DNA from: Haliclona indistincta
Taxonomy: Eukaryota; Porifera; Demospongiae; Haplosclerida; Chalinidae
NCBI GenBank assembly: GCA_964017065.1
Contig: OZ024789.1
Coordinates: 11,757,669-11,821,668, forward strand
DNA: 64,000 nt
Reading direction: 5' to 3'
Positions 1 through 64,000 of the stretch are shown here, piece by piece. How positions within the stretch are numbered: position 1 is the first letter of the stretch; every line of letters starts with the position of its first letter. The notes beneath the pieces were generated by a model. It searched no databases. It was not told where the DNA came from and was given only the letters and a program-made list of their open reading frames with translations. Position numbers and translations under genes: made by a program.

Positions 1-498
1 GAATCTTGTTTTATATCACATTAATTTGAAAGCTCTACGCCAGTGTTTTTAAATGATCATTAATTTTTGTTTAGATCCTTCATTAGCAGTTTGTAGAGAA
101 GTAATATACTTTTACAAATTTTTAAGTTTAAAGGAGCTTGATACCAATCACACAATGTGCAGAAACTCATGCATCAAATGATTATGGACCCATCGGCAGA
201 AGTGTATATATCGCTGGTTTAGAGAATTCTACGTCTTCACGATTGTACTTTTCTACAATAGCATCTCCACAGATTTCTGTACATGGCAGTGAATTGTTTT
301 ATGCACTGAGCACAGGTATAGCTATAATTTATACATGACTATGTAAGTCACTGCTCTGCGTGCACTTTGTCAAAAAATATCATTTATTTATTCCCTGCTT
401 TCAATTTGATCACATTAATTTTCTCTCAATAATCTCACTTCGGTGGCTCTCTAGATACATAGCTGCTCAGTAGGCAAAATATGTAAAGTCTTAAATAT

Positions 499-743
499 TC
501 ATGATTGCAATAATTTTTTTCCAAGATTGTATATCCACTGGAATATAAGCAGTCCCACATTTCCATCTGAGATTTTAGGTGTTACAGCAGTAAGCATAGA
601 TGAGACTATATAATTTATCTCATTCTTCTTTCCTAAGTTGAAAGCTGAAGTGTCGATCAACAAAGAATCATCGCATACTTTTAAACCAGACATTCCAGAT
701 CAGGATCAAGTAAACTTTTCCCAATGAAGTTGGTGACCTCCAT
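499..743 (-). pseudogene. Relic of a divergent deaminase-cluster gene (N-terminal part only)
   Basis: Reading from an ATG at 743 the frame gives MEVTNFIGKSLLDPDL and soon stops; a second frame continues with KVCDDSLLIDTSAFNL and then PKISDGNVGLLIF. The last block resembles the N-terminal LSDGNGGLLVQG strand of the deaminases in this window. The first ~40 residues match no family I know, but recur at 17815-18029. An ATGACTCAGC element lies about 135 bp upstream, as in the other cluster genes. No catalytic HxE or PCxxC follows, so it cannot encode a deaminase. Membership of the family is inferred from one short block and the shared upstream element. Confidence 0.4.
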
Positions 744-863
744 AATGACACTGCAGTGTCTAAAGATCAGCAACAGAAGTGGCGCTCAAGACAACTAAGT
801 GTCAACCAGTGCTGCTTTTAACATACCTCGCAGTACTTGAGAGCTATGTGCATGTTTCAAAAC

Positions 864-887
864 TGAGTCACCTGACATGACTCAGCT
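864..887. promoter_or_regulatory. Paired TGAGTCA and ATGACTCAGC sites
   Basis: TGAGTCA (864-870) and ATGACTCAGCT (877-887) lie 120-145 bp upstream of the relic start at 743. The second site is the same ATGACTCAGC-type motif found upstream of most deaminase genes here. It matches the known NF-E2/Nrf-Maf and AP-1 bZIP consensus; binding is inferred. Confidence 0.45.
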
Positions 888-1336
888 TTCCATAAAAGGA
901 AGTATATTAGAGTGTGCGTGATTGTGACCAAAGGAATAGCATCAGCATATTTACTTAAACAAAGTTATGAGCACATAGTTGATTAGTTTGGGCTGGCAGC
1001 AGTCAACTGTTCAATTGTCTTTTTGCTTCGCTCATGCATTCAGTTCATATTAGGTACTCTACTGTGTACAGACTTCAAGCAGTGATGACTGTTTAGTTAG
1101 CTTGCTTAGTCATTAAAAATTTACATGACACTTTCAGCATCTGCATTGGAGAGACTTCTGAGCATGTTACACTATGTTTAGCTATTATAGTTACATGTGA
1201 ACGATATAAAACTATTGAGAATAGTCATATTAATACTCTACTAACGCTGACATATTTCTACTCTACTCTCTACTAACATGTTTTTAAAATGCAAGAGTAT
1301 TATTTTGTACTAACTGCACTAGTCTACATAAAAAAT

Positions 1337-2176
1337 TTATGACTTTCTAATCTTTGAGGAACTGCCTGCTGACTCTTCCTTATCTTCATCATCACTTTCA
1401 TTTCTGCATGTATTAATAACTTTTTATCAGTCAAATTAAGCAGCTTACCTTTCATCTGTTTGCTGTTCAACTGGAAGAGGTCGTTTTAGATGTGCTCTTC
1501 TCTGAACATCATCTAGTACTTCATCCTCCCAAGCTTCTTCAATGAGCTTATGAGTTTCCTCGTCACGCTCAGAGAGAGCAACTCTGGTTTTTTCATATGC
1601 TTGCTGTAGTTCATATTTTAGGTGTTGATTGGGAGCTTGTTCCAGTAAGTATTCATACATTTTTTCAGTCTCCCACTTTTGTAATTTGAAGCCATTTTCA
1701 ATGAGCTGCTCGTAACCCTCTTGACCATCAGATTTCCTATATGGGTATTTATGAACCCAGGAGAAGTGTATCACTGGTTTAGGCAATGATCCATCTTTGT
1801 ATCTTTCAACCAAAGCTTTTGCGCACTTATCTGTACAAGGTGAGTAGCTTATTCCAATGCTGTGTATTGTGCACAAGCACTCTGGAGACATGGCTATAAA
1901 TTTCTCCTCTGCATGAGTACCCTTGTCAGAAACAAGCACTTCTCCCACAATCACACCTTTATTGTCCTCTTGATACAAAGCTGTCACCCAAGGAAGATAA
2001 TATGGATATTTGCTAGGGTCTGTGAAAGTACCAGGTCCATATTTTTCTAAGATGCTCCTAATGCTTCCTTTAACTAGTGGTTCTCTATTCCTATCATGGA
2101 GTTCAGCTCCAGTGAACATAGCACAGACTAATTTCTCCCATTTTTCTCTTTCAAGTTGAGGTGTTGCCATTGACAA
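1337..2176 (-). CDS. Intracellular-type AID/APOBEC-like deaminase, intact (two exons)
   Basis: Exon 1 is 2176-1449 and exon 2 is 1403-1337. The donor GAAAG|GTAAGC and the acceptor before AATGAAAGTG keep the frame and add an acidic tail (NESDDEDKEES...). The zinc/catalytic motif is H88-A-E90, then S112-P113-C114-x3-C118, followed by VIHFSWVHKYP and the GFKLQKW strand, the order and spacing of the AID/APOBEC fold. There is no signal peptide, so it should act in the cytosol or nucleus. A basic patch (RRAHLKRPLP) near residues 226-236 could be a nuclear signal. Expected chemistry is zinc-dependent C-to-U/dC-to-dU deamination of a polynucleotide; the substrate is unknown. Its promoter has been separated from the conserved upstream region by the retrotransposon at 2348-6795. 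Confidence 0.8.
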
Positions 2177-2352
2177 TCAACTTACATGTAGCTCACTTAA
2201 TCCAATGACTTTGTAAGTAAGACGCTTCGGCACATACACGAGACTAAGCTTCAACAGAAACTGATGTGCTGTAGCTACTATAGCTATACGTACTTGTAAA
2301 GCACTTACACTAATACTAGTAAGGACAAGTGCTTGCTTTAATAAGCTATGGC

Positions 2353-2598
2353 TGTGGTGACTCTGTTAATGTGACTCTGTTATTTGTGTTGATTAGTTGT
2401 GTTTTGTAATATCTCTCATGAGAACAGTCTTTGTGTTAATTTATGTCTAATGTGTAGAATGCTGACTGTCTGTCTGTCTGTTCATTTCACACTGTTCTCC
2501 CTATTTAAGCCCTGGTAGTTTTTGTACATTTTTAGTTCAGTTCTTGGTTTGTACTTGCATTGTTGAGTTAATACAAATATTTTAAGTACGATATCACA
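2353..2598 (+). repeat. 5' LTR of the Ty3/Gypsy element
   Basis: The 246-bp repeat matches 6545-6790 throughout by eye. It contains a (ctgt) run near 2467-2482 and a possible TATA-like 'ctatttaag' around 2501-2509, the likely promoter region. Confidence 0.95.
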
Positions 2599-2628
2599 TT
2601 TGGCGACGAGAGTAAAGAACTCACAGCT

Positions 2629-5600
2629 ATGGCTGCAGTTTATGGAAAGCTACAGGAATTTCAACCTGAATCAGAGTCAATCAAGGCCTACCTGGAAAGA
2701 GTGACACTGTACTTCAAGGCTAATACCATCGATGACGACAAGAAAGTACCAATACTACTGAGTTCCATAGGATCATCGACGTACGCCACTCTTAGTGATC
2801 TCCTCGCACCAGATACCCCAGGAACTAAGTCCTTCGAAGAAATTTCAACAAAGTTGAATGACCATTTTCTGCCCAAAAGATCGACCATAGCAGAGAGATT
2901 TCAATTCCACAAGCGAAATCAAGAAGTAGGCGAAAGTGTAGCCGAGTACGACGCCGCGCTGAGGAAGTTGGCAGTCAACTGCAAATTTGGCACCGTGCTA
3001 CAGGAGACGCTACGTGATCGTTTTGTGTGTGGTCTACGACACGAAGCTATCCAACGCCGACTACTGTCTGAAACAGCATTAACGTACGCCAAGGCAATTG
3101 AGACAGCCAGAGCTATGGAAGCTGCTGACCAAGACACCCGAGCCTTCAAAAGACCAGACTTATCAGTGCACAAGCTGAGTAAAGGTCGTTTTCAGAAGAG
3201 CAAACCGCAGACAAGCACTACCAAGCACAATCGTGATCAGCAACAACCTTGCTACAGATGTGGACGCTCAAACCATGGTTCAAGCGAGTGCAAATTTAAA
3301 GATGCTCAATGCCACGCCTGCGGAAAGACAGGACACATTGCATCGGTTTGCCGCTCAAAGGCCTCCTCCGTTTCCAAGAAACAAAAGTCGAAGACGCACC
3401 TCGTACAGAATGCTGAACAGTCTTCAGAGGAGAGCAGTGATGAAGGTTTCAAAATACACAACCTGGTCAAGCGATCACCTGACCCTATAGTAGTCCAGTT
3501 GCAACTCAACGGAAAATTTCTCGACATGGAAGTCGACACTGGAGCAGCTCTATCAGTGATATCCGAAGCAACTAGACGTGACGTATTCCCCAATGACACA
3601 TTGCATCCTTCCAATCTGATCCTCAAGACATACACTAACGAACGAATGGAAGTTACTGGTACTCTCAACATGCGAGTCAGATATGGAAATCAGAAACAGA
3701 AGCTAGTACTCGTAGTGGTCGCTGGTGATGGACCAAGTCTTCTGGGAAGAAATTGGCTCAAGTACCTACGCCTGGACTGGAGCAACATTTTTGCAGTACG
3801 TGCAGCAAGAATATCACTAGTGGACGACCTACTTGAGAAGCACAAACCACTATTCTCAGATGAACTGGGGAGTGTCAAGCCATTCACAGCCTCACTTCAA
3901 ATACAATCTGATGCTACCCCTCGCTTCTTCAAGCCAAGACCAGTACCTTATGCAATCAAAGAAGCAGTTAGCCAAGAAATCAGTCGTCTGGAGGAACAGG
4001 GGATCATCTCACCAGTCTCACATAGTCAATGGGCTGCCCCAATTGTAGTAGTTCCAAAGAAAGATGGACGTTTCAGACTCTGCGGAGACTACAAAGTAAC
4101 TGTGAACCAAGCGATGAATGTGGAAGAGTACCCTTTGCCGACACCTGAAGAATTATTCTCGACACTGTCTGGAGGAAAAATCTTCTCGAAATTGGATCTT
4201 TCTCAAGCTTACCTCCAAATCCCAGTGGATGAGTCATCAAAACCCTATCTGACAGTCAACACGCAGCGAGGACTCTACGTCTACAACCGTCTTCCATTTG
4301 GAGTCGCATCTGCACCTGCTATATTTCAGAGAATCATGGACACTGTGCTGCAAGGAATCGACGGAGTAGCATGCTACATTGACGACATCCTCGTTAGCAG
4401 TCCAGATGAAGAGAGCCACAGACGAAGTCTACAGGAAGTGTTCACTCGTCTTGAGAATCATGGGTTCCGACTCAAGAGAAGTAAGTGTGAATTTTTGTTG
4501 ACCAGTATTGAGTACTTGGGTCATAGAGTCGATGAGCATGGCATACACCCACTATCATCTAAGGTAGAAGCTATTGTGAATGCACCTGCCCCTGAGAATG
4601 TGCAACAGCTTCGGTCATTCTTAGGATTAGTGAATTACTATGGAAAGTTCATACCCAATCTAGCCTCCCGATTACATCCCTTGAATGCCTTACTTTCTGC
4701 TCGTCAGAAATGGAATTGGTCCAAAGAATGTACTAGAGCATTTGAAGATGTTAAAGAGCAAATTGTGTCAGCAGGTGTACTAACTCATTACAATCCTAAG
4801 CTTCCTATCACACTAGCAGCAGATGCTTCAGCATATGGTGTAGGAGCAGTGATTTCTCATGTGCTACCAGATGGTAGTGAACATCCCATAGCATTTGCCT
4901 CACGCACTCTGACCACTAGTGAACGCAACTACGCCCAGATTGAGAAAGAAGCTTTGTCTTTAATCTTTGGCATCAAGAAGTTCCACAGGTTTCTGTATGG
5001 ACGCAAGTTCCTCCTGATAACGGATCACAAACCGCTGGTGGCAATTCTGGGACCCAAGAAAGGGATACCGTCGTTGGCAGCAGCTCGACTGCAGCGATGG
5101 GCTGTGATTCTGTCAGCATACAACTATGACATCAAATACAAGTCCACTGATGATCATGGGAACGCTGATGGACTCTCACGGTTACCACTGCCACAAACAA
5201 GTCCTACTTGTGACACAAATAATGCTATCTCCACATTTAACATAGGTCAAGTTCAAGCTCTTCCTGTAACCTTTCAAGAGATCCAACAAGCAACTCGGCG
5301 AGACGCGTCACTGAGTAAAGTTTTGCAATACGTCCAACAAGGTTGGCCAGGACAAGTGGACAGAGAGCTACAGACCTTCTTCGACAGACAGACCGAACTG
5401 AGCACAGAGAATGATTGCCTATTGTGGGGAATAAGAGTTGTCGTTCCAGAGAGCCTTCAACGCAGAGTACTAGATTCTCTTCATGCCAATCACTCAGGTA
5501 TTACTCGAATGAAAGCCACTGCACGCAGTCATTTTTGGTGGAAAGGACTAGATGGAGACATCGAATCAATGGGAAAATCCTGTTACATGTGTCAGTCCAA

Positions 5601-6528
5601 TCAGTCTAGCCCAGCAGCAGCACCTCTTCATCCATGGATTTGGCCCGACGCACCATGGAGACGAATACACATTGATTTTGCGGGACCCTTCTTAGGACAC
5701 ATGTTCTTCGTAGTCGTGGATGCCCATTCAAAGTGGCCCGAAGTAGTAACAATGAAGTCAACAACTGCTGAGAAGACAATTGAAGTCATGAGAGCTCTGA
5801 TAGCACACCATGGAATTCCTGAACAAGTAGTATCAGACAACGGACCACAATTCACTTCAGATGAGTTCAAGCAATTTATGGAAAGGAATCGAATCAAGCA
5901 CATACTTTCCGCACCTTACCATCCTGCTTCCAATGGACTTGCAGAGAGGTTCATTCAGACTTTGAAACGAGCGCTGAAAGCCAGTGACAAATCGAAAAGA
6001 TCTATTCATCATCGTCTGGCAGAATTCTTGTTTGAATACAGAGCAACGCAACATAGCACTACAGGTGTATCACCAGCAGAGTTATTTCTGAAGCGCAAGC
6101 TAAGGACTCGTTTTGACTTGATGCATCCTGATCCCAAGAAGCAAGTGATGTCGAAACAAGCTAGTCAGAAACTTCACCACGACACTCATGTTAAGGCTCG
6201 TGCTTTTACACCTGGAACTCGTGTGTTAGCTAGACTCTATATTGGTTCTGACAAGTGGATACCTGGAATCGTTATACAGCAATTGGGTCCAGTAACCTAC
6301 ACTGTTCAGATCTCCAATGGACGAATCGTCAAGCGACATGTCAATCAACTTCAACCTCTTCATGGAAATCAAGAGTCATCGGACACAACTGAATCGGACA
6401 CTGTGTTAGACAATCAATGCTATCCTCCTGTTGAACCTGTCCCTGAACCACAAGTTCCAAACGAACCTGAACGTCGATATCCTCTGAGGAATCGCCATCC
6501 ACCTATTCGATTTCAACCTACTTCCTAA
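2629..6528 (+). CDS. Gag-Pol polyprotein of a Ty3/Gypsy retrotransposon, intact
   Basis: One 1299-residue frame with no gag-pol frameshift. In order: Gag (about 1-200); two CCHC zinc knuckles (about 208-242, C-x2-C-x4-H-x4-C each); aspartic protease with DTGA near residue 303; reverse transcriptase with YIDD at 583-586; RNase H with ADAS near 730 and TDHKP near 800; integrase with an HHCC zinc domain (about 951-990) and a catalytic D,D-x35-E core (IDFAGP, SDNGPQF near 1069, E in the AERFIQ block near 1105). It makes virus-like particles and cDNA and inserts it. All signature residues are present, so it may be active. The retroelement frame is unrelated in origin to the surrounding deaminase cluster. 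Confidence 0.96.
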   Translation: MAAVYGKLQEFQPESESIKAYLERVTLYFKANTIDDDKKVPILLSSIGSSTYATLSDLLAPDTPGTKSFEEISTKLNDHFLPKRSTIAERFQFHKRNQEVGESVAEYDAALRKLAVNCKFGTVLQETLRDRFVCGLRHEAIQRRLLSETALTYAKAIETARAMEAADQDTRAFKRPDLSVHKLSKGRFQKSKPQTSTTKHNRDQQQPCYRCGRSNHGSSECKFKDAQCHACGKTGHIASVCRSKASSVSKKQKSKTHLVQNAEQSSEESSDEGFKIHNLVKRSPDPIVVQLQLNGKFLDMEVDTGAALSVISEATRRDVFPNDTLHPSNLILKTYTNERMEVTGTLNMRVRYGNQKQKLVLVVVAGDGPSLLGRNWLKYLRLDWSNIFAVRAARISLVDDLLEKHKPLFSDELGSVKPFTASLQIQSDATPRFFKPRPVPYAIKEAVSQEISRLEEQGIISPVSHSQWAAPIVVVPKKDGRFRLCGDYKVTVNQAMNVEEYPLPTPEELFSTLSGGKIFSKLDLSQAYLQIPVDESSKPYLTVNTQRGLYVYNRLPFGVASAPAIFQRIMDTVLQGIDGVACYIDDILVSSPDEESHRRSLQEVFTRLENHGFRLKRSKCEFLLTSIEYLGHRVDEHGIHPLSSKVEAIVNAPAPENVQQLRSFLGLVNYYGKFIPNLASRLHPLNALLSARQKWNWSKECTRAFEDVKEQIVSAGVLTHYNPKLPITLAADASAYGVGAVISHVLPDGSEHPIAFASRTLTTSERNYAQIEKEALSLIFGIKKFHRFLYGRKFLLITDHKPLVAILGPKKGIPSLAAARLQRWAVILSAYNYDIKYKSTDDHGNADGLSRLPLPQTSPTCDTNNAISTFNIGQVQALPVTFQEIQQATRRDASLSKVLQYVQQGWPGQVDRELQTFFDRQTELSTENDCLLWGIRVVVPESLQRRVLDSLHANHSGITRMKATARSHFWWKGLDGDIESMGKSCYMCQSNQSSPAAAPLHPWIWPDAPWRRIHIDFAGPFLGHMFFVVVDAHSKWPEVVTMKSTTAEKTIEVMRALIAHHGIPEQVVSDNGPQFTSDEFKQFMERNRIKHILSAPYHPASNGLAERFIQTLKRALKASDKSKRSIHHRLAEFLFEYRATQHSTTGVSPAELFLKRKLRTRFDLMHPDPKKQVMSKQASQKLHHDTHVKARAFTPGTRVLARLYIGSDKWIPGIVIQQLGPVTYTVQISNGRIVKRHVNQLQPLHGNQESSDTTESDTVLDNQCYPPVEPVPEPQVPNEPERRYPLRNRHPPIRFQPTS

Positions 6529-6544
6529 CTTAAGGGGAAGGAGA

Positions 6545-6790
6545 TGTGGTGACTCTGTTAATGTGACTCTGTTATTTGTGTTGATTAGTTGTGTTTTGTA
6601 ATATCTCTCATGAGAACAGTCTTTGTGTTAATTTATGTCTAATGTGTAGAATGCTGACTGTCTGTCTGTCTGTTCATTTCACACTGTTCTCCCTATTTAA
6701 GCCCTGGTAGTTTTTGTACATTTTTAGTTCAGTTCTTGGTTTGTACTTGCATTGTTGAGTTAATACAAATATTTTAAGTACGATATCACA
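6545..6790 (+). repeat. 3' LTR of the Ty3/Gypsy element
   Basis: A 246-bp copy of the 5' LTR with no difference seen on reading. It is preceded directly by the polypurine tract and followed by the atggc target duplication. Confidence 0.95.
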
Positions 6791-7166
6791 ATGGCAACTA
6801 TCAATGACTCTGCAAGTAGGATGTTTTTCATTAACTTCTCATAACAGTAATAATATATATTCATAACAATTCATATTTTTAGCACTACGTTGAATATGTT
6901 TATTTTAGCTGTGTCATGAGATCATTACTCATAAATGTTCTAAAAATACATTACAATTAAGTTTTTACAAAAATTAATTATTATCATGATTAACTGGATA
7001 TTAGACTGTTTTTTTTTAGTTTGAATCATTCATGAAAGTATGATCACAATTAAAAAAAGAATAATAATGCTTACAACAAGACAGAAATGATTGTATTAAC
7101 TGATTGATTATTCACACTGCAACTTCAACGAGTCTTTATAATATTTTTTAAACTCTTATGCTCTTG

Positions 7167-8475
7167 TCAGTTGAATCTTCCTTCATTTTTCTTCCTGGAA
7201 GCAATAATTTTAACTCAGTCGTACACAGCATCAATTCACTTACTTCATCTTGGATTTATGTAAGATACTGTTGGTTGTTACAACTGCTTGATAATCTTCA
7301 CACGTTTGCCTAATAGTCAATCTTAATGTCCCTCTCTTCTTCGTTATTTCAGGATCTTGAATACTCTTTCCCTAATGAACGAGAGTGATAGAATAAAGCA
7401 TTTTTGTGCGTTAGTGCATGCAATTGGCACTCACTTTGAAATATTTGTAACTGGACACCCACTGACCAAGTACATGTAGTAAAAATCCAAATAGCACTAC
7501 AACTGCTAGAAAATGATTAAAAGGCAGACTGCAGCAAGTCGAGGCTCGGCCAAAATACATGAATGAATTCGAAGATGCTGATGAAAATGGCTTCTTATTA
7601 CTTAAGCTACTGTAGCAGTTATAGCATGTTCCACCTCCTCCAGTCCCTCCAGTAGTTCCTCCAGTCCCTGGTCCATCGTCATCGTCTTCATCATTGTGTC
7701 TTGAATGATTTCCCCAGCCATACCAATATGCATATTCCTCTTCATCTTCATCAGTTTGATTTCTATGATTTGGCTCACTTACTGAATCAATCAATTCCTG
7801 AGTCTTTTTGTCACGTTCGGAAAGAGCGTCATGTGTGTTATGGTATGCTTCCAGCAGTTCTTCTTTCAGTTCATAGCTAGGAGAATGCTGAAGTAAGTAA
7901 AGTAATAGTTGCTCTGTTTCCCAAACTTTCACTTTGAATCCATGCTTAATGAGATATCTGATATAATGAAGACTAATGTTTGATCTTGGATATTCATGGA
8001 CCCAGCAGATGTATATTATTGGTCTTGTAGAATAACTGCAAAAGTTAATAATTGTAACCGCACAATCGTAACATGGTGAGAAGCTTGTCACAATGTTGTG
8101 TACATCATGATGATCTTTCAATAGAATATTGCGGATAATTTTTTTCTCAGCATGCGAATCAGAACCACTAAAAGACGCATGCTTGATACTACTGTCATGA
8201 GAAGACTCGGCATACGATGCTGTTAGACTAGGAAAGTATCGATATGTAGGATCTTGTTGAATGTGCTCCTCCATTAGCCAATCACTGCTGTGATTAGATA
8301 GAATTTCTAATATCTCTCCTTGAATCAGTAACTGTCCATTACTATCTGACAATATTGCTCCAGTGAAGAAGGCACTCACTAGATTTTTCCACTCTCTTTC
8401 TTCAAGTTGATGAGCAGGTATGCATGCAACCAGCAAAAGAACCACTGCACAACAGGCTATTTTCGAAACATGCAT
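7167..8475 (-). CDS. Membrane-anchored AID/APOBEC-like deaminase, intact (three exons)
   Basis: Exons 8475-7435, 7371-7244 and 7194-7167 join in frame at GT-AG sites. Residues 1-22 form a signal peptide (CAVVLLLVAC core). The deaminase core has H108-A-E110, x23, P134-C135-x2-C138, then IYICWVHEYP and GFKVKVWET. An acidic stretch (DEDEEEYAYWYGW...DEDDDD) and a Gly/Cys/Ser-rich stalk follow. A hydrophobic helix (about 320-338) comes next, and then a basic tail ending KKKNEGRFN. Predicted topology: deaminase outside the cell or in the lumen of the secretory pathway, tail in the cytosol. The intron donor CAAA|GTGAGT lies just after the helix, so translation of exon 1 alone gives a false short end. 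A small repeat-protein gene lies about 600 bp upstream. The near-identical paralogue is 24349-25674. Confidence 0.82.
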
Positions 8476-8636
8476 ACTAATGATAGTTCAGCCGTTATTA
8501 TACCAATCAAACCGCCACTTTCTAGTGAACTGTTTTCAGAGAAGAAAGCTACTGCATCCAACTGTATGTCAGGTAATACTGATGAACTACACTGTACTGG
8601 TATCACTGAGGGGAATACCCTCAAAAGTGACTCAGC

Positions 8637-8647
8637 AAACAAGGTCA
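8637..8647. promoter_or_regulatory. GTGACTCAGCA element upstream of the membrane deaminase
   Basis: It lies 162 bp before the start at 8475, in a block (ggaataccctcaaa) conserved before every membrane-type gene. It matches the NF-E2/Nrf-Maf/AP-1 consensus. Confidence 0.5.
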
Positions 8648-9070
8648 ATTATTTCCAAAGCATTGTAATGATATTCATTCTTCTTGAAACGAATGAATAA
8701 TAATAAGCTACCGGAAGCAATAATTACACTATTATAACCGGGCTTATTCTTGGAGACAAATTTCGTTGTTAAGATACTCCACCTTATAGTATTTTACTGT
8801 AGACACCCATTATGCTATCATCCTTGCATAGTCAACCTGAAGTGTGTTTATCTCAAATCACATGGAAGATTCCATTCATTCCAGCTGCCTGTCTATAAAT
8901 CGATATCTGTAGTCCCATGACACACCCCTATTTTACACTCCTAAACTCAATTATTAAGTGCAATTTTTAGCAGCAAACAAGTATACACAAGCAGCAATCT
9001 ATTCTACAACAGTATAACAGCTTCAGCTATCCGGTATAGGCAATCCATGTGTTCATCACCGAACAATCGA

Positions 9071-9385
9071 TCATTTTTTCGGCTTTGAGCCGCCTCCAAA
9101 TTCAGAGTTATTTGGATTCAGCTGGTCAGAGTGGTTGTCCAGATCAGCTTTTGTCCCAGCACCACGATACTTACTAGAGCCTCCTTTGTACTCAGGATGT
9201 TCCGGGTTGAGCTGGTTAGCATGGTTGTCTCGATTAGCTTGTGCCCCAGTACCTTGTGCCCCAGTACCTTGTGCCCCAGTGCCTTGAGCGCCAGAAACTT
9301 GAGCCCCAGCACCTTGTGCCCCAGTACCTTGAGCCCCTGCACCTTGTGCCCCAGTACCTTGTGCCCCAGTACCTTGATCAGACAT
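9071..9385 (-). CDS. Small repeat protein (two DNHxxQLNP units, expanded GTGAQ N-terminus)
   Basis: Family not recognised. The 104-residue product starts MSDQ, has nine GTGAQ-type pentapeptides, then two units around DNHANQLNPEHPEYKGG and DNHSDQLNPNNSEFGGG, ending SKPKK. I chose the start at 9385 because all complete copies share MSD[QR] there and a splice-acceptor-like tract (cctcacag) ends two bases before the ATG, so a non-coding first exon is likely. No signal peptide, no membrane segment, very hydrophilic. Homologues at 13217, 26251, 59429 and 63937 each sit upstream of a membrane deaminase, which suggests a functional link or co-duplication. Confidence 0.7.
   Translation of the reverse strand: MSDQGTGAQGTGAQGAGAQGTGAQGAGAQVSGAQGTGAQGTGAQGTGAQANRDNHANQLNPEHPEYKGGSSKYRGAGTKADLDNHSDQLNPNNSEFGGGSKPKK
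9231..9380 (-). repeat. 15-bp coding minisatellite (GTGAQ pentapeptides)
   Basis: About nine to ten copies of a 15-bp unit (accttgtgccccagt on the plus strand) encode GTGAQ, GAGAQ and VSGAQ. The paralogue at 26251 has a single unit, so the tract expanded after duplication. Confidence 0.85.
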
Positions 9386-9813
9386 TGCTGTGAGGATCAG
9401 AATTTCGGTCAACTTATAAAACAAAATTTTCAAAGAATACAGTATGAGCAGTTATGTTTACTGACTCTGGTTTTATATGGTTGCCGAGAAGCATGGATGG
9501 TGTGACTCTATAATGATAGTTATTCATCACCGTGGGTATCACAGGAAGTATTGAATATGCAGGAAGTAACTTAATCCAACTTCCACAGTAGTATTCACGA
9601 CAGAGAAATTGACACTTCCCAGCTATTATGACTGCAGGTGCATAGCCAGGCCCACCCCAATAATACTGTAATCTACAAAAACTGATTATGAGATTATGGG
9701 GTAAACCTGTAGACTCAGCTGAAATTGATAGATACAATTACCAATCTTTGAATTCTATAGTACAAATTGACCACTTATTCAGACTATTTTCAATGCTCAT
9801 TCAGTAGTCCCCC

Positions 9814-10122
9814 GGGTAGGCCTGCGCGGATTATGCCAGGCTGCCAGCATTGCTTTGAGCATAATAGGTACGCGAAAGCATTGAGCATAATAAGAGCATA
9901 ATAGGTAATTATCGGTCGAAAATGACATCATCAAATGAAATTAACCCCTCGTGGCGATTGACGTGCGTCACGTACGTATCATCAAGGCACGATCGCCACG
10001 ATCGGCTTCAGCATAATTTGAGCATAGTAGGGGAAATTTTGGAGCATAATAGGTAAAATTTTGGAGCAGTGCAGCATAGCATAGTAGGCAAAATTTCTAG
10101 CATAATCAGCTCAGGCCTACCC
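9814..10122. mobile_element. MITE-like element with GGGTAGGCCTG termini
   Basis: The ends are inverted copies (gggtaggcctgcgcggattatgc and the complement of gcataatcagctcaggcctaccc). The paralogous sites at 26909 and 60090 read 'cagtagtgtcccagggagagtc' without it. Inside are repeated 'gagcataataggta' blocks and no ORF. The flanking ccc/ccg makes the target duplication ambiguous. Confidence 0.75.
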
Positions 10123-10224
10123 CCGGGAGAGTCCGTCATTAGCTAAAAATTATAGATGAAATTCATTACTATTTCTACTAACATAACAGTGACATCATAA
10201 TGAATATAATAGTGTTGGATTGAT

Positions 10225-10251
10225 TAACCCTCGGCGCATGCGCGAGGGTTA
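10225..10251. repeat. Palindromic TAACCCTCGGCGCATGCGC repeat, single copy
   Basis: An imperfect palindrome around gcgcatgcgc, followed by acggtacttgctctgtcg. It is the reverse complement of the two copies at 15896-15967, so it is a dispersed repeat, probably the end of a MITE family. Confidence 0.6.
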
Positions 10252-10648
10252 CGGTACTTGCTCTGTCGTTATGCATTCAGTAAGGTAAATTATTATTTAA
10301 TTCTTGTGAAAATAATTATCGCCTATCTTAAACGTCTCAGTGCTGACAAAGTATTTCAAAATTTCAAAAACGATTTTATTCAGATGATTTATTTATTTTT
10401 GTTTATGATGTACAAACGATAATTATAATCGGCTGTCAATTATACACTTGCTAGCTGCTTGCGCTGCTGAGTGATTGATTGTTTAACATAGTAACATAAA
10501 CAATAAACAACAACATTCACATAAACAATAATGAACAACAACAACAGTCACAATAATGATCACGGATGATTGGGTACACACTGAAAACTTCAAGCATCCA
10601 AGCTAACATTATAACTTTTTTGTTACTTCTTATAGGCTGCGTACTATA

Positions 10649-12604
10649 TTATGTTGCTTGTTGGCCGTTTCCTGCTCTTGCTTGTTTCCTGAAATTTAGA
10701 ACTGTCATGATACATGTACAGTAAATAGAACATCTTTTTACAAGTTACCTTTTCTGTATGATGCTGTTGGTTTTCTCAATTGATCGAGAAGCTTCACATT
10801 TTTGCGACCTGGCAAAATTCTTAATAGTTTCAGGTTCTTTAAAACCATCTTCGAATTTCTAATGTGCATGTAATGAGATAGCAACAACAGATGAAGGCAT
10901 TTTTGTGCATTGGTATTTGCAATTTGTACTCACTTTGAGCGGTTTGTAACTTGACACCCATAGACCAACTAGTGCTAATGCACCTGCTAGAAAATGATTA
11001 CAAGACCAACTGCAGCATGTCGAGGCTCCAAAGCCCAATGATGAAGATGATGAAAATGCCTTCTTTTTACTAGAGCTACTGAAACAATTACAGCATGTTC
11101 CACCTCCTCCAGTCCCTCCAGTAACTCCTCCAGGACCTGGTTCATTATCATCGTCTTCATCATGACGTCTAGAGTAATTATTCCAACCATACCAGTATGC
11201 TTCTTCATCATCTTCATCAGTCTGGTCATTTTCATCTGAACCGCTTTTTATCAATTCTATTACTCGCTGTGTCTCCATGTCACGCTTAAAAATAGCATCG
11301 CTTGCACTTTCATATGCTTCCGATAGTTTGTCTCGGAGTTCAGTGCTAGGAGCATGCTCTAGTAGATAGTTCAGTACTAGGAGCATGCTCTAGTAGATAG
11401 TTCAGTACTAGGAGCATGCTCTAGTAGATAGTTCAGCACTAGGAGCATGCTCTAGTAGATAGTTCAGTACTAGGAGCATGCTCTAGTAGATAGTTCAGCA
11501 CTAGGAGCATGCTCTAGTAGATAGTTCAGCACTAGGAGCATGCTCTAGTAGATAGTTCAGTACTAGGAGCATGCTCTAGTAGATAGTTCAGTACTAGGAG
11601 CATGCTCTAGTAGATAGTTCAGTACTAGGAGCATGCTCTAGTAGATAGTTCAGCACTAGGAGCATGCTCTAGTAGATAGTTCAGTACTAGGAGCATGCTC
11701 TAGTAGATAGTTCAGTGCTAGGAGCATGCTCTAGTAGATAGTTCAGTGCTAGGAGCATGCTCTAGTAGATAGTTCAGTACTAGGAGCATGCTCTAGTAGA
11801 TAGTTCAGTACTAGGAGCATGCTCTAGTAGATAGTTCAGTACTAGGAGCATGCTCTAGTAGATAGTTCAGTACTAGGAGCATGCTCTAGTAGATAGTTCA
11901 GTACTAGGAGCATGCTCTAGTAGATAGTTCAGTACTAGGAGCATGCTCTAGTAGATAGTTCAGTACTAGGAGCATGCTCTAGTAGATAGTTCAGTACTAG
12001 GAGCATGCTCTAGTAGATAGTTCAAAACTTTCCTTGTTTCCCAAACTTTAACATCAAATCCATGTCGAACGAGGGCTCTGATGTGCTGAAAACCATCAGA
12101 CGATTTCGGATGTTGATGGACCCAGCAGATGTATACTATCGGTCTCGGATGATAAACATTCAACTGTTCAAAAATTTTGTCAGCACAGCAGTCACATGGA
12201 GAGAAGCTTATTACAATACAATGTACATCATGATTATCTGATGAAATCTTACGAACAACTTTATTATCAGCATGTGGTTTATGCTCTTTACCACTACTGA
12301 AGGACACATGCTTGATACTGCCATCAGAACACTCTCCAAATGAAGCTGTTAGCCTAGGAAAATATTGCCGATGGATGGGATGTCGTTTATCATGCTTTCT
12401 TATTTGCCAGTCATTGGTATTGCTAGCCAAAATATTAAGTATTTCTCCTTGGATCAGAAATATTCCATTACGATCAGTCAGCCTGGTTCCTGTAAAAAAA
12501 GCACTCAATATTTTCTTCCATTCTTTGGTTTTAAGTTGATGAGCAGGTGTAGCAACCAGCAACAGACCGAACACTACAAGATGGACTAGTTTCAAAACTG
12601 GCAT
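10649..12604 (-). pseudogene. Membrane-type deaminase interrupted by a 31-bp repeat array
   Basis: Exon 1 starts at 12604 with a signal peptide (VFGLLLVATPAHQ). It runs through the core and is broken at ..NYLLEHAPSTEL by 22 copies of a 31-bp unit. The gene then resumes at DKLSEAYESASD and continues to the Gly-rich stalk, helix and donor at 10933. Tail exons are 10858-10749 and 10688-10649. Since 31 is not a multiple of three, the array reads through all frames and meets in-frame stops, the first right after ELSTRACS. The motif reads H-A-D instead of H-A-E (gat for gag), so the catalytic glutamate is also lost; the PCDCC zinc ligands remain. Compare the paralogues 57433-58729 and 61842-63170. 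Confidence 0.85.
11337..12018. repeat. 31-bp minisatellite, exactly 22 copies, inside coding sequence
   Basis: The unit is agttcag[t/c][a/g]ctaggagcatg followed by ctctagtagat. 22 x 31 = 682 bp, followed by a terminal agttca (12019-12024). Units differ mainly at two positions (tgc, tac or cac before tagg). In the intact paralogue at 58123 the same 31 bp occur once between two agttca hexamers, which gives a simple slippage origin. Confidence 0.97.
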
Positions 12605-12751
12605 ACTAAAATCAGCTGTTATTATTATACCACTTTTTAATTAGGCATTTTCTAGTGAACTTTTTTCAGAGAATAAGCTACTGCAGCTGTACATAACACT
12701 TGTATTGATGAACTATACTGTACTGGTATCACTGAGGGAAATACCCTCAAA

Positions 12752-12762
12752 GTGACTCAGCA
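12752..12762. promoter_or_regulatory. GTGACTCAGCA element
   Basis: Located about 150 bp upstream of the start at 12604, in the same context (aaataccctcaaa) as the sites at 8637, 25806, 51330 and 63330. Confidence 0.5.
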
Positions 12763-13216
12763 AACATGGTCAATTAATTCTAAACTACTGTAATAATATT
12801 CATCACATTCTTAAAACAAATGAATATCAATGAGCTACTGGAAGCTCTTGGAAAGCTTGAAAATCATATAACCACAGTAGACACATACTCTATTGTATGT
12901 ACACTGTTATCATACTGGCTGTTGTACATGACTCTTAGTCAACCCCAGAGTCTCGTGCCATTATCTCCTGATCACATGGGAAGATTTGATCCCATTCATC
13001 CTGCCGTGCTGCTATCAAAGCATATCCCATAGCACACCCGTTTTACACACTCAAGCTTTTCAATGAAATCAGAAAACTTTATCAGCATCCATGCAAGTAC
13101 AATGAAGCTAGTCTACATCAATAGGTACACACAGCAGCAGCAATCTACAACTATACTATATATGAGTTTATGATGATCCAGTATAGTCCAGTCCAGTTAG
13201 TGTCCATCAAACCAGG

Positions 13217-13411
13217 TCATTTCTTTCCACCGGAAGACCTGGAGTTATTCGGGTTCATCTGGTTGGAGTGGTTGTTCAGGTCAGCTCTTGTTCCAGCACC
13301 AGTGTAGCTAGTAGTGCCTCCCCTGTACTCGGAGTGGGTTGGGTTGAGCTGATTAGAGTGGTTGTTCAGATCCGCCCTGTCTCCAGTACCGCTGTATCCA
13401 CGATCAGACAT
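13217..13411 (-). CDS. Small repeat protein (two NNHSNQxNP units)
   Basis: 64 residues, starting MSDRGYSGTGDR and ending SSGGKK. The two units read NNHSNQLNPTHSEYRGG and NNHSNQMNPNNSRSSGG, so D-N has become N-N. A pyrimidine tract ending ctcag lies two bases before the ATG, the same acceptor-like arrangement as in the other copies. It lies about 610 bp upstream of the broken membrane deaminase 10649-12604. Function unknown. Confidence 0.65.
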   Translation of the reverse strand: MSDRGYSGTGDRADLNNHSNQLNPTHSEYRGGTTSYTGAGTRADLNNHSNQMNPNNSRSSGGKK

Positions 13412-13823
13412 AGCTGAGAAAACAGTGAATTAGTTTACAGAGAAGAAGAATTTCTCAAAACTGCAGATGACCGTTTATGCTTACTCACTCTGGTTTTATT
13501 TGATGGTTTAAAATAGGCGTGGAGATCATACCCTACGATTGTATAATGATATTCATCACTATCTGTATCACAGGAAGTAATGAATATGAATGAGCTACAG
13601 GAAGTAATAATAATTCCTAGGAAGACTAGCAACTGACTGTACATACAACAGCCAACCACATCAATACTATATCCAGATTGTGATAACCATGTGTTAATTT
13701 TGGGGAGTGACACAATCAATTCCTGTTGCAAGCTCCCTTGTAGATCAGTTGATGGAATCAGCTGGTTTGACATTGCTGAACTGCTTGCTAACAGTTGGTA
13801 GTAAAAATAATTGACTATAATAA

Positions 13824-15105
13824 TGAACAGATTTCACGAAACCCTCGGCGTGTTGCACATTGTAGAGTTAGTTCCTTAGTTATGGTTTGCAGAAGGAGCT
13901 TTGCAGCTAAAGCCAACCTGCTTGCTATTGAAACTGCACTGCTAGCCAGAAGACAGCAAAGTGCTGACCACAACCGAGACAAGGTGTGTCAAGTGGGCGT
14001 GACCGTGAACACTGAGTACGACCATTGCTCTTGGCTTTGATAGGCTTTTTCTTGAGATGTCTACGCACCCCCAGAGCTGTCCTGCTGTTTGGATGGAATC
14101 TACAAGTACCTAGATAGTCAACTATGGGCGCGTTTGTAGTCAGAGAGGTCCAAGACGGCCGTCAAGGTGAGCCAGCCATACATAACTCGAGAACGAAAGC
14201 ACTTTAGCAAAATCCACGAGTCACATTGCAAGCCATTGTCATGCTAAGCCTGTTTATACCTTGACCGAGTTTCAGAAGTGAGCGATGGTCTCTGCAGCTC
14301 ATTGGACAGAATGAATGAACGAATGAACAGATTTCACGAAACCCTCGGCGTGTTGCACATTGTAGAGTTAGCTCCTTAGTTATAATTTGCAGAAGGAGCT
14401 TAGCAGCTAAAGCCAACCTGCTTGCTATTGAAACTGCACTGCTAACCAGAAGACAGCAAAGTGCTGACCACAATCGAGACAAGGTGTGTCAAGTGGGCGT
14501 GACCGTGAACACGAGTAGCTTGGTAGCCATTGCTCTTGGCTTTGATAGGCTTTTTCTTGAGATGTCTACGCACCCCCAGAACTGTCCTAAGGTTTAGATG
14601 GAATCTACAAGTACCTAGGTAGCCAAATATGGGCGCTTTTGTCGTCAGAGAGGTCAAAGACGGCCGTCAAGGTGAGCCAGCCATAACTCGAGAACGAAAG
14701 CACTTTAGCAAAATCCACGAGTCACATTGCAAGCCATTGTTGTGCTAAGCCTGTTCATACCTTTACCGAGTTTCAGAAGTGAGCGATGGTCTCTGCAGCT
14801 CATTGGACAGAATGAATGAATGAATGAGCACTAATTAGAGTGTGTTTTGTGGGCGTGTTGCGATGCCTGTAGCAGGGCTTTTGTTGAGATTTCTACGCAC
14901 CCTCAGAGCTGTCCTGATGTTTAGATGTAGTCTACAAGTACCTAGGTTGTCAACCATGTGCGCTTTTGTTGTCAGAAAGGTCCAAGATGGCCGTCCAGGT
15001 GAGCCAGCCATAACTCGAGAACGAAAGCATTTTAGCATAATCCACGAGTCACATTGCAAGCCATGGTCATGCTTAGCCTGTTCATACCTTAGTTGACGCG
15101 TAGAA
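13824..15105. repeat. Tandem array of ~500-bp repeats (two full, one partial copy)
   Basis: Two copies with a 500-bp period (landmark aaccctcggcgtgttgcac at about 13840 and 14340) and a diverged third copy from about 14850. Shared landmarks are tctacgcaccc, gtcagagaggtc and cataactcgagaacgaaagc. Short ORFs in it are not conserved between copies, so it is probably non-coding. A hAT element is inserted next to it at 15130. Confidence 0.8.
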
Positions 15106-15129
15106 GCGATCGCTGATCTCTGTAGCAGA

Positions 15130-15844
15130 CAGGGCCGGCGCCATAGGGGCGGCCGGGACGGCCATGGCCGCCCCACTTTTTCAAGAAAAGTGATTAATAT
15201 TCATCAATTATTAGTACCACACCTACTTACCACACCTATTCTAATAATTGATTAGCTCGATGGTTCGTTGGTCGCTAGCGAGCGCTGCGCAGGTCGCACA
15301 CATAGCAGCTAGTTTACATGCTACAGCCTCTACAGTCTGCGAGTTCTACAATGGTGACTTGTGCAAGGCGCAGTTAGAAGCACAACTCCCACTGCTGCAA
15401 CCGATCTGTTCTGAAATGAAGGAGACCACAATTCATGATATCATCGAAATCCTTTCTGGTTTATCGCCACCAGAACGAGTAGCGTTATCCTCTGTGTGGA
15501 CTGCTATGAAGCTGTTGCTTGTAATGCCAGCCACAAACGCGACTTCAGAGCGATCTTTCTCAGCACTGAGAAGAATTAAAACTTACCTCCGCTCTACGAT
15601 GTCTCAACAGAGGCTCAACAGCTTGATGGTTCTACATGCCAACAAAGAGAAAACGGATTCCCTGGACTTAGTCCAGGTGGCCAGGGAGTTCGTCGTTGGG
15701 CGCGAAGGACGACAACGCACATTTGGCGACTTTAAACAATAATGAATAATAATGCATTTCTTTAATTAATTCATGATTAATTCAATGAATAATTTAATAA
15801 TTAATTAGGGCCTCTCCACTATGTTTTAGCTGGCACCGGCCCTG
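15130..15844 (+). mobile_element. Internally deleted hAT transposon with 8-bp target duplication
   Basis: The 715-bp element has termini cagggccggcgcca and, inverted, cagggccggtgcca (13 of 14 matching). It is flanked by the 8-bp duplication gtagcaga (15122-15129 and 15845-15852), the size typical of hAT. It keeps only the C-terminal part of a transposase. Confidence 0.93.
15260..15742 (+). pseudogene. hAT transposase C-terminal fragment (dimerisation domain)
   Basis: From the first ATG at 15260 the frame encodes about 160 residues. The block PATNATSERSFSALRRIKTY...STMSQQRLNSLMVLHAN is the well-known hAT C-terminal dimerisation region, here of the TTF/ZMYM-like type. The upstream DNA-binding zinc finger and RNase H-like catalytic core are missing, so it cannot cut DNA. 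It lies inside the TIRs at 15130 and 15844, so it was carried as an internal-deletion derivative. A dominant-negative or domesticated role cannot be excluded, but nothing supports it. Confidence 0.85.
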
Positions 15845-15895
15845 GTAGCAGAAGAGACAGACAGACAGACCGACCGAACGACAAAGCAAGTACCG

Positions 15896-15967
15896 TAACC
15901 CTCGCGCATGCGCCGAGGGTTAATGACAAACCAAGTACCGTAACCCTCGCGCATGCGCCGAGGGTTA
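15896..15967. repeat. Two tandem palindromes TAACCCTCGCGCATGCGCC
   Basis: 27-bp imperfect palindromes at 15896-15922 and 15941-15967, separated by 18 bp (atgacaaaccaagtaccg). They are the reverse-complement family of 10225-10251. Confidence 0.7.
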
Positions 15968-16374
15968 ATATGTCAGATTCGAGAGTTTCCCTGGAAAGAG
16001 TCATAATTATAGAATGAAGATGTGCATGCCGTGTTCAGTACTAATAATACTAACACAACTATGCTAACAAAGTGTTGGTTTGTGCATATTCATTGAATAT
16101 AACAGATCAAACAATCTTGCGATGACACAAACTGAACATCTCAGTTTTGAAGTTTATAATACATCAACATAGTTTATGATTGTTACACTGCAGACTTTCC
16201 ATCCAAGTATCTTTATTGCTACAGTTCAGCAGTTTTTATAGCTGTTTGTTTCTTAGCATACATAAATAATTTGCATAAAATTAATTTGCTCAGACTAAGG
16301 ACTGTAAATATTGTATAGCTAAAAATTTTTAAATATAAAAAGCGCAGCTCTGTATGAAATCAATACTGAGCTAC

Positions 16375-17278
16375 TTACTGAGCTATATCAATCTTTCCTG
16401 GACACTTTTGAGGTCCTTCCTCTGATACACTTTCTGCGGTGCCTCCTTTGTCTTCATCACTGTCACTATCATCGTGTTTAATCTTTTTAAATACTGGTCC
16501 ATCATCTTCTCTGTCTTCCTCATCACATACACTCTCTTGCCCATTTTGCTTCTGTGGATATAAGGATCTAATTAGTCGATTTGTATCCCAGTCATGTCGA
16601 TCAAGTGCATGTTTTATTTCAACATTTTCATGTGCTTGCTGTAGTTCATCGTGTAGTTCTTGACCAATTGAATCATGTTGTTTAGCTTGCTGCAACAAAT
16701 AATTAATCATTTTCCCACAGTATCCAAGCTTTTTAAAATGAAGTCATGTTTAACTAAGTACCGAATAGTACACCGTGCCATGCAGTCTTTTGGATAATTA
16801 TGAACCCAAAAGAAGCGGATCGCAGGTTTAGGTGCTTTTAGTTCTTCATTCTTTTTCACAATCTTTACTGCACACTTCTTCTCTTCTCCTCTTCTCTCCT
16901 CTCCTTGCTTATGATGCTCTTCATAGCAAGGAGAGTAGTTTAGCCCAATGATACGCACTAATAGCAGATCTTTTTCCGGCATGTCCAAAGGTTGCTCTTC
17001 TGCATGCTCACCATGTCTAGAGAAAATCACTTTCTTAACTTGAAGTTGTAAATATCATCTTTTTCGTCTTCAATATGGAACAAAGCTGTCACACGTGGGA
17101 AGTATTGATAATCACGATTTGATAACTTCCTACATGTAGGATAGTTGTGGTTTGTTTCTAAGATCTCTCTGATTTGTCCTTGAACTAGAAGTCCTCCATT
17201 CCCATCTGAGAGTTCAACTCCAGTGAACACAGCACAGACCAATGTCTTCCATTCATCTCGAACACAGTGTGCCTCCAT
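16375..17278 (-). pseudogene. Intracellular-type deaminase with two frameshifts
   Basis: Three overlapping frames form one deaminase. 17278-17027 covers MEAHC...FTGVELSDGNGGLL. 17030-16707 carries HAEEQ, NYSPC and RFFWVHNYP. 16710-16375 holds the helical C-terminus and a long acidic/basic tail (FKKIKHDD..., probable nuclear signal). Frames change by one base at about 17030 and 16710. The zinc site is also distorted: after SPC there are ~16 residues of EEHHKQGEERRGEEKK before the next Cys, where 2-3 are usual. The upstream element is degenerate (gtgaatcagca near 17391). Read as a decayed copy. Confidence 0.7.
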
Positions 17279-17814
17279 AACAGAAAGGAAACAGCCTATG
17301 CTTGCAATGTTTCACAAAATCTAACAAGAGCTGTAGTATTTATAGGCACTAAAGAACTAGGTGTGTGTCAGTTACATCCCCTAACGTGAATCAGCAAAAA
17401 TGTAGGTATATGATTTTTTTACATTCGTAACAGGACATTCATGACATAATATTTTACTATTCATTGATTTTGGTATAGAATTCAACATTATTCATTAAAT
17501 TTTTCTAAAAATAAATAATTATAGTATAATTAATAAACTAGCTACCTTCTGTATGTGTGTGACCTAATAATTGAGCAACTGCCTTGTTCAATCATTGTAG
17601 TAAGAGTATTATTATAAACAATAATTTTATCACTATAATTATCGTTGTTTGCATATTGACGCTACGTACCAACAATATTACCGAAGCTCAATTTTCTCTG
17701 AGTATTGCTCTGTTCTTCATATCATGGCAACTCCATTTTCGGCTTATTCCCAAAATATTTATCTATTTATTTCAATTCTTGCCCGGTCTGGTTTCTGCTT
17801 ATAAAATCAGTTTT

Positions 17815-18029
17815 CTTACAAGATTGTACAGCATGCACTGGAATATAAGCAGTCCCTCATTTCCATCTGAGACTTTAGGTGTAGTAAGCATATAGAAGAC
17901 TATAATCTTCTTTACTAAGTTGAAAGCTGAAGTCTCGATCAACAAACAATCATCGCATACTTTCGAACCAAGCAGACATTTCAGATCAGGATCAAGTAAA
18001 CTTTTCCCAACGAAGTTGGTGACCTCCAT
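17815..18029 (-). pseudogene. Second copy of the divergent N-terminal relic
   Basis: Matches 499-743. From the ATG at 18029 it reads MEVTNFVGKSLLDPDLKCLLGSKVCDDC..., then TTPKVSDGNEGLLIF, open for about 76 codons. The SDGNEGLL block resembles the deaminase N-terminus, but no catalytic motif follows. Upstream, TGAGTCA (18171-18177) is kept while the second site is mutated (gacataactca). Flanking DNA up to about 18400 is also shared with the first copy, so the block was duplicated. Confidence 0.4.
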
Positions 18030-18685
18030 AATGACACAGTTTATAATTATAATGAAGTGTCTAAAGATCAGCAACAGAAGTGACTCTCAAGACAACTAAG
18101 TGTCAACCAGTGCTTTTAACATACCTCTCATGTATAGCAGCACTTGAGAGCTAAGTGCATGTTTCAAAACTGAGTCACCTGACATAACTCATGATTGCGA
18201 CCACAGGAATAAGAATCAGCATACATTACTTAACATAATTATGAGCACGTGGTTGATTAGTTGGGCTGGCAGCAGTCAACTGTTCAATTGTCTTTTGCTT
18301 CGCCCGTGCATGCAGTTCATATTAGGTACTCTACTGTGTACAAACTTCAACTATTTTTGAAGCGGTGACGACTGTTTAGTTAGCTTGCTTAGTTATTATG
18401 CGTAACAGTTGACATGGCACTTTCAGTATCCGCATTGGGGAGACTTCTGAACATGTAAAGCTAATATTATCATTACTATAATACAACATTATGTTTTTGT
18501 ACTGTATATACATGTACTGCACTGGATGTGGTCAGTTTATGCTATACTTTAACTGCATCACCTGACCACATGACTCAGCATAGTATACTCACAATGCATA
18601 TCATGTTGTCTATACTAACTTCCATAACAGGACATGTGTACGAGGTGATTGAGGTCACCACATAAACTATGTTGTATTTATACGC

Positions 18686-19075
18686 ATGAGAAACATGCAA
18701 CGTGAACATCAGGTGTGCATAGAGTGTTTATGTATCAACTGCATGCACTCATTTTGTTTGAATCAGCATGGACCCACTTGTACTCCATGCAGAGGAGTAG
18801 AAGGCACTGGTATGGGTCCGATCTCTGCTTGCAACTGCTTTGTGACATCAAAACAAGCTTAAGTCTTTTTGCACCATTTCGGTTGCTATATCAAAGAACA
18901 AGCTGAAGATAGCATTTTATGTGCAGAATGTTCCTATACTGAGTCCTGTAGAGGCTACTCAGTAGTCCAGCAGTTGAGCACTGTACTGACTCAACTTGAT
19001 ATTGACAGTTTCAGCTCAGTCATTAATTTTGCTAAACCAAAACTGTTTAAACTTACAATATCTGGTAGGGAATGA
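18686..19075 (+). pseudogene. Possible cysteine-rich zinc-binding ORF, frame-disrupted
   Basis: An ATG at 18686 opens a 58-residue frame with C-x2-C-x-C-x2-C, then H, C, H and C-x2-C (HQVCIECLCINCMHSF..., CTPCRG), ending at 18862. Another frame (18869-19075) continues with HHFGCYIKEQAEDSILCAEC and a leucine-rich end. The Cys/His spacing suggests a RING- or B-box-like zinc fold, but I cannot assign a family. The break between the frames may be an unrecognised intron. Low confidence that this is a gene. Confidence 0.3.
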
Positions 19076-19104
19076 CCTGAGCATGTTGTAGTGACCAGTA
19101 AAAT

Positions 19105-19260
19105 TGTGTATTCAACGTGTATGTAGTTATGTAGTTGTAGCGTAGTTGTAGTGTCCAGCAGTTAAATTAATATGTAGTTATGCATGTGTATGTAGTTATG
19201 TATAGTTGTAGCGTAGTTGTAGTGTCCAGCAGTTAAATTATGCAGTTATGTGTAGTCGAA
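19105..19260. repeat. Short imperfect tandem repeats (gtagttatgtagttgtagcg)
   Basis: Alternating 'tatgtagttatg' and 'gtagcgtagttgtagtgtccagcagttaaatta' blocks appear twice. No coding sense is seen. Confidence 0.6.
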
Positions 19261-19398
19261 CTTTATGGTATTACAATAAAACAATATTATTATTAATTAC
19301 TATAATCTTCTACTGTGCTAAAAGGTTTGTGTCTGTATTTTTGTGGATAAGGTTGTCAGCGCGCACACCTGTATGCAGCAGTCTTTCTATTCCAATTC

Positions 19399-20276
19399 CT
19401 AATCCTTATCTTCAACTTCGTCTTCATCATCGGTCTTATTCCTGTATTTTATATCAATAACATGCTATATATAATAATTTTTGTTCAGCCAAAAACATCT
19501 TACCATGGAGCAATGCGCTTTTGGGCAGGTTCTTCTGGAGTGGAAGATGGCATGTTTTTTCTTTTGCGAGCAGCATTCCTTGCATCATCGATGAGTTGTT
19601 TAGTTCTTTCGTCACGAGCAGAAAGAGCCTCAGCTGTGCTTTCATGTGCTTGTTCTAGTTCACGTTTTAGCTTTTTTGAACGAGCTTGTTCCCGCAAGTA
19701 TTCATACATCTTTTTCGTATCCCAAACTTTCAAGTCAAAGCCATTTTCAATGAGGCGCTCGACACCGACCATACCATCATCATCTTGCATGTAAACCCGA
19801 CTGAAGTGTATCACCGGCTTCTTCAAATGTTCTCCTTCGCGATTGTATCTTTCTATAATACCAGATGCACATCTTTTTGTACAAGGTGAGTTGTTTAATC
19901 CGATACTATGTACTAATCGTAGCTGTTCTGTGTCCTTCTTTATAAGTTGCTGCTCTACATGCTCTTTATATGCTTTAGAAGCAAGCACCAACACTTTCTT
20001 CATCTTTCCTTTCACTTTGAAATCTTGGGGAATGATTTCATCTTGGTCATTCATTTGATACATATATGTTACAGTAGGCCAATATTCAAATCCCTGTAAT
20101 TTTAAATTTTCAGGATTTTGGCACTTTGTTTTCAAGATATCCCATATCTCTCCTTCAACAAGCAGTTCTCCATTCTCATCAGAGAGTACAGCTCCAGTGA
20201 ACATAGAACAGACCAATTTCTTCCATTCTATTTTGAATATTTTTTTGCCTTGTTTAGCCGACATTTCAGACCGCAA
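19399..20276 (-). CDS. Intracellular-type deaminase, intact, acidic second exon
   Basis: Exon 1 is 20276-19504 and exon 2 is 19441-19399. CCATG|GTAAGA joins to GAATAAG in frame and gives a terminal NKTDDEDEVEDKD. The core reads ..EHVEQQ (H-V-E, Val in place of the usual Ala), NNSPC-x3-C, VIHFSRVYMQ (the usual SWVHN is changed), and GFDLKVWDT. The helical region ELEQAHESTAEALSARDE and a basic patch (ARKRKNMPSS...EEPAQKR) follow. Catalytic residues are present, so it may be active. The changed WVH loop, which borders the active site in the AID/APOBEC fold, may alter substrate choice (inference). The start MRSEMSAKQ has a second Met at residue 5. Confidence 0.78.
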
Positions 20277-20418
20277 CTTTTCTCCTTAACTCTGTAATAA
20301 TACTGCAATGTCAATCAAACTGGCATGCTACGCAATTCAGTATAAGTGTTTATCCTACTTACGTACTTACAGCACTTGAGAGCCCAAGTGCGTGTATATA
20401 TATGCTATAGCAACTGCA

Positions 20419-20429
20419 ATGACTCAGCA
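20419..20429. promoter_or_regulatory. ATGACTCAGCA element
   Basis: Exact match 143 bp upstream of the deaminase start at 20276. The surrounding 'caactgcaatgactcagcaaag' recurs near 57020 and 61470. Confidence 0.55.
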
Positions 20430-20469
20430 AAGCAGAGGTGTGCTAATGTTTTTCATTAACTTTCCATAA

Positions 20470-21600
20470 ACATACATTCATGACATTGCTATCATTCATT
20501 GATTGTGGTACAGGAAATCAATTACTATTCATAAGATCGGCTACTTGTTTACAAGTGGTATAAAATATACTCTAGCTATACACCTGCTTGGCTTCTGCAT
20601 GACCTTGCTGAGTGATTGATTGCCAATAATTATAATGATCAGCATCAACAGTCACAGGAATCAAAAGGATGTATGGATGGTAGATTAAATCTGCCACTGC
20701 ATGGTCAACAATGTAAACCAACAAGGAGATAGCACGGAATAGTAACACAATTGACTTTGAACAGTGCAAATGCAATGGAATGTGCGTTGCCACTGTAACA
20801 GTATAGAATCAATCTTGTATCAGTTAAGCACTATGATATCTCAGTTCTGAATAAATGATTGTCATAAAGCAGACATCTCAGTATGATTAAAGTATCTATT
20901 GCTATAGCTTTCCCCCTTTGTGCATAATAATAGTTAATGAAGTTCCACTGGTGAATTTATCATTCAGTATTAATCCTCGACGATACGTAAAGCAGTATAG
21001 TATAAAATCTAGTCAAAATTTCTTCTTTGTATACTTGCCTTCATCACATTAGTATGCACTGTGACAATCATAATTATAATTATAAATTTATTATTACCGT
21101 TGTTAGTTGAACTTCCATTTTTATAACATCAGGTTTTGCACTACTCGTAGCTATTTTATGATTTGATACAAGTATCGTCTCCAAAAACTAACAGTCCCCC
21201 ACGTCCATATAATCAAACAAGTGAATACCCGGTAATATACTAGCATACTAGAAGTATGCTAATAATCTTCATTCACTTCCCATAACAGGCATGTTTTGAT
21301 TGTGGATGCAGAAAATAGTCCATATAAGCTATAAACTCAATGAGAAAGACAAGTAAAAATAGCATTATTCATGCTCCATCTCTTAGCATGTATCCCCATA
21401 CTATTAGCATATCATTAATTTTAAGCCACGGCCTCCTGTTTAGTAAACTTATCATATCACATTATTAATTTTTTATAAACAGCAAATGTGCATAGCCCAT
21501 AGAATATATAATACAGGTAAAAGTCAAAATAACAGCTGGTTAAGAATGGAAAATGCAACACTCTGTGCACTCTATGCATGCACTTGAACTCATTTTGAGC
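20470..21600. other. Intergenic, no gene seen
   Basis: AT-rich non-coding DNA. The part at 20655-20770 is related to the arms of the long palindrome at 55477-55856 (aatcaaaaggatgta, tggtcaacaatgtaaac). The ORF on the minus strand at 20572-20793 lies in this repeat and is not supported. Confidence 0.5.
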
Positions 21601-21608
21601 AGTTAAGT

Positions 21609-22379
21609 TTAGAACACTCCTCTCAAAGGGTCACTATCTACTGTTTTATTAGCTTTTTCAATGAGCCTTTGTGTTACCATGTCTCGATCAGAAAGAGCCG
21701 CCATTAATGATGTGTTTTCGTATGCTTGCTGTAGTTCGTGTTTCAGTGTTTCATTAGGAGTTTGTTCCTGTAAGTATTCATACATTTTTTCAGTCTCCCA
21801 CGTTTGTAAGTTGAAGCCGTTTTCAACGAGATGCTCGATACCATCTTGCCCATGAGGTGTCCTATATGGGTGATTATGAACCCAGGAGAAGTGTATTACT
21901 GGTTTAGGCAATGATTCTTCTTTGTATCTTTCAACTAAAGCTTTTGCGCATTCATCTGTACAAGGTGAGTAGCTTATTCAAATGCTGTGTATTGCACACA
22001 AGTGCTCTGAAGACATGGCTATAGGTTGCTTCTCTACGTGAGTACGTATACCATTGTCAGAAACAAGCACTTTTCCCACAATCACACCTTTGTTGTTCTC
22101 TTGATACAAAGCTGCCACGCAAGGAAGATAATAAGGTCTACTAGGGTCTGTGAAAGTACCACGAGATCCGTAATCTTTTAAGATGCTCTTAATACTTCCT
22201 TCAACTAGCGGTTCTCCATTCCTATCATAGAGTTCAGCTCCAGTGAACATAGCACAGACTAATTTCTCCCATTCAACTTCACTAGGTTGAAGAGCAGCAG
22301 CAGCAGCAGCAGCAGACATTTTCAATTCAGAATCAGAACAGTTTCTACTGCAGTGTTCGGCAACAGTATCAGCACTCAA
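21609..22379 (-). pseudogene. Intracellular-type deaminase with one nonsense codon
   Basis: One frame runs from MSADTVAEHC at 22379 to the end, interrupted only by TGA at 21980-21978. Here paralogues have GGA (HSIGISYSPC becomes HSI-stop-ISYSPC), a single G-to-T change. Downstream the frame is otherwise open, with the SPCTDEC zinc ligands, VIHFSWVHNHP and GFNLQTWET. The active site is THVEKQ (H-V-E). An alternative start is the internal MSAAAAAAALQ, whose Ala run is a GCT/GCA repeat. The break falls just before the zinc-binding Cys pair, so a truncated product would be inactive. Stop readthrough is possible but untested. Confidence 0.8.
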
Positions 22380-22472
22380 AGACTAAGGGTCAACAAGGAT
22401 TTTAAATACACAATGTACTTAATAGCACTTGAGAACTAAGTTTACGCTACTTTAACTGCATCACCTGAACAC

Positions 22473-22483
22473 ATGACTCAGCA
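22473..22483. promoter_or_regulatory. ATGACTCAGCA element
   Basis: Exact match about 94 bp upstream of the start at 22379. The same arrangement occurs before the copy at 51510-52107. Confidence 0.5.
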
Positions 22484-22973
22484 TAGTATACTCACAATGC
22501 ATTGTGTTGTATATACTAACTTCCATATCAGGACATAGTGATTGTGTCTGAGGAAATAAACCATTTCATGTTGTCACTACACTCATCAAAATATGCGTAG
22601 CTAGGATGGTATGGTCTCCTGAGTAAGGAGTACAGTTTGAACTGCTATTATGATATCATGTAACAGTAATATTATTTATAGTTAAAAATTTGAATTTATG
22701 AGAAACTTTTATCTTTGGGTATCATTTGTGTATTATTTTTAACATTGTTAATAATAATAAGGTTAACTACTTCTCTTAGATGTAAAGGAAGGAGAAAAAG
22801 AACAACTAAGCTGTACAAAAAGAACTAACTAAAGCAAACAATATAAACAACACAAAAGCCGAAGCAGGTCAGGTAAAGGAGGTAAAAAATTAATTAAAAA
22901 TTCTATGTTATTATGACAAATTTATGTCATTATGACTTTCTTTCAAAGTTATACATTTCATGTGGCATCTTTA

Positions 22974-23813
22974 TCACACGGTCTCATATTCCTGTATCAA
23001 GAAAATAATTAGCATAAACATAGATATTTTCCTGGTGCAGGTATAGCTTACCTTTTGAGCACTCAGCTTCATGTGTCGCTTTTGACCAGGTTCTTCTAGA
23101 GCAGTTCGCTTTCGATTTTTTCTTCTCCGATCTTCATCTACCCTTTTCTTAGCTTCTTCAATGAGCTCTTGAGTCTCCATATCACGTTTAGAGAATTTCA
23201 AACTCATGCTATTATATACTAGCTTTAGCTCACATTTCAGTGATTCATTGGGAGCTTGTTCAAGTAGGAAATGGGCTATTCTTGTTGTCTCCCAAAGTTT
23301 TAAGTTGAAGCCATTTTCGATAAGGAGCTTGATGCCATCTCGACCATGAGGTTCTTTTTTCGGGTGATTATGAACCCAGGAGAAGTGTATCACTGGTTTA
23401 GGCAATGATTCATCTTTGTATCTTTCAACCAAAGCTTTTGCGCATTCATCTGTACAAGGTGAGTAGCTTATTCCAATGCTGTGTATTGCACGCAAGTGCT
23501 CTGAAGACATGGCTATAAGTTGCTTCTCTACGTGATCATGAGTACATGCACTGTCAGAAACAAGCACTTTTCCCACAATCACGTCACCTTTGTTGTTCTC
23601 TTGATACAAAGCTGTCACGCGAGTAAGATAATAAGGTCTACTAGGGTCTGTGAAAGTACTAGTACCACGAGATCCGTATTCTTCTAAGATGCTCCTAATA
23701 CTTCCTTCAACTAGTGGTTCTCCATTCCTATCATAGAGTTTAGCTCCATTGAACATAGCACAGACTAATTTCTCCCATTTTTCTCTTTCAAGTTGAGGTG
23801 TTGCCATTGACAA
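22974..23813 (-). CDS. Intracellular-type deaminase, intact, short EYETV terminal exon
   Basis: Exon 1 is 23813-23052; the donor AAAAG|GTAAGC leads to an 18-bp exon 2 (22991-22974) coding EYETV. The intron is a multiple of three, so unspliced RNA also stays open. The core has DHVEKQ (H-V-E), ISYSPC-x3-C, VIHFSWVHNHP and GFNLKLWET. A basic segment (RRRKNRKRTALEEPGQKRH) resembles a bipartite nuclear signal. The terminal E-T-V fits the class I PDZ-ligand pattern (S/T-x-V) and is kept as EFETV in 56027-56877. Neighbours: membrane deaminase 24349-25674 and a small repeat protein upstream, the same triad as 1.3-9.4 kb. Confidence 0.8.
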   Translation of the reverse strand: MSMATPQLEREKWEKLVCAMFNGAKLYDRNGEPLVEGSIRSILEEYGSRGTSTFTDPSRPYYLTRVTALYQENNKGDVIVGKVLVSDSACTHDHVEKQLIAMSSEHLRAIHSIGISYSPCTDECAKALVERYKDESLPKPVIHFSWVHNHPKKEPHGRDGIKLLIENGFNLKLWETTRIAHFLLEQAPNESLKCELKLVYNSMSLKFSKRDMETQELIEEAKKRVDEDRRRKNRKRTALEEPGQKRHMKLSAQKVSYTCTRKISMFMLIIFLIQEYETV

Positions 23814-23994
23814 ATCAACTTACGTAGCTCACTTAATCCAATGACTTTGTAAGTAAGACGTTCCGACATACGCGACTAAGCTTCAACAGTATAACTGATG
23901 TGCTGTAGCTATTATAGCTATACGTACTTATAAAGCACTTACACTAATACTAGTAAGGACAAGTGCTTGCTTTAATAAGCTATGGCAACTATCA

Positions 23995-24005
23995 ATGACT
24001 CTGCA
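23995..24005. promoter_or_regulatory. Variant ATGACTCTGCA element
   Basis: One base off the common motif, 182 bp upstream of the start at 23813. The same variant follows the retrotransposon at about 6804, the original upstream region of 1337-2176. Confidence 0.35.
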
Positions 24006-24348
24006 AGTAGGATGTTTTTCATTAACTTCTCATAACAGTATATTCATAACATTCATATTTTTAGCACTACGTTGAATATGTTTATATTGGCTGTGTCATG
24101 AGATCATTACTCATAAAATGTTCTAAAAATACATTACAATTAAGTTTTTACAAAAATTAATTATTATCATCATTAACTGGATGTTAGACTGTTTTTGTTT
24201 AGTTTGAATCATTCATGAAAGTATGATCACAATTAAAAAAAGAATAATAATGCTTACAACAAGACAGAAAATGATTGCATTAACTGATTGATTATTCACA
24301 CTGCAACTTCAACGAGTCTTTATAATATTTTTTAAACTCTTACTCTTG

Positions 24349-25674
24349 TCAGTTGAATCTTCCTTTACTTTTCTTCCTGGAAGCAATAATTTTAACTCAG
24401 TCGTACACAACATCAATTCACTTACTTCATCTTGGATTTATGTAAGATACTGTTGGTTGTTACAACTGCTTGATAATCTTCACATATTTGCCTGATAGTC
24501 AATCTTAATGTCACTCTCTTTTTTATTATAACGGGCTCTTGAATACTCTTTCCCTAATGAACGAGAGTGATAGAATAACTTGCATTTTTGTGCGTTAGTG
24601 CATGCAATTGGCACTCACTTTGAAATATTTGTAACTGGACACCCACTGACCAAGTACATGTAGTAAAAATCCAAATAGCACTACAACTGCTAGAAAATGA
24701 TTAAAAGGCAGACTGCAGCAAGTCGAGGCTCGGCCAAAACACATGAATGAATTCGAAGATGCTGATGAAAATGGCTTCTTATTACTTAAGCTACTGTAGC
24801 AGTTATAGCATGTTCCACCTCCTCCAGTCCCTCCAGTAGTTCCTCCAGTCCCTGGTCCATCGTCATCGTCTTCATCATTGTGTCTTGAATGATTTCCCCA
24901 GTCATACCAATATGCATATTCCTCTTCATCTTCATCAGTTTGATTTCTATGATTTGGCTCACTTACTGAATCGATCAATTCCTGAGTCTTTTTGTCACGT
25001 TCGGAAAGAGCGTCATGTGTGTTATGGTATGCTTCCCGCAGTTCTTCATTCAGTTCAGAGCTAGGAGAATGCTGAAGTAAGTAAAGTAATAGTTGCTCTG
25101 TATTCCAAACTTTCACTTTGAATCCATGCTTAATGAGATATCTGATATAATGAAGACTAATGTTTGATCTTGGATATTCATGGACCCAGCAGATGTATAT
25201 TATTGGTCTTGTAGAATAACTGCAAAAGTTAATAATTGTAACCGCACAATCGTAACATGGTGAGAAGCTTGTCACAATGTTGTGTACATCATGATGATCC
25301 TTCAATAGAATATTGCGGATAATTTTTTTCTCAGCATGTGAATCAGAACCACTAAAAGACACATGCTTGATACTACTGTCATGAGAAGACTCGGCATACG
25401 ATGCTGTTAGACTAGGAAAGTATCTATATGTAGGATCTTGTTGAATGTGCTCCTCCATTAGCCAATCACTGCTGTGATTAGCTAGAATTTCTAATATCTC
25501 TCCTTGAATCAGTAACTGTCCATTACTATCTGACAATATTGCTCCAGTGAAGAAGGCACTCACTAGTTTTTTCCACTCTCTTTCTTCAAGTTGATGAGCA
25601 GGTACGGCATGCGCAACCAGCAAAGAACTACTGCACAACAGGCTATTTTCGAAACAGGCATACTAATTATAGTA
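24349..25674 (-). pseudogene. Membrane-type deaminase with a 1-bp deletion in the signal peptide
   Basis: Near-identical to 7167-8475, with exons 25674-24619, 24553-24426 and 24376-24349. The full core is kept (SHAEKK, FSPCYDC, IYICWVHEYP, GFKVKVWNT), as are the acidic stretch, Gly/Cys-rich stalk, helix and basic tail (KKKSKGRFN). From the expected ATG the signal peptide reads MPVSKIACCAVVL. It then shifts frame, because 'cttttgctg' of the paralogue is 'ctttgctg' here. The domain frame has no ATG before the mature region. Either it is a very young pseudogene, it uses another start without a signal (hence intracellular), or it is a sequencing error. Confidence 0.75.
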
Positions 25675-25805
25675 CAGCTGTTATTATACCAATCAAACCG
25701 CCACTTTCTAGTGAACTGTTTTCAGGGAATAAGCTACTGCATCAACTGTCAGCTAATACTGATGAACTACACTGTACTGGTATCACTGAGGGAAATACCC
25801 TAAAA

Positions 25806-25816
25806 GTGACTCAGCA
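25806..25816. promoter_or_regulatory. GTGACTCAGCA element
   Basis: Located 132 bp upstream of 25674, in the same conserved block as 8637-8647. Confidence 0.5.
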
Positions 25817-26250
25817 AACATGGTCAATTATGTTCCAAAGCACTGTAATGATATTCATTCTTCTTAAAACGAATGAATAATAATAAGCTACCGGAAGCAT
25901 TAATTACTCACTACAGGCTTACTCTTGGAGACAAACTTCGGTGTTGAGATACTCTACCTTATAGTATTTTACTGTAGATACCCATTATGCTATCATCCTT
26001 GCATAGTCAACCTGAAGTGTGTTTATCTCAAATCACATGGAAGATTCCATGCATTCCAGCTGCCTGTCAGCCTTGCTATCAAATCTGTTATCCATGACAC
26101 ACCCCTATTTTACACTCCTAAACTCAATTTTTAAGTGAAATTTTTAGCAGCAAACAAGTATACACAAGCAGCAATCTAGTCTACAACAGTATAACAGCTT
26201 CAGCTATTTGGCATAGGCAGTCCAAGTCTTCAACACCGGACAATCGATCA

Positions 26251-26460
26251 CTACTTCGGCTTTGAGCCACCTCCATACTCAGAGTGATTAGGATTCTTCT
26301 GGTTAGAGTGGTTGTCCAGATCAGCTTTTGTCCCAGCACCAGGATACTTACTAGAGCCTCCTTTGTACTCAGGATGTTCCGGGTTGAGCTGGTTAGCATG
26401 GTTGTCCCGATCAGCTTGTTTCCCGTCACCTTGTGCTCCAGTACCCTTTTGATCAGACAT
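26251..26460 (-). CDS. Small repeat protein (two DNH units, single GTGAQ)
   Basis: 69 residues, starting MSDQKGTGAQGDGKQ, with units DNHANQLNPEHPEYKGG and DNHSNQKNPNHSEYGGG, ending SKPK. Start and acceptor-like tract are as in 9071-9385, of which it is the paralogue without the expanded pentapeptide tract. It lies about 580 bp upstream of membrane deaminase 24349-25674. Confidence 0.68.
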   Translation of the reverse strand: MSDQKGTGAQGDGKQADRDNHANQLNPEHPEYKGGSSKYPGAGTKADLDNHSNQKNPNHSEYGGGSKPK

Positions 26461-26499
26461 TGCTGTGAGGATCAGAATTTCAGTCAACTGATAAACAAA

Positions 26500-27200
26500 T
26501 TTTCAAAGACTACAGAATGACCAGTTATTTTTACTCACACTGCTTTTATATGGTTGCCAAGAAGCATGGATGGTGTGACTCTATAATGATAGTTATTCAT
26601 CACTGTCAGTATCACAGGAAGTATTGAATATGCAGGAAGTAATAATATCCTAGGAAGATCAACTTCCACAGTAGTATTCATGGCAGTGAAATTGATACTT
26701 CATAGCTATTGTGACTAGAGGTGCATAGCCACCACACTAATATGTACTGTAATCTACAAAATTGATTAAAACCTTTAGCTGTTTCAGTAGTTCCAGTAAA
26801 CAGTCTGTGTATAGACAAGATATAAAATCAGCTGAATTGATAGATACGATTACCAATATTTGAATTCTATAGTACAAATTGACCACTTATTCAGACTATT
26901 TTCAATGCTCATTCAGTAGTGTCCCAGGGAGAGTCTGTCATTAGCTAAAATAATTCTAGAAGACATTCATTACTATTTATAGTAACATAACAGTGACATC
27001 ATAATGAATGTAATATTGATTGTGTGTGCAGTATAGTAAATTTGTTGCCTATCTTAAACGTCTCAGTGCTGACAAAGTATTTCAAATTTCAAAAACAATT
27101 TTATTCAGATGATTTATTTGTTATGATGTACAAGCGTAATTGTCATGCTATATGCAGACTTTCCATCCAAGCATCTATTGCTACAGGAGCACTTTTCCTT
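26500..27200. other. Intergenic, no gene seen
   Basis: Matches the flank at 9430-10220 and 59640-60350 (landmark 'cattcagtagtgtcccagggagag' near 26909). The MITE seen at 9814 is absent here. No conserved ORF. Confidence 0.5.
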
Positions 27201-27207
27201 CCTTTTC

Positions 27208-28790
<1,583 letters not shown>

Positions 28791-28949
28791 CGTTTCAGTA
28801 GAAATTGTGTGTCGGATGGTAGCTACAATTATCAGTAGCTTTAGAGAACTGAAACACTGCCAAGTGTTAGCTACTAGTGAACCACACCTTGAATACAACA
28901 CTGGAATCAGGTGGTCTGTACTGATAATATTATTTCAGGGAAAGACCCG

Positions 28950-28960
28950 ATGACTCAGCA
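28950..28960. promoter_or_regulatory. ATGACTCAGCA element
   Basis: Exact match 160 bp upstream of the ruined start near 28790. Repeated at 60882-60892 before the matching relic. Confidence 0.45.
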
Positions 28961-29099
28961 CTAAGTACTGTTACATGCAGTAATACTATTCACTATCTTC
29001 TCTGGACCATCAAAGTGATGAATATTAATAGTTTTACTGTAAGTACTCGTGTGGAGCACAGTTTCATGTAAACCCATGCATGAAATTGTATAATGGGTC

Positions 29100-29430
29100 T
29101 AGACGGCAAATTTCTAACATCATTTTGACACACTTGTATACATGGTGAGAAGGTACATAGTCCCAATCCTGTGTAGTTGATCTAATGGAATGTTATTAAC
29201 CACTTTCTCTTCAGCATGGGATCCATCACCATGAAGAACACACCAAGAATATCACCATTACTGGTTCATTCCATATCAGCTAGAAGTAGCCATGCAGGAC
29301 CTTGTCTGATATTCTTCTCGACATTCCTGTCACTATAGCTTGCCAAGACCTCCATACGTAAGTGGGTCGACTAGCAGTCCTCCATTTCCATTCGGCTGAG
29401 AGTCTAGCTCCAGTGAACAGTCTGAGGAAC
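29100..29430 (-). pseudogene. Deaminase relic truncated at a duplication breakpoint
   Basis: Readable fragments in order on the minus strand are FTGARLSA(frameshift)NGNGGLLVD (29420-29370), SHAEEKVVNNIPLDQL near 29220-29170, and a degraded SPC block near 29130. It lacks the C-terminal half. At 29427 it abuts a copied GRP94 last exon, so the segmental duplication of the Kelch gene landed in or next to it. Confidence 0.55.
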
Positions 29431-29590
29431 CAGCTACCAAAGATGAGCTGTATAGAGCACACACACCAGTCGAGTGAAGGAGAAGAGAGTTTAGAAGATT
29501 CTGTATTCAATTAATTTTTAGTACAAGCAATTTTTGTAAATAAATTACATCTCATTAATACATGAACATAGCCTGTTATGAATGAATGAG
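29427..29590 (+). pseudogene. Copy of the last GRP94 exon and 3' UTR
   Basis: The sequence matches 40774-40930 ([10 protein letters not shown] and about 120 bp of UTR) almost base for base. The stop after KDEL is altered (ctgtag to ctgtatag). It has no upstream exons. It marks the end of the duplicated Kelch-gene segment and gives the direction of duplication. Confidence 0.9.
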
Positions 29591-29912
29591 GCTACAAGTG
29601 AAGATGAAGTGCACGTGTGTAATCTGTGATATAGCTATAGTCAATTATAATACATCAAGGTATGATGGTGGATGGAGTGACTGACAAGCATTGAGCTATA
29701 CCTCATGATTTGTTGTTTGAATTCGGTCGTCGATCTGAGTCTACTCTTAGTATTTCGTAATCATCATAATTATAACACCTATACAGCAAACGCTAGTTTC
29801 ACTGCATAAACCAGGTTTTAATTTACAGGAACTTGTAAATACTATAATCAATGAGTGAATGAGTTATTCAGTGATGTGTGTTATTAATGCTAACTAGCTT
29901 CATGATCTAGTG

Positions 29913-32467
29913 TTAGTTAGTATCCAGCCATTCCCTGATCCCAGCAGCTGTACTGTTCTCCTCAGCTTCCTCTAGTGTGTTGATGATAGTCTCCCAGGTG
30001 AATGGTACCTTCTGCTCTCGTTTCCATTGGTCAAACACCTTGATCCATATACGAACTTGATCATTGGTCTTGGTATCAAATGCATCTAATGTTGACGTTT
30101 CGATATCCAACAGAGATCCTATCTCATACCACTTGGTTGGGACCTTCTTAGCAACAAGGCTAATCAGTTTGGACGTTTTTGGAGCTTCAGAATAGGCAGC
30201 AGCCTTGTCTGTAATGGAGATATATCCGATGACTGCACGATCTATAATATGGCTGTCGTTACCTGATGTTGTCCGTGCTAAAGGCTGCTGGGTCAGAGAC
30301 TGTGATGGTGTAGCTGAGGGTTGTGTTGCTACTGATGCTGTACTCACAGAAGACACTGCATAGAATGATCATTATTCAGTAAACCTGACTATGCTTGATA
30401 ATTACCTGCAGTAGCTTTATCACCTTCAGGCTGAGGATAGCGTATGTGGAAGTCTTTGGGTGAAGCAATCCCTTTAATGACCACCTTGTGACGCAGTCGT
30501 TGAACTTGCTCTGACAACAGCTCTAACTCAAATCCACAGTGAGGGATTCTTCTACCAATTTGGTAGTTCTTGATAGCAGCTTTAGAGATCTGTACATATC
30601 ATTACAATGTATGAGCGAATACACAAAATGATTACATGTAGACATACCTTTGGAGAAGAAGATAGAGGGAGAATCTTCCAAAAAACAACCTCTTGTTCTT
30701 GCTGATCAAGCTCAATTACTGGACTAGGATCATCATCAAAACAAATTTCTAATGTTGTGCTGTCTGCTCTCCACATCTCATACTGATGCTTTACTTCCTG
30801 CATGAGTATAGTCAATAAAGAAAAAGACAATACAATACAATTTAACCAGTAGATTAGGCTCCAGATCCCTCACAACCACAAAGTGGAAATCAACAGTCAG
30901 AGGACTGGGCATCTGTTGCTTGTAGAACATGAAGGCTGTACAGAGTGTGTCTGTATCCTCTGGTGCTGTTTCTCCTAGTAATGAGAACTGCTTCAGCTTG
31001 ATGGCTCCATACTGAGTGTGTGAGCTGAACAATCCCTCTCGTTCACGGAATCTGTACGGCAGCTGACTCTGTGAGCACTTGGCGATGATGAACTTGAACT
31101 GGGAACATTGATCCTCACTGCGTACAACAGCGCAATGCTGTATGTTGACAGACACCTCTTTTATGAACTCTATGCTGGATGAGACCCAGTAGATGGCACT
31201 GATCAACTGCCTGTTCTCAGGGAACTTAAACTGGCCGGCTAGAATCACCTTCACGCCCACACTGACAGTCACTCCAGGAGGAACAGCACCTTCAGGGATC
31301 TCAATGAAGAACCCATAGCCAGGCCACTCTACTTTCTGAGGCTTCTCTCCCACAACCTCCAGTACAGTCTCCCTGTACACTTCAACACCGCGCAGGAAGT
31401 CTGCACCACATGCACAGTCACAAACTGAAGGAGATGCATTAGTATAGCTTACCTGGAGCTATGCTGAGATAGTTCGCCTGGACACTAGTATCAACGACAG
31501 ATCTTGGTTTAATAGCTACAGTATAGTGAGCTACTAGCAGCAGCTGTGAGCTGGGCAGCATCACTCACCTTCTAGCAGCTGATGGTTGCTCCTCTTCAGT
31601 TGATCAACTATACACAGTTACACTAGCAATGATGAGCTGGTTAATCATGCACTCACTCTAATACTCACATTTCTCTAGCATCAGTTGACCATCACTTTCC
31701 AACATTGAGATCTGTCGATCTCTAGCATAGGCCATTCTCTTGGTTTGCTCCAATACTCTTAGAAGCTCTTGCTGTTCCTCCTCACTAGCTGTCAGCTTGG
31801 TCTCAATAGCTGTCAGCTTGGTCTCATACTCATGGATGACTATCACAGAGTGCATACAGTGAGATATAGAGCTGCAGTATAGAGATACTCACCATCTGCA
31901 GTGAGGTCCACCTGTGTGGTCACATCACTTGCTAGCTTAGTCTGTGCAGCTACAATGAGAACACATTCCACATGCAGGCTCCTCCCATCACAGTCTACTT
32001 ACTCTTTTGTTGCAGTTTCTCTAGCAGCTCTTGTTGCTGTTCATAGTCGTCTCTGCTAGCAGCCATCTTCTTCTGCATGTCATACATATCATCCTCTAGT
32101 TTAGAGCACTTCTGATCCTTCTCCTGTGAATCACGCTGAGCAGTATTGAGCTTTTCCATTAGCTCCTGCTCTCTCTTCTTGCTAAGCCGAAGACTGTCTT
32201 CATAAGCATGAATGACTGAGAGAGAGGGAGGGAGGGAGGGAGGGAGGGAGAGAGCGAGTGAATGAAAGTATAAGAGAGAAGAGGTAGTAGGTGAGTGTCC
32301 CTCAGTGTGTGGTTACCATCTTCTGAGGTGAGTTCAAGTGATGTCTCTGAGGTCTGTGGTTCTGTCTCATTGTGTGATTCTGTTTGAGGAGAAAAGAAGA
32401 CATAAAGGTAGATTGTTAGCATAACCAAAAACACAGTTCAGTGATGAACTTCATTACATGAAGCTTA

Positions 32468-32510
<43 letters not shown>

Positions 32511-34899
32511 TTGTTACTAACCATGTTTGTCTTGTTTCTCATCTCTCTCATCAATATTGGTCTCATGCTGCTGTGAACACCACAACACATCAACCACTGT
32601 CACCAACCACACACACCTGCTTCACCTGATCCTGCACCTGGAGTCTGAGCACTCTAACCTCCTCCTCCACCTCTCTGATCCTCATGTGATAAGACTGCTC
32701 ACTCTCCTGTAGCTAATGAAGGAAACAGCTCACTCACTACACACTCTACAATATTGACTGTATTTAGATCTGACCAATGGTCACACTAACCTGTTGCTGT
32801 AGCTGTCTGCTCACTATCATCAGCTCCTCCATCATTGTGTTAGCACGATCTCCTAGTACTCCCTTTATCCTGGCCTCTCTCAGTCTCTTCTGGTACTCTG
32901 TGCTGTTGCTCAGTGTCTCTCTCTCCATCACTCTCTCCACACACCACTGCCCACTAGTGTCCTGGACTGTATGGAGGAGATGAGCTGTTATGTGCAGTCC
33001 ACCACTGTCAGTGTGTGCATCAGCTGCTGTAGCTACTGCTGATTACTGCATGGACACACACTGTGCTCACTTAGCTCTATAATGCTAGTGCCAGCCTTGT
33101 AATCATATCCTCCAAACACTAGTATCCAGACACAGTGGGCTCCTAGATGGAACACTGACACTGAGTGATAGTCTCGTCGTGTCACTGAATCAGGTAGTGA
33201 TGGTAGCTATAGAACACAATAAAACAACACATTATATGAACCATACAATACTACATGACATGTACAGTATCTCAATATAATAGAATCAAATTATAAAGTT
33301 CTCAAGTCAAGTGGAACTATTCCTCACACACATCAAACCACAACCAAGTTAATTACTTATAACTAAGTTAATAACTAATTTAGTAATAATATCAATTAAG
33401 AAAGCAGTTAATTAGTCTATTGTACAGTTCATCATTCTGTGAAATGTCACGATCATCTTGTTAGTAGACAATGTGTGAGCACATTCACAATGTGCAGGTT
33501 GTAACTAAATTCATGTGAAATACCTTGATCCATTGGTTAGTATCATATAACCATATATCACTCAGTGGACCACTATATCCTCCACTCATCACAAACACAG
33601 GACCAGTAATGTGTGATGCAGCATGGCCCCATCTCTCCACAGGCCATTGGACAGACTGACTAACTGGTTTCTTGATCTTGGTCCAGTTCTGAGAAGACAA
33701 AGATATCATAGACTCCTAGAAATATCACAGGCTATAGACTAATGCAATATGCTTGCTACACTGATGTTGTGCAAGATTGGAGCAATGAATACTCAAATGA
33801 TGATATGTATGAAGAATGTATTATAATGATTGCGTGTATCAGTGATTATGAGATCAATATGATGTGATCAGATCACACAAGAGTGGAGCCACAAATCAGT
33901 GCTATACTATTCATACAGTGTCTACACACTCACCACAGAATGTCTCTCCAGATCTACAATATACAAATCATCAGAGTAGGGGCTTGATGAAGTGCGACCA
34001 CCAAACATAGCAGCCCTCTTCCCTTCCACTGTTGTTAGTGTGAACCGATAATATGGAGGAGGAGCTTGTCCTGTGACTACTGGTGAGCTCCACCCATCAT
34101 CTGGAGGACAATAACAACTCATGAGTTATAACACATAAACAGTAACTTTGAGACAACATGTATTATCATCTCTCTCATTATGAGAGATGGGTCTATGAAC
34201 GAGGCTACTCACTATACTATAAGAGGACTATACTGAGACAACACAATATCACTCACTTGTGGACAGAGAGAAAATGTGTTGTTCATTGGTACATATACCA
34301 ACATCAATCGCTCGTTCTTGATACTGTGCTCCATGTTGTGGTGATGATGGGACAGCATGACCCTGCCCTCCCACCACATACAAGAGGTCCTCCTCTCCAT
34401 CACTGAAGTGCACCATTCCACACCACCGCTTCTGCATTGGTGCCCCATTTTCAGTTGTTGAGGGACCCAACATCCTCCATTGCAGGGTGGAGGTGCTCAG
34501 TGTGTGAACACTGTTGTGGTAGCAGCTATAGTGACCACAGTAACCACCGAAATAGTGCAGCTCATTCCTGACAGCAACACAGGAATAGCCCCTCACTCCC
34601 AGTGGAGGTGTTCCACGTGTGGTGCGCTGCTCCCAGCAACCAGTGTTCACGTCGAACACCTCCACACTGGAGAAAAACTGACGCTTCTCATCGCTATCGT
34701 GGGCCCGCGGCATTCCACCCTGGCCTCCACCCCACAAATAAAGTCGATCGCCAACAGCAGCTGTGCTGTGTTCTTCACGACCAGCGGGTTCCCTCGGTTC
34801 CCTCCATCCATCCACCGTGAGGAGTAACAATCAGTCACTGTTTGAACACCTGACAGATCTCATGAACTCACCTCCTCGCTGCTGCTGAGGAGCGGACAT
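29913..34899 (-). CDS. Kelch/coiled-coil/ZU5/Death-domain protein, copy A
   Basis: A multi-exon gene. Exon 1 is 34899-34872 (MSAPQQQRG). Kelch exons are 34814-34257, 34100-33934, 33688-33524 and 33206-33071 (LYLWGGGQGG, LHYFGGYCG, VYVVGG-like and VMSGG motifs). Glu/Gln-rich coiled-coil exons lie from about 33030 to 31640. A ZU5 domain (about 31400-30848) is followed by a UPA-like exon and a C-terminal Death domain (about 30210-29913, ending REWLDTN). ZU5-UPA-Death is known from UNC5, PIDD and ankyrins; Kelch in front suggests a signalling adaptor. The exon-2 acceptor is CCTCACGG where copy B has CCTCACAG, so normal splicing may fail. The start is 103 bp from the divergent ANKLE2 start. Domain calls are firm; the exact middle exons are not. 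Confidence 0.75.
32467..32509. repeat. (GT)n microsatellite in an intron
   Basis: A run of GT dinucleotides, about 43 bp, matched at the same intron position in copy B (44279-44322). Confidence 0.9.
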
Positions 34900-35002
34900 G
34901 ATGGAGGAGGAAGAAAGTGAACGAGAGCTCTGTTAGCTGCGTGGGAGTGACTATAATCTTAGCCACACCTTTCCTTTGATGCGCTTCTAATAGAATACCA
35001 GC
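34900..35002. promoter_or_regulatory. Short divergent promoter between Kelch copy A and ANKLE2-like gene
   Basis: Only 103 bp separate the two start codons, so both must be driven from this interval or from inside the genes. No TATA box was seen. Confidence 0.4.
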
Positions 35003-36124
35003 ATGGCGGACACGTTGGAAGAGCTCAGTGATGCTGGACTACGGGAGCTACTCACTGCCTACTCCATCACTCAGCCGGTGACTTCCTCTACCCGCAGTCT
35101 ACTCATTAGGAAGCTGAGACGACAGATGAGTGCAGAGCCGCGTCAAGACGACACTGCCCGCACGACACAATTAAGCTAGTCCAGTAGCTGCAGCTCAGCT
35201 AGCTCGACCAGAGGATGGTACAGGTGTACTAATGGACGGCACTACCAGTTCTCCCTACTATGGCTCTAAAGCAGAGGCGCTGGTAGCTGTAAAGAGTCTT
35301 CCACCAGGAGTACGGTTCACCATAGTGGAGTCTGCACCAGCTGCCAGCCTGACACAGGATGAGGTAGAGCTGACTGGGTTTACCTTGCAAACACACGAGG
35401 AACAGTCTGAAATCACGACTGATGCAGCAACGATATCGGAAAAGGCTAACAGGTATCCCAGTGTTAAAACCCAGGATCTGTCTCGTCTTCGTAAGCTAAT
35501 AGAAGACGGCAAAGCAGCTGAGTTTGCTGACGTGGTTTGGGACAATCCACGTCATCTCATCACTTCAGGCGTCATCTCATCACTCCAGAGATTCTTCAGA
35601 TCTCAACACGTTCCAATGCACTCCACTGTGGTGCATCTCAGTGCCAGCTAGCAGTGTGTAAGGAGGTGATTGCTATTATAGAGAGCAGTCGATTTTGGGA
35701 GTTGATCTATCCTGACGATAGTGCTGAGACTAGAGCAAAGAGACGTGATCATCTTATTGATCTGTACCTGAACATGCAGGACAAGATAGTGAGTCTTGTG
35801 TAGCCTCACCTCCAGGCAGCTCTCTCTGCTGGGGAGATGGCATGTCTGTGCATGGTCCAAAATTTGTAAAATATCACATTCGATTGGTAAACTTTTACAC
35901 ACACTATTGCGTCATGTTCGTTTCCTGAAACAGCAATGAACGGCTAGTTTAAGCTATGTACGAAGGCTTCTGGTGCATTCTCACCGACTTAGTACAAACT
36001 AAAACTGTTCTGTATACCAGATTCGTACACTACTTCATTTGATAACTTTGTCTAATTTGACAGAAACACGCATGCGTTTGCGGCAAATTTAAATTCCCTC
36101 GTGTCCAGGCCACTACATTAAGTG

Positions 36125-36189
<65 letters not shown>

Positions 36190-37316
36190 GATATTATAGT
36201 GTCTCCTTGTTGTGTAGAATAATGACACACCTCTTCATATCGCTAGTCGGTTTGGTTATGAGGAGATAGTGTCCTTCCTTGTTGGTCAACCAAGCATTGA
36301 TAGAACCATCAGGAACAGAGATGGTGAGACCGCCATGGACGTGGTGTGTAGACGAACCAAGGAGAGGACAAGTGGTCTTGCTCAGAGAATAAAACAGCTC
36401 CTAAAAGGTGCATCATATTCTAGTAGAGACCAGAGATCATGATTCCTCTTCTCTCTCACAGATCCTGACTTGTATTATGTACCAGTGATCAGAGCGACTG
36501 ACAACTCACTGACTCCTTATCTTGGCAGCCCCTGCAAGATGGAGGGACAGTCGACTGAGGAGAGCCCGAGAGAGACACTGCTGTCATCACCTGTGATAGG
36601 ACATGCTCTTGCTGGACCAATGAGTGAAGCAAAGGCTAGTTAGTAAGATGACACACTAGCCATTGATTCTGATCCATACATGTAGGCTCATGAAGTGTAC
36701 CAGCAATGGCGCTCTCTCACTAGTAGTGCTGACAGGAGACAAGCTAGTGTCATCAAACGATCAGATCCTGACAGAGGTTGGGAGAGGATTGGAAGGTACC
36801 ATAATACCCTCACTGCACCTCTGATCTCAGTTGCCATGTTACTAGTGTGATTGTTACTGCAGGTCCATAGCTCAGACCAGAGGAGTGGGATGGCGTGAAT
36901 ACTGGGAGTTCCTAGGGTACTACTGTGATCTGTCTCAACCTGAAGGACTCATGAAACTAGAGAACCAGATGAGGGACCAGCATCGAACACCATCAACCAC
37001 AGCACAAGATACACCTGATAGTGACATTGCAGTGAGGCAGTTTAATGGATTAGAAGATATGGAGGATGTATTGGTATCTGCTCCAGTCACTGATAATGAT
37101 TTGGTGTCTGCTATAGAGGGACTCACTTTAGGAGCCAAGGAGGACACAGAGATGAGTGAAGAGGTGGTTATCGTAGATAGAGAAGAAGAGATGAGGTCAT
37201 TTACTAGTCCACATGAGGTGGCTGGTGGATTCATGACTCCACTCAGAGGCACAGGGGACTACATCATGGCGCCATACCGCTCTACTCCACTTGCTAAGGT
37301 CTACGTCACAGGGTGA
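35003..37316 (+). CDS. ANKLE2: ANKLE2-like protein (LEM and ankyrin), frameshifted and 3'-incomplete
   Basis: ANKLE2 is a nuclear-envelope/ER protein that controls BAF phosphorylation at mitotic exit. The start at 35003 gives a LEM motif (LSDAGLRELLTAYSITQPV...LLIRKLRRQ), then a short SPYYGSKAEALVAVK block. The conserved NPRHLITSG..ALHCGASQCQ..FWELIYPDD..LIDLYLNMQDKI region follows, with the ankyrin DTPLHIASRFG (exon from 36218). Last come GPMSEAK and DPDRGWERIGR..GWREYWEFLGYYCDLS, strongly ANKLE2-like. Exons are about 35003-35790, 36218-36408, 36462-36634 (possible GC donor), 36686-36795 and from 36863. Two breaks exist: an extra A near 35173, and a 20-bp tandem duplication (35550-35589). 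The frame ends KVYVTG at a donor-like GGGTGAGA, with no further exon visible. Confidence 0.75.
36127..36186. repeat. (GT)n microsatellite in an ANKLE2 intron
   Basis: An uninterrupted GT run of about 58 bp, upstream of the ankyrin exon at 36218. Confidence 0.9.
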
Positions 37317-37317
37317 G

Positions 37318-37381
37318 ACACACACACTTGCACACACACACACACACCTCACACACACACACACACGCACACACACACACA

Positions 37382-37429
<48 letters not shown>

Positions 37430-37432
37430 CAC
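37318..37432. repeat. (CA)n compound microsatellite at the ANKLE2/GRP94 junction
   Basis: CA runs broken by 'cctca' and 'gcaca' units. It lies exactly where ANKLE2 sequence stops and before GRP94 begins without its first exons. Confidence 0.9.
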
Positions 37433-37617
37433 AAGATAAAAACTAAATGCCTGCTACATGCTACATATGACTGCTACATGTTGAAATTCCTTTAGAATCT
37501 CACAGATCATAGTCTTACACATTTTTTGAAACTGGTTGAAACTGAAACCTCAATATTATCATGTGTTTTGTGGTCATGTGGTTTTTCTTGGTTTATTTCC
37601 TGTCTTTCTTCAAATAG

Positions 37618-38573
37618 GCTGACAAGGAGACAAGATCTATTCACATCTCAGACACTGGAATAGGTTGATGCACACACACAAAGCAAAGCGAAACCAAAGT
37701 AAAGCAACACACACACATGCACAGACGACACACTAACTCTCATTCATTCACTCACTCATCTTTGTGGGTTTTTGTTTGTAGGAATGACTAAACGGGATCT
37801 TGAGCAGAATCTTGGTACAATCGCTAAGTCCGGTACAACAGAGTTCATGGAGAAGCTACAACAAGCTTCATCACAATCGGCGGCAAGCGATCTGATTGGT
37901 CAATTCGGTGTTCGTTTTTACTCTTCATTCCTTGGTAAGAAAAAGAGATTAATCATCTTAATATCTTTCATCTCTTTGTGTCTATAGTTGCTGATCGTGT
38001 GGTTGTTACATCTAAACACAATGATGATGAACAGTATATTTGGGAGTCAGACTCTGCTTCATTTTCGATCGTGAAGGATCCTCGCGGCAACACACTCAAG
38101 CGTGGAACCACCATCTCTATCTTCTTGAAGGAGGAGGCACAAGAGTTCATGGAGGAGGAGAAACTGAAGGAGCTGGTCAGCAAGTACAGTCAGTTCATCA
38201 ACTTCCCTATCTATCTCTGGGATAGCAAGGTGGGTGGAGCTACTACTGTGAACTAGCTTTCATACACGTGTTATACTATACCATTAGACTGAGACAGTAG
38301 AGGAGCCAGTTGATGAGGAAGATGCTAAGGAAGACAAACCAGAGGAAGCTAAGGAGGACAAGGAAAGTGATGATGACGATACTGTAGAGGAGGAGAAAGA
38401 GGACAAACCCAAAACAAAGAAGGTGTGGCTATTTATTAATAGTTAGTACTGGTTTCAATGATCGCATTGTAGGTTGAGAAGACAACATGGGACTGGGTAT
38501 TCATGAATGATACTAAACCACTCTGGCTGAGATCGTGAGTCACTCACTCGCTTGCATGCTCACTCACTCACTC

Positions 38574-38646
<73 letters not shown>

Positions 38647-39348
38647 TTGTAGACCAAAAGAGGTTACTGAGGAGGAATATTCCAAATTTTACAAATCATT
38701 CTCAAAGGTACACTAGACCTGTGCTAACATTGCTTGTGTGTATTCATCTCTGCTGATCCAGGACTCACAAACCCCACTAGCTAAGATCCATTTCACAGCT
38801 GAAGGAGAGGTGACATTCAGAGCCATCCTCTTCGTACCAACAGTAAGTAACTCCCATCATCACTATTGTCACACCATCACCCTCTCCATCACAGACCGCA
38901 CCTCATGACATGTTCAACAACTACGCTAAATCATCTGACAAGATCAAGATGTACGTCAGACGTGTATTCATCACAGACGATTTCGATCTTATGCCACGAT
39001 ACCTTGGATTCATTCATGGAGTGGTCAGTACAAAATTTTTTATTTATCACAAAAATAAGTTGTTGATTTCAAATTTTTGAATCATTACCAATTAAAATTT
39101 TATGATCGCCCATTTCAATTTTTGTATGTAGTCAAATTTTTATGTTCATTGTCCTACTTTTTATTAGGTCGATTCTGATGATCTCCCACTAAATGTCTCT
39201 CGTGAGACACTCCAGCAACACAAGCTGTTGAAAGTGGTGAAGAAGAAGCTGGTAAGGAAAGCCCTGGACATGATGAAGAAAATGGACAAAGAGACTTATG
39301 ACAAGTTCTGGAAGGTAAGAAACAAACCATCTCTCTTCATTACACACA

Positions 39349-39401
<53 letters not shown>

Positions 39402-40806
39402 GAGTTCAGCACTAATCTGAAGCTTGGTGTAGTTGAGGATTTCACTAACAAGAGTCGTATTGCTAAGCTGCTTCGATTCCAGTCCTCTAATGATCCAGAA
39501 TCACTCACATCACTGGACGAGTACATTGAGAGAATGAAGGAAAAACAAGAACACATCTACTTCATGTCTGCTACCAGCAGGAAAGAGGTGGGTGTGGTCA
39601 TGACATCATCACTGTGCTATTTATAGATTTTGTTCATATTAGGCTGAGGCGTCACCTTTTGTTGAGCGTCCATTGCGCAAAGGTTATGAAGTGCTGTATT
39701 TAACGGACGCAGTTGATGAATACTGCTTGCAAGCTTTACCGGAATACGAGGGAAAGAAATTTCAGAATGTAGCAAAGGAAGGATTAGAGTTTTCAGACGA
39801 GGGAGAGAAGGACAAAAAGAACTTGGAGAGCATGCAAGAGAGCTTTAAACCACTGACAAAATGGCTGGAGGAGACTGCCCTCAAGGGAATGGTATGAACA
39901 ATAGGATACTGAAGGAGAGTGTGTTCATTCTCTCACAGATTCAGAAAGCAACTGTGTCTAATAGATTGAGTACCTCACCTTGTGTGCTGGTAGCTAGCCA
40001 GTATGGATGGTCTGGTAACATGGAGCGAATCATGAAGGCACAGGCTTACCAACAAGCAAAGGATATTGACTCAGAGTGAGATAGAGATGAGAGAGAGAGT
40101 GTGAAAGAGAACAATAAATTGTTCTCACACATAATTCGATCACCGTAACGATGCTTTTCTCTTTCTCTAAGATGGTATGTGACTCAGAAGAAGACACTAG
40201 AGATCAATCCTCGCCATCCTCTTGTCAAGGAGTTACAGCGTCGTGTTGAGAAGGATGAGAGCGATGAGACAACTGTTGATCTTGCTCGAGTGATGTTTGA
40301 CACAGCCATATTAAGATCAGGCTACACTCTGCCGGACTCTAGCTCTTTCGCTGGTCGTATTGAGAGAATGCTTCGACTGAGTGTAGGCGTGGACTCTGAT
40401 GCACCTGTAAGCTCCTCCCACTGTCACTAACCTCACCTTCCCACTACCACAGGTCGAGGAGGAGGTGTTCACTCAAGAAGACGATGAAGAGGAGGAGGAG
40501 GAGGAGGAAGTAGAGGCGGAGCCTAAGGTTGAGGAGACCACACCTCCTCCTGAATCAGTCAAGGCAGAGCCTACAGTGAGTCTTATCATGTAGCACTAAA
40601 GTGATCGTTTCTTTGTGAATGATTGCTGCCTTGTTCCAAGCAAGGTTATGATTAAACTAGCATGAGCTGTCAAACAGTATACTGCCTGTACGTAAGAGAT
40701 TACTAGAATATACACCAGGTTTACTGAGATATACAGTGTTTTACTGAGGTATCCTGATCTCTTTCCCTTATAGTCTGAGGAACCAGCTACCAAAGATGAG
40801 CTGTAG
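37618..40806 (+). CDS. HSP90B1: Endoplasmin/GRP94 (ER HSP90), 5' exons missing
   Basis: GRP94 is the ER-lumen HSP90 that folds secreted and membrane proteins. Fifteen exons follow clean GT-AG sites: 37618-37663 ([17 protein letters not shown]-pocket DxxG), 37782-37934 ([10 protein letters not shown]), 37988-38229, 38288-38422 (charged linker), 38473-38534, 38653-38707, 38762-38842, 38895-39023, 39168-39314, 39402-39587, 39643-39891, 39939-40075, 40172-40406, 40453-40575 and 40774-40806. The last ends ATKDEL, the ER-retrieval signal. The N-terminal exons (signal peptide and the ELISNASDA-type ATP-binding helix) should precede 37618 but are absent; only repeats lie between it and ANKLE2. Introns carry long CT runs. 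Confidence 0.95.
38576..38642. repeat. (CT)n microsatellite in a GRP94 intron
   Basis: A run of about 66 bp of CT directly before the acceptor of the exon at 38653, where it could serve as the pyrimidine tract. Confidence 0.9.
39350..39399. repeat. (CT)n microsatellite in a GRP94 intron
   Basis: About 50 bp of CT ending in the acceptor of the exon at 39402. Confidence 0.9.
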
Positions 40807-41232
40807 AGCACACACACCAGTCGAGTGAAGGAGAAGAGACTTTAGAAGATTCTGTATTCAATTAATTTTTAGTACAAGCAATTTTTGTAAATAAATTACA
40901 TCTCATTAATACATGAACATAGCTTGTTATGAAGGAAAGAATTTTCCAACAGCTTCAAGAGCCTTGATGTTGGTCTAGGCATCCGCAGTCACCACAATAA
41001 ATATCACCACAGTAAGTCACTCTCTAGCTAGCTCTTCCCATCGGACCATCTCTATACAATCTCGACTAGGGCAGTTTTGCAGCAATCGATTATTGCACAC
41101 TGATATGCTATACACTAAAAAAAATTATCATATACTCATTAATAAGAGCTATAGTGCGGCTACAATGATAACTACATGACTGCATGTTATACTGATCTAT
41201 ATAGTGCATGTAAGAAGGAGTCCTGATGTGAG

Positions 41233-48245
<7,013 letters not shown>

Positions 48246-48261
48246 GATGGAGGAGGAAGAA

Positions 48262-49725
48262 AACAAGAAATATAGGGGCGTACAGTCGTTTGCGAAGATC
48301 TTGCACTACCGAAGCGAAAGCGGAAGTATGACGTTGCCCGCAATCAAACTCGACTAACTGAAGCTGTACGTAGCGACTCCGGAAGCTTAACGCGCATGCG
48401 CAAATTTATTTATTAAGCGCCAATTACAAAAATGGTATTTGATGTTACTAATGTTTCCAGCGCTACCGCATAGAGAAACAAAAACAAACCACTGCAATGT
48501 AGGTATCGTTGGATTCCTCACGAGCTGTACTTTCGACTTATAGTGGTTTCATTTCAATTAGATTAAGTACAATTGATATCACTTCATTTGAATGTTTTGT
48601 TCGCCGTTAAAAGAATGTTCCAGATGACGAATCTTGGCGGCACCACTTGTTATAAACTCCCCAGGGTTGAAAGTAATTAGTACACTACTCACTGCACGAT
48701 ATGCTTGGATGTAGTTCGTGCGCTTTGGGTAATCTCGTTGTGGCCGTATTAGCGAATTCGGTCTAAGTCATTCTAGAGCTTGATACAACACTTTCTGTGC
48801 TTTAAACAAACTGTATGTGCATTCTGTAGTTACATGAGCACTTGATCCGCAAGAACTGTTGCTGTAGAATCTGTTAAGTAATTATTTCTTCCACGTTTTT
48901 AGAAATGTACGGACATGGTAGCTCGAGCGATTTGTTGCTGCGTTAGAACAGCAACCATCACAACAAACTGATTTAAGGATTGCATGGCTTAATAAATATT
49001 GTTTGACTTATGTTTAAACCACAAAAATTATAATTATGAATGACTGAGTAATGATTAGTAATAAATTCTTATTATTATTAGTAGTAATGATCAAGTAAAG
49101 CAGAGAACTGCCATTGTAAAAACTGAAGCGAGACGTCACTTCACTCCTTTTACCACAATGTTCACTCTTTCAGTGGACGCTCCCTCAGCAACAACAACTG
49201 GGTACAGAAATCACGCTGTCCGTGCCACCATTAGTCGCCACAATGGCGAACACTTTACTTCTCTGATCTATTCTTCATGATGCAGACAGCTACATCTTAA
49301 CTAGATGATCACAAATAGTAGAGCCTTCGACCTAAACGATGATAGTTTAGCGAACTCTTGGAGTAGCATAAATCTTTAGTACGAGCGAAAAACTTTTGTA
49401 GGCCATCCCCGGCCTAATAGCAAGATACCGTTTTTTCTAATTAAAAGCTTATAAAATAAAATTTCCAATTCGTCTTCTTTCTTGCGAGATAACTCTGCTT
49501 GTAGATCACAGATTTCCATCGGACCAACGTTGTTCAATTGCTCTTGCTCTATAGAATTTATACATTGACAAGAGAAACTGTTCCAGTGTCAATTAAGAAT
49601 TTACTCGGAGTCGCTACTGTACGTGACAAAAAGTGAATTTGATTGGCCAACGTCACACTGCACTTTCACTTTCGCTTCCGTTATGCAAGATCTTCGCAAA
49701 CAACTGTAACTATAGAAATTTGGAA
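48262..49725. mobile_element. ~1.45-kb TIR element just upstream of Kelch copy B
   Basis: The left end (about 48275-48350, including 'gtttgcgaagatcttgca', 'gaagcgaaagcgg' and 'tgacgttg') recurs inverted at 49640-49712. The interior has no long ORF, so it is non-autonomous. It starts less than 20 bp from the copy B start codon and has displaced the promoter sequence that copy A shares with ANKLE2. Confidence 0.75.
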
Positions 49726-49825
49726 GCGCGGCGCGCGATTTTAAGTAATACTGAGATAATCAGATCACGCCATGCATTTCAAGTTACGCCTTTAAGTGTT
49801 CCACTAGCTGGTTCTTCTTTATTCA

Positions 49826-50165
49826 ATGATTCTTCTTTGTATCTTTCAACAATAGCTTCTGCACATTCATCTACACTAGATGAGCAGCTTATTATGCACT
49901 GATTGCAAGTGCCCTGAAGACATAGCTATAAGTTACTTCCGCTGTACGTGAGTACCTCTGTCAGAAACAAGCGCTTCTCCTGAGTGTGTGGTCCTCTTCA
50001 TACAAAGCTGTCACGCAAGGGAGATAATAAAGATATTTATTAGGGTCTGTTAAAGTACCATGAGATCCATATTTTTCTAAGATTCTCCTAATACTTCCCT
50101 TAACTAGTGCCGGTTCTCCATTCCTATCATAGAGTTCAGCTCCAGTGAACATAGTACAGACTAAT
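49826..50165 (-). pseudogene. Intracellular-type deaminase relic fused to a membrane-type tail
   Basis: The minus strand reads MFTGAELYDRNGEPALVKGSIRRILEKYGSHGT...YYLPCVTALYEED from 50152, then decays. A degraded SPC block (ctacactagatgagcagctt) is near 49885. At about 50165 the sequence switches, within the LVC-MFTG block, to the C-terminal tail of the membrane-type copy 50180-51185. A deletion or unequal crossover between the two architectures explains this. Confidence 0.65.
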
Positions 50166-50179
50166 AATGTAGTAATAAT

Positions 50180-51185
50180 CCAATTAACGCTACAACTGCT
50201 AGAAAATGATCAAAAGGCAGACTGCATGCAGCACATCGAGGCTTGGCTAGAACCCTTGAATGAAGATACTGATGAAAATGTCTTCTTTTCACTTAAGCTA
50301 CTGTATCAATTATGGCATGTTCCGCCTCCTCCATTCCCTCCTCTAGTCTCTCCAGGACCCGGTTCATCATCATGCATAGTCTTTATCATGGTGTTTTGAA
50401 TGATTTCCCCAGCCATACCAATATGCGTCTTCCTGTTCATCTTCATCAGACTAGTCTGATTTTATGATTTGGCTCGCTTTCTGAATCGATCAATTCCTGA
50501 GTCGTGACTCTTGTTGTCACGTTCAGAAAAAGCGCCATCACATGTGTTATAGTATGCTTCCAGCAGTTCTTCTTTTAGTTCATAGCTAGGAGAATGCTCT
50601 AGTAAGTAAAGTAATAGTTGCTCTGTTTCCAAAACTTTCACTTGAATCGCGATCCATGCTTAATGAGATATCTGATATATTGAAGACTAATGTTTGATCT
50701 TGGATATTCATGCACCATGCATGCAGCAGATGCATATTATTGGTCTTGTAGAATAACTGCAAAGGTCTAACCGCACAATCGTAACATGGTGAAAAGCTTG
50801 TCACAATGTTGTTCACATTATGATGATCCTTCAATAGAATATTGCGGATAATTTTTTCCTCAGCATGTGAATCAGAACCACTAAAAGACACATGCTTGAT
50901 ACTACGGTCACAAGAAGACTCGGCATACGATGCTGTTAGACTAGGAAAGTATCGATTTGTAGGATCTTGTTGAATGTGCTTCTCCATTAGCCAATCACTG
51001 CTGTGATTAGCTAGAATTTCTAATATTTCTCCTTGAATCAGTAACTCTCCATTACCGTCTGACAATATTGCTCCAGTGAAGAAGGCACTCACTAGTTTTT
51101 TCCACTCTCTTTCTTCAAGTTGATGAGCAGGTATGGCGACCAGCAAAAGAACCACTGCACAACAGGCTATTTTCAAAACAGGCAT
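50180..51185 (-). pseudogene. Membrane-type deaminase, frameshifted
   Basis: The start at 51185 gives a good signal peptide (CCAVVLLLVAIPAHQ), the N-terminal strands, SHAEEK and FSPCYDC. It then breaks: the segment after YDCAV has small indels near 50765 (VITIINFCS lost) and near 50650. The stalk (50440-50300) and helix remnants (LLLENDQK... on the other strand) remain readable. It ends at the chimeric junction with the intracellular-type relic. No small repeat gene precedes it; an intracellular-type copy does. Confidence 0.7.
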
Positions 51186-51329
51186 ACTAATTATAGTTCA
51201 GCGTTATTATACCAATCAAACCGTCACTTTCTAGTGAACTATTTTCTGAGAAGAAAGCTACTGCATCAACTGTCAGCTAATACTTATGAACTACACTGTA
51301 CTGGTGTCATTGAGGGAAATACCCTCAAA

Positions 51330-51340
51330 GTGACTCAGCA
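51330..51340. promoter_or_regulatory. GTGACTCAGCA element
   Basis: Located 145 bp upstream of 51185, kept even though the gene is broken. Confidence 0.45.
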
Positions 51341-51509
51341 AACACGGTCAATTATTTCATAACACGGTCTGAACACGGTCAATTATTTTTATAAACAGCA
51401 AATGTGCATATCCTATAGAATAATACAGGTATGACAGTCAAAATAACAGCTGGTTATGAATTAAAAATGCAATACACTGTGCACTCTATGCATGCAACTC
51501 ATTTTGAGC

Positions 51510-52107
51510 AGTTAAGTTTAGAACGACACTCCTCTCAAAGGGTCACTATCTACTGTTTTCTTAGCTTTTTCAATGAGCCTTTGTGTTTCCATGTCTCGTT
51601 CAGAGAGAGCTGCCATTACGGGTGATTATGAACCCAGGAGAAGTGTATCACTGGTTTAGGCAATGATTCTTCTTTGTATCTTTCAACTAAAGCGTTTGAG
51701 CATTCATCCGTACACGGTGAGTAGCTTATTCCAATGCTGTGTATTGCACACAAGTGCTCTGAAGACATGGCTATAAGTTGCTTTTCTACGTGAGTACCAC
51801 TGTCAGAGGCAAGCACTTTTCCCACCTTGTTGTTCTCTTGATACAAAGCTGTCACGCAAGGAAGATAATAAGGTCTACTAGGGTCTGTGAAAGTACCACG
51901 AGATCCGTAATCTTCTAAGATGGTCTTAATACTTCCTTCAACTAGTGGTTCTTCATTCCTATCATAGAGTTCAGCTCCAGTGAACATAGCACAGACTAAT
52001 TTCTCCCATTCAACTTCACTAGGTTGACGAGCAGCAGCAGCAGACATTTTCAATTCAGAATCAGAACAGTTTCTACTGCAGTGTTCGACAACAGCATCAG
52101 CACTCAA
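51510..52107 (-). pseudogene. Intracellular-type deaminase with internal deletion
   Basis: Close paralogue of 21609-22379, with the same MSADAVVEHCSRNC start and TDECS zinc ligands (HVEKQ, SPCTDEC). No nonsense codon is present here. After VIHFSWVHNHP it jumps directly to MAALSERDMETQRLIEK out of frame. About 55 codons (PYRTPHGQDG...QQAYENTS) are deleted at 51615, so the substrate-binding strand is lost and translation stops right after HNHP. Confidence 0.8.
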
Positions 52108-52224
52108 AGACTATAAGTGTCAACAAGGGTTTTAAATACACAATGTACTTAATAGCACTTGAGAACTAAGTTTACATTACTTTAACTGCATCACCTGATC
52201 ACATGACTCAGCATAGTATGCATT

Positions 52225-52977
52225 GGGTAGGTATAAAACGCGGAACGTGGAATGGAATGGAACGGCGGAATGGAATATGGAATGGAACGCCAAACGTCAA
52301 AAAAACCTGAAGGACACTTGATTTGACTTGAATCATAGCCTAGAGGTCACTTCTATATCTATAGGTAGAGTTGCCCAACGTAGTCTGATCTGTGTTCTGC
52401 AGTGTAGCCCTCAAAGACTAGCTGTAGCTCACGTGCCACTCGCTCAGGCTCATCGTGCAGACTACTGAATCAAGTTCACAGGAATCATAGCTCTCTTTGT
52501 GACGGAGAGAAACTCAACCCTTAGCTTAGGTCACCATATCGATGCATAACATGACTTATAACCGTTGTTTGTATCCAGGCAGCATGTACGCCGGTTCAAC
52601 AAGGGGGTGTGGGGGTGTGGCTGTATGCGAGTATGTTTACAGCAAGCTGTTGATAGAACGTTAACTTAGTTCCAGAGTAAAGATCAGTGTGTAAACTCTG
52701 CCCGTAGAGTTTGTGAGTTTAACCTCTGATTTACGCTCAAGCAGAAGTCTCAGGCTGAGCTGCTTGCACTAGTCTGACACCAGCTATCAACGCGTCGCAC
52801 ACTCCACTACCACTCTCCACTCTTTGCGTGCAGCAGTACGCAAGTCAAAGCAAGTGTCCCTTTTCTTTTCAAGTCGAAATTTGGCTGTTTTCTTTACTGT
52901 TTCACTGTTTGACATTCCATTCCATATTCCATTCCACGTTCCATTCCATTCCACGTTCCGCGTTTTATACCTACCCG
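52225..52977. mobile_element. 753-bp hAT-like MITE with 8-bp target duplication
   Basis: Ends gggtaggtataaaacgcgg and its inverse (ccgcgttttatacctaccc) are extended by ggaatgg-type repeats. Target duplication tatgcatt at 52217-52224 and 52978-52985. The paralogous site near 22497 has no insertion. No transposase inside. Confidence 0.88.
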
Positions 52978-53292
52978 TATGCATTGTGTTGTCTATGCTA
53001 ACTTCCATATCAGGACATAGTGATTGTGTCAGAGGAAATAAACCATTTCATGTAGTCACTACACACATCAAAATATGCATAGGATGGTATGGTCTAAATT
53101 GCTTTCCTAAGTAAGTTGTACATGTACAGTTTGAACTGCTATTCTGTTATCATGTAACAATATTTATAGTTAAAAATGAGAAACTTTTATCTTTGTGTAT
53201 CATTTGTGTATTATTTTTAACATTGTTAATAACAATAAGGTTAACTACTTCTCTTAGATGTAAAGGAAGGAGAGAAATGACAACTAAGCTAT

Positions 53293-55855
53293 TAGGGAGA
53301 CACGGTAGTGTCTCCCTATGTAGGGTTGAACGAGAAAACAAGATGGCGGCTACATACAATGTATTAGCGTTCAAACGCTGATATTTCGCCTGGTGATGAA
53401 TTTTATACGTCCAAAGACACTTAAATCTGCTATCTGGCGTTGCCCCATCTTACAGTAGCAAGGAGATTGCTCGAGATTGTTACTAAAGTGACGAACCTGG
53501 AAACGGTGAAAATCGAGTTTCGTCATCTTCGTTTTCTTCTTTCTTTCTTCCACTCGCCTAGCACCTTTACGTGAGCAGTGCCGAGACCAAAACACCCACG
53601 AACAGTTGTGAAATTCTCCTGGCATGTGCCTTTTGAACTTAGTTTTTAGCGAAACGGCGATATAAATTCCGCGATTTCTCGATCGTGATCCATAATCCAA
53701 GCTGGTCCAAGCGTGATCCAAGCTGGTGGCAATATCTATGCCGGACCACTCCTGACATCTCACACCTACTCTCTCCCGTTGAATCTCTGATTAGAACAAA
53801 ACTAATCCCTAAACTGACTGGTGGCCCTCCACCAAATGACACCATACGCCACTCTGTTATCTCTCCCAGTCAGAATGGGTGGAATGGACATTCGTTCTCC
53901 TGTCGATCTCGATTATGAGTTTGACTACTCCAGTCAAATCTCTGGTCCACTAGTCTCTTGTATTTTAAGACAAGACATGTCCTACACCTCAGTCTGAAGT
54001 TCAGAATGCTCAATTGACCGCAAAGTCAGAAGTTGTGAGACACCGACTTGAGCGCCTTAACTCTTCTTCGACTTGAGCGCCTTAACTCTTCTTCATCCTC
54101 TCTCTATGACACTCTACCCCAAGACCTCAAGCGTGCTGTCGACTTGGCAGGGGAAAAAGGGGCCTCTAGTTGGCTCTCTACTCTCCCAATCCAGGAACAT
54201 GGATTTGCACTTCATAAGGCAGCCTTCCTTGATGCCGTCACCTTGAGATATGGCTGGATACCATCAAATGTCCCTGTGGAGTGTGCCTGTGGCAAACCAT
54301 TCTCAGTAGAGCACGCCCTGTCGTGCGCGAAGGGCGGCTTCCCTTCCTTGCGCCACAATGAAGTGAGGGATTTCACTGCATCTCTGATCTCCGAAGTGTG
54401 TTCTAATGTTTGCACGGAGCCTACCTTAAACCCTGTATCTGGACAAAATCTCCCTGCTTCAACGATTAGTTCAAGTCGGATGGTGCACGCTTGGATGTGG
54501 CAGCTGATGGCTTTTGGGGTTCTCGGAATGAGAGGGCTTTCTTCGACGTTCGTGTATTTAACTCTCTGGCACCCTCGAATTCAACACAGTCCATTCCAGC
54601 AACCTACAAAAAACATGAGAGAGAAAAGAAACGAGAATATGGCGCTCGGGTCAGGGAAGCAGAACATGGATGTTTCACTCCCTTAGTATTTTCTTCAACC
54701 GGCGGACTGGGACACGAAGCAAAAATTGTCTACAAGAGAATCGCATCCCTTCTCTCGACCAAATGGGAAAGACCCTACTCCAGCGTTCTGACATGGATCC
54801 GATGTTGTTTATCATTCTCACTCCTTCGGTCCTCCGTCCGATGCATTCGAGGGTATAGATCCAGGTGTGGTTCTCCGGTCAGGGTGCGTGTGTCACCTTC
54901 AATAGACGTGGTCACCTCGGAGTCCATCCTATGAATTATTCCTGAACTATTATTTCACATCTCAATCTATTTTATTTTATTCACCCTGGACTAAAAATTG
55001 CATTATTGTCATTAAATTTTTATATTATGAAAAAAAATATGGAAGTTATTGTCAGCTAAGTGTTAGACGCCATAGTGATTGCGCAATACGCACGTGACCA
55101 AGCTGTGGTTAGCGCACGTGACCAAGCACAAGCTTGAGTATCGCCACGCCGTATAGATCACGGAGAACACATATTTGTTTGGAGTCTTCGAAGAACGGAA
55201 AGCTAGCAAGCGCAGAATCACCATTCTGCCTTGCCAGATAATTATAACCGCCGTAAACAAGTGTGGGCGGGGCTCGTATGCACTGTATTAATGCATGCGT
55301 AGGCGAGCTGATATCTACAGCATAAGAATTATTTAGCTACAAGTTTAAAATTGTTAATAATAAAGAAAAGCCATCAACAACAGGAAAACCAAACCAATGG
55401 TGGAAACAAAGATGGCACAGTAATTGCATGATATTGAACTGTACTTCACTGAAAAAGAAAAAAAGGACACAAACAAGAAAATTAAAAAGATTTCTATCGA
55501 AATCAAAAGGATGTAGGGTTGTGAAATCTACCACTGGTCAACAATGTAAACTAACAAGGAACAAGCATGGAATGGTAACACGATTGACTTGCTAACAGAC
55601 CATAGATCCCTACATCAGTGGCTGTACATAAGCTGTCACAAGCTGAATGCACGTCAGGTGTCAGTCAACAGCAACAAGCTAAGCTGAACTAGCTATAGTC
55701 AACTACAGCAGCCACTGATGTAGGGATCTATGGTCTGTTAGCAAGTCAATCGTGTTACCATTCCATGCTTGTTCCTTGTTAGTTTACATTGTTGACCAGT
55801 GGTAGATTTCACAACCCTACATCCTTTTGATTTCGATAGAAATCTTTTTAATTTT
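53293..55855. mobile_element. ~2.56-kb composite insertion (retroelement relic plus palindrome)
   Basis: The paralogous stretch at 22793 reads 'caactaagctgtacaaaaagaactaac' without interruption. Here 'caactaagct' (53283) and 'tacaaaaagaactaac' (55857) are separated by about 2.56 kb. The left end has a small hairpin (gggagacacggtagtgtctccc). Confidence 0.75.
53685..54935 (+). pseudogene. Decayed retroelement ORF, C-terminal part
   Basis: Several frames line up with a protein type I recall from animal retroelement ORFs downstream of a reverse transcriptase. The blocks are LIRTKLIPKLTGGPPPND (53790-53850), LPIQEHGFALHKAAFLDAVTLRYGW..CACGKPFSVEHALSCAKGGFPSLRHNEVRD (54180-54375, a Cys/His zinc-like cluster), ERAFFDVRVFN and REAEHGCFTPLVFSSTGG..LSFSLLRSS (to about 54850). 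At least two frameshifts, one near 54480. No reverse transcriptase or integrase motif is left, so it is inert. The family name is uncertain. Confidence 0.55.
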
Positions 55856-55856
55856 C
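55477..55856. repeat. Perfect 148-bp inverted repeat with 84-bp spacer
   Basis: Arms 55477-55624 and 55709-55856 are exact reverse complements by direct reading; the spacer is 55625-55708. One arm is related to 20655-20770. RNA from here would fold into a long hairpin. Confidence 0.95.
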
Positions 55857-56026
55857 TACAAAAAGAACTAACTAAAGCACACAAAAGCAAACAATATAAA
55901 CAACACAAAAGCCAAAGCAGGTCAGGTAAAGGAGGTAAAAATTAATTATGAAAATTTATGTTATTATGACAAATTTATGTCATTATGACTTTCTTTCGAA
56001 GTTAAACATTTCATGTGGCATCTTTA

Positions 56027-56877
56027 TCACACAGTCTCAAATTCCTGTATCAAGAAAATAATTACCATAAACATAGATATTTTCCTTGTGCAGGTATAGC
56101 TTACCTTTTGAGCAGCTGGTCGTTTTTTACCAGGTTCTTCTAGAGCAGTTCGCTTTCGATTTTTTTTCTCCGCTCTTCATCTACCATTTTCTTAGCTTCT
56201 TCAATGAGCTCTTGAGTCTCTATATCACGTTTAGAGAATTTCAAACTCATGTTATCATATACTAGCTTTAGCTCATGTTTCAGTGATTCATTAGGAGCTT
56301 GTTCAAGTAGGAAATGAACTATTCTTGTTGTCTCCCAAACTTTTAAGTTGAAGCCATTTTCGATAAGGAGCTTGATGCCATCTCGACCATGAGGTTTCCC
56401 ATTTGGGTGATTATGAACCCAGGAGAAGTGTATCACTGGCTTAGGCAAGGCTTCTTCTTCTTCACCTCTTCTGTACTTATTGACAATAGCATCTGCACAT
56501 CTTCCTGTACAAGGTGAGTAGTTTAACCCAATACCATGCACTGAACGTAGATGATCAGGAGTCTTTAATAAAAATCGCTTCTCTGCAAGCTCACTAGTAC
56601 TGCATGAAAGCACTTCTCCCATGATCACACCTTGATAATTCTCTTGATACATAACCGCGACAAAAGGTAGATATATGTATTTGCTATTGCCAGTTTGCTC
56701 TATATTGAAGTTTGTATTTTCTTGCAAGATATTCAAGATACTTTCTTCAGGCGAAGAGTCGAATAGCATTAGTTGACCCGAGCTATTGTAGAGTTGGACT
56801 CCAGTAAACATAGCACAAACTAATTTCTCCCATTCTTCTTTGGTAAGTTTATCAGTGGTTGGTATAGCGAGGCTCAT
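56027..56877 (-). CDS. Intracellular-type deaminase, catalytic His replaced by Leu
   Basis: Exon 1 is 56877-56105 and the 18-bp exon 2 (56044-56027) codes EFETV. The frame is open for 244 residues. The zinc ligand and catalytic motif read ELAEKR, Leu for the expected His (ctt for cat), while SPC-x3-C, VIHFSWVHNHP and GFNLKVWET are kept. It should not bind zinc normally, so it is probably catalytically dead, perhaps a decoy or regulator. Near 56158-56166 a run of eight A/T, one short of the number that keeps frame, diverts translation to ESELL-stop. It thus misses the KRTALEEPGKKRPAAQK basic tail and the second exon; this could be a sequencing slip. Neighbour: membrane deaminase 57433-58729. 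Confidence 0.7.
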
Positions 56878-57027
56878 TTCATAACAGAATCAAGTACTAT
56901 AGCAGTTGGACAGAGAAGCTATATATTCTACTTATAAAGCACTTAAAGCACTTGAGAACTATAAGTATCAACCTAGTATAAGTTTACTAGATGAGCATTA
57001 TATGTTATAGCAACTGTATCACATGCA

Positions 57028-57038
57028 ATGACTCAGCA
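57028..57038. promoter_or_regulatory. ATGACTCAGCA element
   Basis: Exact match 151 bp upstream of the start at 56877. Confidence 0.55.
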
Positions 57039-57432
57039 AAGTGGAGGTGTGCTAATGTTTTTCATTAACTTCCCATAACAGTGCATTCATGACATTGCTA
57101 TCATTCATTGATTGTGGTACAGGAAATCAATTACTATGTCATAAGATCGCCTACTCATTTACAAGTGCTATAAAAATATACCTCAATTATACACTTGCTA
57201 GCTACTTGGCTTTGCTTGCTGCTGAGTGGTTGATTGTTTAACATAATTTATAAAAAATTTTAGTGACATAAACAATAAACAACAACATTTCACATAAACA
57301 ATAATGATCAACAACAACAGTCACAATAACGATCACGGATGATTGGATACATGTCCACACTGCAAACTTCAAGCTAACATTATAACTTTGTTGTTAATAA
57401 TCTTATAGGCTGTGTACTGCTTGTTGGCTGTT

Positions 57433-58729
57433 TCATGCTCTCTTAATTCTTGCTTGTTTCCTGAAATTTAGAACTGTCATACATGTGCAGTAAATAGAAC
57501 ATCTTTTTACAAGTTACCTTTTCTGTATGATGCTGTTGGTTTTCTCAATTGATCGAGAAGCTTCACATTTTTGCGACCTGGCAAAATTCTTAATAGTTTC
57601 AGGTTCTTTAAAACCATCTTCGAATTTCTAATGTGCATGTAATGAGATAGCAACAACAGATGAAGGCATTTTTGTGCATTGGTATTTGCAATTTGTACTC
57701 ACTTTGAGCGGTTTGTAACTTGACACCCACAGACCAACTAGTGCTAATGCACCTGCTAGAAAATGATTACAAGACCAACTGCAGCATGTCGAGGCTCCAA
57801 AGCCCAATGATGAAGATGATGAAAATGCCTTCTTTTTACTAGAGCTACTGAAACAATTACAGCATGTTCCACCTCCTCCAGTCCCTCCAGTAACTCCTCC
57901 AGGACCTGGTTCATTATCATCGTCTTCATCATGACGTCTAGAGTAATTATTCCAACCATACCAGTATGCTTCTTCATCATCTTCATCAGTCTGGTCATTT
58001 TCATCTGATTCAGAACCGCTTTTTATCAATTCTATTACTCGCTGTGTCTCCATGTCACGCTTAAAAATAGCATCGCTTGCACTTTCATATGCTTCCGATA
58101 GTTTGTCTCGGAGTTCAGTGCTAGGAGCATGATCTAGTAGATAGTTCAAAATTTTCCTTGTGTCCCAAACTTTAACATTAAATCCATGTTGAATGAGGGC
58201 TCTGATGTGCTGAAAACCATCAGACGATTTTGGATGTTGATGGACCCAGCAGATGTATACTATCGGTCTCGGATGATAAATATTCAACCATTCAAATATT
58301 TTGTCAGCACAGCAGTCACATGGAGAGAAGCTTATTACAATACTATGCACATCATGATTTTCTGATGAAATCTTACGAACAACTTTATTCTCAGCATGTG
58401 ATTTATGCCCTTTACCACTACTGAAGGACACATGCTTGATACTGCCATCAGAAAACTCCCCAAATGAAGCTGTTAGCCTAGGAAAATATTGCCGATGGAT
58501 GGGATGTCGTTTATTATGCTTTCTTATTTGCCAGTCATTGGTATTGCTAGCCAAAATATCAAGTATTTCTCCTTGAATCAGAAATCTTCCATTACCTTCT
58601 GTCAGCCTGGTTCCTGTAAAAAAAAGCACTCACTAATTTCTTCCATTCTTTGGTTTTAAGTTGATAAGCAGGTGTAGCAACCAGCAAAAGACCGAACACT
58701 ACACAACAGACTAGTTTTAAAACTGGCAT
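57433..58729 (-). pseudogene. Membrane-type deaminase with a homopolymer frameshift
   Basis: Exons 58729-57703, 57627-57518 and 57460-57433 are readable. The signal peptide (CVVFGLLLVATPAYQ) and KTKEWKKLVSAFF are followed by eight A/T at about 58618-58625, where two paralogues have seven, which shifts frame inside FFTG. After it all is intact: SHAENK, FSPCDCC, IYICWVHQHP, GFNVKVWDT, the DEDDEEAYWYGW acidic stretch, the Gly/Cys/Ser stalk, the helix LAGALALVGLWV and a tail KFEDGFKEPETIK...IQKRKQARIKRA. If the extra base is an error, this is a complete gene. Its bZIP-like element has lost bases (gaactactcagca near 58849). Confidence 0.75.
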
Positions 58730-59428
58730 ACTAAAATCAGCTGTTATGATATATACCAATCAATTCGAAAATTTCTAGTGAACTGTTTTCAGAGAATAAG
58801 CTACTGCTGCTGTACGTAACACTTGCAACTGTCAGCTAATACTGATGAACTACTCAGCAAACATGGTCAATTATTTTCAAATTGCTGTAATGATATTCAT
58901 CACATTCTTAAAACTAATGAATATTAATGAGATACAGGAATAACCTTACTCTTGGAAAGCTAAACATCATAATAACCACAGTAGAGGTGCAGCCCTTATG
59001 TACAATGTTATCATACTGGGTATTGTAACATGACTCTTAGTCAACCTCAGAGTCTCGTGTTTATCTCCTGATCAGATTCGGCCCATTCATCCAGCCCTCA
59101 GGTCACTCCTACCGTGCTGCTATCAAAGCATATCCCATGCATAGCACACCCCTTATTTTACACACTCAAGCTTTTCAATGAAATCAGAAAATTTTAGCAG
59201 CATCCATGCAAGTACATTGTCAAACTAATCTACAGCAATAAGGTACACACAACAGCAATCTAAAGTACAACTACCAGCTCACGGCGAGTATACGTTCACG
59301 CGGTGTCTACAGCATTCATTCAATCATATTATTGCATTCATACACACTATGGTCTAAGTACAAGTCTACAACAGTATAACAGCTTCAGCTATCTGGTATA
59401 GGCAGTCCAAGTGTTCATCACTGAATAA

Positions 59429-59629
59429 TCACTTCTTTGAGCCGCCTCCAAACTCTTTGTTGTTTGGATTCAGCTGGTCAGCGTGGTTGTCCCGATCAGC
59501 TTGTGTCCCATCACCACCATAGCTAGTAGAGCCTCCTCTGAACTCAGAGTGGTTCGGGTTGAGCTGGTTAGCATGGTTGTCCCGATCAGCTTGTCCTCCA
59601 GTACCTTGGTATCCTTTTTGATCAGACAT
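59429..59629 (-). CDS. Small repeat protein (two DNHAxQLNP units)
   Basis: 66 residues from MSDQKGYQGTGGQ, with units DNHANQLNPNHSEFRGG and DNHADQLNPNNKEFGGG, ending SKK. An acceptor-like 'cttcacag' precedes the ATG by two bases. It lies 700 bp upstream of membrane deaminase 57433-58729. No signal peptide or hydrophobic segment. Confidence 0.7.
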   Translation of the reverse strand: MSDQKGYQGTGGQADRDNHANQLNPNHSEFRGGSTSYGGDGTQADRDNHADQLNPNNKEFGGGSKK

Positions 59630-60359
59630 TGCTGTGAAGATCAGAATTTCAGTCAACTGGTAAACGAATTTCTCAAAAAGTACGGAAAGAGACGAGTTAT
59701 GCTTATTCACTCTGCTTTTATTTGGTTGCCGAGAAGCATGGATGGTGTGACTCTATAATGATAATTATTCATCACTGTGGGTATCACAGGAAGTAATGAA
59801 TATTCAGAAAGTAACAATATCCTAGGAAGACCAACTTCCACATACAGTAGTATTCACTGCAGAGAAGTTGACACTTCACTGCTATTATGACTGCAGGTGC
59901 ATAATACTGTAATCTACAAAAACTGATCATGATTGGATAAACCTTTAGCTGTTTCAGTGATACTGTAGTTCCAGTAAAACTTCGGTGTAGACTAGAGATA
60001 TACTCAGGTCAAAATTAATGGATACAATTATCAATCTTTGAATTCTATAGTACCAATTGACCACTTATTCAGACTATTTTCAATGCTCATTCAGTAGTGT
60101 CCCAGGGAGAGTCCGTCATTAGCTAAAATTCTAGGTGACGTTCATTACTATTTATAGTAACATAACAGTGACATCATAATGAATATAATAGTGTTGGAAT
60201 GATTATGTTTGCAGTATAGTAAATTGATCCTTTTGAAAATAATTGTTGCGTTAAACATCCCAGTGCTGACAAAATATTTCAAAAACAATTTCAGTAATTC
60301 AGATGATTTATTTAAAATGATTTACAAACGGTATTTAAATTGTCATACTGCAGACTTTT

Positions 60360-61060
60360 CCATCCAAGTATCCATTGATACAGAAGCATTCCTTCCTCTT
60401 CTTCTTCCCTTCTGGTGTCTCTCTTTCTGTGCTATTTCTGATTTTCTGTCATCACTCTGTGATTCAAGTGGATGCCTTCTTCTCGATCTCTTTCTTTTCT
60501 TACTCATTTTCTACATACGTAAAATGAAAATGGCATCTAATCATAATTCTGCTAGTAAATAGTACATGTATACACACCTCTTGCTCTTGACTTCGTGCTT
60601 GTTGTCCAGTATTGGTTGCTGTAGAATGTGTACCTTGTCTTGGTTGTGATTTTCTCGTCTTTCGTCCTATTCTTTTCAGATGTTATGAACTGTGATTAAT
60701 TCTTGAGTTTTTATTTCACGTTCAATCAAGGCTTTAGCAGTTTGTATAATTGTGTTTCAGAATCGTAACCACAACTATTAGCTGCTTTCATAGAACTGAG
60801 CAACTGCCAAGTGTTAGCTACTAGTATAACACACCTTGAATACAACAGGTGGTATGTACTGATGTTTCAGGGAAAGACCCAATGACTCAGCACCTATCAT
60901 TTCTTGTAATAGTATTCTTTGAACCATCAAAGTGATGAATATTAATTAGTAGTACAGGAATGATCTCTAGCACTCCGTAGTCTGCGGCTGTGGCAACTGC
61001 AGTTGATCTAATGGAATATTGTTAACCACTTTCTCTTCAGCATGTGATCCATGGCTGCTT
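60360..61060 (-). pseudogene. Relic of the poly-Asp deaminase subtype
   Basis: Counterpart of 27208-28790. It keeps both basic tail exons (60515-60400, KKRKRSRRRHPLES...; and about 60670-60575, QPRQGTHSTATNTGQQARSQE), and a short piece of the helical region (KALIEREIKTQELINH near 60700-60760). After a large deletion, SHAEEKVVNNIPLDQL remains near 61050-61010. The core, poly-Asp, stalk and helix are gone. Upstream element ATGACTCAGCA at 60882-60892 lies inside the relic owing to the rearrangement. Confidence 0.6.
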
Positions 61061-61239
61061 TAAATTCTCGGTTTTGATTATCTATTCACTCATGGCGGTC
61101 CTTCACTATAGCGCAACACACTTGTACACAAAGCAGGCTAAATTTTAACATAGAACAAGGTGAAATCTTTGCCCATTGCCCGAGTCCCTCTACGGCTTGC
61201 TCTAGCAGGATCATAAGTCCTGCAGTTGCCGACTATCCT

Positions 61240-61316
61240 GCATACCATATCACTGCTAGTTTCTTCCATTCTTCTTTGGTAAGTTTATCACTGGTTGGTA
61301 TAGCAAGGCTCATTTC
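61240..61316 (-). pseudogene. N-terminal fragment of an intracellular-type deaminase
   Basis: From 61315 the minus strand reads MSLAIPTSDKLTKEEWKKLA, matching the start of 56027-56877, and then stops matching. An ATGACTCAGCA element stands at 61480-61490, 165 bp upstream, as expected. It shows that the intracellular/membrane/small-protein triad once existed in this block too. Confidence 0.7.
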
Positions 61317-61479
61317 ATAACAGAATCAAGTACTCTCTTTCCAAAGTTGGCAGTTGGAGAACACTGAGAAGCTATTCTACTAATAAAGTACTTACAGCAC
61401 TTGAGAACTAAGTGTCAACCTAGTATAATACTATAAGTATACTCAGTGAGCGTATCCTATAGCAACTGTATCACATGCA

Positions 61480-61490
61480 ATGACTCAGCA
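61480..61490. promoter_or_regulatory. ATGACTCAGCA element
   Basis: Exact match upstream of the truncated copy at 61240-61316. Confidence 0.5.
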
Positions 61491-61841
61491 AAGTGGAGGT
61501 GTGCTAATGTTTTGCTAATGGAGCTCTATTCCCATAACAGTGCATTCATGACATTGCTATCATTCATTGATTGTGGTACAGTAAATCATTACTATTTCAT
61601 AAGATCGGATACTCATTTACAAGTGCTATAAAAATATACCTCAAATACACTTGCTAGCTGCTTGCCTTCTGCTTGCTGCTGAGTGGTTGATTGTTTAACA
61701 TATTAACATAAACAATAAACAACAACATTTCACATAAACAATACTGATCAACAACAACAACAGTCAAAATAACGATCACGGATGATTGGATACACACTGC
61801 AAACTTCTAATTAGCTAACATTATAACTTTGTTGTTAATTC

Positions 61842-63170
61842 TTATAGGCTGCGTACTATATTATGTAACTTTGCTTGTTGGCCGTTTCCCGCTCTTGCTT
61901 GTTTCCTAAAATATAGAACTGTCATACATGTACAGTAAATAGAACATCTTTTACTAGTTACCTTTTCTGTATGATGCTGTTGGTCTTCTCAATTGATCGA
62001 GAAGCTTCACATCTTTGTGATCTGGCAAAGCTCTTAGTAGTTTCAGGTTTATTAAAACCATCTTTAAATTTCTAATGTGCAAGGTAATGAGATAGCAACA
62101 ACAGATGAAAGCATGTTTGTGCAATGGTATTTGCAATTTGTACTCACTTTGAGCGGTTTGTAACTTGACACCAACAGACCAACTAGTGCTAATACACCTG
62201 CTAGATAATGATTACAAGACCAACTGTAGCGTGTTGAGGCTCCAAAGCCCATTGATGAAGATGATGAAAATGCCTTCTTTTCACTAGAGCTACTGAAACA
62301 ATTACAGCAAGTTCCACCTCCTCCGGTCCCTCCAGTAGCTCCTCCAGGACCTGGTTCATTGTCATCATCGTCTTCATCATGACGTCTAGAGTAATTATTC
62401 CAACCATACCAGTATGCTTCTTCATCATCTTCATCAGTCTGGTCATTTTCATCTGAACCGCTTGTTATCAATTCTATTACTCGCTGAGTCTCCATGTCAC
62501 GTTTAAAAATAGCATCGCTTGCACTTTCATATGCTTCCAATAGTTTGTCTCGGACTTCAGCACTAGGAGCATGCTCTAGTAGATAGTTCAAAACTTTCTT
62601 TGTGTCCCAAACTTTAACATCAAATCCATGTCGAATGAGGGCTCTGATGTGCTGAAAACCATCAGATGATTTAGGATGTTGATGGACCCAGCAGATGTAT
62701 ACTATCGGTCTCGGATGATAAACATTCAACCGTTCAATAATTTTGTCAGCACAGCAGTCACATGGAGAGAAGCTTATTACAATACTATGTACATCATGAT
62801 TATCTGATGAAATCTTACGAACAACTTTATTCTCAGCATGTGATTTATGCCCTTTACCACTACTGAAGGACACATGCTTGATACTGCCATCAGAACACTC
62901 CCCAAATGAAGCTGTTAGCCTAGGAAAATATTGCCGATGGATGGGATGTCGTTTATCGTGCTTTCTTATTTGCCAGTCATTAGTATTGCTAGCCAAAATA
63001 TTAAGTATTTCTCCTTGGATCAGAAATCTTCCATTACCATCTGTCAGCTTGGTTCCTGTAAAAAAAGCACTCACTAATTTCTTCCATTCTTTGGTTTTAA
63101 GTAGATAAGCAGGTGTAGCAACCAGCAACAGACCGAACACTACAAGACAGACTAGTTTCAAAACTGGCAT
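61842..63170 (-). CDS. Membrane-anchored AID/APOBEC-like deaminase, intact (three exons)
   Basis: Exons 63170-62148, 62071-61962 and 61905-61842. I chose the Met at 63170 (MPVLKLVCLVVFGLLLVATPAY, a clear signal peptide) over one 10 codons upstream, because all paralogues start there. The core has SHAENK (H-A-E), VISFSPC-x2-C, IYICWVHQHP and GFDVKVWDT. An acidic DEDDEEAYWYGW..DEDDDD block follows, then a Gly-rich and Cys/Ser-rich stalk, the helix LAGVLALVGLLV, and a tail ending RKQARAGNGQQAKLHNIVRSL. It is the only undamaged member of its subgroup (relatives 10649-12604 and 57433-58729). Predicted cell-surface or lumenal deaminase; substrate unknown. Confidence 0.82.
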
Positions 63171-63329
63171 ACTAAAATCAGCTGTTATTATAAATACCAA
63201 TCAATTCGGCACTTTCTAGCCGACTGTTTTCAGAGAATAAGCTACTGCAGCTGTACGTAACACTTTCAACTGTCAGCTAATACTGATGAACTACACTGTA
63301 CTGGTAACACTGAGGGAAATACCCTCAAA

Positions 63330-63340
63330 GTGACTCAGCA
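63330..63340. promoter_or_regulatory. GTGACTCAGCA element
   Basis: Exact match 160 bp upstream of the start at 63170. Confidence 0.55.
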
Positions 63341-63936
63341 AACATGGTCAATTATTTCCAAAGCACTGTAATGATATTCATCACATTCTAAAAACAAATG
63401 AATATTAATGAGCAACAGGAATCAAAATTGGCTATCCTTACTCTTGGAAAGCTTGAAATCATGTAACCACAGTAGACATAGTCAATCCTCATTATATTGT
63501 ATGTACACTGTTATCATAATTATTGTAACATGACTCTTAGTCAACCTTACAGTCTCGTGTCATTATCTACTGATCATGCACATGGGCAGATTCCCATTCA
63601 TCCAGCCCTCAGGTTACACCTACTGTGCTGCTATCAAAGCATATCCCATAGCACACTCCTTATTTTATGCACTCAAGCTTTTCAATGAAATCAGAAATTT
63701 TAGCAGCATCCATGCATGTACAAGCTAGTCTACAACAATAGGTACACACAGCAGCATTCTAAAGTACAACTACCAGCTCACGGCGAGTATCATCTGTACG
63801 TTCACGTGGTGTCTACAGCATTCAGTCAATCAAATTATTGCATTCATACACACTATATGATCTAAGTACAAGTCTACAACAGTATAACAAGTTCAGCTAT
63901 CTGGTATTGGCAGTCCAAGTGTTCATCAATGAGTAA

Positions 63937-64000
63937 TCACTTCTTTGAGCCGCCTCCAAACTCGGGGTTATTTGGATTCAGCTGGTTAGCGTGGTTGCTC
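63937..64000 (-). CDS. Small repeat protein, cut by the window edge
   Basis: Only the C-terminal 20 residues are present (SNHANQLNPNNPEFGGG, then SKK and stop at 63937). It is the fifth copy, about 770 bp upstream of membrane deaminase 61842-63170, as expected from the other blocks. Confidence 0.65.
   Translation of the reverse strand, partial: SNHANQLNPNNPEFGGGSKK

What the first reader, a model, noticed from the sequence alone, without database searches (positions are those of the whole stretch)
1337..63170. Dense cluster of AID/APOBEC-like deaminase genes in an early-branching animal
Seen: at least 13 minus-strand loci share H-[AV]-E, about 23 residues, P-C-x(2-3)-C, a W-V-H strand and a GFxxKxW strand. 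Known: this order and spacing is the AID/APOBEC-type zinc deaminase signature, and relatives outside vertebrates, some secreted, have been described. Inference: a lineage-specific expansion under birth-and-death evolution, typical of immune effectors. Whether this family has been described before cannot be judged from the sequence alone.
Basis: partly seen in the sequence, partly recalled or inferred. Interest (0 to 1): 0.9.

Follow-up and report, generated by a model that had tools for sequence, protein, structure and literature searches.

The report
Inside-and-outside DNA-mutating enzyme gene array
A stretch of what is likely a sponge genome carries a tandem array of genes that match the AID/APOBEC enzymes of vertebrate immunity; half are predicted to be anchored in the cell membrane with the enzyme facing outward and half are predicted to stay inside the cell, which suggests that secreted and intracellular forms of these enzymes can arise from one gene cluster.

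Summary
The window holds 14 AID/APOBEC-like deaminase genes or remnants plus 3 fragments, all on the minus strand. Ten strict motif hits stand against none in 100 shuffles. Pfam, PDB profiles, AlphaFold2 and structure searches place both gene types in the AID/APOBEC fold. The family is known: SNAD4-type deaminases are reported from sponges.

What I add: the array interleaves two related types. Type A is predicted to be a type I membrane protein: signal peptide, deaminase, acidic/Gly/Ser stalk, transmembrane segment and a basic tail encoded beyond a splice donor found in 15 of 16 tail ends. Type B has no signal peptide. In two copies 0.6 Mb away, splice signals join A and B into one predicted protein with a deaminase on each side of the membrane. 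A relative's protein has a B-like core between A-like ends, though tree tests leave its place open. Eight of 14 window copies are disabled, which fits birth-and-death. Activity, location and an immune role are untested, and dN/dS shows no clear positive selection. New variant of a known kind.

The parts
62148..63170 (-). Type A1 gene, exon 1 (intact): signal peptide, deaminase with HAE and PCDCC, acidic/Gly/Cys/Ser stalk, weak transmembrane segment, splice donor AAA|GTGAGT
61962..62071 (-). Type A1 predicted exon 2 (basic cytosolic tail)
   Evidence: phase-0 open after a 76-nt intron
61842..61905 (-). Type A1 predicted exon 3 (end of tail)
61188..61325 (-). Type B fragment (N-terminal 48 residues)
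   Evidence: tblastn
57703..58729 (-). Type A1 copy, frameshifted near 58620; deaminase domain with HAE and PCDCC otherwise open
57518..57627 (-). Predicted exon 2 of the 57703-58729 copy
57433..57460 (-). Predicted exon 3 of the 57703-58729 copy
56140..56877 (-). Type B gene, open, but zinc His replaced by Leu (LAE)
51616..52047 (-). Type B copy truncated after the W-V-H strand
50167..51185 (-). Type A2 copy, frameshifted
49964..50209 (-). Type B fragment
27540..28794 (-). Type A3 copy, several frameshifts; acidic tract expanded by a 65-copy trinucleotide run at 27803-27998; donor GTGAGT kept at 27551
24619..25635 (-). Type A2 copy, deaminase and tail open, signal-peptide region out of frame
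24426..24553 (-). Predicted exon 2 of the 24619-25635 copy
24349..24376 (-). Predicted exon 3 of the 24619-25635 copy
22974..23807 (-). Type B gene, intact (HVE, PCTDEC), no signal peptide, basic tail; its last codons run over a GTAAGC splice donor
21609..22319 (-). Type B copy with one in-frame stop; an unstopped counterpart exists in another assembly (P0023)
19500..20264 (-). Type B gene, intact (HVE, PCTKRC), basic NLS-like tail
16378..17311 (-). Type B-like copy in three frames (broken or split by introns)
11966..12604 (-). Type A1 copy, 5' half: signal peptide and deaminase (catalytic Glu replaced by Asp, HAD), ending in a 31-bp repeat array
10934..11386 (-). Type A1 copy, 3' half (stalk and transmembrane part) beyond the repeat array
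10749..10858 (-). Predicted exon 2 of the split A1 copy
10649..10688 (-). Predicted exon 3 of the split A1 copy
7435..8475 (-). Type A2 gene, exon 1 (intact): signal peptide, deaminase with HAE and PCYDC, stalk, transmembrane segment, donor AAA|GTGAGT
7244..7371 (-). Type A2 predicted exon 2 (basic cytosolic tail)
7167..7194 (-). Type A2 predicted exon 3
1445..2170 (-). Type B gene, intact (HAE, PCTDKC), no signal peptide; ends at a GTAAGC donor
206..298 (-). Type B fragment

Best explanation
The window holds a tandem array of AID/APOBEC-family deaminase genes of two closely related types that would likely turn C into U in single-stranded DNA or RNA: type A, predicted to be held in the membrane with the deaminase outside, and type B, predicted to act inside the cell. 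SHOWN by sequence: 14 loci plus 3 fragments, the zinc-site residues, the AID/APOBEC profile matches, the shared ancestry of A and B (they align to each other at about 31-41% identity), the splice-donor hexamer at the end of type A exon 1, and the eight disabled copies. PREDICTED: the APOBEC-like fold, the signal peptide, the type I transmembrane topology with a short basic cytosolic tail, the nuclear or cytosolic place of type B, and, in two copies outside the window (C7:11.107 and 11.155 Mb), one spliced protein with a deaminase on each side of the membrane. INFERRED: the chemistry is the usual zinc-water attack with the Glu as proton shuttle; the substrates are foreign nucleic acids (viral, retroelement or microbial), met at the surface or in endosomes by type A and in the cytosol or nucleus by type B; duplication, gene conversion and loss renew the set.
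Against: No enzyme activity, location or expression is shown. No transcript was available, so all splice models rest on sequence signals; one A1 copy (12841905) loses the phase at the usual acceptor and one damaged A1 copy has GTGAAT in place of the donor. The A1 transmembrane segment (1.3-1.5) is under the usual 1.6 threshold. Signal peptides were judged by hydropathy alone. The C3 member has no hydrophobic tail and no donor. Foldseek TM-scores by target length are only about 0.4-0.6. Type B is one side of a branch in only 10% of bootstraps, so it may be a grade, not a sister clade. Four copies have lost a zinc or catalytic residue (LAE, HAD, NAE twice), two of them otherwise open, so some may bind without editing. 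Core dN/dS is 0.20-0.83 for A pairs and 0.34-1.12 for the rest; the one high whole-exon value, 2.77 for the A halves of the fused genes, rests on 10 changes against 1: no clear positive selection. The test for APOBEC-type hypermutation in the nearby retrotransposon family could not be run (search machine unreachable, 13 tries). Type B core net charge is zero or negative in 6 of 7 own-genome frames and +1 in the other, unlike many nucleic-acid binders.
Confidence: 0.72

Rival explanations
1. Type A proteins are nucleic-acid receptors rather than editing enzymes: the deaminase fold captures extracellular DNA or RNA and the cytosolic tail (or, in the fused copies, the inner domain) passes on a signal or internalises the cargo.
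For: Membrane topology with a cytosolic tail in all four A subgroups; a zinc or catalytic residue is lost in three A copies (HAD at 11966-12604; NAE at 12837405 and 12827336).
Against: HAE and PCxxC are kept in 9 of the 10 tail-bearing A frames listed; core dN/dS of A pairs is below 1 (0.20-0.83); two of the three A copies with a lost residue are damaged elsewhere too.
Confidence: 0.15
2. Type A are plainly secreted SNADs: the hydrophobic C-terminus is removed or is a GPI signal, so the enzyme is released or lipid-anchored, as proposed for SNADs in fish and sponges.
For: SNADs are described as secreted (passages of PMC11004436 and PMC8201067); the A1 hydrophobic segment is weak; Cys groups in the A1 and A2 tails recall the SNAD Cys cluster; the C3 member has no hydrophobic tail.
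Against: Basic residues and open exons follow the hydrophobic segment in all four subgroups, which a GPI signal would not have.
Confidence: 0.2
3. The A-B fusion at 11.107 and 11.155 Mb is not real: two separate genes lie close together and the B domain there is a 5'-truncated relic.
For: No transcript evidence; a public annotation starts a B protein at the internal Met (P0014).
Against: Consensus donor and acceptor in phase 0, B open for 256 codons in both copies, linker exon duplicated with both splice sites in one copy, B-half dN/dS 0.40; P0017 of another genome has a similar-looking EVSK motif repeated before a B domain (by eye).
Confidence: 0.25
4. An ordinary metabolic cytidine or dCMP deaminase family, or another zinc fold.
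For: PF00383 scores weakly on six of the ten window proteins.
Against: An AID/APOBEC-clade model beats PF00383 in each of those; the only dCMP deaminase among the 50 listed Foldseek rows of type B ranks 46th, behind 45 APOBEC or AID rows.
Confidence: 0.02

Closest known systems
SNAD4 (Pfam PF18750), secreted AID/APOBEC-like deaminases reported from sponges (Krishnan et al. 2018, not seen; cited in PMC11004436 and PMC8201067)
   Same: Profile match, signal peptide in type A, presumed sponge host, many lineage-specific copies
   Different: Half of this array (type B) has no signal peptide; type A carries a predicted transmembrane segment and cytosolic exons; A and B often occur in pairs and are fused in two copies
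AID and APOBEC3 (PF18767, PF18771) of vertebrates
   Same: HxE..PCxxC site, predicted fold, multi-copy tandem expansion (for APOBEC3, recalled), no signal peptide in type B
   Different: 8-17% identity over the structural alignments; different C-terminal extensions; type A is predicted to face outward
Inv-AAD (PF18785) and APOBEC4_like (PF18774)
   Same: Precomputed PF18785 labels on five type B proteins and one A2 fragment among 28 hits; PF18774 over cut-off on type A1
   Different: No single Pfam clade holds both types; scores are close to cut-offs
Sea urchin and brachiopod AID-like deaminases SpAIDL/LaAIDL (PMC5956068, passages seen)
   Same: Invertebrate multi-copy AID/APOBEC-like enzymes; nine SpAIDL loci; some active in bacterial mutator assays
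   Different: The words 'signal peptide' do not occur in that main text
Fish SNAD1 (PMC11004436, passages seen)
   Same: Signal peptide in 26 of 38 members; the N-terminal region is predicted membrane-anchored in six
   Different: There the anchor is N-terminal; here it is C-terminal with a cytosolic tail

Membership tests
AID/APOBEC-like deaminases | HxE - PCx2-4C zinc site at the right spacing | tested here: met
   10 strict hits against none in 100 shuffles; intact in 5 of 6 open window genes
AID/APOBEC-like deaminases | Profile match over curated cut-off | tested here: met
   Of the 10 window proteins given, 6 exceed a cut-off of AID or APOBEC4_like; the other 4 match AID/APOBEC-clade models below it. 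Whole-genome controls: AID rings in 0 of 14 control genomes, APOBEC4_like in 1 and SNAD4 in 2, none over the cut-off
AID/APOBEC-like deaminases | Five-strand sheet with six helices in AID/APOBEC order | tested here: met
AID/APOBEC-like deaminases | C-to-U activity on single-stranded polynucleotide | not testable with these tools
   Needs an assay
SNAD / SNAD4, type A | N-terminal signal peptide | tested here: met
   Hydropathy only: best 12-mer mean 3.30-3.77 in four subgroups; out of frame in the copies at 24619 and 57703
SNAD / SNAD4, type B | N-terminal signal peptide | tested here: not met
   No hydrophobic N-terminus in the four open window type B frames, by eye; so type B is not filed as SNAD. 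An unseen upstream exon is not excluded
[quoted passage not shown]
   CCNC or CYNC..CC in A1 and A2 stalks, 2-3 tail Cys in A3, 0 in 5 of 7 type B tails; whether it is the same cluster is unclear
SNAD4 | Found in sponges | tested here: inconclusive
   Organism not named; the genome is 144.03 Mb in 46 contigs and matches neither of the two sponge genome notes that I checked

The most novel reading that the evidence does not exclude
A two-headed membrane deaminase: one gene, present twice (C7:11107414-11109343 and C7:11155596-11157623), would encode signal peptide, deaminase, transmembrane segment and a second deaminase, so that one protein carries a nucleic-acid mutator on each face of the membrane; the A-then-B gene order of the window is the split form of the same unit, and localisation modules are swapped between paralogues.
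Probability: 0.5. Interest if true: 0.82.

Novelty: new variant of a known kind. Interest (0 to 1): 0.62.

Why it matters
Reviews divide these enzymes early in animal evolution into secreted SNADs and intracellular classical AID/APOBECs. Here both places are predicted for closely related genes in one array, so location may be an easily exchanged module rather than a deep divide. It gives a concrete, testable set of intact genes in an early-branching animal to ask what AID/APOBEC enzymes did before antibodies, and whether a mutator can work at the cell surface.

Tried and rejected
Rejected: chance motif (none in 100 shuffles); metabolic cytidine deaminase; my own first reading that type A genes are intronless and simply secreted, overturned by the splice donors; the idea that the 31-bp array in one copy is a useful switch to a soluble form, because other array-bearing copies are damaged elsewhere too. 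I also considered that the array might be spliced out, but have no evidence.

Inconclusive: positive selection (tail ratios 0.30-2.20 on few changes). Variability in type B is higher in the L1, L3 and L7 stretches than in b4 or a4, but also high in residues 35-57 and the tail; in type A, a4 is the most variable element listed, which is against a simple substrate-loop story. Holding the signal-peptide bearers (A plus P0016) as one clade is not rejected (p-AU 0.125), so the mosaic reading of P0016 rests on regional identity and is unproven; its predicted end also lacks a strong hydrophobic segment (1.36). Type B is one side of a branch in only 10% of bootstraps, P0026 (a long row) being drawn beside A. 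Rfam gave no match at gathering thresholds. Protein searches listed 8, 28 and 9 proteins, apparently from this species and one relative, so no wider animal tree was built. Crambe crambe and Diacarnus erythraeanus do not fit the assembly size and contig count. Not done: hypermutation test on copies of the neighbouring retrotransposon, because the genome search did not complete.

Full report
1. The observation. The window lies in a 144.03-Mb, 46-contig genome at C7:11757669-11821668. Ten strict deaminase motifs occur, all on the minus strand, and none in 100 shuffles. Local tblastn with ten representatives gives 14 substantial loci (7 type A, 7 type B) and 3 type B fragments, again all on the minus strand. 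Six read open from ATG to the end of the main exon; five of these have an intact zinc site. Eight are disabled: frameshifts at 57703-58729, 50167-51185, 27540-28794 and, in the signal-peptide region, 24619-25635; one stop at 21609-22319; truncation at 51616-52047; three frames at 16378-17311; and a 22-copy 31-bp minisatellite (11337-12024) that cuts the copy at 10934-12604 after its deaminase core.

3. Two related types. Type A begins with a hydrophobic signal-like stretch and continues past the deaminase into an acidic, Gly-rich, Ser-rich stalk and a C-terminal hydrophobic segment. Type B starts directly at the deaminase and ends in a short tail, with pI above 9 in 4 of 7 own-genome frames examined. 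They are one family: each type's query finds the other across the genome. In the tree on deaminase cores alone, type A is a clade (99/97) and A+B is separate from a third group at 9.37-9.39 Mb (100/97); type B is one side of a branch in only 10% of bootstraps. In the earlier tree of 46 rows, 37 are from this genome: 34 on C7 between 9.37 and 12.85 Mb, 2 on C20 and 1 on C3.

4. Type A is predicted to be a membrane protein. Exon 1 ends in AAA or GAA followed by GTGAGT in 12 of 13 frames first examined; the 13th, on C3, has no hydrophobic tail. A search of all sequence held finds 16 type A tail ends, damaged copies included, in four subgroups: 15 have GTGAGT and one damaged A1 copy has GTGAAT. 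Introns of 50-76 nt lead to an exon 2 open in phase 0 in 11 of 12 copies; one A1 copy is out of phase at the usual acceptor. The exon-2 products of A2 and A3 resemble each other by eye. Spliced models give 398-residue A1 and A2 proteins with a basic tail. Six models show more positive charge on the inner side; A1's segment is weakly hydrophobic (1.3-1.5), the others reach 2.0-2.5. No signal-peptide or topology predictor and no transcript was available.

5. The fused copies. At C7:11107414-11109343 the A exon ends ...YRSIK|GTGAGT, and after a 64-nt intron ending CTGTCACTCTCTAG a B domain opens in phase, whose first ATG lies inside the first helix. The spliced product would be 621 residues: signal peptide, deaminase, stalk, transmembrane segment, deaminase. 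The copy at 11155596 has the same arrangement with the 21-residue linker exon duplicated, splice sites included. The two A halves differ by dS 0.004, the two B halves by 0.080, which suggests conversion of the A half. In the window, 5 of 7 type A copies are followed next by a type B copy or fragment on the same strand, so the A-B pair looks like a unit of duplication. At 12.846-12.836 Mb the order is A3-A1-A2-B.

6. Exchange of modules. P0016, from what appears to be a second genome, has a signal peptide closest to A3 and P0005 (45% each) and a Ser-rich tail closest to A3 (62%), around a core closer to type B (33-69% against 22-37% for the A rows over residues 60-150). The tree puts it in B, but a tree with all signal-peptide bearers together is not rejected (p 0.125).

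7. Evolution. Core dN/dS is 0.20-0.83 for the A pairs and 0.34-1.12 for the other pairs; tails give 0.30-2.20 on few changes; the whole A half of the fused genes gives 2.77 on 10 against 1 changes. That fits a functional core with relaxed tails and gives no clear positive selection. P0013, annotated on a contig of the same length as the one bearing exact copies of window genes, finds at best 85% over residues 1-239 in this assembly, which suggests copy-number or haplotype variation.

8. Mechanism. The likely action is zinc-dependent C-to-U deamination of single-stranded nucleic acid, outward by type A and inward by type B. Zinc site and fold are supported here; activity, substrate and immune role are inference from the family.

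9. Literature. Krishnan et al. 2018 is not held; I rely on citing papers. [quoted passage not shown] Passages of PMC8201067 call SNADs a sister clade of classical AID/APOBEC with unknown activity. Passages of PMC5956068 report mutator activity of sea urchin and brachiopod enzymes. Six searches on invertebrate or sponge AID/APOBEC-like deaminases and one on transmembrane forms listed no paper that I recognised, from titles and abstract starts, as describing C-terminally anchored or two-headed forms. The 2018 paper and its supplements were not seen, so earlier description cannot be excluded.

Noticed in passing
window 11337-12024: A 31-bp minisatellite of 22 copies sits inside an A1 coding region; the same motif is single-copy in an intact gene (62148-63170), and arrays of 9 and 12 units occur in other A1 copies at 12.827 and 12.114 Mb. 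The 22-copy array cuts the frame.
   Followed up: partly
window 27803-27998: A 65-copy TCA run has expanded the poly-Asp tract of the A3 copy to a very long acidic stretch in one frame.
   Followed up: no
window 2629-6528, + strand: Open Ty3/gypsy-like gag-pol frame lying antisense between an A2 gene and the next B gene, which would explain their 5-kb spacing where other A-B pairs are about 0.65-0.8 kb apart.
   Followed up: partly
C7:11107414-11109343 and C7:11155596-11157623: Two copies of a predicted fused A-B deaminase gene whose A halves are nearly identical and B halves are not: likely a gene-conversion tract.
   Followed up: yes
C20:2801-4048 and C7:11673199-11674236: Type B-like deaminases with a long run of RSVEEHQ-like repeats inserted between the HAE helix and the PC motif.
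   Followed up: no
C7:9373489-9391908: A third, divergent deaminase group; one member (9373489-9374949) has about 200 residues of QQAIDYQQ-type repeats before the domain.
   Followed up: partly
window 29916-34830 and 41236-48176: Two similar-looking blocks with Death-like, ZU5-like and Kelch-like frames, apparently a segmental duplication inside the array; in the first block ZU5 and Kelch are over Pfam cut-offs and Death is below; the second block was compared by eye only.
   Followed up: no
window 21609-22319: The one-stop type B copy has an unstopped counterpart in another assembly (P0023), so the disabled state may be polymorphic.
   Followed up: partly
window 15248-15739, + strand: Remnant of a hAT transposase C-terminal dimerisation domain.
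   Followed up: no
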